From Cornus controversa (taxonomy: Eukaryota; Streptophyta; Magnoliopsida; Cornales; Cornaceae), in the NCBI GenBank assembly GCA_026545225.1, contig CM048845.1, forward strand, positions 55,218,033 through 55,282,032: a stretch of DNA of 64,000 nt, read 5' to 3'. Under the pieces are notes generated by a model, which made no database searches, had not been told where the DNA came from, and saw only the letters and a list, made by a program, of their open reading frames with translations. The position numbers and the translations under genes are program-made. Positions within the stretch are counted from its first letter, which is position 1. Each line of letters opens with the position of its first letter. Below, piece after piece: positions 1-64,000 of this stretch.

Positions 1-365
1 CAATGCATCAAAGCTGATGATGGATCGACCATCTATTGACACAAGGTGCGGCGGCTACTAGAATTGGTAGGAAAAATAGGACATTTAAAGATTGATACAT
101 CGATGCTAATGTCGATGCATCGAAGCTGCGAGGCATCAAAGTGGCTACTTCGATGCGTTGAAACTTCCTTTAATTATAAATTTACAAAATTGTCCCAAGT
201 ATGAAAAAAATTTAAGTTAAGCCCTCAATTCACACCTCTCACACTCAGATATTTCAAAAATATTTAGATACATTCCTTTTTGGATTTGAAGGATCACATG
301 GAACAAGATAGGATCACGGAAGTTGTCGCCAAGTTTAACGTCTACGGTGAGACGTGTGCACAAGT
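1..365 (-). other. Post-integrase spacer of element A with GATGCATC palindromes
   Basis: Non-coding sequence that follows the integrase stop in element A. It aligns, reverse-complemented, with 57086-57397 of element C, including the sequence just after the integrase stop and the segment next to the T3 insertion. Between about 95 and 160 it holds copies of CGATGCATCG and near variants, the element A and C version of the inverted-repeat clusters found elsewhere in the window. No reading frame is supported. Confidence 0.7.
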
Positions 366-1331
366 TCATTCATCCAAATATATGGGATCCATCAATTCAA
401 CAAAATTCACATATTCCAATTGCATTTGACTATCAATGCAGGGTTTCACTCGTTGCCCATTAACCTTAAAAAGTATCCCATCCTTGGGATCTTTTAGTTT
501 CACTGTGCCATGAGGAGCAATGGATTGGATAATAAAAGGGCCGTCCCATCGAGAGCGAAGCTTCCCAGGGAATAAGTGAAGCCTTGAATTGTAAAGCCAA
601 ATTTTTTGGCTTGGAGAGAGTGATTTGGAATGAATATGACAATCATGGAAGGCTTTAGTCTTTGCCTTATAGATTTTTGCACTCTCGTAGGTGTCATTTC
701 GTATCTCTTCTAATTCACTCAATTAAAGTTTTCGGGTTGAGCCAGCCAACTTCATGTCAAAGTTAAACTTCTTAATAGCCCAAAAGGCTTTGTGCTCTAA
801 CTCAACCGGTAAGTGGCATGCCTTACTATACACAAGACGGTACGGTGACATGCAAATTGAGGTTTTATAAACAGTACGGTACGCCCACAATGCATCATTG
901 AGACGTTGGGACCAATCCTTGCGATCGGGGCGCACTATTTTTTCAAAAATATGCTTAATTTTCCTATTAGATACTTCTACTTGATCACTTGTCTACGGGT
1001 GGTAAGGTGTAGCGACCTTGTGAGTGACAAAGTATTTATGTAGCAAGGTTCGAAGGAACCGATTGCAAAAATGTTTACCCTCGTCACTAATGATGGCTCG
1101 AGGTGTACCAAAATGACTAAAAATGTTCGCTTGAATGAATTTGACCACAACTGTGTGATCATTAGTTCTGGTAGCCATAACCTCAACCCATTTATATATG
1201 TAATCTACCGCTACAATTATGAATTCAAAACTGGCAGATTTTGGGAAAGGGCCCATAAAATCAATAACCCATACATCGAAGATATTGACGATTAAGATCG
1301 GGTTCAAAGGCATTATATTTTTATGGGACAT
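366..1331 (-). pseudogene. Integrase of element A (broken)
   Basis: Integrase inserts retrotransposon cDNA into the genome. The core is read on the minus strand from 1331 and contains the first catalytic Asp in VIDFMG, the second in IISDEG and the Glu in the QVEVSN segment, followed by the [10 protein letters not shown] region and the C-terminal part ending LMDPIYLDE. The frame is cut by an amber codon between PYHP and TSDQVE (about 993-995) and by TAA at 723-725, where element H has a Gln codon. The zinc-finger part before 1331 is degraded. Expression of a working enzyme is not possible. Confidence 0.88.
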
Positions 1332-1638
1332 AGCGCTGAGGTGCTAACATCGCTCACAGGAGTGACAGAATAAGTATGTGTCTCGATGCATGGTGGGCCA
1401 AAAAAAACCGCATTGAAGGATTTTGGAAGCAGTTTTTTGAGCACTGAAATGACCTTCGCATTCCAATGTGTGACAGAAAGTAAGAATACTAAGACTCTCA
1501 CTCTATGGCATGCACTGGCGGATGATTTGGTAGGGACAATACTTAAATAGATAGGGATCATCCCAAAAGTATGAACGCACTTGGGAGTAGAAACGATCCT
1601 TTTGTTATTTGGACCAAGAGGGTGGAAGCTTCTAGTAG
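1332..1638 (-). pseudogene. Degraded integrase zinc-finger region of element A
   Basis: This lies between the RNase H frame and the integrase core on the minus strand. The other Athila elements here carry the HHCC zinc-binding domain at this place. Only scattered short similarity remains in different frames, so the domain is inferred from position rather than read directly. Confidence 0.5.
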
Positions 1639-2379
1639 CTAAAAAATTAATATATCAGCATACCAGGGAAGTTTCTCATGAGTGACTATAAATAGCTGCT
1701 CATCCAGGAAGGACTCGCTAACTGGAATTTGGTCATTATGGTACTCCACAAGGATCCTAGATAAATGGTCGGCGACCACATTCTCCGTACCCTTTTTATC
1801 CCGAATCTCAAAATTGAACTCTTGTAATAGGAGCATCCATCTAATCAATCGGGGTTTAGTGTCCCTCTTTGCCAATAAATGCCGAAGAGCAGCATGATCT
1901 AAAAAAATAATAACATTGGACCCTAAGAGATAGGATCTAAATTTGTCCAAGGCATAGACAACTGCAAGCAACTCCTTTTTCGTAGTTGTATAGTTCAATT
2001 GGGCTTCGGAAAGGGATTTACTGGTATAATAAATCACATGTGGTAACTTGTCCACATGTTGCCTTAAGACCACACCCATAGCAAAATCGGATACATCACA
2101 CATGACTTCAAATGGGAGAGCCCAATTTGGAGGGAGTAGAATTGGAGCAGTTGATAAAAGTGTGCGGACCAATTCAAAAGATTTAAGGCACGCTTCATCA
2201 AAGCAAAAAATAGTACCCTTCTCAAGAAGTCAGCACAAAGGCCGAGATATCTTGCTAAAGTCCTTAATGAAACGGTGATAGAAACCTGCATGGCCAAGGA
2301 ATGAACGAATGCCCCTCACCAAAGAAGGTGGAGGAAGTTTAGAAACGAGTTCTACCTTGGCTCTATCAACCTCGATACC
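1639..2379 (-). pseudogene. RNase H domain of element A (broken)
   Basis: RNase H removes the RNA strand during reverse transcription. The open part 2172-1639 starts near [18 protein letters not shown] and includes the acidic segment CDVSDFAMG, the [13 protein letters not shown] segment and the [11 protein letters not shown] segment, closing with ADHLSRIL. All are typical for Athila RNase H and match element H at 28600-29010. The stretch 2173-2379, which links it to RT, is in another frame, so at least one frameshift separates RT from RNase H. Confidence 0.85.
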
Positions 2380-2844
2380 TCATTTGGACACAATATGCCC
2401 AAGTACAATTTCCTCTTGAACCATAAAATGGCTCTTTTCCCAGCTGAGAATTAGGTTCATGTCCTTACAACGCTTGAGTACAAGAGTAAGATTCTGAAGG
2501 CACGAATCAAAAGAAGGTCCAAAGACTGAAAAGTCATCCATGAAGACTTCAAGGCATTTTTCCACCATGTCCGAGAAGATAGAAATCATACACCGTTGAA
2601 AAGTTACTGGTGCATTGCATAACCCAAAGGGCATGCGTTTATAAGCAAATGTTCTGAATGGACATCTAAAGGTGGTCTTTTCTTGGTCCTGCGGTTCTGC
2701 TGCCACTTCATTGTATCTTGAATACCCATCTAGAAAGTAGTAAAAAATTTGTCCAGTAAACCGCTCTAGGATTTGATCAATAAATGGGAGTGGAAAATGA
2801 TCCTTCCTAGTTGAGGAGTTGAGCTTCCTATAGTCAATACACAC
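2380..2844 (-). pseudogene. Reverse transcriptase palm fragment of element A
   Basis: The minus-strand frame contains [39 protein letters not shown] and the catalytic FMDDF box (codons at 2530-2544), followed by the SHFMVQEEIVLGHIVSK region. It polymerised cDNA in the living element. The N-terminal RT fingers and everything before them are missing because the frame fuses to LTR sequence at 2844/2845. The apparent residues beyond the junction are translated LTR sequence. Confidence 0.88.
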
Positions 2845-3955
2845 TCGAGATTCTGCAGACCCACTTGCCCACTTGCTCACCTGCTCTTCCCACTTGCAAA
2901 AAAATCTCCCTTTTTGCACAACTTGGAGGGATTGTCTGACTTGAACAAGACACATGGAGATATTATAGCTCTAGTTTATATATATATTGATATATATATA
3001 TACATGGTGGGCCCCAAGGATGAAAAGAGAGCTATAAAGCACAAAAGAAGCCATTTTTCTCTCATATACAATATACACACTTAGAGACTTTCGGGAAAGG
3101 GGAAGAGGAAGCTGAACCAGACCTTGAAGCTTCATTTTCTCCATCAATGGAAGAGTGCAAGGCTGCCATGAGCAACTAACTTCTCTACTAGGGTGTGGGT
3201 GAAACCCCTAGCCATGTAAACTTGTTCATTTTTGTAGCATTATTTGGGATTTGTATTTAAATGTTGATTATTTAGTCTAGTGACATTGTACACTTATACA
3301 TTTCTTATATATATTCATTTGATGTTGATTTTATTCTTGTCTTAGAGTAGAATCTTTCATGTGAATGCACAACATTTGCATCTTCCACAAGAAATGCAAA
3401 TGATGGCTAAGTAATGGTACTTAAAATGAATGAGTTGTTCTTGCTTGTATAAACCATGCCAAGATAAGGTAGTTTGGATGCATTTAGGTTCACTTAGAGA
3501 GTAGGGTAATTAGTTAGGTTGAAGAACTATGTTTGTTGAAGATGGATTATGATAGGGTTGCACACACATTAATCTTTTGATATGTCATTGAGGTCACAAG
3601 CCTAATGACATTGTTAGACATTTAATTTATAAATCCCAAGCTTGCTACACTTATGGACATGTGAATGGCTAGTGGTGGAAACCACCCCTAGTTCTCTCTC
3701 CCAACTTTTAACTCTTTAAATTTATTATTTTTACATTTTATGCAATAGTTTTAAAACAAAAATCAAAACCTTGTTTTTAGAATTAAAGTGGAATTAATCT
3801 TTCTTTAAGACAATTAACGACTAGTCCTCGTGGAATCGATACCCTCTATATAGAACCGTATCTACAAAGATTCGTGCTCTTGCGAGTGGTTAAATTATAT
3901 TTTGAAAAAGGGGCAAAACTAAGCTTACAATTATAATTCAAGTTTAGCCACATCA
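2845..3955 (+). repeat. 5'-truncated 5' LTR of element H
   Basis: It matches 47012-48126 of the 3' LTR from the segment CGAGATTCT to the terminal CACATCA, with small differences and a short TA-repeat length change. About 294 bp of the LTR start are missing, including the inverted-repeat cluster seen in the 3' LTR. A TA-rich stretch near 2977-3001 could serve as TATA box. The LTR end is followed by a PBS a few bases later, as expected for a 5' LTR. Confidence 0.92.
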
Positions 3956-3961
3956 AAATTT

Positions 3962-3979
3962 TGGCGCCGTTGCCGGGGA
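3962..3979 (+). other. Primer binding site, tRNA-Asp type (element H)
   Basis: TGGCGCCGTTGCCGGGGA is complementary to the 3' end of plant tRNA-Asp including the CCA tail. It sits six bases after the LTR end. This primer type is the usual one for Athila elements. Confidence 0.92.
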
Positions 3980-4030
3980 CTACGGTTTAATTGTCGCCAT
4001 TGAAAGATTAAATCTAGTTTAATTCTTAGG
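3980..4030 (+). other. Start of element H leader, up to the array insertion
   Basis: Non-coding leader between PBS and gag. It is interrupted after TTAGG at 4026-4030 and resumes at 24962. Confidence 0.8.
4026..4030. repeat. Left target-site duplication TTAGG of the array
   Basis: The five bases before LTR1 are the same as the five bases after LTR3 (24962-24966). This shows that the whole 20.9-kb array descends from one insertion event. Confidence 0.9.
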
Positions 4031-5541
4031 TGATCGGCGTTGAATGTTACGCATTCTAGCCTCTTAACTTATGTATTTTATTCTCTTAGTGATAGAGTAT
4101 TTTGTTATTTTACTTCGTTTTAGTATTTTCTGTATTTTTAGGGTCTTAATGATTATTTCAATTAAAACTAAGCTTTTGGGCTTTTAAAGAAGACATCCAA
4201 GATGGTTAGATGAAGCCTATATCAAGGAGATTCATTCAACCATTTATTTCAACTCAAATCAGCCTAAGGAAGAGGTCCAAGAGAATTACAGCTGCTTAAG
4301 AAGGTTTCGGGCCTGCAGCCCAAATCTACGCATAATACAGTCTTAATCCCGTTTTGAAAAATGGACCAGAAGTCTTATTTTCGAGCCTCAAATTGACATA
4401 ATTTTCGCGTTAGGTTGAACGAAATTTGATTCTGCACACTTTTGTATTTTAAGAAAATTTCGTAAATCGGACTTCTGGTGGGTCAAAAGTTGGGCCGAAG
4501 TCAGCAGGAAAAACCCACCTGATTAGTGCTGCAGGAAACCCTAATTTATTCCTAATTGGATTAGGACTTTGGTGTATTCTCTTGGGGAATAAAGTGAAGA
4601 ATAAGAGGCTGGAGTTGAGAGGAAGAGAAAAAGAGAGATTGGAGAGTCTGAGAGGGCTGAGAAGAGAATAGAAACATATTTGTAGAGCCATTGGAGAACG
4701 AAGTCATACGTAGAATTCATGAAGATGATGCCTTCTTCCTCAACAGTTGAAGCTTCTTCTTCTACCATGAGCGGTTAGTTCATCCACTAGGGTTTTGATG
4801 TAGCCCTAACAAAGCATCAATGGTTTGATTGTTTTAATTATTGGGGACCTTTATATACATGCATAGATTGTGTAATTTAGAGGATTCTTATTATAGAATT
4901 GAGCAATAAAAGTCTTGTAAATTCAGTTTCAATGATTTCTTATCTTGTCTTAGATATTTAGTTGTTGTTATTGAACTCAATCTCTCTTGTTTTCTGTGAT
5001 CATAAGAGCGATTATTACATAATGGTAATCACTGAATATATTGTTAAGAGCTTTGATGGATTATGCCTAGAGAAGATGAACCATACTGCACCCTAGATTA
5101 GAGTAGTTAGGCAGATGACCCATGCCAATCGAAGATAGTCCATGGCTTAGCCTTAATCATATGTTATCTTCTTGACGGATGAAGGTGAGCTTGTAGCCAC
5201 CGACACCACTTATGTATGATGTAATTCCCCTATAGTTGATTCAATTGACCATTGATTGTGGAGTTAGTGGTGAAGTCAAATACCCTAGATTTCTCTCATA
5301 TTATCTTCACTATCTATTTACTTTGATTTATTTTATTTTATCTTTTTAATTAGTTTAAAAATCAGGTTTCTTTTCTTTATAAATTTAATTAGAATTAATT
5401 CAGTATTCCAACTCATCAGACCATAATCCCTGAGGTACGATACCCCTTTCGATAGCCCTATTCTGCAAGGAATTCGTTCTATTGCGAAGTGTGAAAAATT
5501 TTAATTGATATACTTTTTGAGTCACCCTCACATACGAATCA
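4031..5541 (+). repeat. LTR1 of the element B array
   Basis: The 1511-bp LTR starts TGATCGGCG and ends GAATCA, giving TGAT/ATCA termini, and is followed by a PBS. By eye it differs from LTR3 at about 28 positions, mostly transitions, plus a 4-bp indel near 5450. No CGAT-NN-ATCG inverted repeats were seen in it. Confidence 0.93.
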
Positions 5542-5546
5542 ATTTT

Positions 5547-5564
5547 TGGTGCCGTTGCCGAGGA
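5547..5564 (+). other. Primer binding site, copy 1
   Basis: TGGTGCCGTTGCCGAGGA equals the tRNA-Asp PBS of element H except for two transitions, so it is a slightly decayed tRNA-Asp primer site. Confidence 0.85.
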
Positions 5565-5685
5565 TTATCTATTTGATTGATTGGATTTCACAGAATTAAT
5601 TTTAATTGAATTTTTAGTCTAGGAAATTTTTATATTTTATTTTTAATTTTGTTTTTGTTTTCTTTTCAGGTGTTTTGGTTAATAT

Positions 5686-7353
5686 ATGCAAGGTCGTCGT
5701 TCTATAGCTGATCCTTTGATACCTCTTGATCCTGAGCCTGAAAGTACTCTTAGACAACAGAGGAACATCCTTGTTGATACAATTGTGCAAGAGGAAGAAT
5801 TAATTGATGATATGGCAGAAGAGAGGAATAACAACCTTGTTCCTAATGCTAATGGAGAGAGAGCTAGATTGCTTAGGGACTACTATGTTCCTGAGACATA
5901 TACCTCACCAGCAGGTTTTCAACTGCCCAATGTCACAGCACAGAATTATGAGATCAAGTCCAACATTATTCAGATGCTACCATCTTATTTTGGACTGACT
6001 CAAGAAGACCCTTACAAGCATCTGAATGAATTCATTGAAGTGTGCTCAACTACCAAAATTCATAACTTCTCTGAAGATGCTTTCAAAATAAGACTTTTTC
6101 CATTCTCCTTGAAAGACAAAGCAAAGTATTGGTTCAATTCTCTACCGGCAGGTTGTATCACGACTTGGACTCAGATGCAACATGAGTTTCTCTAGAAGTA
6201 TTTTCCGATAGGGAAGACCAATCAGTTCAGATGTGCTATCACTGGTTTCTCCCAACATGAGGGGAAACAATTTTATGAGACATGGGAAAGATTCAAGGAC
6301 CTTCTTAGGAAGTGTCCCTATCATCAAGTTCCTAAGTGGCAACTAGTGCAGAGTTTTCATGAAGGGCTCACAGAAGCCAACAGACAGATGGTTGATGCAT
6401 CTTGTGGAGGTACTTTTATGTTGAAGAGTGAAGAAGAGGCATGGACCTTATTTAAAAATCTTAGTGACAACTCTCTATAACATGTGTCCTCTACTCGTTC
6501 TAGCAGACATGCTACTACAAAAAAGACTGATAGAATTTATGAGGTTGGTGCTTCAGAAGCTATGCCAACTGATATTGATTTAATTGCAAAGAAGGTAGCA
6601 GCAATTATGGCTGCCAATCAAACTCCTTCTACTTCAAATTCTTCATTGCTAGGCCCTTGTGAATTTTGCTCTAGTCCTATGCATAATGTGAGCAATTGTC
6701 CTTTAATGGGGTAATTTTCTGATGTTCAACATGAGCAAGTCCAAGCTACATTCACTAGACCAATGAATCCTCCACGAGGTAATACTTACAATCCCACATG
6801 GAGGAATCATCCTGGTTTTTCTTACAGTAACCAAGGGGCAGCAATGCAACCATCATATCAACCTAGGACTTTTGTGCCTCAACAGCAATATCAAACACAA
6901 AGTCCTATGGCCCAAAGAATTTCTGCTATTGAAGACAAGCTGACACTTACCTTGTCTAAATTTGACAAGCTTGATTCTCTTATAGAGACAGTGCAAGCTA
7001 CTACAGCAACAATACAATCTACAGTTCAGCTAGTGCACTCGGATTCTCAATCCATTGCCAAACTGGAATCTCAGTTTGGACAGCTTGCTACTTTATTGAG
7101 TAGAAGAGAAGAAGGGAAGCTCCCTAGTCAACCAATTGCTAATCCAAGAGGGATGCAAGCTTCCATAAGCAACCCCCACCATGAGCAAGTTCAAGCCATT
7201 ACTACTTTGAGGAGTGGGAAAATAATTGATAATAAGGTGGGTGAGAAGAAAGAAGAAGAAAAAGTGACCACAAGTCCAAGTGCTGAAATTCCTTATGAGC
7301 CCAAGGCTCCTTTCCCACAACGTTTCCTTGAAGCATCTAAATTGGGGAAGTAA
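5686..7353 (+). pseudogene. gag of element B, copy 1 (nonsense-riddled)
   Basis: Gag forms the virus-like particle and binds genomic RNA. Start chosen at the ATG of MQGRRS; elements H and C start with MLGRRS and MQGRRS. The capsid-like core includes DPYKHLNEFIEVCS, RLFPFSLKDKAKYWFNSLP and the MVDASCGGTFMLKS segment, and a zinc knuckle CX2CX4HX4C lies at 6658-6699. The C-terminal part includes the LPSQPIANPRG and ITTLRSGK segments. One frame runs through to the protease, but TAG at 6193-6195 and TAA at 6478, 6712 and 7351 break it. At 7351 elements H and C have a CAA codon. Confidence 0.9.
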
Positions 7354-7371
7354 GGGGACAAGCTGCATGAC

Positions 7372-8061
7372 ATGATGGAGGTGTTTCGACAAGTGAAGAT
7401 TAATTTGCCACTCCTTGATGCCATCAAGCAAATTCCTCCTTATGCTAAATTTTTTAAGGACTTGTGCACTCAAAAAAGGCGTTCTAAAAGCCAAATGCCA
7501 AAGAAGGTGATGCTGCCACAACAAGTAAGTTCGATAATTCAGCAGTGCACGCCTCCCAAGTACAAGGATCCTGGTGCCCCAACTATCTCATGCATCATTG
7601 GGGATCACCATGTGGATAAAACTCTTCTTGATTTTGGTGCAAGTGTGAATTTGCTACCCTATTCAGTCTACTTACAATTGGGCTTGGGAGAATTGAAGCC
7701 TACCTCGGTGGTATTGCAATTTACAGACAGATCAACAAAGCAACCACGAGGAATCATAGAAAATGTGCTCATTAAAGTGGACAAGTTCTACTTTCCTGTT
7801 GATTTCATTATACTTGACACTGAGCCAGTTCATAATCCTAAGAGGCACATTCCAGTGATCCTTGGTCGACCTTTCTTCGCTACAGCTGATGCTTGCATAA
7901 ATTGTAGGTCGGGGATCATGGATATCTCATTTGGCAACATGAAGGTTAAGCTTAATATTTTCAATGCTGTTGAGAATCCTCCAGATCAGACTAATATTTT
8001 CTTCATGGACTCTGGGGATGTGGCTGAATCTATAGATGAAATAAGGGTGCAAGAAAAATAG
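7372..8061 (+). pseudogene. Protease of element B, copy 1
   Basis: Retropepsin-type aspartic protease that would cleave the polyprotein. It continues the gag frame after the stop at 7351-7353. The catalytic motif reads LLDFGASVNLLP with the Asp codon at 7630-7632; Athila proteases normally have D-L/S/T-G-A, and Phe in second position is unusual. Downstream, the VDFIILDTEP and VILGRPFFATADACINCRSG segments are typical for this lineage. The frame ends at TAG 8059-8061. The sequence then passes directly to the region before integrase, with no RT. Confidence 0.88.
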
Positions 8062-8073
8062 AAGGAAAAGAAG

Positions 8074-9478
8074 GTGTTTGAAGATCAATTTTCTACCATG
8101 GTGGTAAATTTTGTATGCACTACACTTTCCAAAACATTTCAAAGTGAGCAATTGTTTGGAGTATCCGACAACTCCATACCATGGTATGCAGATATTGTGA
8201 ATTATTTAGTCACGGGAAAAGTGCCAAGAGACTGGACCAAGCGAGAACGTGATAGATTCTTCTCTAAAGTTCATCATTACTTTTGGGAGGATCCAGAGTT
8301 GTTAATATTGTCCATATCAGATTATTCGGCGATGTGTCCCAGACCATGAGTTTCAAGATATTCTCAAATTCTACCACTTATTGGCATGTGGAGGCCACTT
8401 CAGTGCAAGGAAGACAACAGCAAAGGTACTTCAATGTGGATTCTTTTGGCCTTCTCTATTTCATGATGCATATGTTTTCTGTAAGACTTGTGATCGATGT
8501 CAAAGATTGGGTTCAATGTCGAGGCGAGATATGATGCCAATGAGCCCCATTCTGGTGGTTAAAATTTTTGATGTTCGGGGAATTGATTTTATGGGACCCT
8601 TTCCACCCTCTTTTGGCTATGAATACATTCTGGTTGGTGTGGATTATGTTTCCAAATGGGTGGAGGCCATTGCAACTCAAACCAATGATCACAAGGTGGT
8701 AATAAAATTCATGCATGAGAATATTCTTAGTTAATTCAAAATTCCTCGAGCCTTGATCAGTGATGGTGGTTCTTACTTTTGTAATAAATTCTTGAGAGGT
8801 TTGCTTGTTAAATATTCAGTGACACATAAGGTGGCAACACCTTATCATCCTTAGACAAGTGGGCAAGTAGAGCTATCCAATCGAGAAATTATGCATGTTC
8901 TCAAAAAGACAGTGAGACCGGATAGAAGAGATTGGTCATTCCGACTGAGTGAGGTGCTATGGGCATATCGGACTGCTTATAAGACTCCTATCGGTATGTC
9001 ACCATATCGGTTAGTGTATGGGAAAGAATGTCATCTTCTAGTAGAGATCGAGCATAAGGCGCTCTGGGCAATCCGAAAATTTAATTTTGATGCAAAAAGA
9101 GCTGGGGAAGAGAGAAAGTTTCAATTAAATGAATTAGAAGAGTTTAGACGTGATGCTTATGAAAGTTCATGAATTTACAAAGAGAGGATGAAGCCATTTC
9201 ATGATCGACATATCTCACGGAAGTCCTTCTCTCTGGGTGATAAAGTGTGGCTCTTCAATTCAAAGCTTCGGTTGTTTCCCGGAAAATTGCGTTCAAGGTG
9301 GGATGGACCATTCCAAGTGAATTTGATTTTTCCTCATGGTGCTATAGAAATTCGAAGCTTTTGAGATAATACTTTGATGAAAGTTAATGGGCAAAGGTTG
9401 AAGCATTGTGTGGAAGGATGTGTGCCAAGAAAAGACGTAGAGTCCGTCGACTTAACGGATCCCGTCTACCCGACTTAA
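8074..9478 (+). pseudogene. Integrase of element B, copy 1 (broken)
   Basis: The first part, 8074-8349, holds the [16 protein letters not shown] segment that in other Athila elements links RNase H to integrase. A frameshift near 8335-8350 leads to the zinc finger (HFSARK, then [11 protein letters not shown]) and the catalytic core. The triad codons are Asp 8585-8587, Asp 8762-8764 and Glu 8870-8872, with correct DX35E spacing. Stops at 8732 (TAA), 8852 (TAG), 9170 (TGA) and 9362 (TGA) interrupt the frame. The C-terminal part closes at TAA 9476-9478 after LTDPVYPT. Confidence 0.9.
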
Positions 9479-9795
9479 TCTCTTTGGAGAGTTGATCGTC
9501 CCCTACGGATGTTAAATTATAGATTTTGTATGTATTTATATACTTTATTTGCTTTAATTTTCTTTGATTTTAATTTTTAGTTTTAGTTTTCTTTCAATTT
9601 TAGTTGCGTTTTAATGTTTTTTCTTTGAGTTTTTGATGTATAAGTTGCTTTCGGAGGATGCCAAGAGGTGTACCGAGGTATTTGGACTCAAGACGGGTGA
9701 AAAATCGTGCTCTCGGTCAACCTTGGGTGATGGAGACTCAAAATTATCAAGTCTCGATCGAACTTGGGCGATGGAGGGTCAAACAGGCTTCCAGG

Positions 9796-9908
9796 AGGGG
9801 GATCGATCGCCCCAATTGAGGGGGATCGATCGCCCCTTAATATTTTTGAAGGATGACCACCACCAGCTGGGCGATCGATCGCCCATCGCTGGGGGGATCG
9901 ATCACCCA
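9796..9908 (+). promoter_or_regulatory. Inverted-repeat cluster, GATCGATC type, copy 1
   Basis: Four palindromes in 113 bp: two GGGGATCGATCGCCCC-type units, one GGGCGATCGATCGCCC unit that contains CGAT-CG-ATCG, and one decayed unit ending ATCACCC. They lie about 30-145 bp before the TATA-like box at 9941. The function is unknown. Confidence 0.75.
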
Positions 9909-9940
9909 AGCCCAAAAATTGGGCTGGCCGAGAATCCTCC

Positions 9941-9948
9941 TTATATAT
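9941..9948 (+). promoter_or_regulatory. TATA-like box before ORF3, copy 1
   Basis: TTATATATGG lies in otherwise mixed sequence about 410 bp before the ORF3 start and just after the palindrome cluster. The sequence permits an internal promoter here; no transcript evidence is available. Confidence 0.4.
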
Positions 9949-10358
9949 GGACACCCACTCCTCCTTTGTTGCTTCCACTTGCATCCTTGACCTCTTTGAA
10001 CTCCAATTCAAGTCCTACTTCAACCGAACAATTATTTTCTTCAATTGGTGAGTATTAAACAAGAATTCAACATTGATCATCATCAACTTCAACATCAAAT
10101 TGGATCAAAAATCACTAGTTCTCAAAGGAAGCTCTCACTTTTTCAAGTTCAACATCAAAGTAAGTGAAGTTTTTCTTTGGTGAAATTGTGCAATTCTTTT
10201 AGGGGGCTTTTGAAGACCAAGTTTGGGGGATCAATTTGGTGCATTTACTTGTTCGATTTGGGTGGAAAAATTATCGAAAAGAGGAGATTGAAGGTTCCAA
10301 TTTAATTGTGCACACCAAGTGTTTGATTTAGTTCCTCAACCACACTTTTTCTACTTCT

Positions 10359-11540
10359 ATGGCACCCAAGAGAGCAAGTCACCAAGGTGCTTCAAGTTCA
10401 CGTAATCCTCGCCGAGCGAGGCATGATCCAACTACCGGTTCTTCACGATCTCACCGAGAAGGTATTCAAGAGAGATGGCATCCAAGGGCTTTGAACTTTG
10501 AAACTACATTTGACATAGCCGAACTCTATGGTATGTTTCCCGAGACAAGATGGGGTATTTTTGACATCCGTTGTCGTCGGTCAGCATCCATTTTTATTCC
10601 ACTCTTGTCTACTATCTACCCAAGGCTTGTCAAGGTATTTTATCAAAACTTAATGCTGACACCTAATGAGTAGGATGTGCTTACTTCTTCAGTAGATGGA
10701 ACAATAGTTCGTATGGATATGTCATCCATTGCTATTGCCATGGGTTGTCCTCATGAGTGCCCAGATGAATTGTCTCATATCTACACTCCTCTACCCGACG
10801 ATTTGTCAGTGGGTAATTTGGTTGCACGTTTGTGTGCTAATCGGTTTTCTGGGCCGAAAAGGAATGCAGCTTCCAAGTCTTCAATGTCAAATCACTTATG
10901 GTTCCTTGATGCTGTTCTACTCAAGAATGTATGTCTAATTGGACATAAAACCGAGAGACGTCAAGAGTTCCTCAAAGCTTTATATGCTATACATTTTGGG
11001 CATTGGCTGTCATTCCCACAGATTGTTTGGGGTCAGATGGAGAAATTCTATTCCAAGGTTGTGGCCAAGGCACCAGACACTGCAAGTGACTGGGAGTTTC
11101 CATTCCCGACTATCATTCATCAGTTGCTTGTTGCACAGGGGTATGCAGTCCATGAGGACGAGCTTGCCTTTCCACATGATCTTCATTATGACACGCATGA
11201 CTAGAATTTGAGCCGATCTCATATGCACCAGAGAGTCATAATGGCGCCTGGTGAAGTATCCCAGTTGGCCCAAGGAGGAGAACATATAGATATACCACCA
11301 CCGGTGGAAGATCTAGAGGAGATGGAGGCAGAGGAAGAGGAGGTGCATGCACAGGCTGGTGGCCATGATTATCACTATTTTGAGGGGCAGATTGCTGGGT
11401 TAACAGCCCAGTTTGGCACCTTACAGACAGAGGTCTCCACACAGTTTGGAGCAATAAGGACAGAGATGGCGGATCACTTTTGTGACACTCGCCAAGAGCA
11501 ACTAGAGATGAGGAGGATACTACGTGCACTGATGCGCTAG
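10359..11540 (+). pseudogene. ORF3 (Athila env-like position), copy 1, interrupted
   Basis: Sits where Athila elements carry their third ORF, often called env-like. It resembles the family annotated as putative plant transposon protein: a basic Ser/Arg-rich N-terminus, then a domain with FDIAELYGMFPETRWG, SMSNHLWFLDAVLLKNVC and HFGHWLSFPQIVWGQM. I see no signal peptide or membrane segment, so an envelope role is not supported. TAG at 10671-10673 interrupts it; copy 2 has CAG there. After a second in-frame TAG at 11202-11204 the frame continues to 11540 as an acidic, probably coiled-coil tail. Confidence 0.8.
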
Positions 11541-11589
11541 GCAAACTTAGATCCGGATGCTCAGTCACCACCACACCCTTGACAGGAAG

Positions 11590-11594
11590 GTAAC
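11590..11594. repeat. TRIM target-site duplication GTAAC, left, copy 1
   Basis: The same five bases follow the TRIM at 12168-12172. Confidence 0.9.
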
Positions 11595-12167
11595 TGTAAT
11601 ACCCCGCTCCAACACATGGTATGATATTGTCCGCTTTGGGCCTGAGCCCGCACGGTTTTGCTATTGGGATTTACCCCAAAAGGCCTTATACCATTTGAAG
11701 AGAACATACTACATATAAGCACATCCCCTTTTCCACACCCAGGCGATGTGGGATTGAGCACCCTGTACCCTGTCAGTGTGGTAGCTCAGCCCAGTGTCTG
11801 TCTTCGCACCCGCCCACTCACACCCGTCCACAAGGGTTACTACAATCCACCCCCCTACGAGGCCCAACGTCCTCGTCGGCACACTTCTTCCGGCTGGGTT
11901 CAGGCTCTGATACCAACTGTAATACCCCGCTCCAACACATGGTATGATATTGTCCGCTTTGGGCCTGAGCCCGCACGGTTTTGCTATTGGGATTTACCCC
12001 AAAAGGCCTTATACCATTTGAAGAGAACATACTACATATAAGCACATCCCCTTTTCCACACCCAGGCGATGTGGGATTGAGCACCCTGTATCCTGTCAGT
12101 GTGGTAGCTCAGCCCAGTGTCTGTCTTCGCACCCGCCCACTCACACCCGTCCACAAGGGTTACTACA
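11595..12167 (-). mobile_element. TRIM element nested in element B, copy 1
   Basis: Two 250-bp direct repeats (11595-11844 and 11918-12167) start TGTAATACCCC and end TACTACA as written on the plus strand. They enclose 73 bp, and GTAAC duplications flank the 573-bp unit. Next to the right repeat, 11904-11915 is the complement of TGGTATCAGAGC, the initiator tRNA-Met PBS, so the element reads on the minus strand. The repeats differ at one base I could see. It encodes nothing and is a terminal-repeat retrotransposon in miniature that would need another element's proteins. No 5S-like sequence was seen, so it is not Cassandra. Confidence 0.93.
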
Positions 12168-12336
12168 GTAACCATCTTTTGAATTTTATTGTTTTAAAAA
12201 AAAATAATAATTTGAAAAATGAAAAAATATATATTTATTTTTTTTTAGGATTTTTCTCTTTCATATTTATTTTCACCCATACTATTTCACTTGATTTTTG
12301 GGGTATAGTGGTCTGTTTTGACAAGTTTTAACATTC

Positions 12337-12349
12337 AAGTTTGGGGGTG
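12337..12349 (+). other. Internal PPT-like site 1, copy 1
   Basis: AAGTTTGGGGGTG, identical to the PPT next to the LTR, but 1.4 kb upstream of it. Confidence 0.7.
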
Positions 12350-12476
12350 TGCTTGCATTGCCTTTTTACAACTTGGTGTGCTCTATTTTCTTTCCACTAC
12401 TCCAGATTTTTGGTAACATCGTTCTTACTCTTCTCTATGCTTCAATTAGATGTACATTGAGGACAATGTACAATTT

Positions 12477-12489
12477 AAGTTTGGGGGTG
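12477..12489 (+). other. Internal PPT-like site 2, copy 1
   Basis: AAGTTTGGGGGTG preceded by ATTGAGGACAATGT, an arrangement shared with 33379-33413 in element H. Confidence 0.7.
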
Positions 12490-12968
12490 AGGCGATGCCT
12501 ATTTTTGTGCTTAGTACAATATGGGGGGAAATTTGTGTGAAATTATTTTTGTTTTAGGATTTTTGTTTATTTTATTTTCTTAGTTTGTTTATTATTTTCT
12601 TTTGTTTTATTTTTAGATAGAATGTTTTGACATTATTCAAGGGATTAGTACCTTATGTAGGTGCATAACTTGCAATTTGTGAGTATGTTTTAAATTTTTG
12701 AAACCTGCGGTTTAAATTAAGTGGTTTTAATCATGGTTTGCAATAACATGTTTTAGGGTGATGAATTTTAGTTTCCTTACATGCACAGACACACTAGCAT
12801 AATCTTATGGGGTATAAACTGTGGCTATGAGTTATTGAGTTACATATGCTTGATATTAATTAGTATCTCTTGAGAATGAGTACCGATGATGTGTTTACTT
12901 GACTTCAATGAAAAAAAAAAGAGAAAAAAGTGATGAATAAGCAAATCAATTTGATCTTTTTCATGAGT

Positions 12969-13172
12969 AACCGGGCCTCTATGCCTCAAGAAGCACGGAG
13001 AGTTCGCGTCAAAAGTGAAAGGGTGAGAAAAGATGAGCATTGATTGTCTTGATTTGTAGCCTGACTGATTCGAGTAATTAGGTCTTCGGGGTATCTTAAA
13101 GCCTAGTACCCTAAAGCCATCTGGTTTGGGAGTCACTGACTGGAAGCTTGCTACATGGATCTTTTAGAAAGC
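12969..13172 (+). ncRNA. Conserved non-coding block in Athila 3' region, copy 1
   Basis: Aligns with 33874-34078 of element H although the coding parts of the two elements are clearly diverged. Shared parts are ACCGG followed by CTCTATGCCTCA, a segment around CCTAAAGCCA and CTGGTTTGGGA, and GCTACATGG. The centre at 13113-13127 can pair as a short hairpin; in element H the same place is a perfect 14-base palindrome. Probably an RNA or DNA signal of the element; I do not recognise it. Confidence 0.5.
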
Positions 13173-13725
13173 TTAATAAATCAAGACATTACACAACCAA
13201 TAAAGCAATGAAAAAAATGATGAAAAAAAATGAAAAAGTCATGTATTCATGTTTGGAAGTATGATTTCAATAAGGGGAACTAGTGAGTTGAAAGGGTATG
13301 TGCCTTAATATATTTAGGGTTGAGTTATATTACATGAGATGATTGCTAGTTCACTTTACACGAGGGAGCTAGAGTTAATTATTTTGAGATATGTTGATGT
13401 GAATTATGCATGGGGACCATTGATTTGAATTATGGAATTTGAAAGTTGAAATTATTCTTGAATGCAAGTTTGTAACTGTATATTGTAATCTTCTTCTTGA
13501 ATTAATGTTGAAACAGAGTTTTGAATGTTTGTGGGTAACATTTCTGGAAACCCTCACGAGACTATACTTGTCCACTAGGGGGAACCTAGGGGTTTAAAGG
13601 CTTGTTGCATATGCTAAATGCAATCGTTTCTCCTACGAAAGTGGAGTTGGGTAGTTTAGTTAGTATTTGTTAGTTTCTTTGTTTTAGTTTTATTTTATTC
13701 TATTGCTAAGGGACTAGCAATATGT

Positions 13726-13738
13726 AAGTTTGGGGGTG
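13726..13738 (+). other. Polypurine tract of array copy 1
   Basis: AAGTTTGGGGGTG lies directly before LTR2 and would prime plus-strand synthesis. Confidence 0.88.
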
Positions 13739-15249
13739 TGATCGGCGTTGAATGTTACGCATTCTAGCCTCTTAACTTATGTATTTTATTCTCTTAGTGA
13801 TAGAGTATTTTATTATTTTACTTCGTTTCAGTGTTTTCTGCATTTTCAGGGTCTTAATGGTTATTTCAGTTAAAACCAAGCTTTTGGGCTTTTAAAGAAG
13901 ACATCCAAGATGGTTAGATGAAGCCTATATCAAGCATATTCATTCAACCATTTATTTCAACTCAAATCAGCCTAAGGAAGAGGTCCAAGATAATTACAGC
14001 TGCTTAAGAAGGTTTCGGGCCTGCAGCCCAAATCTACGCATAATACAGTCTTAATCCCGTTTTGGAAAATGGACCAGAAGTCTTATTTTTGAGCCTCAAA
14101 TTGACATAATTTTCGCGTTAGGTTGAACGAAATTTGATTCTGCACACTTTTGTATTTTAAGAAAATTTCGTAAATCGGACTTCTGGTGGGTCAAAAGTTG
14201 GGCCGAAGTCAGCAGGAAAAACCCACCTGATTAGTGCTGCAGGAAACCCTAATTTATTCCTAATTGGATTAGGACTTTGGTGTATTCTCTTGGGGAATAA
14301 AGTGAAGAATAAGAGGCTGGAGTTGAGAGGAAGAGAAAAAGAGAGATTGGAGAGTCTGAGAGGGCTGAGAAGAGAATAGAAACATATTTGTAGAGCCATT
14401 GGAGAACGAAGTCATACGTAGAATTCATGAAGATGATGCCTTCTTCCTCAACAGTTGAAGCTTCTTCTTCTACCATGAGCGGTTAGTTCATCCACTAGGG
14501 TTTTGATGTAGCCCTAACAAAGCATCAATGGTTTGATTGTTTTAATTATTGGGGACCTTTATATACATGCATAGATTGTGTAATTTAGAGGATTCTTATT
14601 ATAGAATTGAGCAATAAAAGTCTTGTAAATTCAGTTTCAATGATTTCTTATCTTGTCTTAGATATTTAGTTGTTGTTATTGAACTCAATCTCTCTTGTTT
14701 TCTGTGATCATAAGAGCGATTATTACATAATGGTAATCACTGAATATATTGTTAAGAGCTTTGATGGATTATGCCTAGAGAAGATGAACCATACTGCACC
14801 CTAGATTAGAGTAGTTAGGCAGATGACCCATGCCAATCGAAGATAGTCCATGGCTTAGCCTTAATCATATGTTATCTTCTTGACGGATGAAGGTGAGCTT
14901 GTAGCCACCGACACCACTTATGTATGATGTAATTCCCCTATAGTTGATTCAATTGACCATTGATTGTGGAGTTAGTGGTGAAGTCAAATACCCTAGATTT
15001 CTCTCATATTATCTTCACTATCTATTTACTTTGATTTATTTTATTTTATCTTTTTAATTAGTTTAAAAATCAGGTTTCTTTTCTTTATAAATTTAATTAG
15101 AATTAATTCAGTATTCCAACTCATCAGACCATAATCCCTGAGGTACGATACCCCTTTCGATAGCCCTATTCTGCAAGGAATTCGTTCTATTGCGAAGTGT
15201 GAAAAATTTTAATTGATATACTTTTTGAGTCACCCTCACATACGAATCA
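13739..15249 (+). repeat. LTR2 of the array, a hybrid LTR
   Basis: The 1511-bp LTR serves as 3' LTR of copy 1 and 5' LTR of copy 2. Up to 14090 it carries the LTR3-type base at every site where LTR1 and LTR3 differ; from 14213 on it carries the LTR1-type base. The switch lies within about 120 bp, which marks the crossover point. Confidence 0.93.
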
Positions 15250-15254
15250 ATTTT

Positions 15255-15272
15255 TGGTGCCGTTGCCGAGGA
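15255..15272 (+). other. Primer binding site, copy 2
   Basis: Same decayed tRNA-Asp type site as at 5547, with the same two transitions. Confidence 0.85.
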
Positions 15273-15393
15273 TTATCTATTTGATTGATTGGATTTCACA
15301 GAATTAATTTTAATTGAATTTTTAGTCTAGGAAATTTTTATATTTTATTTTTAATTTTGTTTTTGTTTTCTTTTCAGGTGTTTTGGTTAATAT

Positions 15394-17061
15394 ATGCAAG
15401 GTCGTCGTTCTATAGCTGATCCTTTGATACCTCTTGATCCTGAGCCTGAAAGTACTCTTAGACAACAGAGGAACATCCTTGTTGATACAATTGTGCAAGA
15501 GGAAGAATTAATTGATGATATGGCAGAAGAGAGGAATAACAACCTTGTTCCTAATGCTAATGGAGAGAGAGCTAGATTGCTTAGGGACTACTATGTTCCT
15601 GAGACATATACCTCACCAGCAGGTTTTCAACTGCCCAATGTCACAGCACAGAATTATGAGATCAAGTCCAACATTATTCAGATGCTACCATCTTATTTTG
15701 GACTGACTCAAGAAGACCCTTACAAGCATCTGAATGAATTCATTGAAGTGTGCTCAACTACCAAAATTCATAACTTCTCTGAAGATGCTTTCAAAATAAG
15801 ACTTTTTCCATTCTCCTTGAAAGACAAAGCAAAGTATTGGTTCAATTCTCTACCGGCAGGTTGTATCACGACTTGGACTCAGATGCAACATGAGTTTCTC
15901 TAGAAGTATTTTCCGATAGGGAAGACCAATCAGTTCAGATGTGCTATCACTGGTTTCTCCCAACATGAGGGGAAACAATTTTATGAGACATGGGAAAGAT
16001 TCAAGGACCTTCTTAGGAAGTGTCCCTATCATCAAGTTCCTAAGTGGCAACTAGTGCAGAGTTTTCATGAAGGGCTCACAGAAGCCAACAGACAGATGGT
16101 TGATGCATCTTGTGGAGGTACTTTTATGTTGAAGAGTGAAGAAGAGGCATGGACCTTATTTAAAAATCTTAGTGACAACTCTCTATAACATGTGTCCTCT
16201 ACTCGTTCTAGCAGACATGCTACTACAAAAAAGACTGATAGAATTTATGAGGTTGGTGCTTCAGAAGCTATGCCAACTGATATTGATTTAATTGCAAAGA
16301 AGGTAGCAGCAATTATGGCTGCCAATCAAACTCCTTCTACTTCAAATTCTTCATTGCTAGGCCCTTGTGAATTTTGCTCTAGTCCTATGCATAATGTGAG
16401 CAATTGTCCTTTAATGGGGTAATTTTCTGATGTTCAACATGAGCAAGTCCAAGCTACATTCACTAGACCAATGAATCCTCCACGAGGTAATACTTACAAT
16501 CCCACATGGAGGAATCATCCTGGTTTTTCTTACAGTAACCAAGGGGCAGCAATGCAACCATCATATCAACCTAGGACTTTTGTGCCTCAACAGCAATATC
16601 AAACACAAAGTCCTATGGCCCAAAGAATTTCTGCTATTGAAGACAAGCTGACACTTACCTTGTCTAAATTTGACAAGCTTGATTCTCTTATAGAGACAGT
16701 GCAAGCTACTACAGCAACAATACAATCTACAGTTCAGCTAGTGCACTCGGATTCTCAATCCATTGCCAAACTGGAATCTCAGTTTGGACAGCTTGCTACT
16801 TTATTGAGTAGAAGAGAAGAAGGGAAGCTCCCTAGTCAACCAATTGCTAATCCAAGAGGGATGCAAGCTTCCATAAGCAACCCCCACCATGAGCAAGTTC
16901 AAGCCATTACTACTTTGAGGAGTGGGAAAATAATTGATAATAAGGTGGGTGAGAAGAAAGAAGAAGAAAAAGTGACCACAAGTCCAAGTGCTGAAATTCC
17001 TTATGAGCCCAAGGCTCCTTTCCCACAACGTTTCCTTGAAGCATCTAAATTGGGGAAGTAA
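15394..17061 (+). pseudogene. gag of element B, copy 2
   Basis: Same sequence as 5686-7353, with the same four nonsense codons (15901, 16186, 16420, 17059) and the intact CX2CX4HX4C knuckle at 16366-16407. The shared stops show that gag was already dead before the tandem duplication. Confidence 0.9.
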
Positions 17062-17079
17062 GGGGACAAGCTGCATGAC

Positions 17080-17769
17080 ATGATGGAGGTGTTTCGACAA
17101 GTGAAGATTAATTTGCCACTCCTTGATGCCATCAAGCAAATTCCTCCTTATGCTAAATTTTTTAAGGACTTGTGCACTCAAAAAAGGCGTTCTAAAAGCC
17201 AAATGCCAAAGAAGGTGATGCTGCCACAACAAGTAAGTTCGATAATTCAGCAGTGCACGCCTCCCAAGTACAAGGATCCTGGTGCCCCAACTATCTCATG
17301 CATCATTGGGGATCACCATGTGGATAAAACTCTTCTTGATTTTGGTGCAAGTGTGAATTTGCTACCCTATTCAGTCTACTTACAATTGGGCTTGGGAGAA
17401 TTGAAGCCTACCTCGGTGGTATTGCAATTTACAGACAGATCAACAAAGCAACCACGAGGAATCATAGAAAATGTGCTCATTAAAGTGGACAAGTTCTACT
17501 TTCCTGTTGATTTCATTATACTTGACACTGAGCCAGTTCATAATCCTAAGAGGCACATTCCAGTGATCCTTGGTCGACCTTTCTTCGCTACAGCTGATGC
17601 TTGCATAAATTGTAGGTCGGGGATCATGGATATCTCATTTGGCAACATGAAGGTTAAGCTTAATATTTTCAATGCTGTTGAGAATCCTCCAGATCAGACT
17701 AATATTTTCTTCATGGACTCTGGGGATGTGGCTGAATCTATAGATGAAATAAGGGTGCAAGAAAAATAG
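17080..17769 (+). pseudogene. Protease of element B, copy 2
   Basis: Identical by eye to 7372-8061, including the unusual DFGA active-site motif. It ends at the same TAG and is again followed by integrase without RT. Confidence 0.88.
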
Positions 17770-17781
17770 AAGGAAAAGAAG

Positions 17782-19186
17782 GTGTTTGAAGATCAATTTT
17801 CTACCATGGTGGTAAATTTTGTATGCACTACACTTTCCAAAACATTTCAAAGTGAGCAATTGTTTGGAGTATCCGACAACTCCATACCATGGTATGCAGA
17901 TATTGTGAATTATTTAGTCACGGGAAAAGTGCCAAGAGACTGGACCAAGCGAGAACGTGATAGATTCTTCTCTAAAGTTCATCATTACTTTTGGGAGGAT
18001 CCAGAGTTGTTAATATTGTCCATATCAGATTATTCGGCGATGTGTCCCAGACCATGAGTTTCAAGATATTCTCAAATTCTACCACTTATTGGCATGTGGA
18101 GGCCACTTCAGTGCAAGGAAGACAACAGCAAAGGTACTTCAATGTGGATTCTTTTGGCCTTCTCTATTTCATGATGCATATGTTTTCTGTAAGACTTGTG
18201 ATCGATGTCAAAGATTGGGTTCAATGTCGAGGCGAGATATGATGCCAATGAGCCCCATTCTGGTGGTTAAAATTTTTGATGTTCGGGGAATTGATTTTAT
18301 GGGACCCTTTCCACCCTCTTTTGGCTATGAATACATTCTGGTTGGTGTGGATTATGTTTCCAAATGGGTGGAGGCCATTGCAACTCAAACCAATGATCAC
18401 AAGGTGGTAATAAAATTCATGCATGAGAATATTCTTAGTTAATTCAAAATTCCTCGAGCCTTGATCAGTGATGGTGGTTCTTACTTTTGTAATAAATTCT
18501 TGAGAGGTTTGCTTGTTAAATATTCAGTGACACATAAGGTGGCAACACCTTATCATCCTTAGACAAGTGGGCAAGTAGAGCTATCCAATCGAGAAATTAT
18601 GCATGTTCTCAAAAAGACAGTGAGACCGGATAGAAGAGATTGGTCATTCCGACTGAGTGAGGTGCTATGGGCATATCGGACTGCTTATAAGACTCCTATC
18701 GGTATGTCACCATATCGGTTAGTGTATGGGAAAGAATGTCATCTTCTAGTAGAGATCGAGCATAAGGCGCTCTGGGCAATCCGAAAATTTAATTTTGATG
18801 CAAAAAGAGCTGGGGAAGAGAGAAAGTTTCAATTAAATGAATTAGAAGAGTTTAGACGTGATGCTTATGAAAGTTCATGAATTTACAAAGAGAGGATGAA
18901 GCCATTTCATGATCGACATATCTCACGAAAGTCCTTCTCTCTGGGTGATAAAGTGTGGCTCTTCAATTCAAAGCTTCGGTTGTTTCCCGGAAAATTGCGT
19001 TCAAGGTGGGATGGACCATTCCAAGTGAATTTGATTTTTCCTCATGGTGCTATAGAAATTCGAAGCTTTTGAGATAATACTTTGATGAAAGTTAATGGGC
19101 AAAGGTTGAAGCATTGTGTGGAAGGATGTGTGCCAAGAAAAGACGTAGAGTCCGTCGACTTAACGGATCCCGTCTACCCGACTTAA
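17782..19186 (+). pseudogene. Integrase of element B, copy 2
   Basis: Same frameshift and stops as in copy 1. The catalytic codons lie 9708 bp after those of copy 1. The only difference seen is A at 18928 for G at 9220 in the C-terminal region. Confidence 0.9.
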
Positions 19187-20066
19187 TCTCTTTGGAGAGT
19201 TGATCGTCCCCTACGGATGTTAAATTATAGATTTTGTATGTATTTATATACTTTATTTGCTTTAATTTTCTTTGATTTTAATTTTTAGTTTTAGTTTTCT
19301 TTCAATTTTAGTTGCGTTTTAATGTTTTTTCTTTGAGTTTTTGATGTATAAGTTGCTTTCGGAGGATGCCAAGAGGTGTACCGAGGTATTTGGACTCAAG
19401 ACGGGTGAAAAATCGTGCTCTCGGTCAACCTTGGGTGATGGAGACTCAAAATTATCAAGTCTCGATCGAACTTGGGCGATGGAGGGTCAAACAGGCTTCC
19501 AGGAGGGGGATCGATCGCCCCAATTGAGGGGGATCGATCGCCCCTTAATATTTTTGAAGGATGACCACCACCAGCTGGGCGATCGATCGCCCATCGCTGG
19601 GGGGATCGATCACCCAAGCCCAAAAATTGGGCTGGCCGAGAATCCTCCTTATATATGGACACCCACTCCTCCTTTGTTGCTTCCACTTGCATCCTTGACC
19701 TCTTTGAACTCCAATTCAAGTCCTACTTCAACCGAACAATTATTTTCTTCAATTGGTGAGTATTAAACAAGAATTCAACATTGATCATCATCAACTTCAA
19801 CATCAAATTGGATCAAAAATCACTAGTTCTCAAAGGAAGCTCTCACTTTTTCAAGTTCAACATCAAAGTAAGTGAAGTTTTTCTTTGGTGAAATTGTGCA
19901 ATTCTTTTAGGGGGCTTTTGAAGACCAAGTTTGGGGGATCAATTTGGTGCATTTACTTGTTCGATTTGGGTGGAAAAATTATCGAAAAGAGGAGATTGAA
20001 GGTTCCAATTTAATTGTGCACACCAAGTGTTTGATTTAGTTCCTCAACCACACTTTTTCTACTTCT
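19187..20066 (+). other. Post-integrase spacer of element B, copy 2
   Basis: Duplicate of 9479-10358. It carries the GATCGATC cluster at 19504-19616, the TATA-like box at 19649-19656 and the donor-like GTGAGT at 19756-19761. Confidence 0.6.
19504..19616 (+). promoter_or_regulatory. Inverted-repeat cluster, GATCGATC type, copy 2
   Basis: Same four palindromes as at 9796-9908, in the same position before the TATA-like box. Confidence 0.75.
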
Positions 20067-20912
20067 ATGGCACCCAAGAGAGCAAGTCACCAAGGTGCTT
20101 CAAGTTCACGTAATCCTCGCCGAGCGAGGCATGATCCAACTACCGGTTCTTCACGATCTCACCGAGAAGGTATTCAAGAGAGATGGCATCCAAGGGCTTT
20201 GAACTTTGAAACTACATTTGACATAGCCGAACTCTATGGTATGTTTCCCGAGACAAGATGGGGTATTTTTGACATCCGTTGTCGTCGGTCAGCATCCATT
20301 TTTATTCCACTCTTGTCTACTATCTACCCAAGGCTTGTCAAGGTATTTTATCAAAACTTAATGCTGACACCTAATGAGCAGGATGTGCTTACTTCTTCAG
20401 TAGATGGAACAATAGTTCGTATGGATATGTCATCCATTGCTATTGCCATGGGTTGTCCTCATGAGTGCCCAGATGAATTGTCTCATATCTACACTCCTCT
20501 ACCCGACGATTTGTCAGTGGGTAATTTGGTTGCACGTTTGTGTGCTAATCGGTTTTCTGGGCCGAAAAGGAATGCAGCTTCCAAGTCTTCAATGTCAAAT
20601 CACTTATGGTTCCTTGATGCTGTTCTACTCAAGAATGTATGTCTAATTGGACATAAAACCGAGAGACGTCAAGAGTTCCTCAAAGCTTTATATGCTATAC
20701 ATTTTGGGCATTGGCTGTCATTCCCACAGATTGTTTGGGGTCAGATGGAGAAATTCTATTCCAAGGTTGTGGCCAAGGCACCAGACACTGCAAGTGACTG
20801 GGAGTTTCCATTCCCGACTATCATTCATCAGTTGCTTGTTGCACAGGGGTATGCAGTCCATGAGGACGAGCTTGCCTTTCCACATGATCTTCATTATGAC
20901 ACGCATGACTAG
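20067..20912 (+). CDS. ORF3 (Athila env-like position), copy 2, intact
   Basis: 281 codons open from ATG to TAG, the only undamaged long frame of the array. The N-terminal 40 residues are basic and rich in Ser and Arg (MAPKRASHQGASSSRNPRRA), which could be a nuclear-localising or nucleic-acid-binding tail. The rest matches the plant transposon ORF3 domain also seen at 31594-32310. Its function is unknown; no envelope features were seen. A candidate promoter and intron signals lie upstream at 19649 and 19756. In copy 1 the Gln codon at 20379-20381 is TAG. Confidence 0.75.
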   Translation: MAPKRASHQGASSSRNPRRARHDPTTGSSRSHREGIQERWHPRALNFETTFDIAELYGMFPETRWGIFDIRCRRSASIFIPLLSTIYPRLVKVFYQNLMLTPNEQDVLTSSVDGTIVRMDMSSIAIAMGCPHECPDELSHIYTPLPDDLSVGNLVARLCANRFSGPKRNAASKSSMSNHLWFLDAVLLKNVCLIGHKTERRQEFLKALYAIHFGHWLSFPQIVWGQMEKFYSKVVAKAPDTASDWEFPFPTIIHQLLVAQGYAVHEDELAFPHDLHYDTHD

Positions 20913-20915
20913 AAT

Positions 20916-21248
20916 TTGAGCCGATCTCATATGCACCAGAGAGTCATAATGGCGCCTGGTGAAGTATCCCAGTTGGCCCAAGGAGGAGAACATATAGATA
21001 TACCACCACCGGTGGAAGATCTAGAGGAGATGGAGGCAGAGGAAGAGGAGGTGCATGCACAGGCTGGTGGCCATGATTATCACTATTTTGAGGGGCAGAT
21101 TGCTGGGTTAACAGCCCAGTTTGGCACCTTACAGACAGAGGTCTCCACACAGTTTGGAGCAATAAGGACAGAGATGGCGGATCACTTTTGTGACACTCGC
21201 CAAGAGCAACTAGAGATGAGGAGGATACTACGTGCACTGATGCGCTAG
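20916..21248 (+). pseudogene. C-terminal coiled-coil part of ORF3, copy 2
   Basis: In frame with ORF3 after the TAG at 20910-20912. It encodes an acidic stretch (EEMEAEEEEVH) and a repeated AQFGTLQTEVSTQFGAIRTE segment with heptad-like spacing that ends at 21248. Element H has a similar acidic, heptad-like tail at 32341-32622, so this was most likely part of the same protein. Confidence 0.6.
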
Positions 21249-21302
21249 GCAAACTTAGATCCGGATGCTCAGTCACCACCACACCCTTGACAGGAAGGTA
21301 AC

Positions 21303-21875
21303 TGTAATACCCCGCTCCAACACATGGTATGATATTGTCCGCTTTGGGCCTGAGCCCGCACGGTTTTGCTATTGGGATTTACCCCAAAAGGCCTTATACC
21401 ATTTGAAGAGAACATACTACATATAAGCACATCCCCTTTTCCACACCCAGGCGATGTGGGATTGAGCACCCTGTACCCTGTCAGTGTGGTAGCTCAGCCC
21501 AGTGTCTGTCTTCGCACCCGCCCACTCACACCCGTCCACAAGGGTTACTACAATCCACCCCCCTACGAGGCCCAACGTCCTCGTCGGCACACTTCTTCCG
21601 GCTGGGTTCAGGCTCTGATACCAACTGTAATACCCCGCTCCAACACATGGTATGATATTGTCCGCTTTGGGCCTGAGCCCGCACGGTTTTGCTATTGGGA
21701 TTTACCCCAAAAGGCCTTATACCATTTGAAGAGAACATACTACATATAAGCACATCCCCTTTTCCACACCCAGGCGATGTGGGATTGAGCACCCTGTATC
21801 CTGTCAGTGTGGTAGCTCAGCCCAGTGTCTGTCTTCGCACCCGCCCACTCACACCCGTCCACAAGGGTTACTACA
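21303..21875 (-). mobile_element. TRIM element nested in element B, copy 2
   Basis: Duplicate of the TRIM at 11595-12167: repeats 21303-21552 and 21626-21875, PBS complement at 21612-21623, GTAAC duplications at 21298-21302 and 21876-21880. The same sites in both copies show that it inserted before the tandem duplication. Confidence 0.93.
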
Positions 21876-23433
21876 GTAACCATCTTTTGAATTTTATTGT
21901 TTTAAAAAAAAATAATAATTTGAAAAATGAAAAAATATATATTTATTTTTTTTTAGGATTTTTCTCTTTCATATTTATTTTCACCCATACTATTTCACTT
22001 GATTTTTGGGGTATAGTGGTCTGTTTTGACAAGTTTTAACATTCAAGTTTGGGGGTGTGCTTGCATTGCCTTTTTACAACTTGGTGTGCTCTATTTTCTT
22101 TCCACTACTCCAGATTTTTGGTAACATCGTTCTTACTCTTCTCTATGCTTCAATTAGATGTACATTGAGGACAATGTACAATTTAAGTTTGGGGGTGAGG
22201 CGATGCCTATTTTTGTGCTTAGTACAATATGGGGGGAAATTTGTGTGAAATTATTTTTGTTTTAGGATTTTTGTTTATTTTATTTTCTTAGTTTGTTTAT
22301 TATTTTCTTTTGTTTTATTTTTAGATAGAATGTTTTGACATTATTCAAGGGATTAGTACCTTATGTAGGTGCATAACTTGCAATTTGTGAGTATGTTTTA
22401 AATTTTTGAAACCTGCGGTTTAAATTAAGTGGTTTTAATCATGGTTTGCAATAACATGTTTTAGGGTGATGAATTTTAGTTTCCTTACATGCACAGACAC
22501 ACTAGCATAATCTTATGGGGTATAAACTGTGGCTATGAGTTATTGAGTTACATATGCTTGATATTAATTAGTATCTCTTGAGAATGAGTACCGATGATGT
22601 GTTTACTTGACTTCAATGAAAAAAAAAAGAGAAAAAAGTGATGAATAAGCAAATCAATTTGATCTTTTTCATGAGTAACCGGGCCTCTATGCCTCAAGAA
22701 GCACGGAGAGTTCGCGTCAAAAGTGAAAGGGTGAGAAAAGATGAGCATTGATTGTCTTGATTTGTAGCCTGACTGATTCGAGTAATTAGGTCTTCGGGGT
22801 ATCTTAAAGCCTAGTACCCTAAAGCCATCTGGTTTGGGAGTCACTGACTGGAAGCTTGCTACATGGATCTTTTAGAAAGCTTAATAAATCAAGACATTAC
22901 ACAACCAATAAAGCAATGAAAAAAATGATGAAAAAAAATGAAAAAGTCATGTATTCATGTTTGGAAGTATGATTTCAATAAGGGGAACTAGTGAGTTGAA
23001 AGGGTATGTGCCTTAATATATTTAGGGTTGAGTTATATTACATGAGATGATTGCTAGTTCACTTTACACGAGGGAGCTAGAGTTAATTATTTTGAGATAT
23101 GTTGATGTGAATTATGCATGGGGACCATTGATTTGAATTATGGAATTTGAAAGTTGAAATTATTCTTGAATGCAAGTTTGTAACTGTATATTGTAATCTT
23201 CTTCTTGAATTAATGTTGAAACAGAGTTTTGAATGTTTGTGGGTAACATTTCTGGAAACCCTCACGAGACTATACTTGTCCACTAGGGGGAACCTAGGGG
23301 TTTAAAGGCTTGTTGCATATGCTAAATGCAATCGTTTCTCCTACGAAAGTGGAGTTGGGTAGTTTAGTTAGTATTTGTTAGTTTCTTTGTTTTAGTTTTA
23401 TTTTATTCTATTGCTAAGGGACTAGCAATATGT
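21876..23433 (+). other. 3' non-coding region of element B, copy 2
   Basis: Duplicate of 12168-13725. PPT-like sites lie at 22045-22057 and 22185-22197, and the conserved non-coding block at 22677-22880. No gene supported. Confidence 0.75.
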
Positions 23434-23446
23434 AAGTTTGGGGGTG
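23434..23446 (+). other. Polypurine tract of array copy 2
   Basis: AAGTTTGGGGGTG directly before LTR3. Confidence 0.88.
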
Positions 23447-24961
23447 TGATCGGCGTTGAATGTTACGCATTCTAGCCTCTTAACTTATGTATTTTATTCT
23501 CTTAGTGATAGAGTATTTTATTATTTTACTTCGTTTCAGTGTTTTCTGCATTTTCAGGGTCTTAATGGTTATTTCAGTTAAAACCAAGCTTTTGGGCTTT
23601 TAAAGAAGACATCCAAGATGGTTAGATGAAGCCTATATCAAGCATATTCATTCAACCATTTATTTCAACTCAAATCAGCCTAAGGAAGAGGTCCAAGATA
23701 ATTACAGCTGCTTAAGAAGGTTTCGGGCCTGCAGCCCAAATCTACGCATAATACAGTCTTAATCCCGTTTTGGAAAATGGACCAGAAGTCTTATTTTTGA
23801 GCCTCAAATTGACATAATTTTCGCGTTAGGTTGAACGAAATTTGATTCTGCACACTTTTGTATTTTAAGAAAATTTCGTAAATCGGACTTCTGGTGGGTC
23901 AAAAGTTGGGCCGAAGTCAGTAGGAAAAACCCACCTGATTAGTGCTGCGGGAAACCCTAATTTATTCCTAATTGGATTAGCACTTTGGTGTATTCTCTTG
24001 GGGAATAAAGTGAAGAATAAGAGGCTGGAGTTGAGAGGAAGAGAAAAAGAGAGATTGGAGAGTCTGAGAGGGCTGAGAAGAGAATAGAAACATATTTGCA
24101 GAGCCATTGGAGAACGAAGTCATACGTAGAATTCATGAAGATGATGCCTTCTTCCTCAACAGTTGAAGCTTCTTCTTCTACCATGAGCGGTTAGTTCATC
24201 CACTAGGGTTTTGATGTAGCCCTAACAAAGCATCAATGGTTTGATTGTTTTAATTATTGGGGACCTTTATATACATGCATAGATTGTGTAATTTAGAGGA
24301 TTCTTATTATAGAATTGAGCAATAAAAGTCTTGTAAATTCAGTTTCAATGATTTCTTATCTTGTCTTAGATATTTAGTTGTTGTTATTGAACTCAATCTC
24401 TCTTGTTTTCTGTGATCATGAGAGCGATTATTACATAATGGTAATCACTGAATATATTGTTAAGAGCTTTGATGGATTATGCCTAGAGAAGATGAACCAT
24501 ACTGCACCCTAGATTAGAGTAGTTAGGCAAATGGCCCATGCCAATCGAAGATAGTCCATGGCTTAGCCTTAATCGTATGTTATCTTCTTGACGGATGAAG
24601 GTGAGCTTGTAGCCACCGACACCACTTATGTATGATGTAATTCCCCTATAGTTGATTCAATTGACCATTGATTGTGGAGTTAGTGGTGAAGTCAAATACC
24701 CTAGATTTCTCTCATATTATCTTCACTATCTATTTACTTTGATTTATTTTATTTTATCTTTTTAATTAGTTTAAAAATTAGATTTCTTTTCTTTATAAAT
24801 TTAATTAGAATTAATTCAGTATTCCAACTCATCAGACCATAATCCCTGAGGTACGATACCCATTCATTTCGATAGCCCTATTCTGCAAGGAATTCGTTCT
24901 ATTGCGAAGTGTGGAAAATTTTAATTGATATACTTTTTGAGTCACACTCACACACAAATCA
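23447..24961 (+). repeat. LTR3 of the element B array
   Basis: The 1515-bp LTR has TGAT start and ATCA end. It differs from LTR1 throughout. Its right part keeps the ATTC insertion and the ACTCACACAC end that the solo LTR at 45070 also has, so there LTR1 carries the derived state. Confidence 0.93.
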
Positions 24962-24966
24962 TTAGG
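24962..24966. repeat. Right target-site duplication TTAGG of the array
   Basis: Matches 4026-4030; element H resumes here. Confidence 0.9.
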
Positions 24967-25174
24967 CTAGAAATTATTTCATTCTTTTTTGTATATATCT
25001 TGTTCTTATCTCTTAAATTGCTTGATTTTAGGTATACCACATAGCGGGCATCTTAGAGGATCAAAGTTGGAACCCTTTGTGAGTATAAAGTCTAAAATTA
25101 GTGGGTTTGAGTAATTTTTTTTGTATATATTATTGTTTATTTTGCATATTGAGGTGTTGTTCTACTATTAATGC
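24967..25174 (+). other. Element H leader, continued
   Basis: Non-coding leader between the array and the gag start, T-rich, without recognisable signals. Confidence 0.7.
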
Positions 25175-25468
25175 ATGCTAGGTAGACGATCATTGTCACT
25201 TCCTTTGCTTCCGTGTAATATTGAACTTGAACGAACACTTAGACAACGTAGAGGAACCTCTAGGGACCCTATATTGCCTAGGACTGAAAATATGGAACCA
25301 AATGAGAGACAACCTCCCGGACTACCTCCTTTTAATCATGAACAACGACCTCCACCTCCTCCTCCTCAAGGAGAATTGCTTATGGACTTTTATCTTCCGA
25401 CTACATTTGAAGTACCTTCATGTATTCAATTTACAGATGTAGTGGTAAATCAATTTGAGATAACATAG
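25175..25468 (+). pseudogene. gag N-terminus of element H
   Basis: Starts MLGRRSLSLPLLP, matching the starts of the element B and C gag frames. It includes the LLMDFYLPTTFEVPSCIQF segment that precedes the capsid core. The frame stops right after NQFEIT. In element B about 435 bp of capsid core follow this point; here the sequence jumps straight to the MIDSACGGGY segment. The core of Gag is therefore deleted and a particle could not be built from this copy. Confidence 0.85.
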
Positions 25469-25472
25469 GCAA

Positions 25473-27818
25473 ATGATAGATTCCGCTTGTGGAGGTGGAT
25501 ACCTTTTGAAAAGCGCAGATGATGCATGGAAACTTTTTCAAACCCTAAGCAATAATTCAGCTCAATGCTCCTCCACTAGAAAAGGGAAATCTACCCAACC
25601 TTGTAGAGGAGTGCATGAGATTTCAAGGGTAGATGAGGTTGCCATGCAAGTAGAAGCCTTAACCCGAAAAATGGACCAAATCATAAAAAATGGGCTGCCT
25701 ACTCCAAGCCAACCTGTTCAAAATTAGGAAGGGTGTTCATTTTGCTATAGCACTTCATATTATGTGCGAGATTGTCCTATTGCCGGTCAATCTCCCGATT
25801 ATGTTCAAGAGCAAGCGAATGCCTTATATTCTAAATAGATTAATGATCCTTATTCCAATACCTACAATCCTGGTTACAAGAATCATCCGGTATTTTCATG
25901 AAAATCTCAAGAACCAAGTCCCTCTTTTTAAGGGAAAAATTCCTTTAATTCCCAATCTCAATAGCCTCAATATAGGCCAAATCCTCAACCTTACCATCAA
26001 AGATCCAATTACCAACAACCACCACCTCATTTGAGAAGCCAAGGCTTTGAGGAAAGAGTGATAAGCAATCTTGAGGCCAATACTCGCTTGTTACAAACTC
26101 ACTCTCAATCAATCTCTAAGTTTGAAGCTAATGCTTAATCTATGGCTAGGTTAGAAGATCAAATCGGGCAACTAGCTAATGCCTTGAATAGAAGAGAGGA
26201 AGGTAAGTTGCCAAGTCAACCGGTGGCAAATCCTAAGGGTGTTCATGTGATTGAGGATCCATCATCTTCATCTTGTAATGCTCATCCGGAGCAAGTTCAA
26301 TCAATCACCACCTTAAGGAGTGGTAAAATCATAAATTCCAAGGTTGGGAAAGAAAGAAAGGAATCCAATGAGCAATCCAAAAATCCAAAAGAATCCCAAT
26401 CAAATTCAAATGTGTTTCCTTCAAATCCAAATGTGAACAAAGTCTCACAAAATCCAAAAGGAAAGGCAAGTGAAGTTGTGTCGCCATCTACTCCAAATCT
26501 TGACACCTCTTTTGAACCTCCGGTTCCTTTTTCTCAAAGATTGAAGGAACCTTCTCACTTTGGGAAGCAAGGAGAGAAAATTCAAGACATGATGGAGATC
26601 TTCAAACAAGTAAAGATCAATCTCCTTCTCCTTGATGCAATCCGGCAAATTCCCTCCTATGCTAAATTCTTGAAGGACTTGTGCACTCAAAAGCACAAAT
26701 CTAGGAACAATGTTCCTAAGAAAGTCCTCCTAACTAAGCAAGTAAGCTCCATTTTCCAACACCAAGCCCCTCCTAAATTCAAAGATCCGGGTGCCCCAAC
26801 CATTTCATACACCATCAGAAATCAAGCTTTTGAAAAGGCACTTCTTGATTTAGGGGCTAGTGTCAATTTGCTTCCATTCTCAATTTACCAACAATTAGGT
26901 TTGGGAGAACTTAAGCCTACCACAGTTGTGTTGCAACTTGCCGACCGCTCAGTGAAGCAACCACGTGGCATCATTGAGGATGTGATAATTCAAGTGGATA
27001 AATTTTACTTTTTGGTGGACTTCATAGTCCTTGACACGGAACCGGTCCAAAATCTAAATAGAAATATTCCTATCATTCTAGGTCATCCATTTTTGGCTAC
27101 GGCAAATGCTTGCATTAATTGCCGTACCGGAGCAATGTACATCTCTTTTGGGAATATGAAAGTCTGTTTGAACATCTTTAATGCTTCTCACCACACATCC
27201 GATGACGAAAGTGAATGTTTTTGTGTTAATGTAGTGGAAGATCTCGTTCAAGAAGCACTTCCTTCTATTCTTTCTAAGGATCCTCTAGAGGCATGCCTAA
27301 GTCATTTCAACTGTGATGATTATGACATTGAGCAATCCATTTTTGAAGTTAATTCAATGCTCGATGTCACGACCATCATGGATTTGCCTAAATGGAGAGT
27401 TTCGAGAGAACCTTTGCCTCATTTGTCCAATACTTCCCAAACTTCTTCTCTAATTTCTCCACCACAACTTGATCTCAAGCCTCTACCGGCTACACTCAAG
27501 TATGTCTTCTTGGGCGCTAATGAAACCCTTTCAGTCATTATTGCCTCCAATCTCTCCAATGATCAAGAGATGAAACTTCTAAAAGTGCTAAAAGAGCACA
27601 AGGAAGCAATAGGATGGAGTGTGGTAGATCTTAAGGGAATAGATCCTTCTATTTGTATGCACCGCATACACTTGAAAGAAGATGCAAAGACCTCAAGAGA
27701 GGCACAACGTCGATTAAATCCAAATATGAAGGACGTTGTAATGAAGGAGGTGGTGAAGTTACTAGATGCGGGAATCATTTACCCCATCTCAGATAGTAAG
27801 TGGGTTAGTCCCACTTAA
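25473..27818 (+). pseudogene. gag C-terminus, protease and RT N-terminus of element H
   Basis: One frame with stops at 25725, 25836, 25899, 25962 and 26136, then open to TAA 27816-27818. A zinc knuckle lies near 25735-25776, but the His ligand is Tyr (CX2CX4YX4C). The LPSQPVANPKG and ITTLRSGK segments follow. The protease has LLDLGASVNLLP with Asp at 26847-26849 and the IILGHPFLATANACINCRTG region. After an acidic linker, the RT fingers begin around LKYVFLGANETLSVI and run to ISDSKWVSPT. Gag, protease and RT were one polyprotein. Confidence 0.9.
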
Positions 27819-29135
27819 GTGGTTCCTAAGAAGTCCGATATTACGGTGTAACCAAATGATAAGGGTGAATTAGTTCCCCAATGCACCACCATGGGATGGA
27901 GAGTTTGCATAGATTATCGGAAACTAAATTCAGCAACTCGGAAAGATCACTTCCCTCTCCCATTTATTGATCAAATCTTAGAGAGATTAGCTGGTCAAAG
28001 TTTTTATTGCTTCTTAGATGGATATTTCGGCTATAATCAGGTTGCTATAGACCCGAGGGACCAAGAGAAAATCACCTTTACATGTCCTTTCGGCACATTT
28101 GCTTATAGACGCATGCCCTTTGGGTTGTGCAATGCACCGATGACTTTTCAACGGTGTATGATGTCTATCTTTTCGGATATGGTAGAAAATTTTTTGGAAG
28201 TATTCATGGATGATTTCTTCGTGTTTGAACCTTCATTCGAATCATGTCTCCAAAATCTATCTCGTGTTCTCACACGATGTCAAGAAACCAATCTAATCCT
28301 CAGTTGGGAAAAGAGCCATTTTATGGTTCAAGAAGGCATTGTCCTAGGGCACAATGTGTCTAAGAGAGGAATTAAAGTTGACAAAGCCAAGGTTGAACTT
28401 ATTTCCAAACTTCCTCCACCATCAACGGTGAGAGAGATTCGTTCATTCCTTGGGCATGCGGGTTTTTACCGCCGTTTCATCAAAGACTTTAGCAAGATCT
28501 CTTGGCCTTTGTGTCGCCTTATTGAAAAAGAGTCTTGTTTTACCTTTGATGAAGCATGCCTTAACGCTTTTGAAAAGCTCCGCACCATGCTTACAACTGC
28601 TCCAATTCTCATCCCTCCAAATTGGGCTCTCCCATTTGAGATCACGTGTGATGCATCCGATTATGCCATGGGTGCGGTCTTAGGGCAACGAGTAGACAAA
28701 TTGTCACATGTTATCTACTATGCAAGTAAAACCCTTTTCGAGGCTCAAATCAATTATATCACAACGAAAAAGGAGTTGCTTGCGGTAGTATTTGCTTTAG
28801 ACAAATTTTGAGCTTATCTATTAGGTTCCAAGGTCATTATTTATTCGGACCATGCTGCCCTCCGGCATCTTTTGGCCAAAAAGGACACTAAGCCTAAATT
28901 GATCCGGTGGATACTCTTGCTGCAAGAGTTTAATTTTGAGATTAGAGACAAAAAGAGAACCAAAAATGTGGTGGCTGACCACCTCTCTAGAATTTTTTTT
29001 GAATCCCTCCATGACTCCATTCTAGTTTGTGACTCCTTCCTGGATGAACAACTCTTTGTAATTTCTCAAGAGAGTATCCCTTGGTATGCGGACATTGTTA
29101 ACTACTTGGCAACCGGCAAAATACCTTCTTCTTAG
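27819..29135 (+). pseudogene. Reverse transcriptase and RNase H of element H
   Basis: Continues the gag-pro frame after TAA 27816; a further TAA lies at 27849. RT motifs are [26 protein letters not shown] and the catalytic FMDDF box at 28204-28218. RNase H begins near 28600 with CDASDYAMGAVLGQ and has the [14 protein letters not shown] segment. TGA at 28809-28811 cuts it, then it continues through [10 protein letters not shown] to ADHLSRIF. The last part ([14 protein letters not shown]) leads towards integrase and ends at TAG 29133. Confidence 0.92.
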
Positions 29136-30357
29136 ACTAAGCAAGAGAAGGATCGATTTTTCTCCCAATCACGATCATATTATTGGGACGATCCTCAATT
29201 ATTCAAATATTGCCCCGATCAAATAATCTGAAAGTGTGTACCCAACAGTGAATTCCAAAGCATTCTAAAATTCTGTCATACACTTGCTTGTGGGGGACAC
29301 TTTAGTGCTAAAAAAATCGCAGCAAAAATTCTTCAATGTGGGTTTTTTCTGGCCAATACTTCATCGGGATGCATACTCATTTTGCTGCTCGTGTGAGAGA
29401 TGTCAACGCCTTGGCGCGATGTCTCGGAAGGATATGATGCCTCTCAACCCTATTCTTATTATTGAGATATTTGATGTGTGGGGCATTGACTTCATGGGAC
29501 CTTTTCCACCATCTACTGGTCATGAGTACATACTTGTGGCGGTGGACTACATTTCTAAATGGATAGAGGCCATTGCTACCAAAACCAATGACCACGCAGT
29601 CGTGGTTAAGTTCATTCAAGCTAATATCTTTAGCCGTTTTGGTACGCCTCGGGCCCTCATCAGTGATAGAGGTAAACATTTCTGTAACCAGTTCCTTCGA
29701 ACCTTACTTACCAAATACTCTGTCACACACAAAGTAGCCACCCCATACCATCCTCAAACTAGTGGCCAAGTGGAAGTATCCAATAGGGAGATTAAAAACA
29801 TCCTTGAGAAAATAGTTCGGTCTGACCGAAAAGATTGGTCATTGCGACTAAATGATGCATTATGGGCTTACCAAATTGCTTATAAGACTCCCATTGGAAT
29901 GTCATCTTACTGGTTGGTTTATGGTAAAATGTGCCATCTTCCGATTGAATTGGAGCACAAAGCTATGTGGGCCACCAAAATTTTTAATTTTGACATGCAA
30001 ATGGCCGGCTTTAATCGCAAGCTTCAATTGAATGAATTGGAAGAATTGCGACATGACGCTTATGGGAACGCTAAAATCTATAAGGCAAAGTCAAAAGCCT
30101 TTCATAATCGTAATATTTGAGTCAAAATATTCTCTCCGGGCCAGAAAGTATGGTTGTACAACTCACGCCTCTGTTTGTTTCCCGAAAAACTTCGCTCCCA
30201 TTGGGATGGTCCATTTTTGGTTAATTTCATTGCTCCCCACGGAGCGGTGGAATTGAAGGACTTGGAAGACAGATCGTTGTTCAAAGTGAATGACCAAGTT
30301 ACCATGGAGTACGTGGATGTCGTCACTTTGATGGATCCCGTGTATTTTGACTCGTGA
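29136..30357 (+). pseudogene. Integrase of element H
   Basis: A frameshift before 29284 separates it from RNase H. The zinc-finger cysteines are in CERCQRLG. The catalytic triad is complete: Asp 29488-29490 in GIDFMG, Asp 29665-29667 in LISDRG and Glu 29773-29775 in QVEVSN, with DX35E spacing. The open part 29284-30120 is the best-preserved integrase core among the Athila elements here. TGA 30118-30120 interrupts it. The C-terminal part resumes and ends at TGA 30355-30357 after MDPVYFDS, with a small deletion before VTMEY compared with element A. Confidence 0.92.
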
Positions 30358-30510
30358 ACCAATTCTAACGTCATGCCATAAACGTGTAAGGTGGCACGGC
30401 CATGGTAGCTATCATGCTTCCATGATGTCCCTCTTATCCAAAGTAATTTTGTATCTAAGTCCCATAAGTTCAAGTCCATGAGGTTCTAAATCAAGTTGAC
30501 TGTTTTTGAG

Positions 30511-30760
30511 AATTTCGATTGATCGAAGCAAAGATTTTGATCAATCGAGATCTCGATTAATCGAGATTTTGGTCTCGATTGATCGAAATAATGCAGAGAC
30601 TTTGAAACATATTTGCAAAGAGCAAAGTCCCGAGAGGTGGTTTTCTTTGATGGCACTTCGATGGGTCTTCGATCAATCAAAATTTCGATTGATCGAAGCA
30701 AGGATCTCGATCAATTGAAATCTCGATTGATCGAGATATGCATCTCGATCAATCGAGATT
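30511..30760 (+). promoter_or_regulatory. CGAT-NN-ATCG inverted-repeat cluster, element H spacer
   Basis: About nine units in 250 bp, such as CTCGATTAATCGAG, CTCGATTGATCGAG, CTCGATCAATCGAG and TTCGATTGATCGAA, some slightly decayed. The arms are mirror images around a two-base centre. The same unit types occur in the 3' LTR of this element at 46904-47018. The part 30576-30652 also resembles a piece of the T1 LTR. The role is unknown. Confidence 0.8.
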
Positions 30761-31031
30761 GCCACGAAACCTGCACGTGAGTCACTTATTTATTCGAACC
30801 GCCGGGCTCCCTCTCATTTCTCCACTTCTTCCCAAGACCATCCGACTTCCCCCTCTACTCTGAGAGATCCAAAGCAAACCCTGAGCGCCGTCTACCCTTT
30901 TTCGATCATTCTCGACCCTCCACCGTCTTTCATCGTAGTCCGAGCTCTCCGCGTATTCGCGCACGTTCGTCTCTTCGCGGCTGCGTGTTGGGATTGTATC
31001 TTCTTGCACGGTTCATTATCTTCGCCTTGCA

Positions 31032-31460
31032 GTAAGTGATGCATGGCTTTATTTTGTTTTCTTTGCCACTATTTTGTTAGTTTACCGGCTTAATAAGCAT
31101 AGACAGATGATGTTGGGTTGGAGTGGTTTGCATTCGCTACGTTCATAATGGGAACTTGCAGGTTTTGGGGGTAGGAGTGCATGTATGGGTGAGATTTTGC
31201 ATTATTTTTGTTTCGAATGCTTGATGTACGTTTTGCAACCGCGACCCCATTGTTTCGGTTGCATCTCCTTACGCTGCTTCATTGAGAGCGAGATGAGAGA
31301 CATATTCATATGGGTTGTTTTTGCTTCCGAGTAGACCTAATCGAGTCGATTCGACCGTATTTTAGAATGCATGTGTCGGCACCATGGACTAGAACCTTCT
31401 TTTTAATTTTTATTCTTATTTTAGTATTCATTTTTTTTTTTTATTTACTTTAATTTTTAG
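31032..31460 (+). other. Candidate intron before ORF3 of element H
   Basis: The donor GTAAGT at 31032-31037 and a T-rich stretch ending TTTTTAG at 31460 would remove 429 bp and join the leader 26 bp before ATG 31486. Element B has a donor-like GTGAGT at a comparable place (10048). Prediction from splice-site appearance only. Confidence 0.35.
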
Positions 31461-31485
31461 AATAAGTGCAGACTGTTCTGGGACT

Positions 31486-32622
31486 ATGGCGCGTGTGAAG
31501 AATGCCCCCAGTGCTGTTCGAGATGTGCCCAGGTAAGCCTTCCGGAGTTGAAAGTTTCACCCGAAGCAGCGATTTGAGTTATGGGAGTTCGAGATGCGTC
31601 CCGACTGCTTGTGGGCGGTAGCAGAGCTCCGGCGGCGTCGGCTCGACTGGTTATGTGTGCCACCCACCGATGTAGCGCACAAGCGCTTGGTGCAGGTCTT
31701 CTATGAGCGCATAACCTATTACTGCCCTAAGCCTGACACCTTGGAGATGGTCGTAGGCGGCACGATGATTACTATCACACCGAGTCGGATCGCACAGATG
31801 CTCGGCATTCCACACCAGCAGCCTCCGGACATGGTTGATCAGGGTGGTCAGCCGCTCTACAGGGCCGAGTTTTTGGCCAACATGATGTTGTTCTCCATTG
31901 TGATGGACATGTGTGGTGGGGTGTTTACCACTCCCAATCACAACTATATGTCCAAATCGATGTGCCCGAGTGTGTTATGGTTTCTGGACACCATTCTCAT
32001 CAAGAACGTGTGTCCTTTACAGCATGTGGCAGAGTGCCGGGGCGACCTTCTCCGTTGCCTGTACGCTTTCCACACGGGCACTTGGTTTTCTGTCCCATCG
32101 CTGATCTGGGGGCAGATGTTCAAAATCTGGGATGGCCTTGTCAACAAGACGATGAGGCGAGCAGCGAGTTGGCGGCTTCCCTTTCCTTTCCTGGTCACAG
32201 CCTTCCTCAACCGTGCCAATATACCGGTCAGTGATACTGACATCCATCTGGCACCGCCATCCCGTTTCATGCACACTCAGTGGGTGAGGGTGAGGAGGCA
32301 CTTGGAGTGACAGGACCACCAGGGCGATCCACCAGAGGACGTGGACATGGATGCCCCAGTGGAGATGGATGAGGATGCGCCCGCAGAGAGTGAGGCATCT
32401 AATGAGGAGATGGAGGATGATGATATTGATATCGCAGCAGAGCGGCATGAGATTTTAGCTACGGGGCATTCCTGTCTAGCAGTTGACATTGAGCTTCTCC
32501 AGCAGGGTTTTGAGGAGTATGTCCAGGTGACGCAGGGTCAGCTGGAGGCTATGAGGACGGATATTACGTCTCTGGCACAGGGTCAGAGGGCACTTTTAGA
32601 TGAGTTCCGGGCCTTCTGGTAA
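31486..32622 (+). pseudogene. ORF3 (env-like position) of element H
   Basis: ATG 31486 starts MARVKNAPSAVRDVPR. Stops at 31534 and 31549 follow, then the frame is open from before 31594 to TGA 32308-32310. The central domain has HKRLVQVFYERITYY, YMSKSMCPSVLWFLDTILIK and TWFSVPSLIWGQM and clearly matches ORF3 of element B. After the TGA an acidic stretch and a Gln/Leu-rich tail run in frame to 32622. No signal peptide or membrane helix was seen. The base composition is more GC-rich than in neighbouring parts of the element. Confidence 0.78.
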
Positions 32623-33400
32623 GACCTGCAGTTCCTGGTTGCCATCCGAGCTTCCACCTCCACCTCTACTCCACCCACCGAGCCACCTCCACCACCACCC
32701 GCCCTAGAGTAGCCTTATCTTTTTGTACTTTCTGCTTTACTTTCTGTTGTTTTTCTTTCTTTATTTTTGATAGGCTATGTTGGCCATGTTAATTTTGTGT
32801 ATTCCACATGCATGTACCCTTTGTACTGAAACTCATGTTCACATATATGGAATACAGTTGTCATTTTTTTATATAGCATATATTTTATTTATTGTCTTTC
32901 TTTTTACTTTCTGCCAATATCTCTGCTCTCTCTACTTTGACTATGTATGTAGTACCACTTGCCTAATTGTTATATGCGATTCAGTTGATGATTTTCGTTT
33001 ATTATCGTCTGGTTTCAATTCCCAATACTGTTGAGATTGCTTCAACGCAGTATGGCGTTAATAAAGAAAGGCAGCCCCTTTGCATGCTATACGTTAGCGT
33101 GCCTGGATAGTCAATATCTTATCGCATAGACCTCTTAGTCAATTGGGAAACACCAGTTTAGAGCCTTGGATGTGCAATGATCTCGGCAATGTTCGCTTGT
33201 ACATAATTCTTTTATTATGTTCTTTTCATGTACTTTTTGTTCCCTTTAATGCTCGTGGTATCCAGTTGGTGTTCCGTGCAGGTTTTTCTCATTTTCAGGA
33301 TGACAGCCCGTGTTGGAATGCCATTTTTGTCGCGATCTGCAGTCCCGGTAAATTCTTTCCTTGTTCTTCTTGTCCAAGCATTGAGGACAATGTTGCGTCT

Positions 33401-33413
33401 AAGTTTGGGGGTG
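33401..33413 (+). other. Internal PPT-like site of element H
   Basis: AAGTTTGGGGGTG, identical to the PPT at 46705-46717. Confidence 0.7.
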
Positions 33414-33873
33414 CGGTATGCTATACCACTTGCATATGCATGCAATATTCAGTATTTGTATTGATTGTCATTGTAGAGCAGTTTTTTCTTTTTCTTGATA
33501 TTTTTTTGCATGCTTGCTATGATGTCTTGCTTTTTATAGGAAGATCATTTGAATAAATGTCCGAGGTAAATGCAGCAGGTAGTTAAGAACTTTAACATTG
33601 TAAATTCTCGCACTTTTGCAAGCTATGTAATAGGTTAGAACAGTCCACATTTTTGGTCAAATATGAATATGTACGGTTCTTACCCTAAATTTGTCCTTAC
33701 CTGCACAAATTCGCACACATGCATTTTAAATTGTGGGGTATAAGTCTGATGGAGAATTTTGTAAATTTCTGTTTTTATTTGAAGAACTTAAAGAATGAGT
33801 TCTTCTGGTTGTTGTAAAGTAAAAAGAAAAAAAAAAAAGGAGAAAAATATGTAATAAGCCTTCTCACTCAATA

Positions 33874-34078
33874 AACCGGATCTCTATGCCTCATTAAGCA
33901 TGGAGTATTTGCGTATAAGTGTGCAAGGTTGAGCAATAATAAGCGGGTGGCTTGTTTAAGCTCATCGCCTTGTAAGCTTGGTTATTAAGTTCGAGGGGTG
34001 TTTCTTCACCTAATGTCCTAAAACCAATTGGTTTGGGAATCGTTGGCCCAATGTCGCTACATGGGCTTACAAGAAAGC
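33874..34078 (+). ncRNA. Conserved non-coding block in Athila 3' region, element H
   Basis: Counterpart of 12969-13172. It contains CTCTATGCCTCA, the perfect palindrome AAACCAATTGGTTT at 34021-34034 and CGCTACATGG, in the same order and with similar spacing as in element B. An A-rich run precedes it in both. Confidence 0.5.
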
Positions 34079-34308
34079 AAAAAGAGCTAAGCATTGCACG
34101 GTCACCCACGCGTGAGCATTCATGTATATTTTGCAGTAATGAACAGCAGTGTCGAGCTTTTTCAATGAGTTTCTCTTTTAAAAACAGATTTGTTCTTATT
34201 TTTCTCCAAATATGACAAAGTCACGCGTTAGAATGCATGTTCACTTCTCAAAGAGGATTTTGGGGTTGAAATCGGTATTTTTGTTCAGACTGGCCATTAT
34301 GTGGGGAC

Positions 34309-34313
34309 TGTCG
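34309..34313. repeat. Left target-site duplication TGTCG of T1
   Basis: Matches 44984-44988. Confidence 0.92.
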
Positions 34314-34694
34314 TGTCACGCCCCGGTTTCCGACACCCGGTTAGGAGCGAAGGGAACGGGGGTGAATCCGTAATTTCACCTCAAGTCCTCACAAATGAAT
34401 CTCATTATAATCATTTCTATTGCGGAAGCATTCTATATGCACACCCTTCAAGTGGCATTAGATCATCAAGGGCCCTTGCACATGATTTTCACCTTTGGTT
34501 CTATACATATAAACCACTAAGTTCCGGACCTCAAATTTTTACACAGATGGAATTTGATTATGAAACCTATACCATTGGATAGAGCTTTCAAAAATACTCA
34601 AGTTCAAAAAAAACCACACTCAATTCCGATTTAAAACGAAGAAATTACATCGAAACGAAGTTTGGACAAATTTTGAACCTTGCTATGAATAGTA

Positions 34695-34939
34695 ATTTCG
34701 ATCAATCGAAATTGGATTTCGATCAATCGAAATCCATCTCGATTAATCGAGATTTTGACCCCATCAATCGAAGAAAACAACCTCTCGGTACTTTGGACCT
34801 GCAATATTTCGATTAATCGAAGTTGGGACTTCGATTGATCGAAATAAAGCTTAAAAATCCATAAAAACTCGCAACCATTTCGATCAATCGAGATGGGCAT
34901 CTCGATTAATCGAAATGGGCATTTCGATTAATCGAAATG
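34695..34939 (-). promoter_or_regulatory. CGAT-NN-ATCG cluster in T1 3' LTR
   Basis: About nine units, among them TTTCGATCAATCGAAA, CTCGATTAATCGAG and TTCGATTGATCGAA, with centres CA, TA or TG. One unit (34772 region) is decayed. Confidence 0.8.
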
Positions 34940-35845
34940 TACTGCCCAGTTTCTCCCAAACACCTATATAAGATCAATTTGAACCCAAATCTCAACCAAA
35001 CCACCTTAGATCATTCATAACTCATATAAATCATCTACCATTGATATAATATCGTACTCACACATCAACCTACACATTTGAATCTCAAATCTTGCATAAT
35101 CATAGAAAATTCATCCAAAGTTCACAATGCACATAAAATTCAAGTGAACCAAACCATCCTCATTTTTCCAAAGGTGATCTTCATTAACCCAACCATACAA
35201 TCTAACTTATACATTGAGATCCTACAACCATGATTCCAACGTAAATCCACAACTCTAAACATTCATATCCACGAAATTAAAATATAAGAGACAAAAGAAT
35301 GCATTCATCCATTTAAATTTCAAATCCATACATAATCCATGGAACCATACACATAAGAATTCAAATGGCCCTTTTTGCATACATTCTACAAGTTTCAAAT
35401 GAAGGAAGCCATTATACATACATTTCTCAAAAAATTACTTTTCCTACAAGTGTGGTACTTACATTTGGATTTCACATACATAAGAAGGTACAAATGTAAA
35501 CGCAACACCACAACCATTGTCTACATGCCACAAGCCGGCATGGACATTTATTTACATCTCAAAAGAGCAAAAGTCCTAAAATAAGCTCAACATATCCATA
35601 GAGCTAATCATGCTTCGTCTTCCATTGGCGCCTTATCTGAAAATGTTTATATAAATATGGGGTGAGCAAAACTGCGGCTCAGTAGGAATGATCCACCCAA
35701 CCCCACTCTAACTCAGGCGGCCATGCATGGATGCATATGAAATCTTTACATGTCTACATGACAAGTATACATGCTTTTAACCCATAAACAAACACATTTT
35801 TCAAATCATGCGTGATGCTTCAAATCTCAATGCATTTACCTACAT

Positions 35846-35902
35846 ATATATATATATATCCAATTGAGCAAGCCACAATATATATATATATATATATATA
35901 TA
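35846..35902. repeat. TA microsatellites in T1 3' LTR
   Basis: Two runs of alternating TA separated by a short AATTGAGCAAGCCACAA-like spacer. Their lengths differ from the other LTR (43655-43708), as expected for slippage after insertion. Confidence 0.85.
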
Positions 35903-37177
35903 ACTCACGCCACATAAATCCAGAAATCACTTCAATGGGGACTAGCTTATCACTCCATCCATAGTAAGGGTCTCTTCGGCACCCAAACTCTGCTTGTGCT
36001 TTATCGGGTTACTAATCCGAAGGGAGCACCTCCTCTTGGCCAAGTTTTGGGTCTTTCACCATAGGGACCATTCCCTCACCTTAATTCTCAATGTTGTCAC
36101 GCCCCAAAAACTCGCTTTTCACATAGTGCACATAATCACATCAATGCACTTTTTCCACACCATGAATGCATTTTCTTTTGTCAAATCAATGCATTTTCCT
36201 TTCCCCCAAGATTGTCACAATGCCATCACACTCATACCATGAAAATCACCATGCTCATACATTTAACAAGGAAAATCATATCTTTCATGCACAAGTCTAT
36301 ACAAAAATCACATTTTTCATGTTTTCACCAAATGATCACATTTTTCATTAAGAACTTTCATAGTCTCATTTGCACATACACAACATATATAAGTTCTAAC
36401 CCACATGCTAGACATTTATACATGCATAATCACATTAGTATACATATATACACATATACATAACCCTAAACTCAAGAAATCCCAATCTATCTTTCATGTC
36501 ACAAGTATGTGACCTATAGAATCAAAGTAAAGATGAGTCTAGCACCCCTACCTCAAATTCCCAAGCTTTGAATCCAACTTTGAGAAATCCGAGCTTTCTC
36601 AACTTCACGAAACGAAGACTTTGATCGGTTCAAACCGATGCCCTTGATGTCCCCTACACACTTTCCTTCTCCAAGATATTCCAAATCACACCTTAAGGCC
36701 CTCAAACTCTAGAGAGAAGGGAGAGAGATGAAGTGGGATACGTAGAGAGAGAGAGGGATCTGTAAAATGAAATATCTCAGACCCTTTTTGATATTTATCT
36801 CAACCCTAGGGGCGCGAAATGACCATTTTACCCCTAGCCACTTAATGTACCTTCCCGAGCTCGGAATTAATTCCCGAAAACTCTGTTGGACTCGAAATCA
36901 CTTCCTTAACACTCTAAATATTTCGTTTAATCCATAGTCAAAAATTAAATTTCTCAAAATTTTCCCGAAATTCCCGGACCCACTTAACCTAATCCCGGGC
37001 CCCCGTTGACCAAAAAGTCAAACTTTCCCAAAAGTTGCCAAAACTTTCCAAAACCATATTCTAACCTTCTAAACATGTTCCCCGAATCCAAAACATGTTA
37101 AATATCATTTAAAATGCATTTAAAGCAATAAATGACAAAAATTGAAAAATCGGCCAAAATTGGGCACGGTCTCTACA

Positions 37178-37195
37178 ACCTCCCAACCTTATAAG
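37178..37195 (-). other. Polypurine tract of T1
   Basis: Minus-strand AAGGTTGGGAGGT directly abuts the 3' LTR. Confidence 0.8.
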
Positions 37196-37223
37196 AATTT
37201 CGTCCTCGAAATTAGAATGTACC

Positions 37224-38846
37224 TCAAGTGATGAACAACTCGGGATACTTTGAGCGGACTTCTTGTTCTCGCTCCCATGTAGCCTCCTCCACCCCATGAT
37301 GCCTCCAAAGTACTTTAACCAATGGAATAGTTTTACCCCGAAGCACTTGTTCTCTAATGTCCAAAATCTGAATCGGCCTCTCCTCGTATGACACGTCCTC
37401 CTCCACCTCAAGGTCTGCCCAATCAAGCACATGTGAAGGGTCCAGTTCATACTTCCTCAACATAGACACATGGAAAGTGTTGTGCACACTTGACAATTGC
37501 GGTGGCAATGCCAAACGATAAGCAACCTCTCCCACCCGATCCAAAATCTCAAATGGCCCGATAAATCGTGGTGCAAGCTTGCCACTACGACCGAACCTCA
37601 TCAAACCTCTCCGTGGCGAGACCTTCAAAAAGACATGATCTCCCACCTCAAATGCTAGTGGTCGCCGCCTCCTATCGGCGTGGTTTTTCTGACGAGTTTG
37701 AGCCGTAAGCAATCTCTGCCGAATTACCTTGATCTTCTCCGTAGTTTCCCGAACTAAATCTGGTCCCAAAGAAACTGTCTCTCCAACCTCTGTCCAACAG
37801 ACAGGTGACCTACACGGTCTACCATACAAAGCCTCAAATGGAGCCATTTCAATGCTAGCCTGATAGCTATTATTGTATGCAAACTCCACCAAAGGAAGGT
37901 GATCCTCCCAACTACCCCGAAGGTCAAGTACACACGCCCGCAACATATCCTCCAAAATCTGTATAGTACGCTCGGACTGACCATCCGTCTGGGGATGAAA
38001 AGCCGTGCTAAAGTGAAGGTCCGTATCAAGCGCTGCCTGGAAACTCTGCCAAAATCGAGATGTAAATCGCGGGTCTCTATCTGAAACAATAGAAACTGGC
38101 ACGCCATGAAGCCTAAGGATCTACTCAATATACAATCTACTGAGAGTATCCACATCATCTGTCACTCTAATGGGAATAAAGTGAGCTACCTTCGTCAATC
38201 TGTCAACGACCACCCAAACTGCGTCGTGACCCTTCCTCGACCTTGGAAGCCCCATCACAAAATCCATAGTGACATGCTCCCATTTCCACATAGCCACAGG
38301 CAATGGCTGCAACAACCCCGCTAGTCTCTGATGCTCGGCCTTCACTTGTTGACAAGTGAGGTACCTCGCCACAAACTGAGCTACATCCTTTTTCATACCC
38401 TTCCACCAATACTGTCGTCGTAGGTTATGATACATCTTGGTACCACCCGGATGTACTGCTAGTCTCGAGTTGTGAAACTCCCTCAGAATCTCATCTCGAC
38501 AAGCTAAAGGAACAAACATCTTCCCTTTGAATCTCATGCTCTCATCTGAATGAACTGTCCATCCTTCCACCACTTCACCACCCGAAATCCGTATGCGAAT
38601 AGTCTCAACCTCACTATCCTTCCTCTGCTCTTCAATCACTCTACTCACAAGAGTTGGTTGAGCGATAAGAGTAAATAACATTGTCGTTCCATCATCCTCA
38701 CTGAAATGTAATCCCATTTCTAAGATGTCTTCCATCATCTTCCACTCCCGTATGGCTAAGCTCGCTAAGCTACCATGTGACTTCCTACTCAGTGCATCCG
38801 CCACTACATTGGCCTTTTGCTGGATGATATTGTAAGTCGAAGTCAT
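37224..38846 (-). pseudogene. Integrase with chromodomain-like tail of T1
   Basis: Read on the minus strand. The zinc-finger region has HPGGTKMYHNLRRQYWW and then RYLTCQQVKAEHQ, where a Tyr stands at the place of the first zinc-binding Cys. The core has [25 protein letters not shown] and [13 protein letters not shown]. The C-terminal part contains [20 protein letters not shown] and ends with a chromodomain-like [16 protein letters not shown] that would guide insertion to chromatin marks. TAG at 38121-38123 interrupts the core, and a frameshift near 38820 separates it from RNase H. Confidence 0.93.
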
Positions 38847-40602
38847 AGTCCTCCATATACTCCATCCACCTCCGTTGCCTCATATTCAAATCCTTTTGTG
38901 AGAAAAGGTATTTGAGACTTTTGTGATCCGAAAACACTTCAAACTTCTCACCATACAAATAATGTCTCCACACCTTAAGTGCAAAGATCACAGCTGCCAA
39001 TTCCAAGTCATGTGTCGGGTAATTTTGTTCGTGCGTCTTCAACTGCCTTGAACCATACGCCACTACTTGTTCGGTTTGCATTAGCACACATCCCAAACCA
39101 AGTCGTGAAGCGTCACAATAAATTGTATACCCCAACCCACGTTCTGGAATGATCAAAATTGGAGCCGAAGTCAACCGGCTCTTCAATTCCATGAATGCAT
39201 GCTCGCAAGCATCATCCCATACAAACTTCACTCCTTTTCGGGTAAGCTTTGTCATAGGTGCAGCTAGCCTCGAAAAGTCCTTCACAAACCTCCGATAATA
39301 CCCGGCCAATCCCAAGAAACTACGTATCTCAAACACGCTCTTAGGTCTTTCCCAACTCATCACCGCTTTTATCTTGGATGGATCTACGGAAACCCCTCCT
39401 TTAGACACAACATGCCCAAGGAATTTCACTTCCGCTAGCCAAAATTCACATTTTTCATATTTGGCATATAATTGATGTTCTCTTAGAAGCTGCAACACAA
39501 TCCTCAAGTGACCCTCGTGCTCCTCTTCCGAAGACGAGTACACTAGGATGTCATCGACAAATACAACCACAAACTTGTCCAAGTAAGCATTGAACACTCT
39601 ATGCATTAGATCCATGAATGTCGCCGGTGCATTTGTCAAACCAAATGGCATCACCAAAAATTCATAATGCCCGTATCGTGTGCGAAAAGCAGTTTTTGGA
39701 ATGTCCGCCTCTCTAATCCCCAACTGATAGTAGCCCGATCTCAAGTCTATCTTTGAGAAACACCTCGAACCCTTAAGTTGATCAAACAAGTCATCTATCC
39801 TTGGCAAGGGATACTTATTTTTGATCGTTGCCCGATTCAACTTCCTATAGTCAATGCAAAGCCGCAAAGACCCGTCCTTCTTCTTAGCAAAAAGAACCGG
39901 AGCTCCCCAAGGCGATGTACTAGGGCGTACGAATCCCTTGTCTATTAGCTCTTGTAATTGGTCCTTCAACTCTTTCAACTCAGCCGGTGCCATTCGGTAC
40001 GGTGCCAAAGAAATGGGTGCAGTACCTGGAGCAAGATCTATCACAAACTCCACTTCTCGTTTCGGAGGCAACTGTGTCAATTCCCCCGGAAATACGTCCA
40101 TAAACTCACACACTACACGAGGAAGCTCTCCAAGTGTCTCATCATCACCATCAACTAGTAGGCTCGCTAAGAAATGCCCAATCCCTCTCTGATCACTCAA
40201 ACCATGCAAAGATGACAAGTAGAAGTCATCCCGCTCCCCCACAAAACATATACTAACACCAGAGGGTGTACACAAGGTCACTCTTCCCCGATGACAATCA
40301 ATATTAGCTCTGTAGGTCGATAGCCAATCCATACCCAAGATTACATCAAAGCTAGACATCTCAAGAAGAATGAAATCAAACACTAGTCGATGTCCCGAAA
40401 TCTCGATCTCACAAGATCGGCACACATCACTCAAAACCATTCTACCACCAACTGGCGTATCAATGGATAAAACCGAGTCCAAAGATGACACCTCCAACCC
40501 CAAAGTACAAGCAAATGCATATGATATGAATGAATGTGATGCACCTGAATCTACTAAAACCCTAGCCCACGAGCTAGATACAAGAAATATACCTCGGACC
40601 AC
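38785..40602 (-). pseudogene. Protease, RT and RNase H of T1
   Basis: 605 codons open on the minus strand. The protease has [13 protein letters not shown] (Asp codon at 40549-40551). RT has [32 protein letters not shown] and the catalytic FVDDI box at 39547-39561, followed by [11 protein letters not shown]. RNase H has [33 protein letters not shown] and [11 protein letters not shown]. The frame is lost near 38820 just before ADALSRK, which is read in another frame. In frame with gag upstream except for the TAG at 40681. Confidence 0.95.
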
Positions 40603-40680
40603 TGACGGTCCTGCCGAGGTCTCTGCCAGAACAAGAGTAAAAGCACGGCCTTGGGATCTCTGGCCTTGCTGTCCCGGACC

Positions 40681-41835
40681 CTAATATCCCGACTGCTGAC
40701 TGGGAGCACTAGACGTGGTTCCTCTAGCAGGTGCCCGTGAACTCTGAACTGAAGGCGCTGTCTGCTGTGGCGGCAATGCCCTAAAACCTGTCTGTGAAGT
40801 CATAGGCTGCATAGGACGCTGCTGTGAACCAGTACCACCCTGCACACTCTTCTTCTGTGGGCAATTCCAACTAATATACCCCATTTGATGACAATGGTAG
40901 CACTTTTTATCTGCCACTAACGGAACTTGCCCTTGAGTACACTCGGCCATTCTGTGTCCCGGTTTTTGGCAATTGAAACAGACTATCCTTGATCGGAAAG
41001 GTCCAGAAGGTATAGCCACAGAACTCACTGATTGAGTTGGTTGCCTTTGTGAGGATGACCCACCAATTCTCATCTTCTTTCTAGCACGATTATCCATAAG
41101 GGATCCCGTGCCCCTTGCTTGGTTCTGTGCTTCTCTTATTCTTTGGTTATCATTGCTAAACTCTTCAGAAATCAATGCTCTCTCCACTACTGCTGCATAG
41201 TTGGTCAAGCCTAAAATCCCAACCTTGTCTCGTATGTAGGTTCAGAGACCTCTTATGAATTGCTTAATTTTAAGCTCTTCCGTTGGGATCATCTCCTTTG
41301 CAAACCTAGCCAAGGAGGTAAACTTTGTTTCGTACTCCATCACCGTCATTGTCCCTTGGACAAGGTTAAAGAATTCCCTCCTCATACTGTCTTTCATTGT
41401 CACTGGAAAGTACTTCTCAAAGAAAAGCACTTGGAATGTATCCCATTCCATTATCTCCAAATCATGGTAATCTCCCAAGAACTTCCACCAACGTTTGGCG
41501 TCATCCTTGAGGTAGTGAGTGGCTACCTTAACTTTCAAGTCCTCCTCAATTTCAAGTACATTAAGGAGTGTAACCATCTCATCCAACCAGCTTTCAGCTA
41601 CCATTGGATCGGGTCCCCCAGAATAGGTTGGCGGATTGTGCTTCTTGGTATGCCCCAATGCCGTTATCATTCGGCTAGGAGGAGCTGCTCTCGGTGGAGC
41701 TTGTGTCTCCTCTTGAGTTTCCCTTTGAGTTTCCCTTGCAATTTGCCGCATGGTAGCAACCATGTCGCGCATAAATTGCTCTCCTCTAATAGGGACCACT
41801 TCCGGTGTCCTCTCACGAGCTCTTCTTGGTGGCAT
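40681..41835 (-). pseudogene. gag of T1
   Basis: Starts MPPRRARERTPEVVPIRG. The capsid core includes PPTYSGGPDPMVAESWLDEM, AKRWWKFL and YFPVTMKDSMRREFF, and the frame runs to IKQFIRGL, where TGA 41242-41244 interrupts it. The rest, 41208-40681, has a CX2CX4HX4C knuckle (CFNCQKPGHRMAEC) and a second one with Tyr for His (CYHCHQMGYISWNC). TAG 40681-40683 then separates it from the protease in the same frame, so gag-pol was one frame. Confidence 0.92.
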
Positions 41836-42102
41836 CCTTCTATATAGATGGCAAGAAGATATTTAGAATTTGTGCACGAATCTATTGGACCAATTCACAT
41901 CATGCATACTGAACATGCTAAGGCACTTCACAATTAGCATGTTATGTAAACAATTAAGCACACAAAAGTTTCCAAGTAATATGCACTTAATCCCTAACTT
42001 ATACTTATAACCTCAATTCACCATTTTAGAAGTCATCAAGTCCTTTCAATCCAAAATGTGACCTAACCATTTCCCGTCGTCCGTAGGTATTCAAACCCGG
42101 TT
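41836..42102 (-). other. Leader of T1
   Basis: Non-coding stretch between PBS and gag start on the minus strand. Confidence 0.7.
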
Positions 42103-42104
42103 AA

Positions 42105-42116
42105 GCTCTGATACCA
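42105..42116 (-). other. Primer binding site of T1, initiator tRNA-Met type
   Basis: The minus strand reads TGGTATCAGAGC, complementary to the 3' end of plant initiator tRNA-Met, three bases from the 5' LTR. Confidence 0.92.
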
Positions 42117-42119
42117 TGT

Positions 42120-44983
42120 TGTCACGCCCCGGTTTCTGACACCCGGTTAGGAGCGAAGGGAACGGGGGTGAATCCGTAATTTCACCTCAAGTCCTCACAA
42201 ATGAATCTCATTATAATCATTTCTATTGCGGAAGCATTCTATATGCACACCCTTCAAGTGGCATTAGATCATCAAGGGCCCTTGCACATGATTTTCACCT
42301 TTGGTTCTATACATATAAACCACTAAGTTCCGGACCTCAACTTTTTACACAGATGGAATTTGATTATGAAACCTATACCATTGGATAGAGCTTTCAAAAA
42401 TACTCAAGTTCAAAAAAAACCACACTCAATTCCGATTTAAAACGAAGAAATTACATCGAAACGAAGTTTGGACAAATTTTGAACCTTGCTATGAATAGTA
42501 ATTTCGATCAATCGAAATTGGATTTCGATCAATCGAAATCCATCTCGATTAATCGAGATTTTGACCCCATCAATCGAAGAAAACAACCTCTCGGTACTTT
42601 GGACCTGCAATATTTCGATTAATCGAAGTTGGGACTTCGATTGATCGAAATAAAGCTTAAAAATCCATAAAAACTCGCAACCATTTCGATCAATCGAGAT
42701 GGGCATCTCGATTAATCGAAATGGGCATTTCGATTAATCGAAATGTACTGCCCAGTTTCTCCCAAACACCTATATAAGATCAATTTGAACCCAAATCTCA
42801 ACCAAACCACCTTAGATCATTCATAACTCATATAAATCATCTACCATTGATATAATATCGTACTCACACATCAACCTACACATTTGAATCTCAAATCTTG
42901 CATAATCATAGAAAATTCATCCAAAGTTCACAATGCACATAAAATTCAAGTGAACCAAACCATCCTCATTTTTCCAAAGGTGATCTTCATTAACCCAACC
43001 ATACAATCTAACTTATACATTGAGATCCTACAACCATGATTCCAACGTAAATCCACAACTCTAAACATTCATATCCACGAAATTAAAATACAAGAGACAA
43101 AAGAATGCATTCATCCATTTAAATTCCAAATCTATACATAATCCATGGAACCATACACATAAGAATTCAAATGGCCCTTTTTGCATACATTCTACAAGTC
43201 TCAAATGAAGGAAGCCATTATACATACATTTCTCAAAAAATTGATTTTCCTACAAGTGTGGTACTTACATTTGGATTTCACATACATAAGAAGGTACAAA
43301 TGTAAACGCAACACCACAACCATTGTCTACATGCCACAAGCCGGCATGGACATTTATTTACATCTCAAAAGAGCAAAAGTCCTAAAATAAGCTCAACATA
43401 TCCATAGAGCTAATCATGCTTCGTCTTCCATTGGCGCCTTATCTGAAAATGTTTATATAAATATGGGGTGAGCAACACTGCGGCTCAGTAGGAATGATCC
43501 ACCTAACCCCACTCTAACTCAGGCGGCCATGCATGGATGCATATGAAATCTTTACATGTCTACATGACAAGTATACATGCTTTTAACCCATAAACAAACA
43601 CATTTTTCAAATCATGCGTGATGCTTCAAATCTCAATGCATTTACCTACATATATATATATATATATATATCCAATTGAGCAAGCCACAATATATATATA
43701 TATATATAACTCACGCCACATAAATCCAGAAATCACTTCAATGGGGACTAGCTTATCACTCCATCCATAGTAAGGGTCTCTTCGGCACCCAAACTCTGCT
43801 TGTGCTTTATCGGGTTACTAATCCGAAGGGAGCACCTCCTCTTGGCCAAGTTTTGGGTCTTTCACCATAGGGACCATTCCCTCACCTTAATTCTCAATGT
43901 TGTCATGCCCCAAAAACTCGCTTTTCACATAGTGCACATAATCACATCAATGCACTTTTTCCACACCATGAATGCATTTTCTTTTGTCAAATCAATGCAT
44001 TTTCCTTTCCCCCAAGATTGTCACAATGCCATCACACTCATACCATGAAAATCACCATGCTCATACATTTAACAAAGAAAATCATATCTTTCATGCACAA
44101 GTCTATACAAAAATCACATTTTTCATGTTTTCACCAAATGATCACATTTTTCATTAAGAACTTTCATAGTCTCATTTGCACATACACAACATATATAAGT
44201 TCTAACCCACATGCTAGACATTTATACATGCATAATCACATTAGTATACATATATACACATATACATAACCCTAAACTCAAGAAATCCCAATCTATCTTT
44301 CATGTCACAAGTATGTGACCTATAGAATCAAAGTAAAGATGAGTCTAGCACCCCTACCTCAAATTCCCAAGCTTTGAATCCAACTTTGAGAAATCCGAGC
44401 TTTCTCAACTTCACGAAACGAAGACTTTGATCGGTTCAAACCGATGCCCTTGATGTCCCCTACACACTTTCCTTCTCCAAGATCTTCCAAATCACACCTT
44501 AAGGCCCTCAAACTCTAGAGAGAAGGGAGAGAGATGAAGTGGGATACGTAGAGAGAGAGAGGGATCTGTAAAATGAAATATCTCAGACCCTTTTTGATAT
44601 TTATCTCAACCCTAGGGGCGCGAAATGACCATTTTACCCCTAGCCACTTAATGTACCTTCCCGAGCTCGGAATTAATTCCCGAAAACTCTGTTGGACTCG
44701 AAATCACTTCCTTAACACTCTAAATATTTCGTTTAATCCATAGTCAAAAATAAAATTTCTCAAAATTTTCCCGAAATTCCCGGACCCACTTAACCTAATC
44801 CCGGGCCCCCGTTGACCAAAAAGTCAAACTTTCCCAAAAGTTGCCAAAACTTTCCAAAACCATATTCTAACCTTCTAAACATGTTCCCCGAATCCAAAAC
44901 ATGTTAAATATCATTTAAAATGCATTTAAAGCAATAAATGACAAAAATTGAAAAATCGGCCAAAATTGGGCACGGTCTCTACA
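42120..44983 (-). repeat. 5' LTR of T1
   Basis: 2864 bp, same length as the 3' LTR. CGAT-NN-ATCG cluster at 42501-42745, possible minus-strand TATA box at 42770-42777, TA runs at 43655-43708. Confidence 0.95.
42501..42745 (-). promoter_or_regulatory. CGAT-NN-ATCG cluster in T1 5' LTR
   Basis: Same units as in the 3' LTR. In the transcript direction they follow the TATA-like box within about 25-280 bp, so they would be in the 5' untranslated RNA. Confidence 0.8.
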
Positions 44984-44988
44984 TGTCG
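44984..44988. repeat. Right target-site duplication TGTCG of T1
   Basis: Matches 34309-34313; element H resumes. Confidence 0.92.
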
Positions 44989-45069
44989 TCTATTTGTAGT
45001 TTGTGAAAGTTCATTTTTGCTAATGACCGCATAGTTCTGTAATACTTGTTGCATTTGCCAAGTGTGAAA
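44989..45069 (+). other. 3' non-coding region of element H, part 2
   Basis: Short piece of element H between T1 and the solo LTR. Confidence 0.75.
45065..45069. repeat. Left target-site duplication TGAAA of the solo LTR
   Basis: Matches 46587-46591. Confidence 0.9.
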
Positions 45070-46586
45070 TGATAGGCGTTGAATGTTACGCATTCTAGCC
45101 TCTTAACTTATGTATTTTATTCTCTTAGTGATAGATTATTTTGTGATTTTACTTTGTTTTAGTGTTTTCTGTATTTTCAGGGCCTTAATGATTATTTCAG
45201 TTAAAACCAAGTTTTTGGGCTTTGAAAGAAGACATCCAAGATGGTGAGATGAAGCCTAAATCAAGGAAATTCACTCAACCATTTATTCCAACTCAAATCA
45301 GCCCAAGAAAGAGGTCCAAGAGAATTACAGCAGCTTAAGAAGGTTTCGGGCCTGAAGCCCAAATCTGCGCATAATGCAGTTTTAATCCCATTTTGGAAAA
45401 TGGACCAGAAGTCTTATTTCCGAGCCTCAAATCGATATTATTTTCGCGAATGGTTGAACGAAATTTGATTCTGCACACTTTTGTATTTCACGAAAATTCC
45501 ATAAAACGGACTTCTAGTGGGTCAAAAGTACGACCGAAGTCAGCAGAAAAAACCCACCTGATTAGTGCTGCGGGAAACCCTAATTTATTCCTAATTGGAT
45601 TAGGACTTTGGTGTATTCTGTTAGGAAATAAAGTGAAGACTTGGAGGCTGAGTTGAGGGAGATTTTGGGGGAGAACACAGAGAGAGTCTGAGAGGGCTGA
45701 AGAGAACAGAAACATATTGCAGAGCCATTGGAGAACGAAGTCATACGCGTAATTCAGAAAGATGATGTCTTCTTCCTCAACAGTTGAAGCTCTTCTTCTA
45801 CCATGAGCGGCTAGTTCGTCCACTAGGGTTTTGATGTAGCCCTCACAAAGCATCAATGGTTTGATTGTTTTAATTATTGGGGACCTTTATATACATGCAT
45901 AGATTGTGTAATTGTGAGGATTCTTATTATAGAATTGAGCAATAAAAGTCTTGTAAATTCAATCTCAATGATTTCTTATCTTATCTTAGATATTTAGTTG
46001 TTGTTATTGAACTCAATCTCTCTTGTTTTCTGTGATCATGAGAGAGATTATTACACAATGGTAATCACTGAATATATTGTTATGAGCTTTGATGGATTAT
46101 GCCTAGAGAAGATGAACCATACCGCACCCTAGATTAGAGTAGTTAGGCAGATGGCCCATGCCAATCGAAGATAGTCCATGGCTTAGTCTTAATCATATGT
46201 TATCTTCTTGATGGATGAAGGTGAGCTTGTAGCCACCGACACCACTTATGCATGATGTAATTCCCCTATAGTTGATTCAATTAACCATTGATTGTGGAGT
46301 TAGTGGTGAAGTCAAACACCCTAGGTTTCTCTCCTATTATCTTCACTATCTTGTTTACTTTGATTTATTTTATTTTATCTTTTTAATTAGTTTAGTTTAA
46401 AAATCAGAATTCTTTTCTTATAAATTTAATTAGAGTTAATTCCGTATTCCAACTGGTCAGAACATAATCCCTGAGGTACGATACCCATTCATTTCGATAG
46501 CCCTATTCTGCAAGGAATTCGTTCTATTGCGAAGTGTGGAAATTTTTAATTGGTATACTTTTTGAGTCACACTCACACACGAATCA
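45070..46586 (+). mobile_element. Solo LTR of the element B family
   Basis: 1517 bp with TGATAGGCG start and GAATCA end, homologous to the array LTRs along its full length but more diverged from them than they are from each other. TGAAA on both sides shows a separate insertion whose internal part was removed by LTR-LTR recombination. Confidence 0.93.
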
Positions 46587-46704
46587 TGAAATGAACGGAT
46601 AATCATCCTTTATCTAGTTGATGATTGAGCATGATTCCATTTTTGTATAAGATAGTTAAATTCATTTTTTGTAGCATTGCATTGCTAAGGGACTAGTAAT
46701 GTGT
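46587..46704 (+). other. 3' non-coding region of element H, part 3
   Basis: Last internal stretch of element H; begins with the TGAAA duplication and leads into the PPT. Confidence 0.75.
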
Positions 46705-46717
46705 AAGTTTGGGGGTG
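46705..46717 (+). other. Polypurine tract of element H
   Basis: AAGTTTGGGGGTG directly before the 3' LTR. Confidence 0.9.
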
Positions 46718-48126
46718 TGATAAGTGTTCAATACTATATATTTGAATCCTCTTTATTGCATATGTTAGTCCCGTTATTACGTTTACCGAGATACATTTAC
46801 GATATTTTTATATTTTTGATGTATTGCAGGTTTTGTAGTAAAAGGAGCAAGGTTTGAGGCCATTTGCAGTTGAAGAGCAAAATTCAGAATTAAAGCTAAG
46901 ACATCTCGATCAATCGAGATGTTGATCTCGATCAATCGAGATCTCGATTGATCGAGACTTGAATTTCGATTGATCGAAATCTCGATCAATCGAGATTCCA
47001 ATTTCGATTGATCGAGATTCTACAGACCTACTTGCCCACTTGCTCACCTGCTCTTCCCACTTGCAACAAAATCTCCTTTTTTGCACGACTTGGAGGGATT
47101 GTCTGACTTGAACAAGACACATGGAGATATTATAGCTCTAGTTTATATATATATTGATATATATATATATATACATGGTGGGCCCCAAGGATGAAAAGAG
47201 AGCCATAAAGCACAAAAGAAGCCATTTTTCTCTCATATACAATATACACACTTAGAGACTTTCGGGAGAGGGGAAGAGGAAGCTGAACCAGACCTTGAAG
47301 CTTCATTTTCTCCATCAATGAAAGAGTGCAAGACTGCCATGAGCAACTAACTTCTCTGCTAGGGTGTGGGTGAAACCCCTAGCCATGTAAACTTGTTCAT
47401 TTTTGTAGCATTATTTGGGATTTATATTTAAATGTTGATTATTTAGTCTAGTGACATTGTACACTTATACATTTCTTATATATATTCATTTGATGTTGAT
47501 TTTATTCTTATCTTAGAGTAGAATCTTTCATGTGAATGCACAACATTTGCATCTTGCACAAGAAATTCAAATGATGGCTAAGTAATGGTACTTAAAATGA
47601 ATGTGTTGTTCTTACTTGTATAAATCATGCCAAGATAAGGTAGTTTGGATGCATTTAGGTTCACTTAGAGAGTAGGGTAATTAGTTAGGTTGAAGAACTA
47701 TGTTTGTTGAAGATGGATTATGATAGGGTTGCACACACATTAATCTTTTGATATGTCATTGAGGTCACAAGCCTAATGACATTGTTAGACATTTAATTTA
47801 TAAATCCCAAGCTTGCTACACTTATGGACATGTGAATGGCTAGTGGTGGAAACCACCCCTAGTTCTCTCTCCCAACTTTTAACTCTTTAAATTTATTATT
47901 TTTACATTTTATGCAATAGTTTTAAAACAAAAATCAAAACCTTGTTTTTAGAATTAAAGTGGAATTAATCTTTCTTTAAGACAATTAACGACTAGTCCTC
48001 GTGGGATCGATACCCTCTATATAGAACCGTATCTACAAAGATTCGTGCTCTTGCGAGTGGTTAAATTATATTTTGAAAAAGGGACAAAAATAAGCTTACA
48101 ATTATAATTCAAGTTTTGCCACATCA
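46718..48126 (+). repeat. 3' LTR of element H
   Basis: 1409 bp, TGATAAGTG start and CACATCA end. A CGAT-NN-ATCG cluster occupies 46904-47018. A TA-rich TATA candidate lies at about 47139-47176, so the cluster is about 120-270 bp upstream of it, in U3. The part from 47012 on matches the truncated 5' LTR at 2845. Confidence 0.94.
46904..47018 (+). promoter_or_regulatory. CGAT-NN-ATCG cluster in element H LTR
   Basis: Six to seven units in 115 bp, such as CTCGATCAATCGAG, CTCGATTGATCGAG and TTTCGATTGATCGAAA. The same forms occur in the spacer of this element at 30511-30760. Confidence 0.8.
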
Positions 48127-49074
48127 GCTGTCAATGTGGTAGATGACGTGTCATTGGATGTTGAGTCAGCGATGACTTGGCACGCGTGAAGAAGCTTGCT
48201 GGCGCGTGGCTACGAGTAGAAGGGTGTGGTGGCATATGGTAGCGCGTGGAGATGCTGGGAAAAAAATAGAGGACTTTGGCAACTCGTGGAAGCTTCGTTC
48301 GGGCTGAATTTTACGACGTCTTGATCATTTGGTCAAAGGCTTCATTCTGATATATTCAGAAGATTAAAAAGAGTTCCAGAAGATGGATTTTCGGCACCTA
48401 AAAGAGAAGAGTTCTCTTTAGGTGATGAGAATAATTAAGCGGAAGAAGAAAAAGGAGGGTTTTAAAACCCTAGCTGTGAAACCATGTTAAAATAAGAGAA
48501 AAAGAAACTGAATTATCTCTATATAATATTAATGAATGGTATGTCAAATAATATACAGTGAGAGCATATATATAGGAGAAGGAAAGATGTAGGTGAGTGG
48601 GGAGCAAGTTATCCTATACATGGTAAGCCCCCTCTCCCCAAAATCATAGGAATCGTAATTGGATATGGAAAAGGTTAAATATAAAATATACTAAGATATT
48701 TCAACAACTAGTATTTTATCTGTTCTTCGTAGGTTGGTAGTATGTAATTCATTTCTTGAAATTATACGTCAAACAATTATTATCCCTTGTTAAGTACAAC
48801 AATTATTAGAAAATAATTGATTTTAGTGCTGATGATTGGATGAGATGAATGAAAGTGATTGACAAGGGAGCTCCTCCAAGTATTTCAGTTGGGTTGGACA
48901 ACTATCGGAGTAATTTTCTTTGGATATTTTGAATAGAACGATCGTGGCAAATGTCTTAAGTTCACACTTGGATCGATCTTGATTTTTTACTGTACATTTT
49001 TTGATGTTATAATGTGTTGCACATTCGTAACATATTAAATCAAAAAGAATATTAATGAAGGAGAGAAACACAAA
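48127..49074. other. Unassigned sequence right of element H
   Basis: About 950 bp, moderately AT-rich, no supported gene. It may be the older DNA into which element H inserted. Nothing else recognised. Confidence 0.5.
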
Positions 49075-49860
49075 GGGTGTATTGACTAACAAAAACGTTT
49101 TTTGTTTTTGCACTCAGAAAAAAATAGAAATATATTATTATTTTTTTAAATGGAAACAGAAAGCAGAAATAGTGTTAATTAAAACTTATTGTTTTCACAT
49201 TTTTGAAAACAAAAAACAGAATTTAATAACACATTTGTTACACATTCTTTTTTCATATTTCAATATGTAACTGTTAGACAATACAAAAAAACTTTACAAC
49301 ATAACTAGTCTTCCATACGTATAATATCATATATATGTAAAAATTAAATTAAAAAATATGATACAAGTTAGAAGATAATAATATAATAACATGTATATCA
49401 TAAAGAATTATTATTTATAAATAATTTTTTTTAAAAAGAAGATGAAAGTAAGAACATTTTAAAAGTGTTTTTCATTTTAATATAGATAATTTATACACAT
49501 TATATATATTATCATATTAATTTATTATATATTATTTAACTAAGTAAGTAAGAAAAAGATTATAATACGTAAATAAGAAAACATTTGTGCAAAAAATTAT
49601 GAATAGTAAAAATTATGTTTAATATTATATATTATTAAACTAAGTGTGTTTTGCTAAAGTGGAGTAAATATTTTTTGTTACTAGAAAAACAGAAGAAATA
49701 TTTTTTCTTTTAGTTTTTTCCTTCTTTCATAAAAATAAAAAATACTTTTTCATTAGGGAGAATAGAAACATTTTATTAAATACAATTTTTGTTTTTATTT
49801 TTATTTTTTTTAAATAAAAAAACAAAAAAAATACTTTCTCAGTGAACGAGCTTATCAGAC
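49075..49860. repeat. Very AT-rich block, possibly MITE-derived
   Basis: Long A and T runs. The left end, near GGGTGTATTGACTAACAAAAA, and the right end, near TTTCTCAGTGAACGAGC, resemble ends of plant MITE-like elements, but no clean terminal inverted repeats or target duplication could be matched by eye. It may be two overlapping relics. Confidence 0.3.
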
Positions 49861-49968
49861 TGCTCCTCACTGAACACAAAGAGATTGCGCCCACTATGGT
49901 TCCTGTGGCCTTTTGGAAAATGTGTGAAAGTGAGGAGCATATGTAGCCAAGGCATTGCAGTTTGTCTG

Positions 49969-50751
49969 CCTACTATATCTATTTGTCTTGTCGTGTTGTG
50001 AGATTTGTGGATTCTCTTTCAAGATTGATAAAGATCCAATTTATGTGTCTATGCTTACAAGCTACAATCTCTAGCCTTTACACGTCATAATCCAGAGAGA
50101 GAATATCGATTGTCCTGTCGTGTTGTGAGATTTGTGGATTCTCTTTCAAGATTGATAAAGATCCTGTGTCTATGCTTACAAGCTGCAATCTCGATCATTT
50201 ACACGTCATAATCCAGAGAGAATGCTATTTTAATGGACAATTCACCACTTCCTTAAAACGAAGAAAAAGTCTATAATACTCGTCTAAATATTTTGGCACA
50301 ATGCTCTTCATTTTTAGGGATCGTATTTGTTGATTTCATCAATTTCTTAAGCCAATAATATCACAATGCGTTTAAGATCTCAACGGAACATTCCCCTCAA
50401 ATCAGAAAAATAAAAAATTAAATAATTTTTTATATATATATATTAGATAAGTAAAATCACACACGCACCACTTGCTTTTAAAGAGGCTCAAATTCTAGAC
50501 GTCTCTTTAAAAAGCTAACGCTCTTTCGCCCCCGACCAATTAATCTTTGACTAAATAAAACTTACACATTTACAGTCGAGAAGATGATGTAATAATTTTC
50601 TGTGAATTCTGTAACTTTTGAAAAATGTGTTAAAGTTAGAGACCAAAGTGGCCAATGCATGGCAGTTTGTAAGCAAAGACATAAATTGATCTTGATCTTT
50701 AAAGAAAATCCACAAAACTCACAACACGACAAGACAAATAGATATAGTAGG
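49969..50751. repeat. Inverted repeat with about 65-bp arms
   Basis: 49969-50036 and 50688-50751 are reverse complements with few mismatches (arm core TATTTGTCTTGTCGTGTTGT). Outside the left arm and inside the right one, 49911-49965 and 50616-50675 are similar in direct orientation. The source sequence therefore exists here in at least three copies. Confidence 0.8.
49984..50220. repeat. Tandem duplication of a 110-117 bp unit
   Basis: 49984-50100 and 50111-50220 share the TGTCGTGTTGTGAGATTTGT segment through CACGTCATAATCCAGAGAG with few changes. The origin is unknown. Confidence 0.85.
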
Positions 50752-50770
50752 CTGGCAACGTCTATTACTA

Positions 50771-50919
50771 CACAATCCCTATTCATTATGACAATAATTA
50801 CAATATATTTCACCACAATCCCTATTCATTATGACAATAATTGCAATATATTTCACGACCTATATTTCTCCACAATCCCTATTCATTACGACAATAATTA
50901 CAATATATTTCATGACCTA
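50771..50919. repeat. Three-copy tandem repeat
   Basis: CACAATCCCTATTCATTA recurs at 50771, about 50814 and 50871, each followed by CGACAATAATTACAATATAT-like sequence. The repeat length varies between 43 and 57 bp. Confidence 0.85.
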
Positions 50920-51032
50920 GCCTTCCTTGATTTCTCTTTTTCTTTAATTATCACATGAATCACGAGAATACTTTCTCCATGATCATATCCACACACACAC
51001 TTTCTCTCTCTGCATGTGTATGTATATGTATT

Positions 51033-51652
51033 GATAGAGTATTTGACACTAATTGTTAAAAGTACAACGTAAAAGTTGAGATTGAGGTGATGTGAATAAG
51101 AAGTATATTTTAACCAAGACTTCTCGATCTCCAGATAAGTCTGGGGAACTGAAAAGTCAGTCTTCTACTAGGATATGGTTTCATTTGACTGTTATAAACA
51201 CAAAGATGACTCATATATCATGTACGCAATTAATACTCTCTAAGTGCCTTTATAACTGAAGAAAACTCTTCCGATTTTTGACTTGATTTTCAGAGTATCC
51301 TCGGCCGGCACCATATCAGTGTCCTTTCGATTACCTTTCTCTTGTTCTTTTATAGGCTGGTGTTTGACCAGTTAGGCGTGGATTTTTGCTTCATCAGTTG
51401 GCGCCGTTTATGGGAAAGACTATCACAAACTTAACTGTTCTACTCGAAGCACATATGAAGCATGATGCACTTACGATCTAGACTAGAGATTATAGCCGGC
51501 CAAGATCCTCCGGCCAGACTTAACCTTCTAGCTGGAGAGGAACCTCCAGTCGGCCTCAACTTTTCAACCGGACAGGATCCTCTTGTCGGTCACAACCTTC
51601 TAGCTGGACAGGATCCACCTGTCGCCCAAGAATTTTCTAGTCACAATTTGCA
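51033..51652 (+). mobile_element. Relic of a further LTR retrotransposon (LTR end, PBS, gag start)
   Basis: The sequence up to CTTCATCAG ends like an LTR and is followed by TTGGCGCCGTTTATGGGAAA (51401-51420), which resembles the post-LTR junction of many plant gypsy or LARD-type elements. A short open frame 51462-51665 follows, with four repeats around AGQDPP and AGEEPP. The element is cut at 51653 by the next LTR. The LTR start near 51033 is a guess. Confidence 0.5.
51488..51640 (+). repeat. Short coding-like tandem repeat
   Basis: Four to five units of about 36-39 bp built around GGACAGGATCCTCNTGTCGG-type sequence, each giving a Gly-Gln-Asp-Pro-like peptide. It lies at the start of the gag position of the relic. 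Confidence 0.65.
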
Positions 51653-52973
51653 TGTCACACCCTAATTTTCAGTTCCTGAAAATCGAGTGAACAGTGAAAG
51701 TCCCACCCAGTTCGCATTCATGAACTGCTTAATTCCAGAACTTGACTTCATGTATGTTTGGAATTTCAGAATGATACTTAGTCCATTGGAAAGAGGATCT
51801 GAAAATACTCAATTTTTTTAAAAAAACCATGCACAAATCCAAGTTAATACAAGGAAGTTACGCCCAATTGAAGTTTGGACCAATTTTAGATAATGTTGTA
51901 AATAGTAATTACGATTCATCGTAATTACTAGGGCGGTTGTGTCCATTCAATCTATTGAACTACCTCAACCACTAAATCAATGTGGAATAATAATTACATA
52001 CATACATTTACTTACGTATGACTCACCCTCAATAATCCATTATGGCCCCACATGTGGCCACACATTGCATCCCCAAATAATTTCTCAACTCTATCTCAAT
52101 AATCCACCCAACCACACATTACGATGCATCATAATGTTGGTTACGATTGCACAAGGTGCGCAAATCCTGTGAAATTCACTAAAATCTCACTCAAAACACC
52201 TCACTATTTACGATGCATCGTTATTGAATTTTTGATGCATCACCGTATCACAATATATCATAACGGAGATTACGATGCATGGTAATCACTCACCCTGCTA
52301 CATTAGCAAATCCACCAAATGATTACAACAATCATTCTCCTTCCAATTCATCATCTTAAACATAATATCATCGAACATAATTATCATTTCTGCATATCCC
52401 AAACATCCACAAAATGATAATTTATCACAATAAGATTCCACCTTATACACTTGAAACACAAAAATGACAATTCATGTATTATTATACACCTACTTCAAAA
52501 ATCATCAATTTTATACAATCTTCAAGAGTTGTCAAACTTATCATACATAGATAGAACATTAAAGGTCTTATACACATTTCTTATCCAAAATAGATACAAT
52601 ATTTCTAAACTAGTCCACATGCCACAAATTGATATGAACATCTATGTACATCTCTCAAAACACAAAATGCTCAAAATAAGAGTTCCTCTACTCTAAGTCC
52701 AACTCATGGTTGTGCATCCTTAACCACCTCCTTGCCATGTCCTGAAAGTGTTAGTGTAGGGGGATTAGCAATTTCAACGATCTCAAGGTTACAATGTTGT
52801 GAATTTTATTCAAGTTCACATTTTATGTTCAATGCATAAAACACAAATCATGCTCGATGAACTACGTGTCATGCGCCCTAGCATTCTAATCACAAGCTCA
52901 TATGAGTAATTCACTCAAGTCATGGCATATACGTCAATTATAACTTGAGAACCACATAAAGATAATTCATGCA
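51653..52973 (-). mobile_element. Diverged Tekay-type LTR relic
   Basis: Starts TGTCACACCC and runs parallel to the T1 LTR: a segment with CCATTGGA, then AAAATACTCAA and an A-run, then GAAGTTTGGACCAATTTT, then GTAAATAGTAATT and inverted repeats. Here the repeats are TTACGATTCATCGTAA and TACGATGCATCGT. It is broken off at 52974 by element C. Divergence from T1 is high. Confidence 0.75.
51907..52280 (-). promoter_or_regulatory. CGAT-NN-ATCG units in the Tekay-type relic
   Basis: TTACGATTCATCGTAA at about 51908-51923, and ACGATGCATC-type units near 52129, 52208 and 52270. They are more scattered than in the younger elements. Confidence 0.6.
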
Positions 52974-54370
52974 TGATAAGCATTGAATGTTAGACATTCT
53001 TGCACCTTTACTTATGTATTTTAATGCCATAGCTGCACATATTGTATAGTTTTTACGTGTTTTTATGTTTTTGATGATTTCTGATTCAAACTCAAAATTT
53101 GGCGTAATTCGACTCGTTCATCAGTTCAAGAATGCATTCCTATGCCCTATCACGCTTCATGAAAAGTTCAGATCAAGGAATAGTGAATGGCGTATCAAGA
53201 CCGGAGTCAAAAAATTGAAGAGTTGCAGAAGAAGGAAAGATTGATGCATCAAAGTACCAAATTCGATGCATCGAAGTCCCTACTTTGATGCATCACCCAA
53301 TCCTGTAGAAAATATTTTTCTACAGATATTTTCTTGACTTGCCACTTGTCCAATTTTGCTTAGATAAAGCATTGAATGGAATTTCTGTGATATTTTGAGC
53401 CTCAAATCAGATATATAACTAGGAAATATGTAATATTGAGATATATCACAATTCTTGTAAAAAAGAGCATACATAGAGTTCTAGAAAGAGAAAGTGAAGT
53501 TCTAGAGAGGGAAAGCTTCAAAAAGGACTTTGTAAGGCCTTGAAGACCATTTTGAGCATGGGATCATCTTTGTCTATGGAGTGCTTCTAGCCCACCATGA
53601 TCAACTAATCCTTCTCTAGGGTTTTGACAAATCCTAGTCTTGTAAATATATTCTAACTTTAATAAATTGGAGATTTTTATGTATTTTTGTGTATATGTAC
53701 CTTGCCTTTAGCCTTATGAGTAATATAAGTTTACAAATTCTTCATGTTCATGTGAGTAATTTATCTTTCTTGTCTTAGAATGCTAACTTTTCTCATATGA
53801 TCTTCAAACACTTGTACTTCCACAAGGATTACATGTGATTGTTTGGTACTAGTTTTCACTACAACATGCATAGCTAGATTTGCATAGTCCATGCTAAAAG
53901 ATGGTAAATTAGCTACACTTAGTTAATTAGGTATTTAAGTAAGTAGGTAGGTAGGGAATTTACACATATCAAAGATGGATTATAGTATTTTAAGGTGCAT
54001 GTATCCTCTTGAAGGTAGCATTGTACGCCACAAGCCATTTGCACGGCTTAGTACACAATTGCATGAATTCCCCCAATTTATTAGAAGTATGGCATACTAT
54101 GAGGCTAGTGGTGAAGTCTCAACCCTAGTCCTTTACTCTTCTCTCAAACTTCGTGTTTTAATTATCTTTTATGATTTTAAAATATAGTAAGAAAACAACC
54201 AACACTCGGTTGTGATGTAAACAAGAGCCAACCCTCAACCTTTAGCGAATTATTCCTACGTAGTCTCTGTGGGATTGACACCCTCAACTTAGAGTCCTAT
54301 CCTTCAAGGATTCGTTTTATTATGAGTGGTAAATATAAATTGTGAAGCATTGCCTTTGAAACTGACAACA
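52974..54370 (+). repeat. 5' LTR of element C
   Basis: Starts TGATAAGCATTGAATGTTAG, clearly related to the element B LTR start, and ends a few bases before the PBS. The end at 54370 (ACAACA) is approximate. GATGCATC palindromes lie at 53241-53294 and a TATA candidate (AGATATATAA) near 53409. The cluster is again about 120-170 bp upstream of that box. Confidence 0.85.
53241..53294 (+). promoter_or_regulatory. CGATGCATCG cluster in element C LTR
   Basis: Three units: TTGATGCATCAAA, TTCGATGCATCGAA and TTTGATGCATCA. The same type is found after the pol deletion at 57285-57334. Confidence 0.75.
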
Positions 54371-54375
54371 ATTTT

Positions 54376-54393
54376 TGGCGCCGTTGCAGGGGA
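54376..54393 (+). other. Primer binding site of element C, tRNA-Asp type
   Basis: TGGCGCCGTTGCAGGGGA, one mismatch to the tRNA-Asp site of element H. Confidence 0.88.
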
Positions 54394-54634
54394 CTGCAGT
54401 TTAATCACTAAAGTTAGAGGATTGAGTCTTGTTTAAATTTTAACTTAACTCATTCTTTACATTCTTTAATTGTAATTATTTTCATCTTATTTCTTAAGTG
54501 TTTTATTGTAGGTACTTATCTAATTAAGGTATTAAGACTTAAGCTTGGATCCTTGTGAGTAGAGTACCCAACTTTATTGCACTTAAGTGTTTAAAATTTG
54601 TTTTTGCATATAGTTTAGGTATTGTTTCTTTCAT

Positions 54635-55893
54635 ATGCAAGGTAGGAGATCATTGTCATTACCCTTGTTGCCGTGTGATCTTGAACCTGAAAGAACTCTT
54701 AGACAACATAGTAGTGTTCCTTGGGACCCTATATCGTTTAGAGAACATAGGAGATAAACAATGGCAAATAATGATAACCAAAATATTCAACAAAATCCTG
54801 TTTTACCACCCCCATCGGGTGGTGAGGTTCTTCGAGATTTTTATGTCCCATCTACCTATGCATCACCTTCTTGTATTTGTTTTCCGAATGTAGGGAGGAA
54901 TAATTTTGAAATCAAATCCTCAATAATTAATCTTCTCAACTGTTTTCATGGGCTTCCAAACCAAGATCCTTATAAATATATTGATGAATTTTTAGAAGTG
55001 TGTTCGACTCTACAGTTGAATGCATAAGCAGAAGACAACTTAAGACTTCGTCTTTCCCTTTCTCACTTAAGGATAAAGCCAAACAATGGTTTAACTTCTT
55101 AGAGCTAAATTCCATTAACTCTTGGGCAGAACTGCAACGAGAGTTTTGAAAGAAATACTTTCCAATGGGAAAGACTAATGATGTGCAGAGAGCCATCATC
55201 ATTTTTTCGCAAAGGGAAGAAGAAGCTTTTCACGAAACTTGGGAAAGGATGAAGGACCTTTCGAGGTCATGCCCATACCATGCTATTCTCAAATGGTAAT
55301 TGGTGCAAGGATTTTACGATGGTTTAGGAGAGCCACATAAACAAATGGTTGACGTTAGTTGTAGAGGTACATTCTTTCTAAAAAGTCCTGATGAAGCGTG
55401 GATACTATTGGAGAACTTGAGCAAAAATTCATCTCATCATTCTTCTAATGAAAGGAAGAATAAGGTAGTTGCTCCTCTTAACGCTCAAACTGAAAGTATC
55501 TTTGAAATGCATAAGGAGAAAGCAATAGATAGGAAGATAGAGGCCCTAGAAAAGAAATTAGATCAAGTCATGTTACCCGAGACTTCTCTTTTTTCCTCCC
55601 ATCCTACTATTCCTAATCCTACTCTTCATCCCATATATGATGTATGTTCCTTTTGCTCTAGTCCTTCTTATTATATAAATGATTGTCCTCATGTAGGGCA
55701 ATACCCTAAATTCTCACAAGAGCAAGCAAATGCACTTTATTCTAGGCTGGGTCAAAGATCATATCAAAACCTTTATAATCCCAGATGGAGAGATCAAAAC
55801 CAATTCCAATATGGTAACCAAGGTCAATATCAAGGACCTCAAGGACCACATGGACAACAAGGTCAATTTCAATTCCAGCCTAAACCTTATTAA
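54635..55893 (+). pseudogene. gag of element C
   Basis: Start at MQGRRSLSLPLLP (54635), conserved with elements B and H. TAA 54755 follows, then the frame continues with VLRDFYVPSTYASPSCICF and DPYKYIDEFLEVCS. After stops and a frameshift between 55028 and 55300, the segment MVDVSCRGTFFLKS and a zinc knuckle with Tyr for His (CX2CX4YX4C) follow. The Gln/Gly/Pro-rich end closes at TAA 55891. Confidence 0.85.
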
Positions 55894-57080
55894 CCAAATC
55901 CAAATGTAAGTTTCTACTACATTCCCAATCCACCACCTTCTCGAAACCCTAATTTTGAGGATAAGGTTTTAGCTGCTTTAGGCAATATTGAAAGCAATAC
56001 CCAAAAGATCAACGCCCACTGCTAGCTAATGCAATAAATCGTCGAGAGGGTGGAAAATTTCTTAGCCAAATGGTCGTGAACCCTAATGAAGTTCAAGTAA
56101 TTGATGATGTTTCTCATTCCTTAAGTTTAACTATGAACAAGCTCAATAAATTACTACTTTAAAGAGTGATAGAGTGTTATAAAACTCGATTGATAAAATG
56201 AGAAAGAAAGAATATGAGCATCTGATGAATCCACCGATGAATCCAAAGATTCCTATAAATCCAAATAATATTTTGTTAAATCCAAAAGATGAAGGAAAGA
56301 AAAAGTTCATTGAAGCTAAATCCTCATCTATTCCAATTCAAGAAGCTTCATATGAACCTCCTATTCCCTTTCCTCAGAGAATAAGGGAACCTTCTCCATT
56401 CGGGAAGCAAGGAGAGAAATTGCAAGACATGATAGAAATCTTGAAACAAGTTAAAATCAATCTTCCTCTTTTAAATGCTATAAAATAAATTCCCTCATAT
56501 GTAAATTTCTAAAGGACTTATGCGCTCAAAAGCGTAAATCTAGGAACCACGTTCCTAAGAAAGTCTAATTAACTAAGCAGGTAAGTTCAATTCTTCAAAG
56601 TAACACCCCTCCAAAATTCAAGGATCTGGGTGCCCCAACAATCTCTTGTGACATTGGTGACCAAGAATTCGAGAGGGCCCTCCTTGACTTGGGAGCAAGT
56701 GTTAACTTACTTCCCTATTTGATTTATCATAAATTAGAACTAGGAGAACTTAAGCCGACCACAATTGTGTTGTAACTTGCCAACCGTTCGGTAAGGTAAT
56801 TACATGGAATAATTGAGGATGTTCTATCAAAGTGGACAAATTCTATTTCCCGGTGGACTTCATAGTCCTTGACACCAAACCTGTCCAAGATACCATAAAA
56901 CAAATTTCAATCATACTAGGTCGTCCATTCTTGGTTACGGCTAACACTTACGTTAATTGTCGTACCGGGGTGATGGACATCTCCTTCGAGAATATGACTG
57001 TTAGGTTACATACCTTTGACGCATCTCACCACACTGCCAATAATGAGAGTGAGTGCTTTTGTATAGCTATAGTGGATGAA
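55894..57080 (+). pseudogene. gag end and protease of element C
   Basis: Open pieces 56198-56488 (PFPQRIREPSPFGKQGEKLQ) and 56832-57107 (VDFIVLDTKP, IILGRPFLVTANTYVNC) with the active-site region LLDLGASVNLLPY near 56683-56720. Several stops and small indels break it. The last true protease-linker sequence is at about 57075; the following codons belong to post-integrase DNA. Confidence 0.8.
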
Positions 57081-57397
57081 CTTGTGTACATGTCTCACCG
57101 TAGATAGCAAACTGGGCATAAATCTCTACGGTCTTATCATGTTCCATGTGACCCTTCGAATCCAAAAAGGGACATATCTAAATAATTTTGAAGTGTCTAA
57201 GTGTGAGAAGTATGATTTGAGGGTGAAACTTAAATTTTTTCATGCTTGGGGCAATTTTGTAAACTTTCAATCAAAGAGAGCTTTCATGCATCGAAGTACC
57301 CACTTCGATGCATCAAAATCATATTTGATGCATCAATTTTTAAAATGTCTCATTTTTATGTCAATTCCAATAGCTTTCGCACCTTGTGTCGATCGAT
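57076..57397 (+). other. Post-integrase spacer of element C joined to protease
   Basis: From GAACTTGTGTACATGTCTCA on, it matches the reverse complement of element A from about 375 down to about 20. RT, RNase H and integrase are thus missing. GATGCATC palindromes lie at 57285-57334. TCGAT at 57393-57397 may be the left target duplication of T3; its partner is outside the window. Confidence 0.75.
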
Positions 57398-60071
57398 TGT
57401 CACGCCCCAAAATCCGGACCACCGGGACTCCCCCGGACCGACCTCGAATCTCGAGTGTGAACCCATTCACTCAACCCCATGAACTATCCCAAGCACACTC
57501 GTGCAATAGTATCAAGGTTTAATACCACGCTATAATGCCCCAATTTCTAATTCTCGGAGAACCGGAGGTTGAACTGTCTATTTAGCCCAATAGACCCTCA
57601 TTACACTCATTTACAGTGGAAGCTTAACTTAATTGTTGCATATAAATTCACACAACACTACCTCAACCAATTCCCATGGGCCCTAGATCAAATCATACAC
57701 CTTAGTGGCAATTTACTTGGCCACACCTTTGAGAATCACTCACTTTCGAGCCTCAACACTTTTTGTGTTTGGAATCTGAAATTGAAGCGTACACCATTGG
57801 ATAGAGAATCCAAAAATACTCAAGTTCAAAAAAAACCACACTCAATTCCGATCTAAAACGAAGAAATTACGTCGAAATGAAGTTTTGGAAAAAGTTATGA
57901 ATAGTAATCTCGATTGATCGAGATGAGATCTCGATTGATCAAGATTAAATCTCGATTAATCGAAATTCTAGCGAGATTTTCACCCTTTCGGGACCCCAGA
58001 CCTGCAATATCTCGATTGATCGAAAATGGGACTTCGATTGATCGAAATTCCTCTTTTCTGGACTCTAAAAATCACCATAAATCATCACCCCTTCGATCAA
58101 TCGAAATGGGGAATTCGATTGATCGAAATGGGCATCTCGATTGATCGAGATTAAATCTCGATTGATCGAAATGTACCTCCTGGGACTTCCAACAGCCCTA
58201 TATATGATCCATTTGAACTCAAATCTCAACCAAACCACCTTGGATCATTCATAAAACATATAAATCATCCCCCAATGATATAATATCATACTCACACATC
58301 AACCTACACATTTGAATCTCAAATCTTGTAAAATCATAGAAAACTCATCCTAAATTCTCAATGCACATAAAATTCAAGTGCATAAACCATCCTCATTTTC
58401 CAAAGATCATATTCATCAACTCATACATACAACCTAACTCACACATCGAAATCCTACAACCGTGATTCCAATATAAATCCACCCTTCAAAACCTTCATAT
58501 CCAAGAGTTCAAGATATAAAAGACAAAAAGGATACATTCATCCATTTAAGCTCCAAATTCATATAAAATTCATGAAACCATACACATAAGGATTCAAATG
58601 AATATACATGTTACATATACCGTGAATGTAACTATAAATCAACATAATCCACATGCCACATGCCGGCATGGATAGCCAGAAACATATTTCACCATCCAAA
58701 ACCTCAAAATACACCAAAATGCTCCAAGTAAGGAAGCAAGCTCTTTTCATCCATTCTAGGCTTCTTACCTGAAAAAATATTTGGGGGAGCGGGGTGAGCA
58801 ACACTGCGGCTCAGTAGAGATGCCCCTCCCCTCCTAGGTGCTGACCCGACACCGACCTACATGTCCCTCATTACATGACATGTAAAATGCTTTCATGCGC
58901 ACGACAACATACAATTCAAGTATGAATGCACTCATTCATATATCATATTTTTCAATGCATATCGTTGCTATAACAAGCCTAGCATGCATTCTAACATTCA
59001 AAATAACACATGGTCACATATATGTCATAAGGCATGCATGTCACTCTCATATGCCTACAAACCACAACCTAGCATATTTTGATCATGCTTCAACAATGCA
59101 CACACTTGCTATAAAATAACCTAGCATGCATTCAACATTTATACACACACACAACCAACATATAATCATATGATTGCACCCGAAAATACACATAACCTAC
59201 ATATGCATATAATACACAATATAGCTAATCATGCTCTCATTTTGCACACTTTACACATATTCAACCCACACATCATATATTCATCAAGATGGATCTATCT
59301 AGCATGCATAATCACAAGGGAAGAGGAAATATAAAAATTCAGCCCCTTGCCCATCTCTCTCACATACAAACTCAACCGAAAACCTCTCCTAACCACCCAA
59401 AACCCTAGAATCGACAACTAGAAGAGAAGAAACACCCCTACCTCGAATTTGGAAGCTATCTAAGCAATCTCCAAAATTTCCAGCGATATCCACCTTGCCG
59501 GAAGTCGAGTTTGTTCGGTTCAAACCGAAGCCCTAGCCGTCCCCTACACACTTTCCTTCTTCGGCGAATCACGAATCCAAGCCGAATGCACCCGAAATAT
59601 AGAGAGAAGGTGGAGGGATGAAGAGAGAAATGTTTAGAGAGAGAGGGAACTGTGAGAAATGAGATCTCAGATCTCCCTGAGATATTTATTCCAGTCCTAG
59701 GGGCGCAAAATGACCGTTTTGCCCCCGGGCCACTTAATGTACCTTCCCGACCTCCGAATTAATTCTCGAAAACTCCGTTGGACTCGAAATCACTTCCTTA
59801 ACACTCTAAATATTTTGTTTAGTCCATATCCAAAAATAAATATTTTAAAAAATTTTCCGGATTCCCCGGGCCCACTTAAGTCGCCTCCCGGCCCCGGTTT
59901 GACCAAAAATTAAAACTTTTCCAAATTTTTTGAAAACTTCCAAAAACCTCATAACATGTTTCCAAACATGTTTTCCACTCTCGAAACATCCAAAACATCA
60001 TTCGAAATGCCTTTATAGCAAAAATGATTAAAATTTTTGAAAACCGGTCAAATTTGGTTCCGGTCTCTACA
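57398..60071 (-). repeat. 3' LTR of T3
   Basis: 2674 bp, TGTCACGCCCC start and GTCTCTACA end on the plus strand, same ends as T1. CGAT-NN-ATCG cluster at 57907-58172; minus-strand TATATAGG near 58197-58204, as in T1. Confidence 0.9.
57907..58172 (-). promoter_or_regulatory. CGAT-NN-ATCG cluster in T3 LTR
   Basis: About ten units, mostly CTCGATTGATCGAG and TTCGATTGATCGAA with TG or CA centres. It is in the same LTR position as in T1, but the sequence between the units is only partly alike. Confidence 0.8.
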
Positions 60072-60090
60072 ACCTCCCCACCTTTAAAGA
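60072..60090 (-). other. Polypurine tract of T3
   Basis: Minus-strand AAAGGTGGGGAGGT next to the LTR, similar to T1. Confidence 0.75.
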
Positions 60091-63088
60091 ATTTCGTCCA
60101 CGAAATTAGCATCATACTCTGACTCTCAAGGGTGTTGTCACTAAACCTTAAGTGACCTTCCCTATCTTCCTTCTATCACAGGAAATAGTCATAACTCGCC
60201 GGTATCCAACACGCGGTTTCCATTCTGTAACCAACAAGGTTCTTGGTTATCACATCAGACCACCTTGTGTCACATTTCACAAATTATTAACCTATTGGCA
60301 TATCTCAAACGATGTCCCGATATCTTTGAAACTGTTGTGTCATCATCTACTGTAACTAACACAACCATAAATTATCTCCCAAACCAAGTTTAGGAAGATC
60401 AAAACTATAACCAATTTACTTTCCAACCTACCCACTTTCCAATCGGTGAAAGTATGCATAGGCATCCCTTTCTAGTAATTCACCCTCCTTGAATCACAAT
60501 TCTCAAAGTTCTCACACCAGACAATACCATGTTCACAATCCAAACTTACACATTTCATCTATGATCTGAGGCCAATGTTTGTTAAGGATTGATAACTCAA
60601 CCTTGGGCTGGTTCGATCACCTTTCTCCAAAACTCATGAAATCTTTACTTTCGAAGTCTCATAATGAATCCTTGGATCCTTTCAATTTCACTGGTACTAC
60701 AAGGTACGGTTCACAAGTAACAAAAATCTGTGAAAATCCCTATCATCCACGCCATAATCCAGTCATGTCCCAAAACTAATCAAATCACATATGCCAATCG
60801 AAACTCAATCTCTCAGGGTCACACCACCCACAATGATACATCCATAGACTAAATTGCGTCCATATTGACGATAACTACTCAACAATAGATGGGCCAATAG
60901 ACAAAGCTGCGTCCCCCACCACTGATACGTTAATAGACAAAACTGCGTCTAAGTGACGACGCCAACCACAATTGTGACAATGAACAAAACTGCGCCCAGA
61001 GTCACCACCACTTGTCAATAGACAAAACTGTGTCCAAATGATAATGATTGGGTCGATAGACAAAACTACGTCCATACGACTCCGATCCTCAACTGATGTG
61101 CCAATAGACAAAACTGCGTCTAAATGACGACACCACTCATATGCGACAATGGACAAAACTGCGTCCAGAGTCACCACCACTTGTCAATAGACAAAACTGC
61201 GCCTAAATGACAAGAATCTCAACTGATGTGCCAATAGACAAAACTGTGTCTAAATGACGACACCACTCATATGCGACAATGGACAAAACTGCGCCCAGAG
61301 TCACCACCACTTGTCAATAGACAAAACTGCGCCTAAATGACAAGAATCTCAACTGATGTGCCAATAGACAAAACTGCGTCTAAATGACGACACCACTCAT
61401 ATGCGACAATGGACAAAATTGCGCCCAGAGTCACCACCATTTGTCAATAGACAAAACTGCGCCTAAATGACAAGAATCTCAACTGATGTGCCAATAGACA
61501 AAACTGCGTCTAAATGATGATACCACTCGTATGCGACAATGGACAAAACTGCGTCTAAATGATGATACCACTCGTATGCGACAATGGACAAAACTGCGCC
61601 CAGAGTCACCACCACTTGTCAATAGACAAAACTGCGTCCATATGAGACCGATCCTCCAACTGATGTGTCAGTAGACAAAACTGCATCTCACTGACAGCAC
61701 CACAATGATCATCCCATAGTCTGTAGCCTTCTAAGAATATCACATGCCCCCTCGAGTACTCTATCCTGTACTGGAACTCATAACCTCAAGAGTGGTTTAA
61801 ACTAACCTACTCTGGTTATCACAATCTCAATCATACACTCATTTATGAGTACGAGTTGCCATACTCACAACATTCGAACTTCATTTTCTTATCTACTGAT
61901 ACTCATCAAATCAATCCCACAATCACTTGGACCGGACACATTGTAAGAGAAGTACTAATCGAAGAGAAATGGCTGGCCAGGCCGTTTCTTCCCGCTAGTT
62001 CAACCCCGACTACATGCCTTTCTTGTCCCTCACACATTTAAATCCTTCAACTTATAATCACAATTCAATCCCCATTGTTTTCATGAAATCACTGCTTAGG
62101 GACTTTCTCAAAGTCCTAAGCTCCCACAACTGGAGTTCAACATAACTCCTACTTCTCAACTATCATTAGCTCACTCTAATAACACGCCTAATAACCGAAC
62201 CCCAGATACGATTCACTTTCACATTGTCCGGAGCACTTGCTACTTAGAGTCCACAGTCTTTACCTCAAGACCTATCCGATCTATCTCTACCTTTAGTCTA
62301 AGGTAATATCCTCGACTAATCACATCCATCACTCAAAGTGATACTTTCCTATAATTGAGATCATCAGTACTTAAAGTTATTCCATCATTATCAACCATGA
62401 TTTTCTGACTGGAATACATCTTAGGCATAATCCAAAGTCCCGTGTATCGTTACAATCCACATCAATCCCATGCACTTAACATAACAAGCGCACTAACTAT
62501 AATAAGGCACATAAATGGTGCACTTACCCAAATGAGTCACATAGTTCAGCCCAGTTTCATAGGCTATCACCCAATGGAATCCAATTCCAAGTCTAGGATC
62601 TTACATCCTACTAATCTAACAATCTCAAAGTTTATCACCACATGTCTATTTCAACATCATTATCAGCTCAATCTTTCAAACCTCTACCTAGGTTTACCAA
62701 AACCCTCAAAATTTGGGACTTCTAAGTAGTGACTACATGTCACTACTAACCACGTGACGCATAATAAAACACTAAAATGCAATGCTCAGTCACATGAATA
62801 GCATATTCCACATAGCACATAACATATAACATGTTAAATCAAATAAACAAATACAATGCATGATATGACATATGGTGCATCTAAATAACCCAATATTCTA
62901 GCCCTCGGGCTACAACTAAGAAAAATACCTACGACCACGCACAGTCCCGGAACATTCTCAGCCTAAGCAATCATGAAGGCAAGACCCAATTCCCTTAGTA
63001 TACCACATATACTCATGATATGCAACTTAATATACTTGCATAAATCATCATTATAACTCATAAGTTGGAGATCACGGATATACCTCAA
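60091..63088 (-). other. Non-coding internal region of T3
   Basis: About 3 kb where pol would be expected. No RT or integrase motif was seen on either strand. It contains the tandem repeat 60880-61690. The remaining parts show no recognisable feature. Confidence 0.65.
60880..61690. repeat. Hierarchical tandem repeat in T3
   Basis: A monomer of about 40-45 bp with the core GACAAAACTGCG is repeated some 18 times. Within it, a 130-bp higher-order unit made of three monomers starts at 61091, 61221, 61351 and 61481 (AACTGATGTG as marker). The edges hold older, more diverged monomers. Confidence 0.88.
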
Positions 63089-63997
63089 TCACTGTGGACG
63101 AGTCCTTTGATACCTGGACTGCTGTCCTGAACCACTAGGATGGTTCCTCGTACTTGCTCGCAAAACCTGAGCAGACTTCACTGACTGGGGTGGCGGTATT
63201 GCCACCGAGTCAATCTGACTCATCAAGAACTGATCGGTGCAGTTAAGAGACTCTATCCTATCCCCTGCACCTTGTCCTTGAGGACAATTCACTTTCAAGT
63301 GACTAGTCTGATGACAGAGGTAACAAATTTGTCCATTTGCTGGTGCCAAATGTATGCTGGGGCACTCAGACCTATAGTGACCCGGCTACTGACAATGATG
63401 ACACACTCTCCTTGACCCGACCGACTGTATAGACATGGAAGTCGTAGGCACTGAATATGTCATCCGCTGTCCCATTGATCCTTTAGATCGATAAGGACCA
63501 CTTTTTTGTTTCTTCTTTGGCTGACTCTTGGAAGAATCGTGCCTTTTCTCATCTTGTACCCTTTGATTGTCATTACCAAGCTCTTCTGCTATTAGTGCTC
63601 TTTCCACCACTGCAGTATAGCTTATCAATCCTAGAATTCCAACTTTATCTCGCAAATAGGGTCGGAGACCTCTTATGAACTGTTTGACCTTCAGCTCTTC
63701 CGTTGGAATCATCTCTTTCGCAAATCGAGCCAAAGAGGTAAATCTGGTCTCGTACTCCATAACTGTCATATCCCCTTGAAGCAAATCATAGAACTCTCAC
63801 CTCAAGCTATCCTTCACTGTTACTGAAAAATACTTCTCGAAGAATAATGTTTCAAACGTATTCCAATCCATTACCTCAATGTCATGGCAGTTCCCAATAG
63901 ACTTCCACCAACATTTGGCCTCACCCTTAAGGTAATGGGTGGCCACTTTCACCCTTAAGTTCTCCTCTACCTCAAGTACGGTAAGGAGTTCAACCAT
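63089..63997 (-). pseudogene. gag of T3 (partial)
   Basis: Minus-strand pieces 63997-63797, 63784-63386 and 63349-63089. The first has KVATHYLKGEAKCWWKS and YFSVTVKDSLR, the second has MTVMEYETRFTSLARFAKEM and the third a knuckle CYLCHQTSHLKVNC. All match T1 gag closely. Stops between the pieces (about 63794 and 63386) break the frame. The N-terminus is outside the window. Confidence 0.88.
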
Positions 63998-64000
63998 CTC

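Follow-up and report, generated by a model that had tools for sequence, protein, structure and literature searches.

The nearest described counterparts of the sequences analysed here are the RM boxes of Sireviruses (Ty1/copia). These are short palindromes, clustered, with a CpG-containing core and a proposed promoter role; in the LTR they begin 200-400 bp from its start, and further copies lie upstream of ENV (PMC2829016, available part). The same part of that account favours an internal promoter in Sireviruses, which it could not conclusively identify. The stretch of DNA that we analysed (64 kb; the window) carries clusters of palindromes with the core CGAT-NN-ATCG.

The palindrome and its arrangement

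A preliminary description had placed clusters of this palindrome in several elements of the window, and they are there, at those positions or a few bases off. Its statement that nearly all sites reduce to CGAT-NN-ATCG holds for families H, T1 and T3; A, B, C and a Tekay relic have 0-2 exact cores per cluster, the remaining sites being off by 1-2 bases. The window has 43 exact copies of CGATNNATCG, where 0.25 are expected (mean of 100 dinucleotide shuffles; maximum 2); one of the 43, at 37559, is solitary, within a Tekay integrase ORF and outside any cluster. The 772-Mb genome holds 64,842 copies against 4,446 of the reversed control, counts swollen by copies from few families. By observed/expected ratio CGATNNATCG comes first among the 256 palindromes of the form XXXX-NN-xxxx (47 vs 0.68) in a 200-kb genome sample drawn from C1:5.0-53.3 Mb only; raw counts in this sample are bigger for TATA- and ATAT-type words (302 and 306), whose ratios are 15.5 and 11.2. 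Shuffles, reversed control and ranking together rule out chance or composition as the origin of the core. Its frequency is not the chance rate, nor is it confined to one or two families: Athila-type families A, B, C, H and L030 and Tekay families T1/L012, T3, the relic, L005, L014 and L017 all have it, and among the non-Copia elements examined the array carriers found were Athila-type and Tekay only. The palindrome is thus confirmed as real and genome-wide.

Arrays contain 8-15 sites in H, L001, L023, T1 and T3, and 2-6 elsewhere. Neighbouring sites are mostly 22 bp (11,867 places genome-wide) or 16 bp (7,230) apart, with 20-bp steps at 1,692 places, 18-bp at 225 and 25-bp at 3. The second flanks of the two arms covary: 67 of 90 distinct sites are complementary there, where 45.0 would be expected and none of 2000 shuffles reached as many. 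Aligned sites of T1 and T3, and of L018 and L023, show symmetric double changes. What we call flavour, the arms plus the centre, is not tied to lineage: three flavours are common to Athila-type and Tekay elements, and a fourth weakly so. Both CpGs are kept in 78 of 87 CA/TG/TA-centred sites, against 4 of 16 GC-centred ones. The main form of array B sites is GGGGATCGATCGCCCC, with the outer C/G missing on one side.

Position of the arrays within elements

Family H gives RVT_1/RT_RNaseH matches in a profile search, and T1, with its 2864-bp LTR and TGGTATCAGAGC PBS, gives an SH3_Tf2-1 match and a weak chromo match (E 8e-4, below cut-off); from these domains we take both to be Ty3 elements. H and B share a layout with no chromodomain, pol followed by an env-like ORF, a long LTR and a TGGCGCCGTTGCC PBS. 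Tekay chromoviruses are marked by a chromodomain-bearing integrase, long LTRs and a PBS of tRNA-Met type. We assume that the names Athila, for the H and B type of element, and Tekay, both taken from the preliminary description, are appropriate. The Athila-type features of the window are:

93..160, minus strand: array A (GC centres), lying 3' of an Athila-type integrase match
4030..24961, plus: two B elements with the middle LTR in common (LTRs 4030-5541, 13738-15249, 23446-24961)
9796..9908, plus: array B, unit 1, made up of GGGGATCGATCGCCCC / GGGCGATCGATCGCCC sites, after integrase and before the env-like ORF
9942..9950, plus: TATA-like box TATATATGG, 37 nt past the last B site
10332..11201, plus: B env-like ORF, unit 1, 99.7% identity to unit 2
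19504..19616, plus: array B, second unit, copy offset 9708
20040..20909, plus: B env-like ORF, second unit, weak PF20167 match (E 6.9e-10, below Pfam cut-off)
30511..30760, plus: array H-int, YR-centred sites (integrase ends 30117, env-like ORF starts 31552)
30623..30651, plus: non-palindromic block within H-int, with homology to the block of the Tekay array
30774..30779, plus: CACGTG, between the last H-int site and the TATA-like box
30787..30794, plus: TATA-like TATTTATT, 31 nt past the last H-int site
31552..32307, plus: H env-like ORF, PF20167 (E 2.3e-12)
46718..48126, plus: H 3' LTR, starting TGATAAGTG after the polypurine tract
46904..47018, plus: array H-LTR, +187 to +301 of the LTR
52974..54369, plus: LTR of C (Athila-type), start by homology to L017, end set just before the PBS at 54376
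53241..53294, plus: array C-LTR, GC-centred sites in steps of 22 bp, beginning at LTR position +268
57285..57334, plus: array C-int, zero exact cores, about 200 nt past the gag-protease match

Athila-type arrays occupy the gap from pol to the env-like ORF: in B, H, L003, L030, L031 and L034 the array lies between the integrase match and the env-like match, and it is retained in copies without a pol match (L001, L004, L032, L033). No pol match was found between the C gag-protease match and array C-int. At 8 of 12 Athila pol-env loci a TATA-like box begins 31-37 nt past the last site, and these boxes span two families whose env-like proteins are only 32-33% identical; in the remaining four (L032, C, L030, L017) no convincing box of this kind is seen. 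TATTTAAA stands 35 nt past the last site in L001, L003, L004 and L023, and the combination CGATNNATCG-N(30-40)-TATTTAAA occurs 1,383 times genome-wide against 28 in the control. A genome scan with a B-type TATA pattern gave 10 matches to 6 in the control, meaningless counts from a badly built pattern, and a bacterial-type promoter scan is uninformative for plant DNA. The CACGTG of H is presumably a G-box. Two Athila families, H and C, have an additional array within the LTR, some 190-320 nt from its start; the B LTR has none, and the array is therefore not essential for every LTR. Near LTR arrays, TATA-like sequences lie 117-130 nt off, in AT-rich DNA.

The Tekay features of the window are:

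34314..37177, minus: T1 3' LTR, 2864 bp
34695..34939, minus: array T1, 8 exact cores, beginning near +2244 of the 2864-bp LTR
34765..34801, minus: non-palindromic block in array T1, 33/37 identical to the block of Athila L003
42120..44983, minus: T1 5' LTR, with PBS TGGTATCAGAGC adjoining and TSD CGACA
42501..42745, minus: array T1, second LTR copy
42571..42607, minus: non-palindromic block, second T1 LTR
51907..52280, minus: Tekay relic array, TTACGAT-NN-ATCGTAA flavour; the adjoining region aligns to T1 LTR 2465-2669 (69%)
57907..58172, minus: array T3, of a Tekay family with LTR about 78% identical to T1

The Tekay array occupies a single LTR position; its end is 23 bp from a conserved block in 98 of the 100 places listed, and no clear TATA-like sequence was found near it.

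One Athila array and the array of one Tekay family also have in common a 37-bp non-palindromic block (89%, E 1e-8), the homology outside the palindromes scoring 47.3 bits where five controls reach at most 26.9. Cross-lineage spacer homology of this kind connects H-type pol-env arrays with T1/L012 only, and weakly L005; for the other flavours it is not above control. Of the four shared flavours, one alone is supported by homology outside palindromes. Since the block is not palindromic, its presence in the Athila H pol-env and Tekay T1/L012 LTR arrays indicates that a module was exchanged, and a control cassette would appear to have been swapped between Athila and Tekay at least once. Module exchange, raised in the preliminary description, is thus upheld for this one pair, and its argument that descent of the elements alone is insufficient to explain a core common to Athila-type and Tekay elements is borne out. 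Exchanged block and shared flavours suggest that promoters of distant retrotransposons may have been mixed and matched; if true, this would alter models of retrotransposon co-activation and silencing.

Candidate promoter arrays and the alternatives

The arrays are probably portable sets of dimer sites behind two promoters, that of the LTR and an internal one for the env-like ORF; they would be the Ty3 equivalent of the Sirevirus palindrome boxes. Each array would act as an upstream activating region in which sites of two-fold symmetry follow one another in tandem, and the likeliest occupant is a dimeric protein that binds them cooperatively. In Athila H, Athila C and Tekay the array would drive the LTR promoter; Athila-type elements would also use it for an internal promoter from which the env-like ORF gets its own mRNA. 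One version of the cassette would have moved between a Tekay LTR and an Athila pol-env gap, and flavour would change with time in both lineages, symmetry being retained. What is observed are the arrays with their spacing, covariation and positions, the TATA-like boxes, and the block and flavours that the lineages share; from these we infer that a protein binds, that it is dimeric, that the arrays have promoter activity and that elements were selected to match the protein. A shared DNA-binding protein, one of the candidates first put forward, is the reading best suggested by the fixed spacing, the covarying arms and the placement ahead of TATA-like boxes; TCGATNNATCGA repeats are candidate binding sites for the putative dimer, and the spacing rule is a ready probe with which to fish it out. 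How the ORF behind pol is expressed in plant env-like retrotransposons is an unsettled question, and an Athila-type pol-env gap with an array, a TATA-like box (8 of 12 loci) and, in H, CACGTG makes env-ORF expression testable through transcript starts.

An element-encoded binder was considered and rejected: the H env-like ORF has one homologue and only PF20167, its model (mean pLDDT 41) is unsearchable, a homologue search with the B env-like ORF returned none, and a domain scan of the env-like ORF found no DNA-binding family. A possible likeness of PF20167 to the plant mobile domain was likewise dropped, having no support from the scan and no link in the available part of PMC7156037.

A bolder version, which we hold only tentatively, is that distant retrotransposon lineages of the same genome share one regulatory code, in which flavour specifies which trans-acting dimer switches an element on and changes in both lineages together, partly through exchange of promoter cassettes; the dimer might be a host factor, or an Athila-encoded factor hijacked by Tekay. 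The CpG poverty of the GC-centred flavour is as expected if codes succeeded one another. TCGATYRATCGA and GGGCGATCGATCGCCC repeats would then be candidate sites, of two flavours, for one protein family.

It is unlikely that the palindromes act as RNA, in transcript hairpins for packaging, dimerisation or translation, or for small-RNA silencing by the host. Seven array segments were folded, and each proved more stable than its shuffles on average (z -3.6 to -10.2); maize Sirevirus palindrome clusters attract excess small RNAs (PMC10760457, available part). But such strong folding comes with no overall G.U bias on the sense strand (44 G.U vs 38 A.C, 132 distinct sites, p 0.58; Tekay alone, 11 vs 4, goes in the predicted direction on numbers too small to decide), core letters and 16/22-bp spacing are conserved beyond what pairing alone needs, and TATA-like boxes lie downstream of the pol-env arrays, so that the RNA hairpin or dimer signal proposed at the outset finds no support as the main cause.

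We give equally little weight to recruitment of a VANC-like anti-silencing factor, of element or host, that demethylates the element, lineages without the factor gene mimicking its sites. Flavours common to both lineages and the extra Athila ORF (PF20167) adjoining the array fit this idea, as do dense noncoding short motifs with family-specific variants like those of VANC21 targets; VANC21 motifs, however, run in one orientation, the word palindrome is absent from PMC5735166, and no factor was found, the env-like ORF being of low model confidence and no DNA-binding family.

Least likely of all is lack of function, with arrays as ancestral tandem duplications of a palindrome inflated in copy number by few amplified families: most of the genome-wide places listed do look like copies of few high-copy families, but arm changes in aligned copies are symmetric, both CpGs of CA/TG/TA-centred sites are mostly retained, and unrelated families keep the same steps and element positions. 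Target-site preference for palindromes (PMC6911290, available part) cannot explain arrays inside elements, and the T1 TSD is CGACA.

Comparison with described systems

In the open literature the motif letters retrieved no plant retrotransposon paper by title, and we found no report there of palindrome arrays in Athila or Tekay or of an array at an internal env-like promoter of Athila; the array is unreported in the available parts of PMC2829016, PMC10760457, PMC11963269, PMC12046899, PMC5735166, PMC7156037, PMC3212565 and PMC6911290. The comparisons that follow likewise refer to the available parts of the papers cited. Retand/TAT elements resemble ours in a noncoding region from pol to the 3' LTR with repeats and extra ORFs, and differ in having family-specific tandem repeats, antisense ORFs and no shared palindrome core (PMC11963269). 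The VANC targets of Arabidopsis VANDAL are also dense noncoding motif arrays with family-specific variants, but of YAGTATTAY, in one orientation, enriched in one family and with a known binding protein (PMC5735166). The palindrome clusters of PMC10760457 lie, like these, in the cis-regulatory LTR region and fold strongly as RNA; maize Ty3/RLG elements, unlike those here, generally lack such a palindrome peak.

The arrays are most like RM boxes: a dyad-symmetric palindrome is repeated in many copies per element (8-15 in the larger arrays named above), and extra arrays lie upstream of the env-like ORF (B, H, L003, L030, L031, L034). The RM-box LTR position is matched or nearly so by H (+187) and C (+268), with an array behind pol or gag too, but not by Tekay (+2244 of 2864) or by B, whose LTR is without array. 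The core is CGAT-NN-ATCG rather than CGG-CCG (Tnd-1: ACAATCGATTGT), and the hosts are Ty3 elements of two lineages, not Ty1/copia Sireviruses. The spacing rule, the near-fixed distance to the TATA-like box and the cross-lineage block are features of the arrays described here that are absent from the RM-box account (PMC2829016).

Abundance of the CGAT-NN-ATCG core

The palindrome arrays are genuine, genome-wide and ordered. The window holds the CGAT-NN-ATCG clusters that the preliminary description had placed in unrelated retrotransposons, with 43 exact CGATNNATCG where 100 dinucleotide shuffles predict 0.25. The whole genome (G000; 771.7 Mb, 61 contigs) has 64,842 places; reversing the pattern leaves 4,446. 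In an unbiased motif test, each of the 256 possible half-sites of four bases (XXXX-NN-xxxx) was counted in 20 stretches of 10 kb, drawn at random from contig C1 only (5.0-53.3 Mb). CGAT came first by observed/expected in this sample (47 vs 0.68, ratio 69), followed by CGCG (ratio 60, from 2 sites only); TATA and ATAT had larger counts (302 and 306) but ratios of 15.5 and 11.2. The 47 CGAT sites were confined to 6 of the stretches, and 45 lay in or adjoining elements matching the window's Athila-type or Tekay elements (sampled loci L006, L012, L014, L017, L018, L023). The core is common to both lineages, whose names, taken from domain layout and the preliminary description, are provisional. Site L012:6253 is within integrase, as is window 37559; the remaining site outside the 45, L014:9437, has no element assignment. 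Separately, CGATGCATCG recurs near the contig start (G000 C1:30651-488760), in steps often of ~22-23 kb among the listed places, resembling a large subterminal tandem array.

Array positions and promoter-like signs

The window's arrays are placed relative to these features:

25.5-34.3 kb: Athila-type element H, in which a B solo LTR and T1 appear to be nested near the 3' end
ending at 30117: H integrase ORF
30511-30760: H pol-env array, between integrase and env-like ORFs
starting at 31552: H env-like ORF (PF20167)
46718-48126: H 3' LTR, with an array at +187 to +301
starting at 52974: LTR of Athila-type element C, with an array from +268; the C internal array is ~200 nt behind a gag-protease match
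minus strand: Tekay element T1, LTRs of 2,864 bp with TG..CA ends, PBS TGGTATCAGAGC, TSD CGACA; array at ~+2244 to +2480 of the LTR

Athila-type element B has its array in the pol-env gap only, none being found in its LTR. Sites lie between integrase and env-like matches in loci L003, L030, L031 and L034; L001, L004, L032 and L033 keep the array and a gag-protease match, with no RT or integrase match within the 3 kb examined. Since L001 and L004 nevertheless retain the env-like match, non-autonomous Athila-type forms may be frequent. At window 56.0-57.3 kb, too, gag-protease stands beside an array with no RT or integrase match between. Two head-to-tail B elements (4030-24961; 99.7% identity over 11.2 kb) have their middle LTR in common, as after unequal recombination; inside B, a 253-bp repeat with a 323-bp step (11592-12167, 21300-21875) is related to repeats in L008, L017, L027 and L030. 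Local tandem repeats with shifted copies 75-88% alike occupy 60918-61703.

Downstream of the last site in 12 pol-env arrays, a TATA-like box was found 31-37 nt past the last core in eight (H, 31 nt; L001, L003, L004 and L023, 35; L031 and L035, 36; B, 37) and not in those of L032, C, L030 and L017. Because the env-like proteins of H and B are 32-33% identical, this amounts to two diverged families agreeing and should not be counted as eight independent cases. Across the genome, CGATNNATCG-N(30-40)-TATTTAAA occurs 1,383 times (671+712) against 28 (17+11) for the control; the gap is exactly 35 nt in 96 of 100 listed places, most of those with letters shown being H-like copies. In H, the plant-promoter G-box CACGTG stands between the array and the TATA-like box. 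TATA-like words follow the H and C LTR arrays by ~117-130 nt; no clear one was seen downstream in the Tekay LTR array regions examined. We infer that the arrays act as promoters and are bound by protein.

Site form, spacing and flavours

The commonest form among 115 exact sites (90 distinct 26-mers; L002 left out for overlap) is ATYTCGAT-NN-ATCGARAT. Its arms covary: the first flank is complementary in 85/90 (75.0 expected) and the second in 67/90 (45.0 expected), values reached in 0 of 2000 shuffles; flanks 4 and 5 are borderline (reached by 82 and 97 of 2000), and flanks 3, 6, 7 and 8 do not stand out. Aligned sites in the homologous LTRs of two Tekay families, T1 and T3, have changed symmetrically, TTTCGAT..ATCGAAA to CTCGAT..ATCGAG. 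Among Athila H elements, TTT/AAA arms predominate in both LTR and internal arrays of L023, and CTC/GAG arms in the LTR arrays of L018, L006 and window H; internal arrays other than L023's are mixed. Both arrays were seen together in just two elements, so a joint shift of the two is no more than suggestive.

Spacing is restricted. Among 88 neighbouring pairs (<130 bp), 64 have a spacing of 16-17 or 20-22 bp, and spacings of 18-19 or 23-37 bp do not occur. The spacings counted genome-wide (16, 18, 20, 22 and 25 bp) gave 7,230, 225, 1,692, 11,867 and 3 places, totals inflated by copy number. In listed places YR-centred, GC-centred and ACGAT-armed sites alike show the 22-bp step, which is therefore not an accident of one family; 22 bp would be about two helical turns and 16 bp one and a half.

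Flavours, combining centre and arm bases, cross the lineages:

YR centre, ATYT/ARAT arms: Tekay T1, T3 and L012; Athila H
GC centre, YTT/AAR-type arms: Tekay L005; Athila A, C and L017:9907 (5' of an env-like match)
CG centre, GGG/CCC arms: Tekay L017:1111-1174; Athila B and L031-L035
TTA/TAA arms: Tekay relic; weakly (single site), Athila L030

Both CpGs are kept in 4/16 GC-centred vs 78/87 CA/TG/TA-centred sites of the 20 stretches and window (Fisher p 2e-7, CG-centred sites, 3/7, left out), which makes the GC flavour probably the older one.

Segment 2445-2682 of the T1 LTR, directly 3' of the array, aligns in T3, the relic, L005, L014 and L015, and over 100 bp in L017. Genome-wide, sites precede ACTATTCA at 1,622 places (793+829; control 28+25). 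Among 100 listed, the site-to-ACTATTCA length is 23 bp in 98 and centres are TG/CA/TA in 77, G-first in 21 and other in 2; AAGT arms accompany 9/13 intact cores with G-first centres and 0/72 with YR centres. At the array position, Tekay L015 instead has a repeat of another kind (L015:4380-4830), TTTGCACAATCGAAA in both directions, with no match seen in the Athila arrays compared; similar units occur at L026:411-511. Tekay LTR sites with a single orientation are repeated at intervals of ~7.7 kb at G000 C1:37657599-37703640 (at least 7 places) and C1:31091703-31114945 (at least 4), which suggests that Tekay too forms tandem LTR-internal arrays.

Exchange, RNA pairing and Sirevirus RM boxes

Module exchange, one candidate explanation put forward earlier, holds for one block. 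With palindromic sites masked in 13 Athila and 8 Tekay array regions, L003 matched T1 over 37 nt (89%, 33/37; E 1.4e-8, 47.3 bits), against at most 26.9 bits in one reversed and four shuffled controls. L001, L004, L023 and window H matched T1 and L012, one Tekay family, at 30-44 bits, and L005 matched L004 at 30.0 bits; the aligned place in T3 holds a degenerate version, not above background. The block sits between palindromes in both lineages. Its direction of exchange is uncertain, since among Athila it is limited to H-type arrays; the traces in L005 and T3 slightly favour Tekay as the donor. The other shared flavours showed no spacer homology above controls in these regions, and may stem from earlier exchanges or from matching a single protein.

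Small-RNA silencing may still draw on hairpins formed by the palindromes, as in maize Sireviruses according to PMC10760457. The hairpin signal proposed earlier stands as to folding, all seven array segments being more stable than their shuffles on average (z -3.6 to -10.2; one of 200 shuffles equalled the T3 segment). It gains no overall support from the G.U excess predicted if sense-RNA pairing were selected: 132 distinct oriented sites have 44 G.U vs 38 A.C mismatches (p 0.58; Tekay sites alone, 11 vs 4). The same paper describes maize Ty3 elements as generally lacking a comparable peak.

As to the proposed protein-bound promoter arrays, Sirevirus RM boxes begin 200-400 bp into the LTR and also lie upstream of ENV, according to PMC2829016. 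The Athila-type layout is similar, with an LTR array in H and C and, in H, B and others, one before the env-like ORF, and by this analogy the arrays would work like RM boxes; they are not members of that family, because core and host element differ. Relative to the open literature searched, as far as its accessible text goes, the new points are that the host elements are Ty3 and of two lineages, that spacing follows a rule, that a TATA-like box stands at a near-fixed distance ahead of the env-like ORF, that flavours are common to both lineages and that a block was exchanged.
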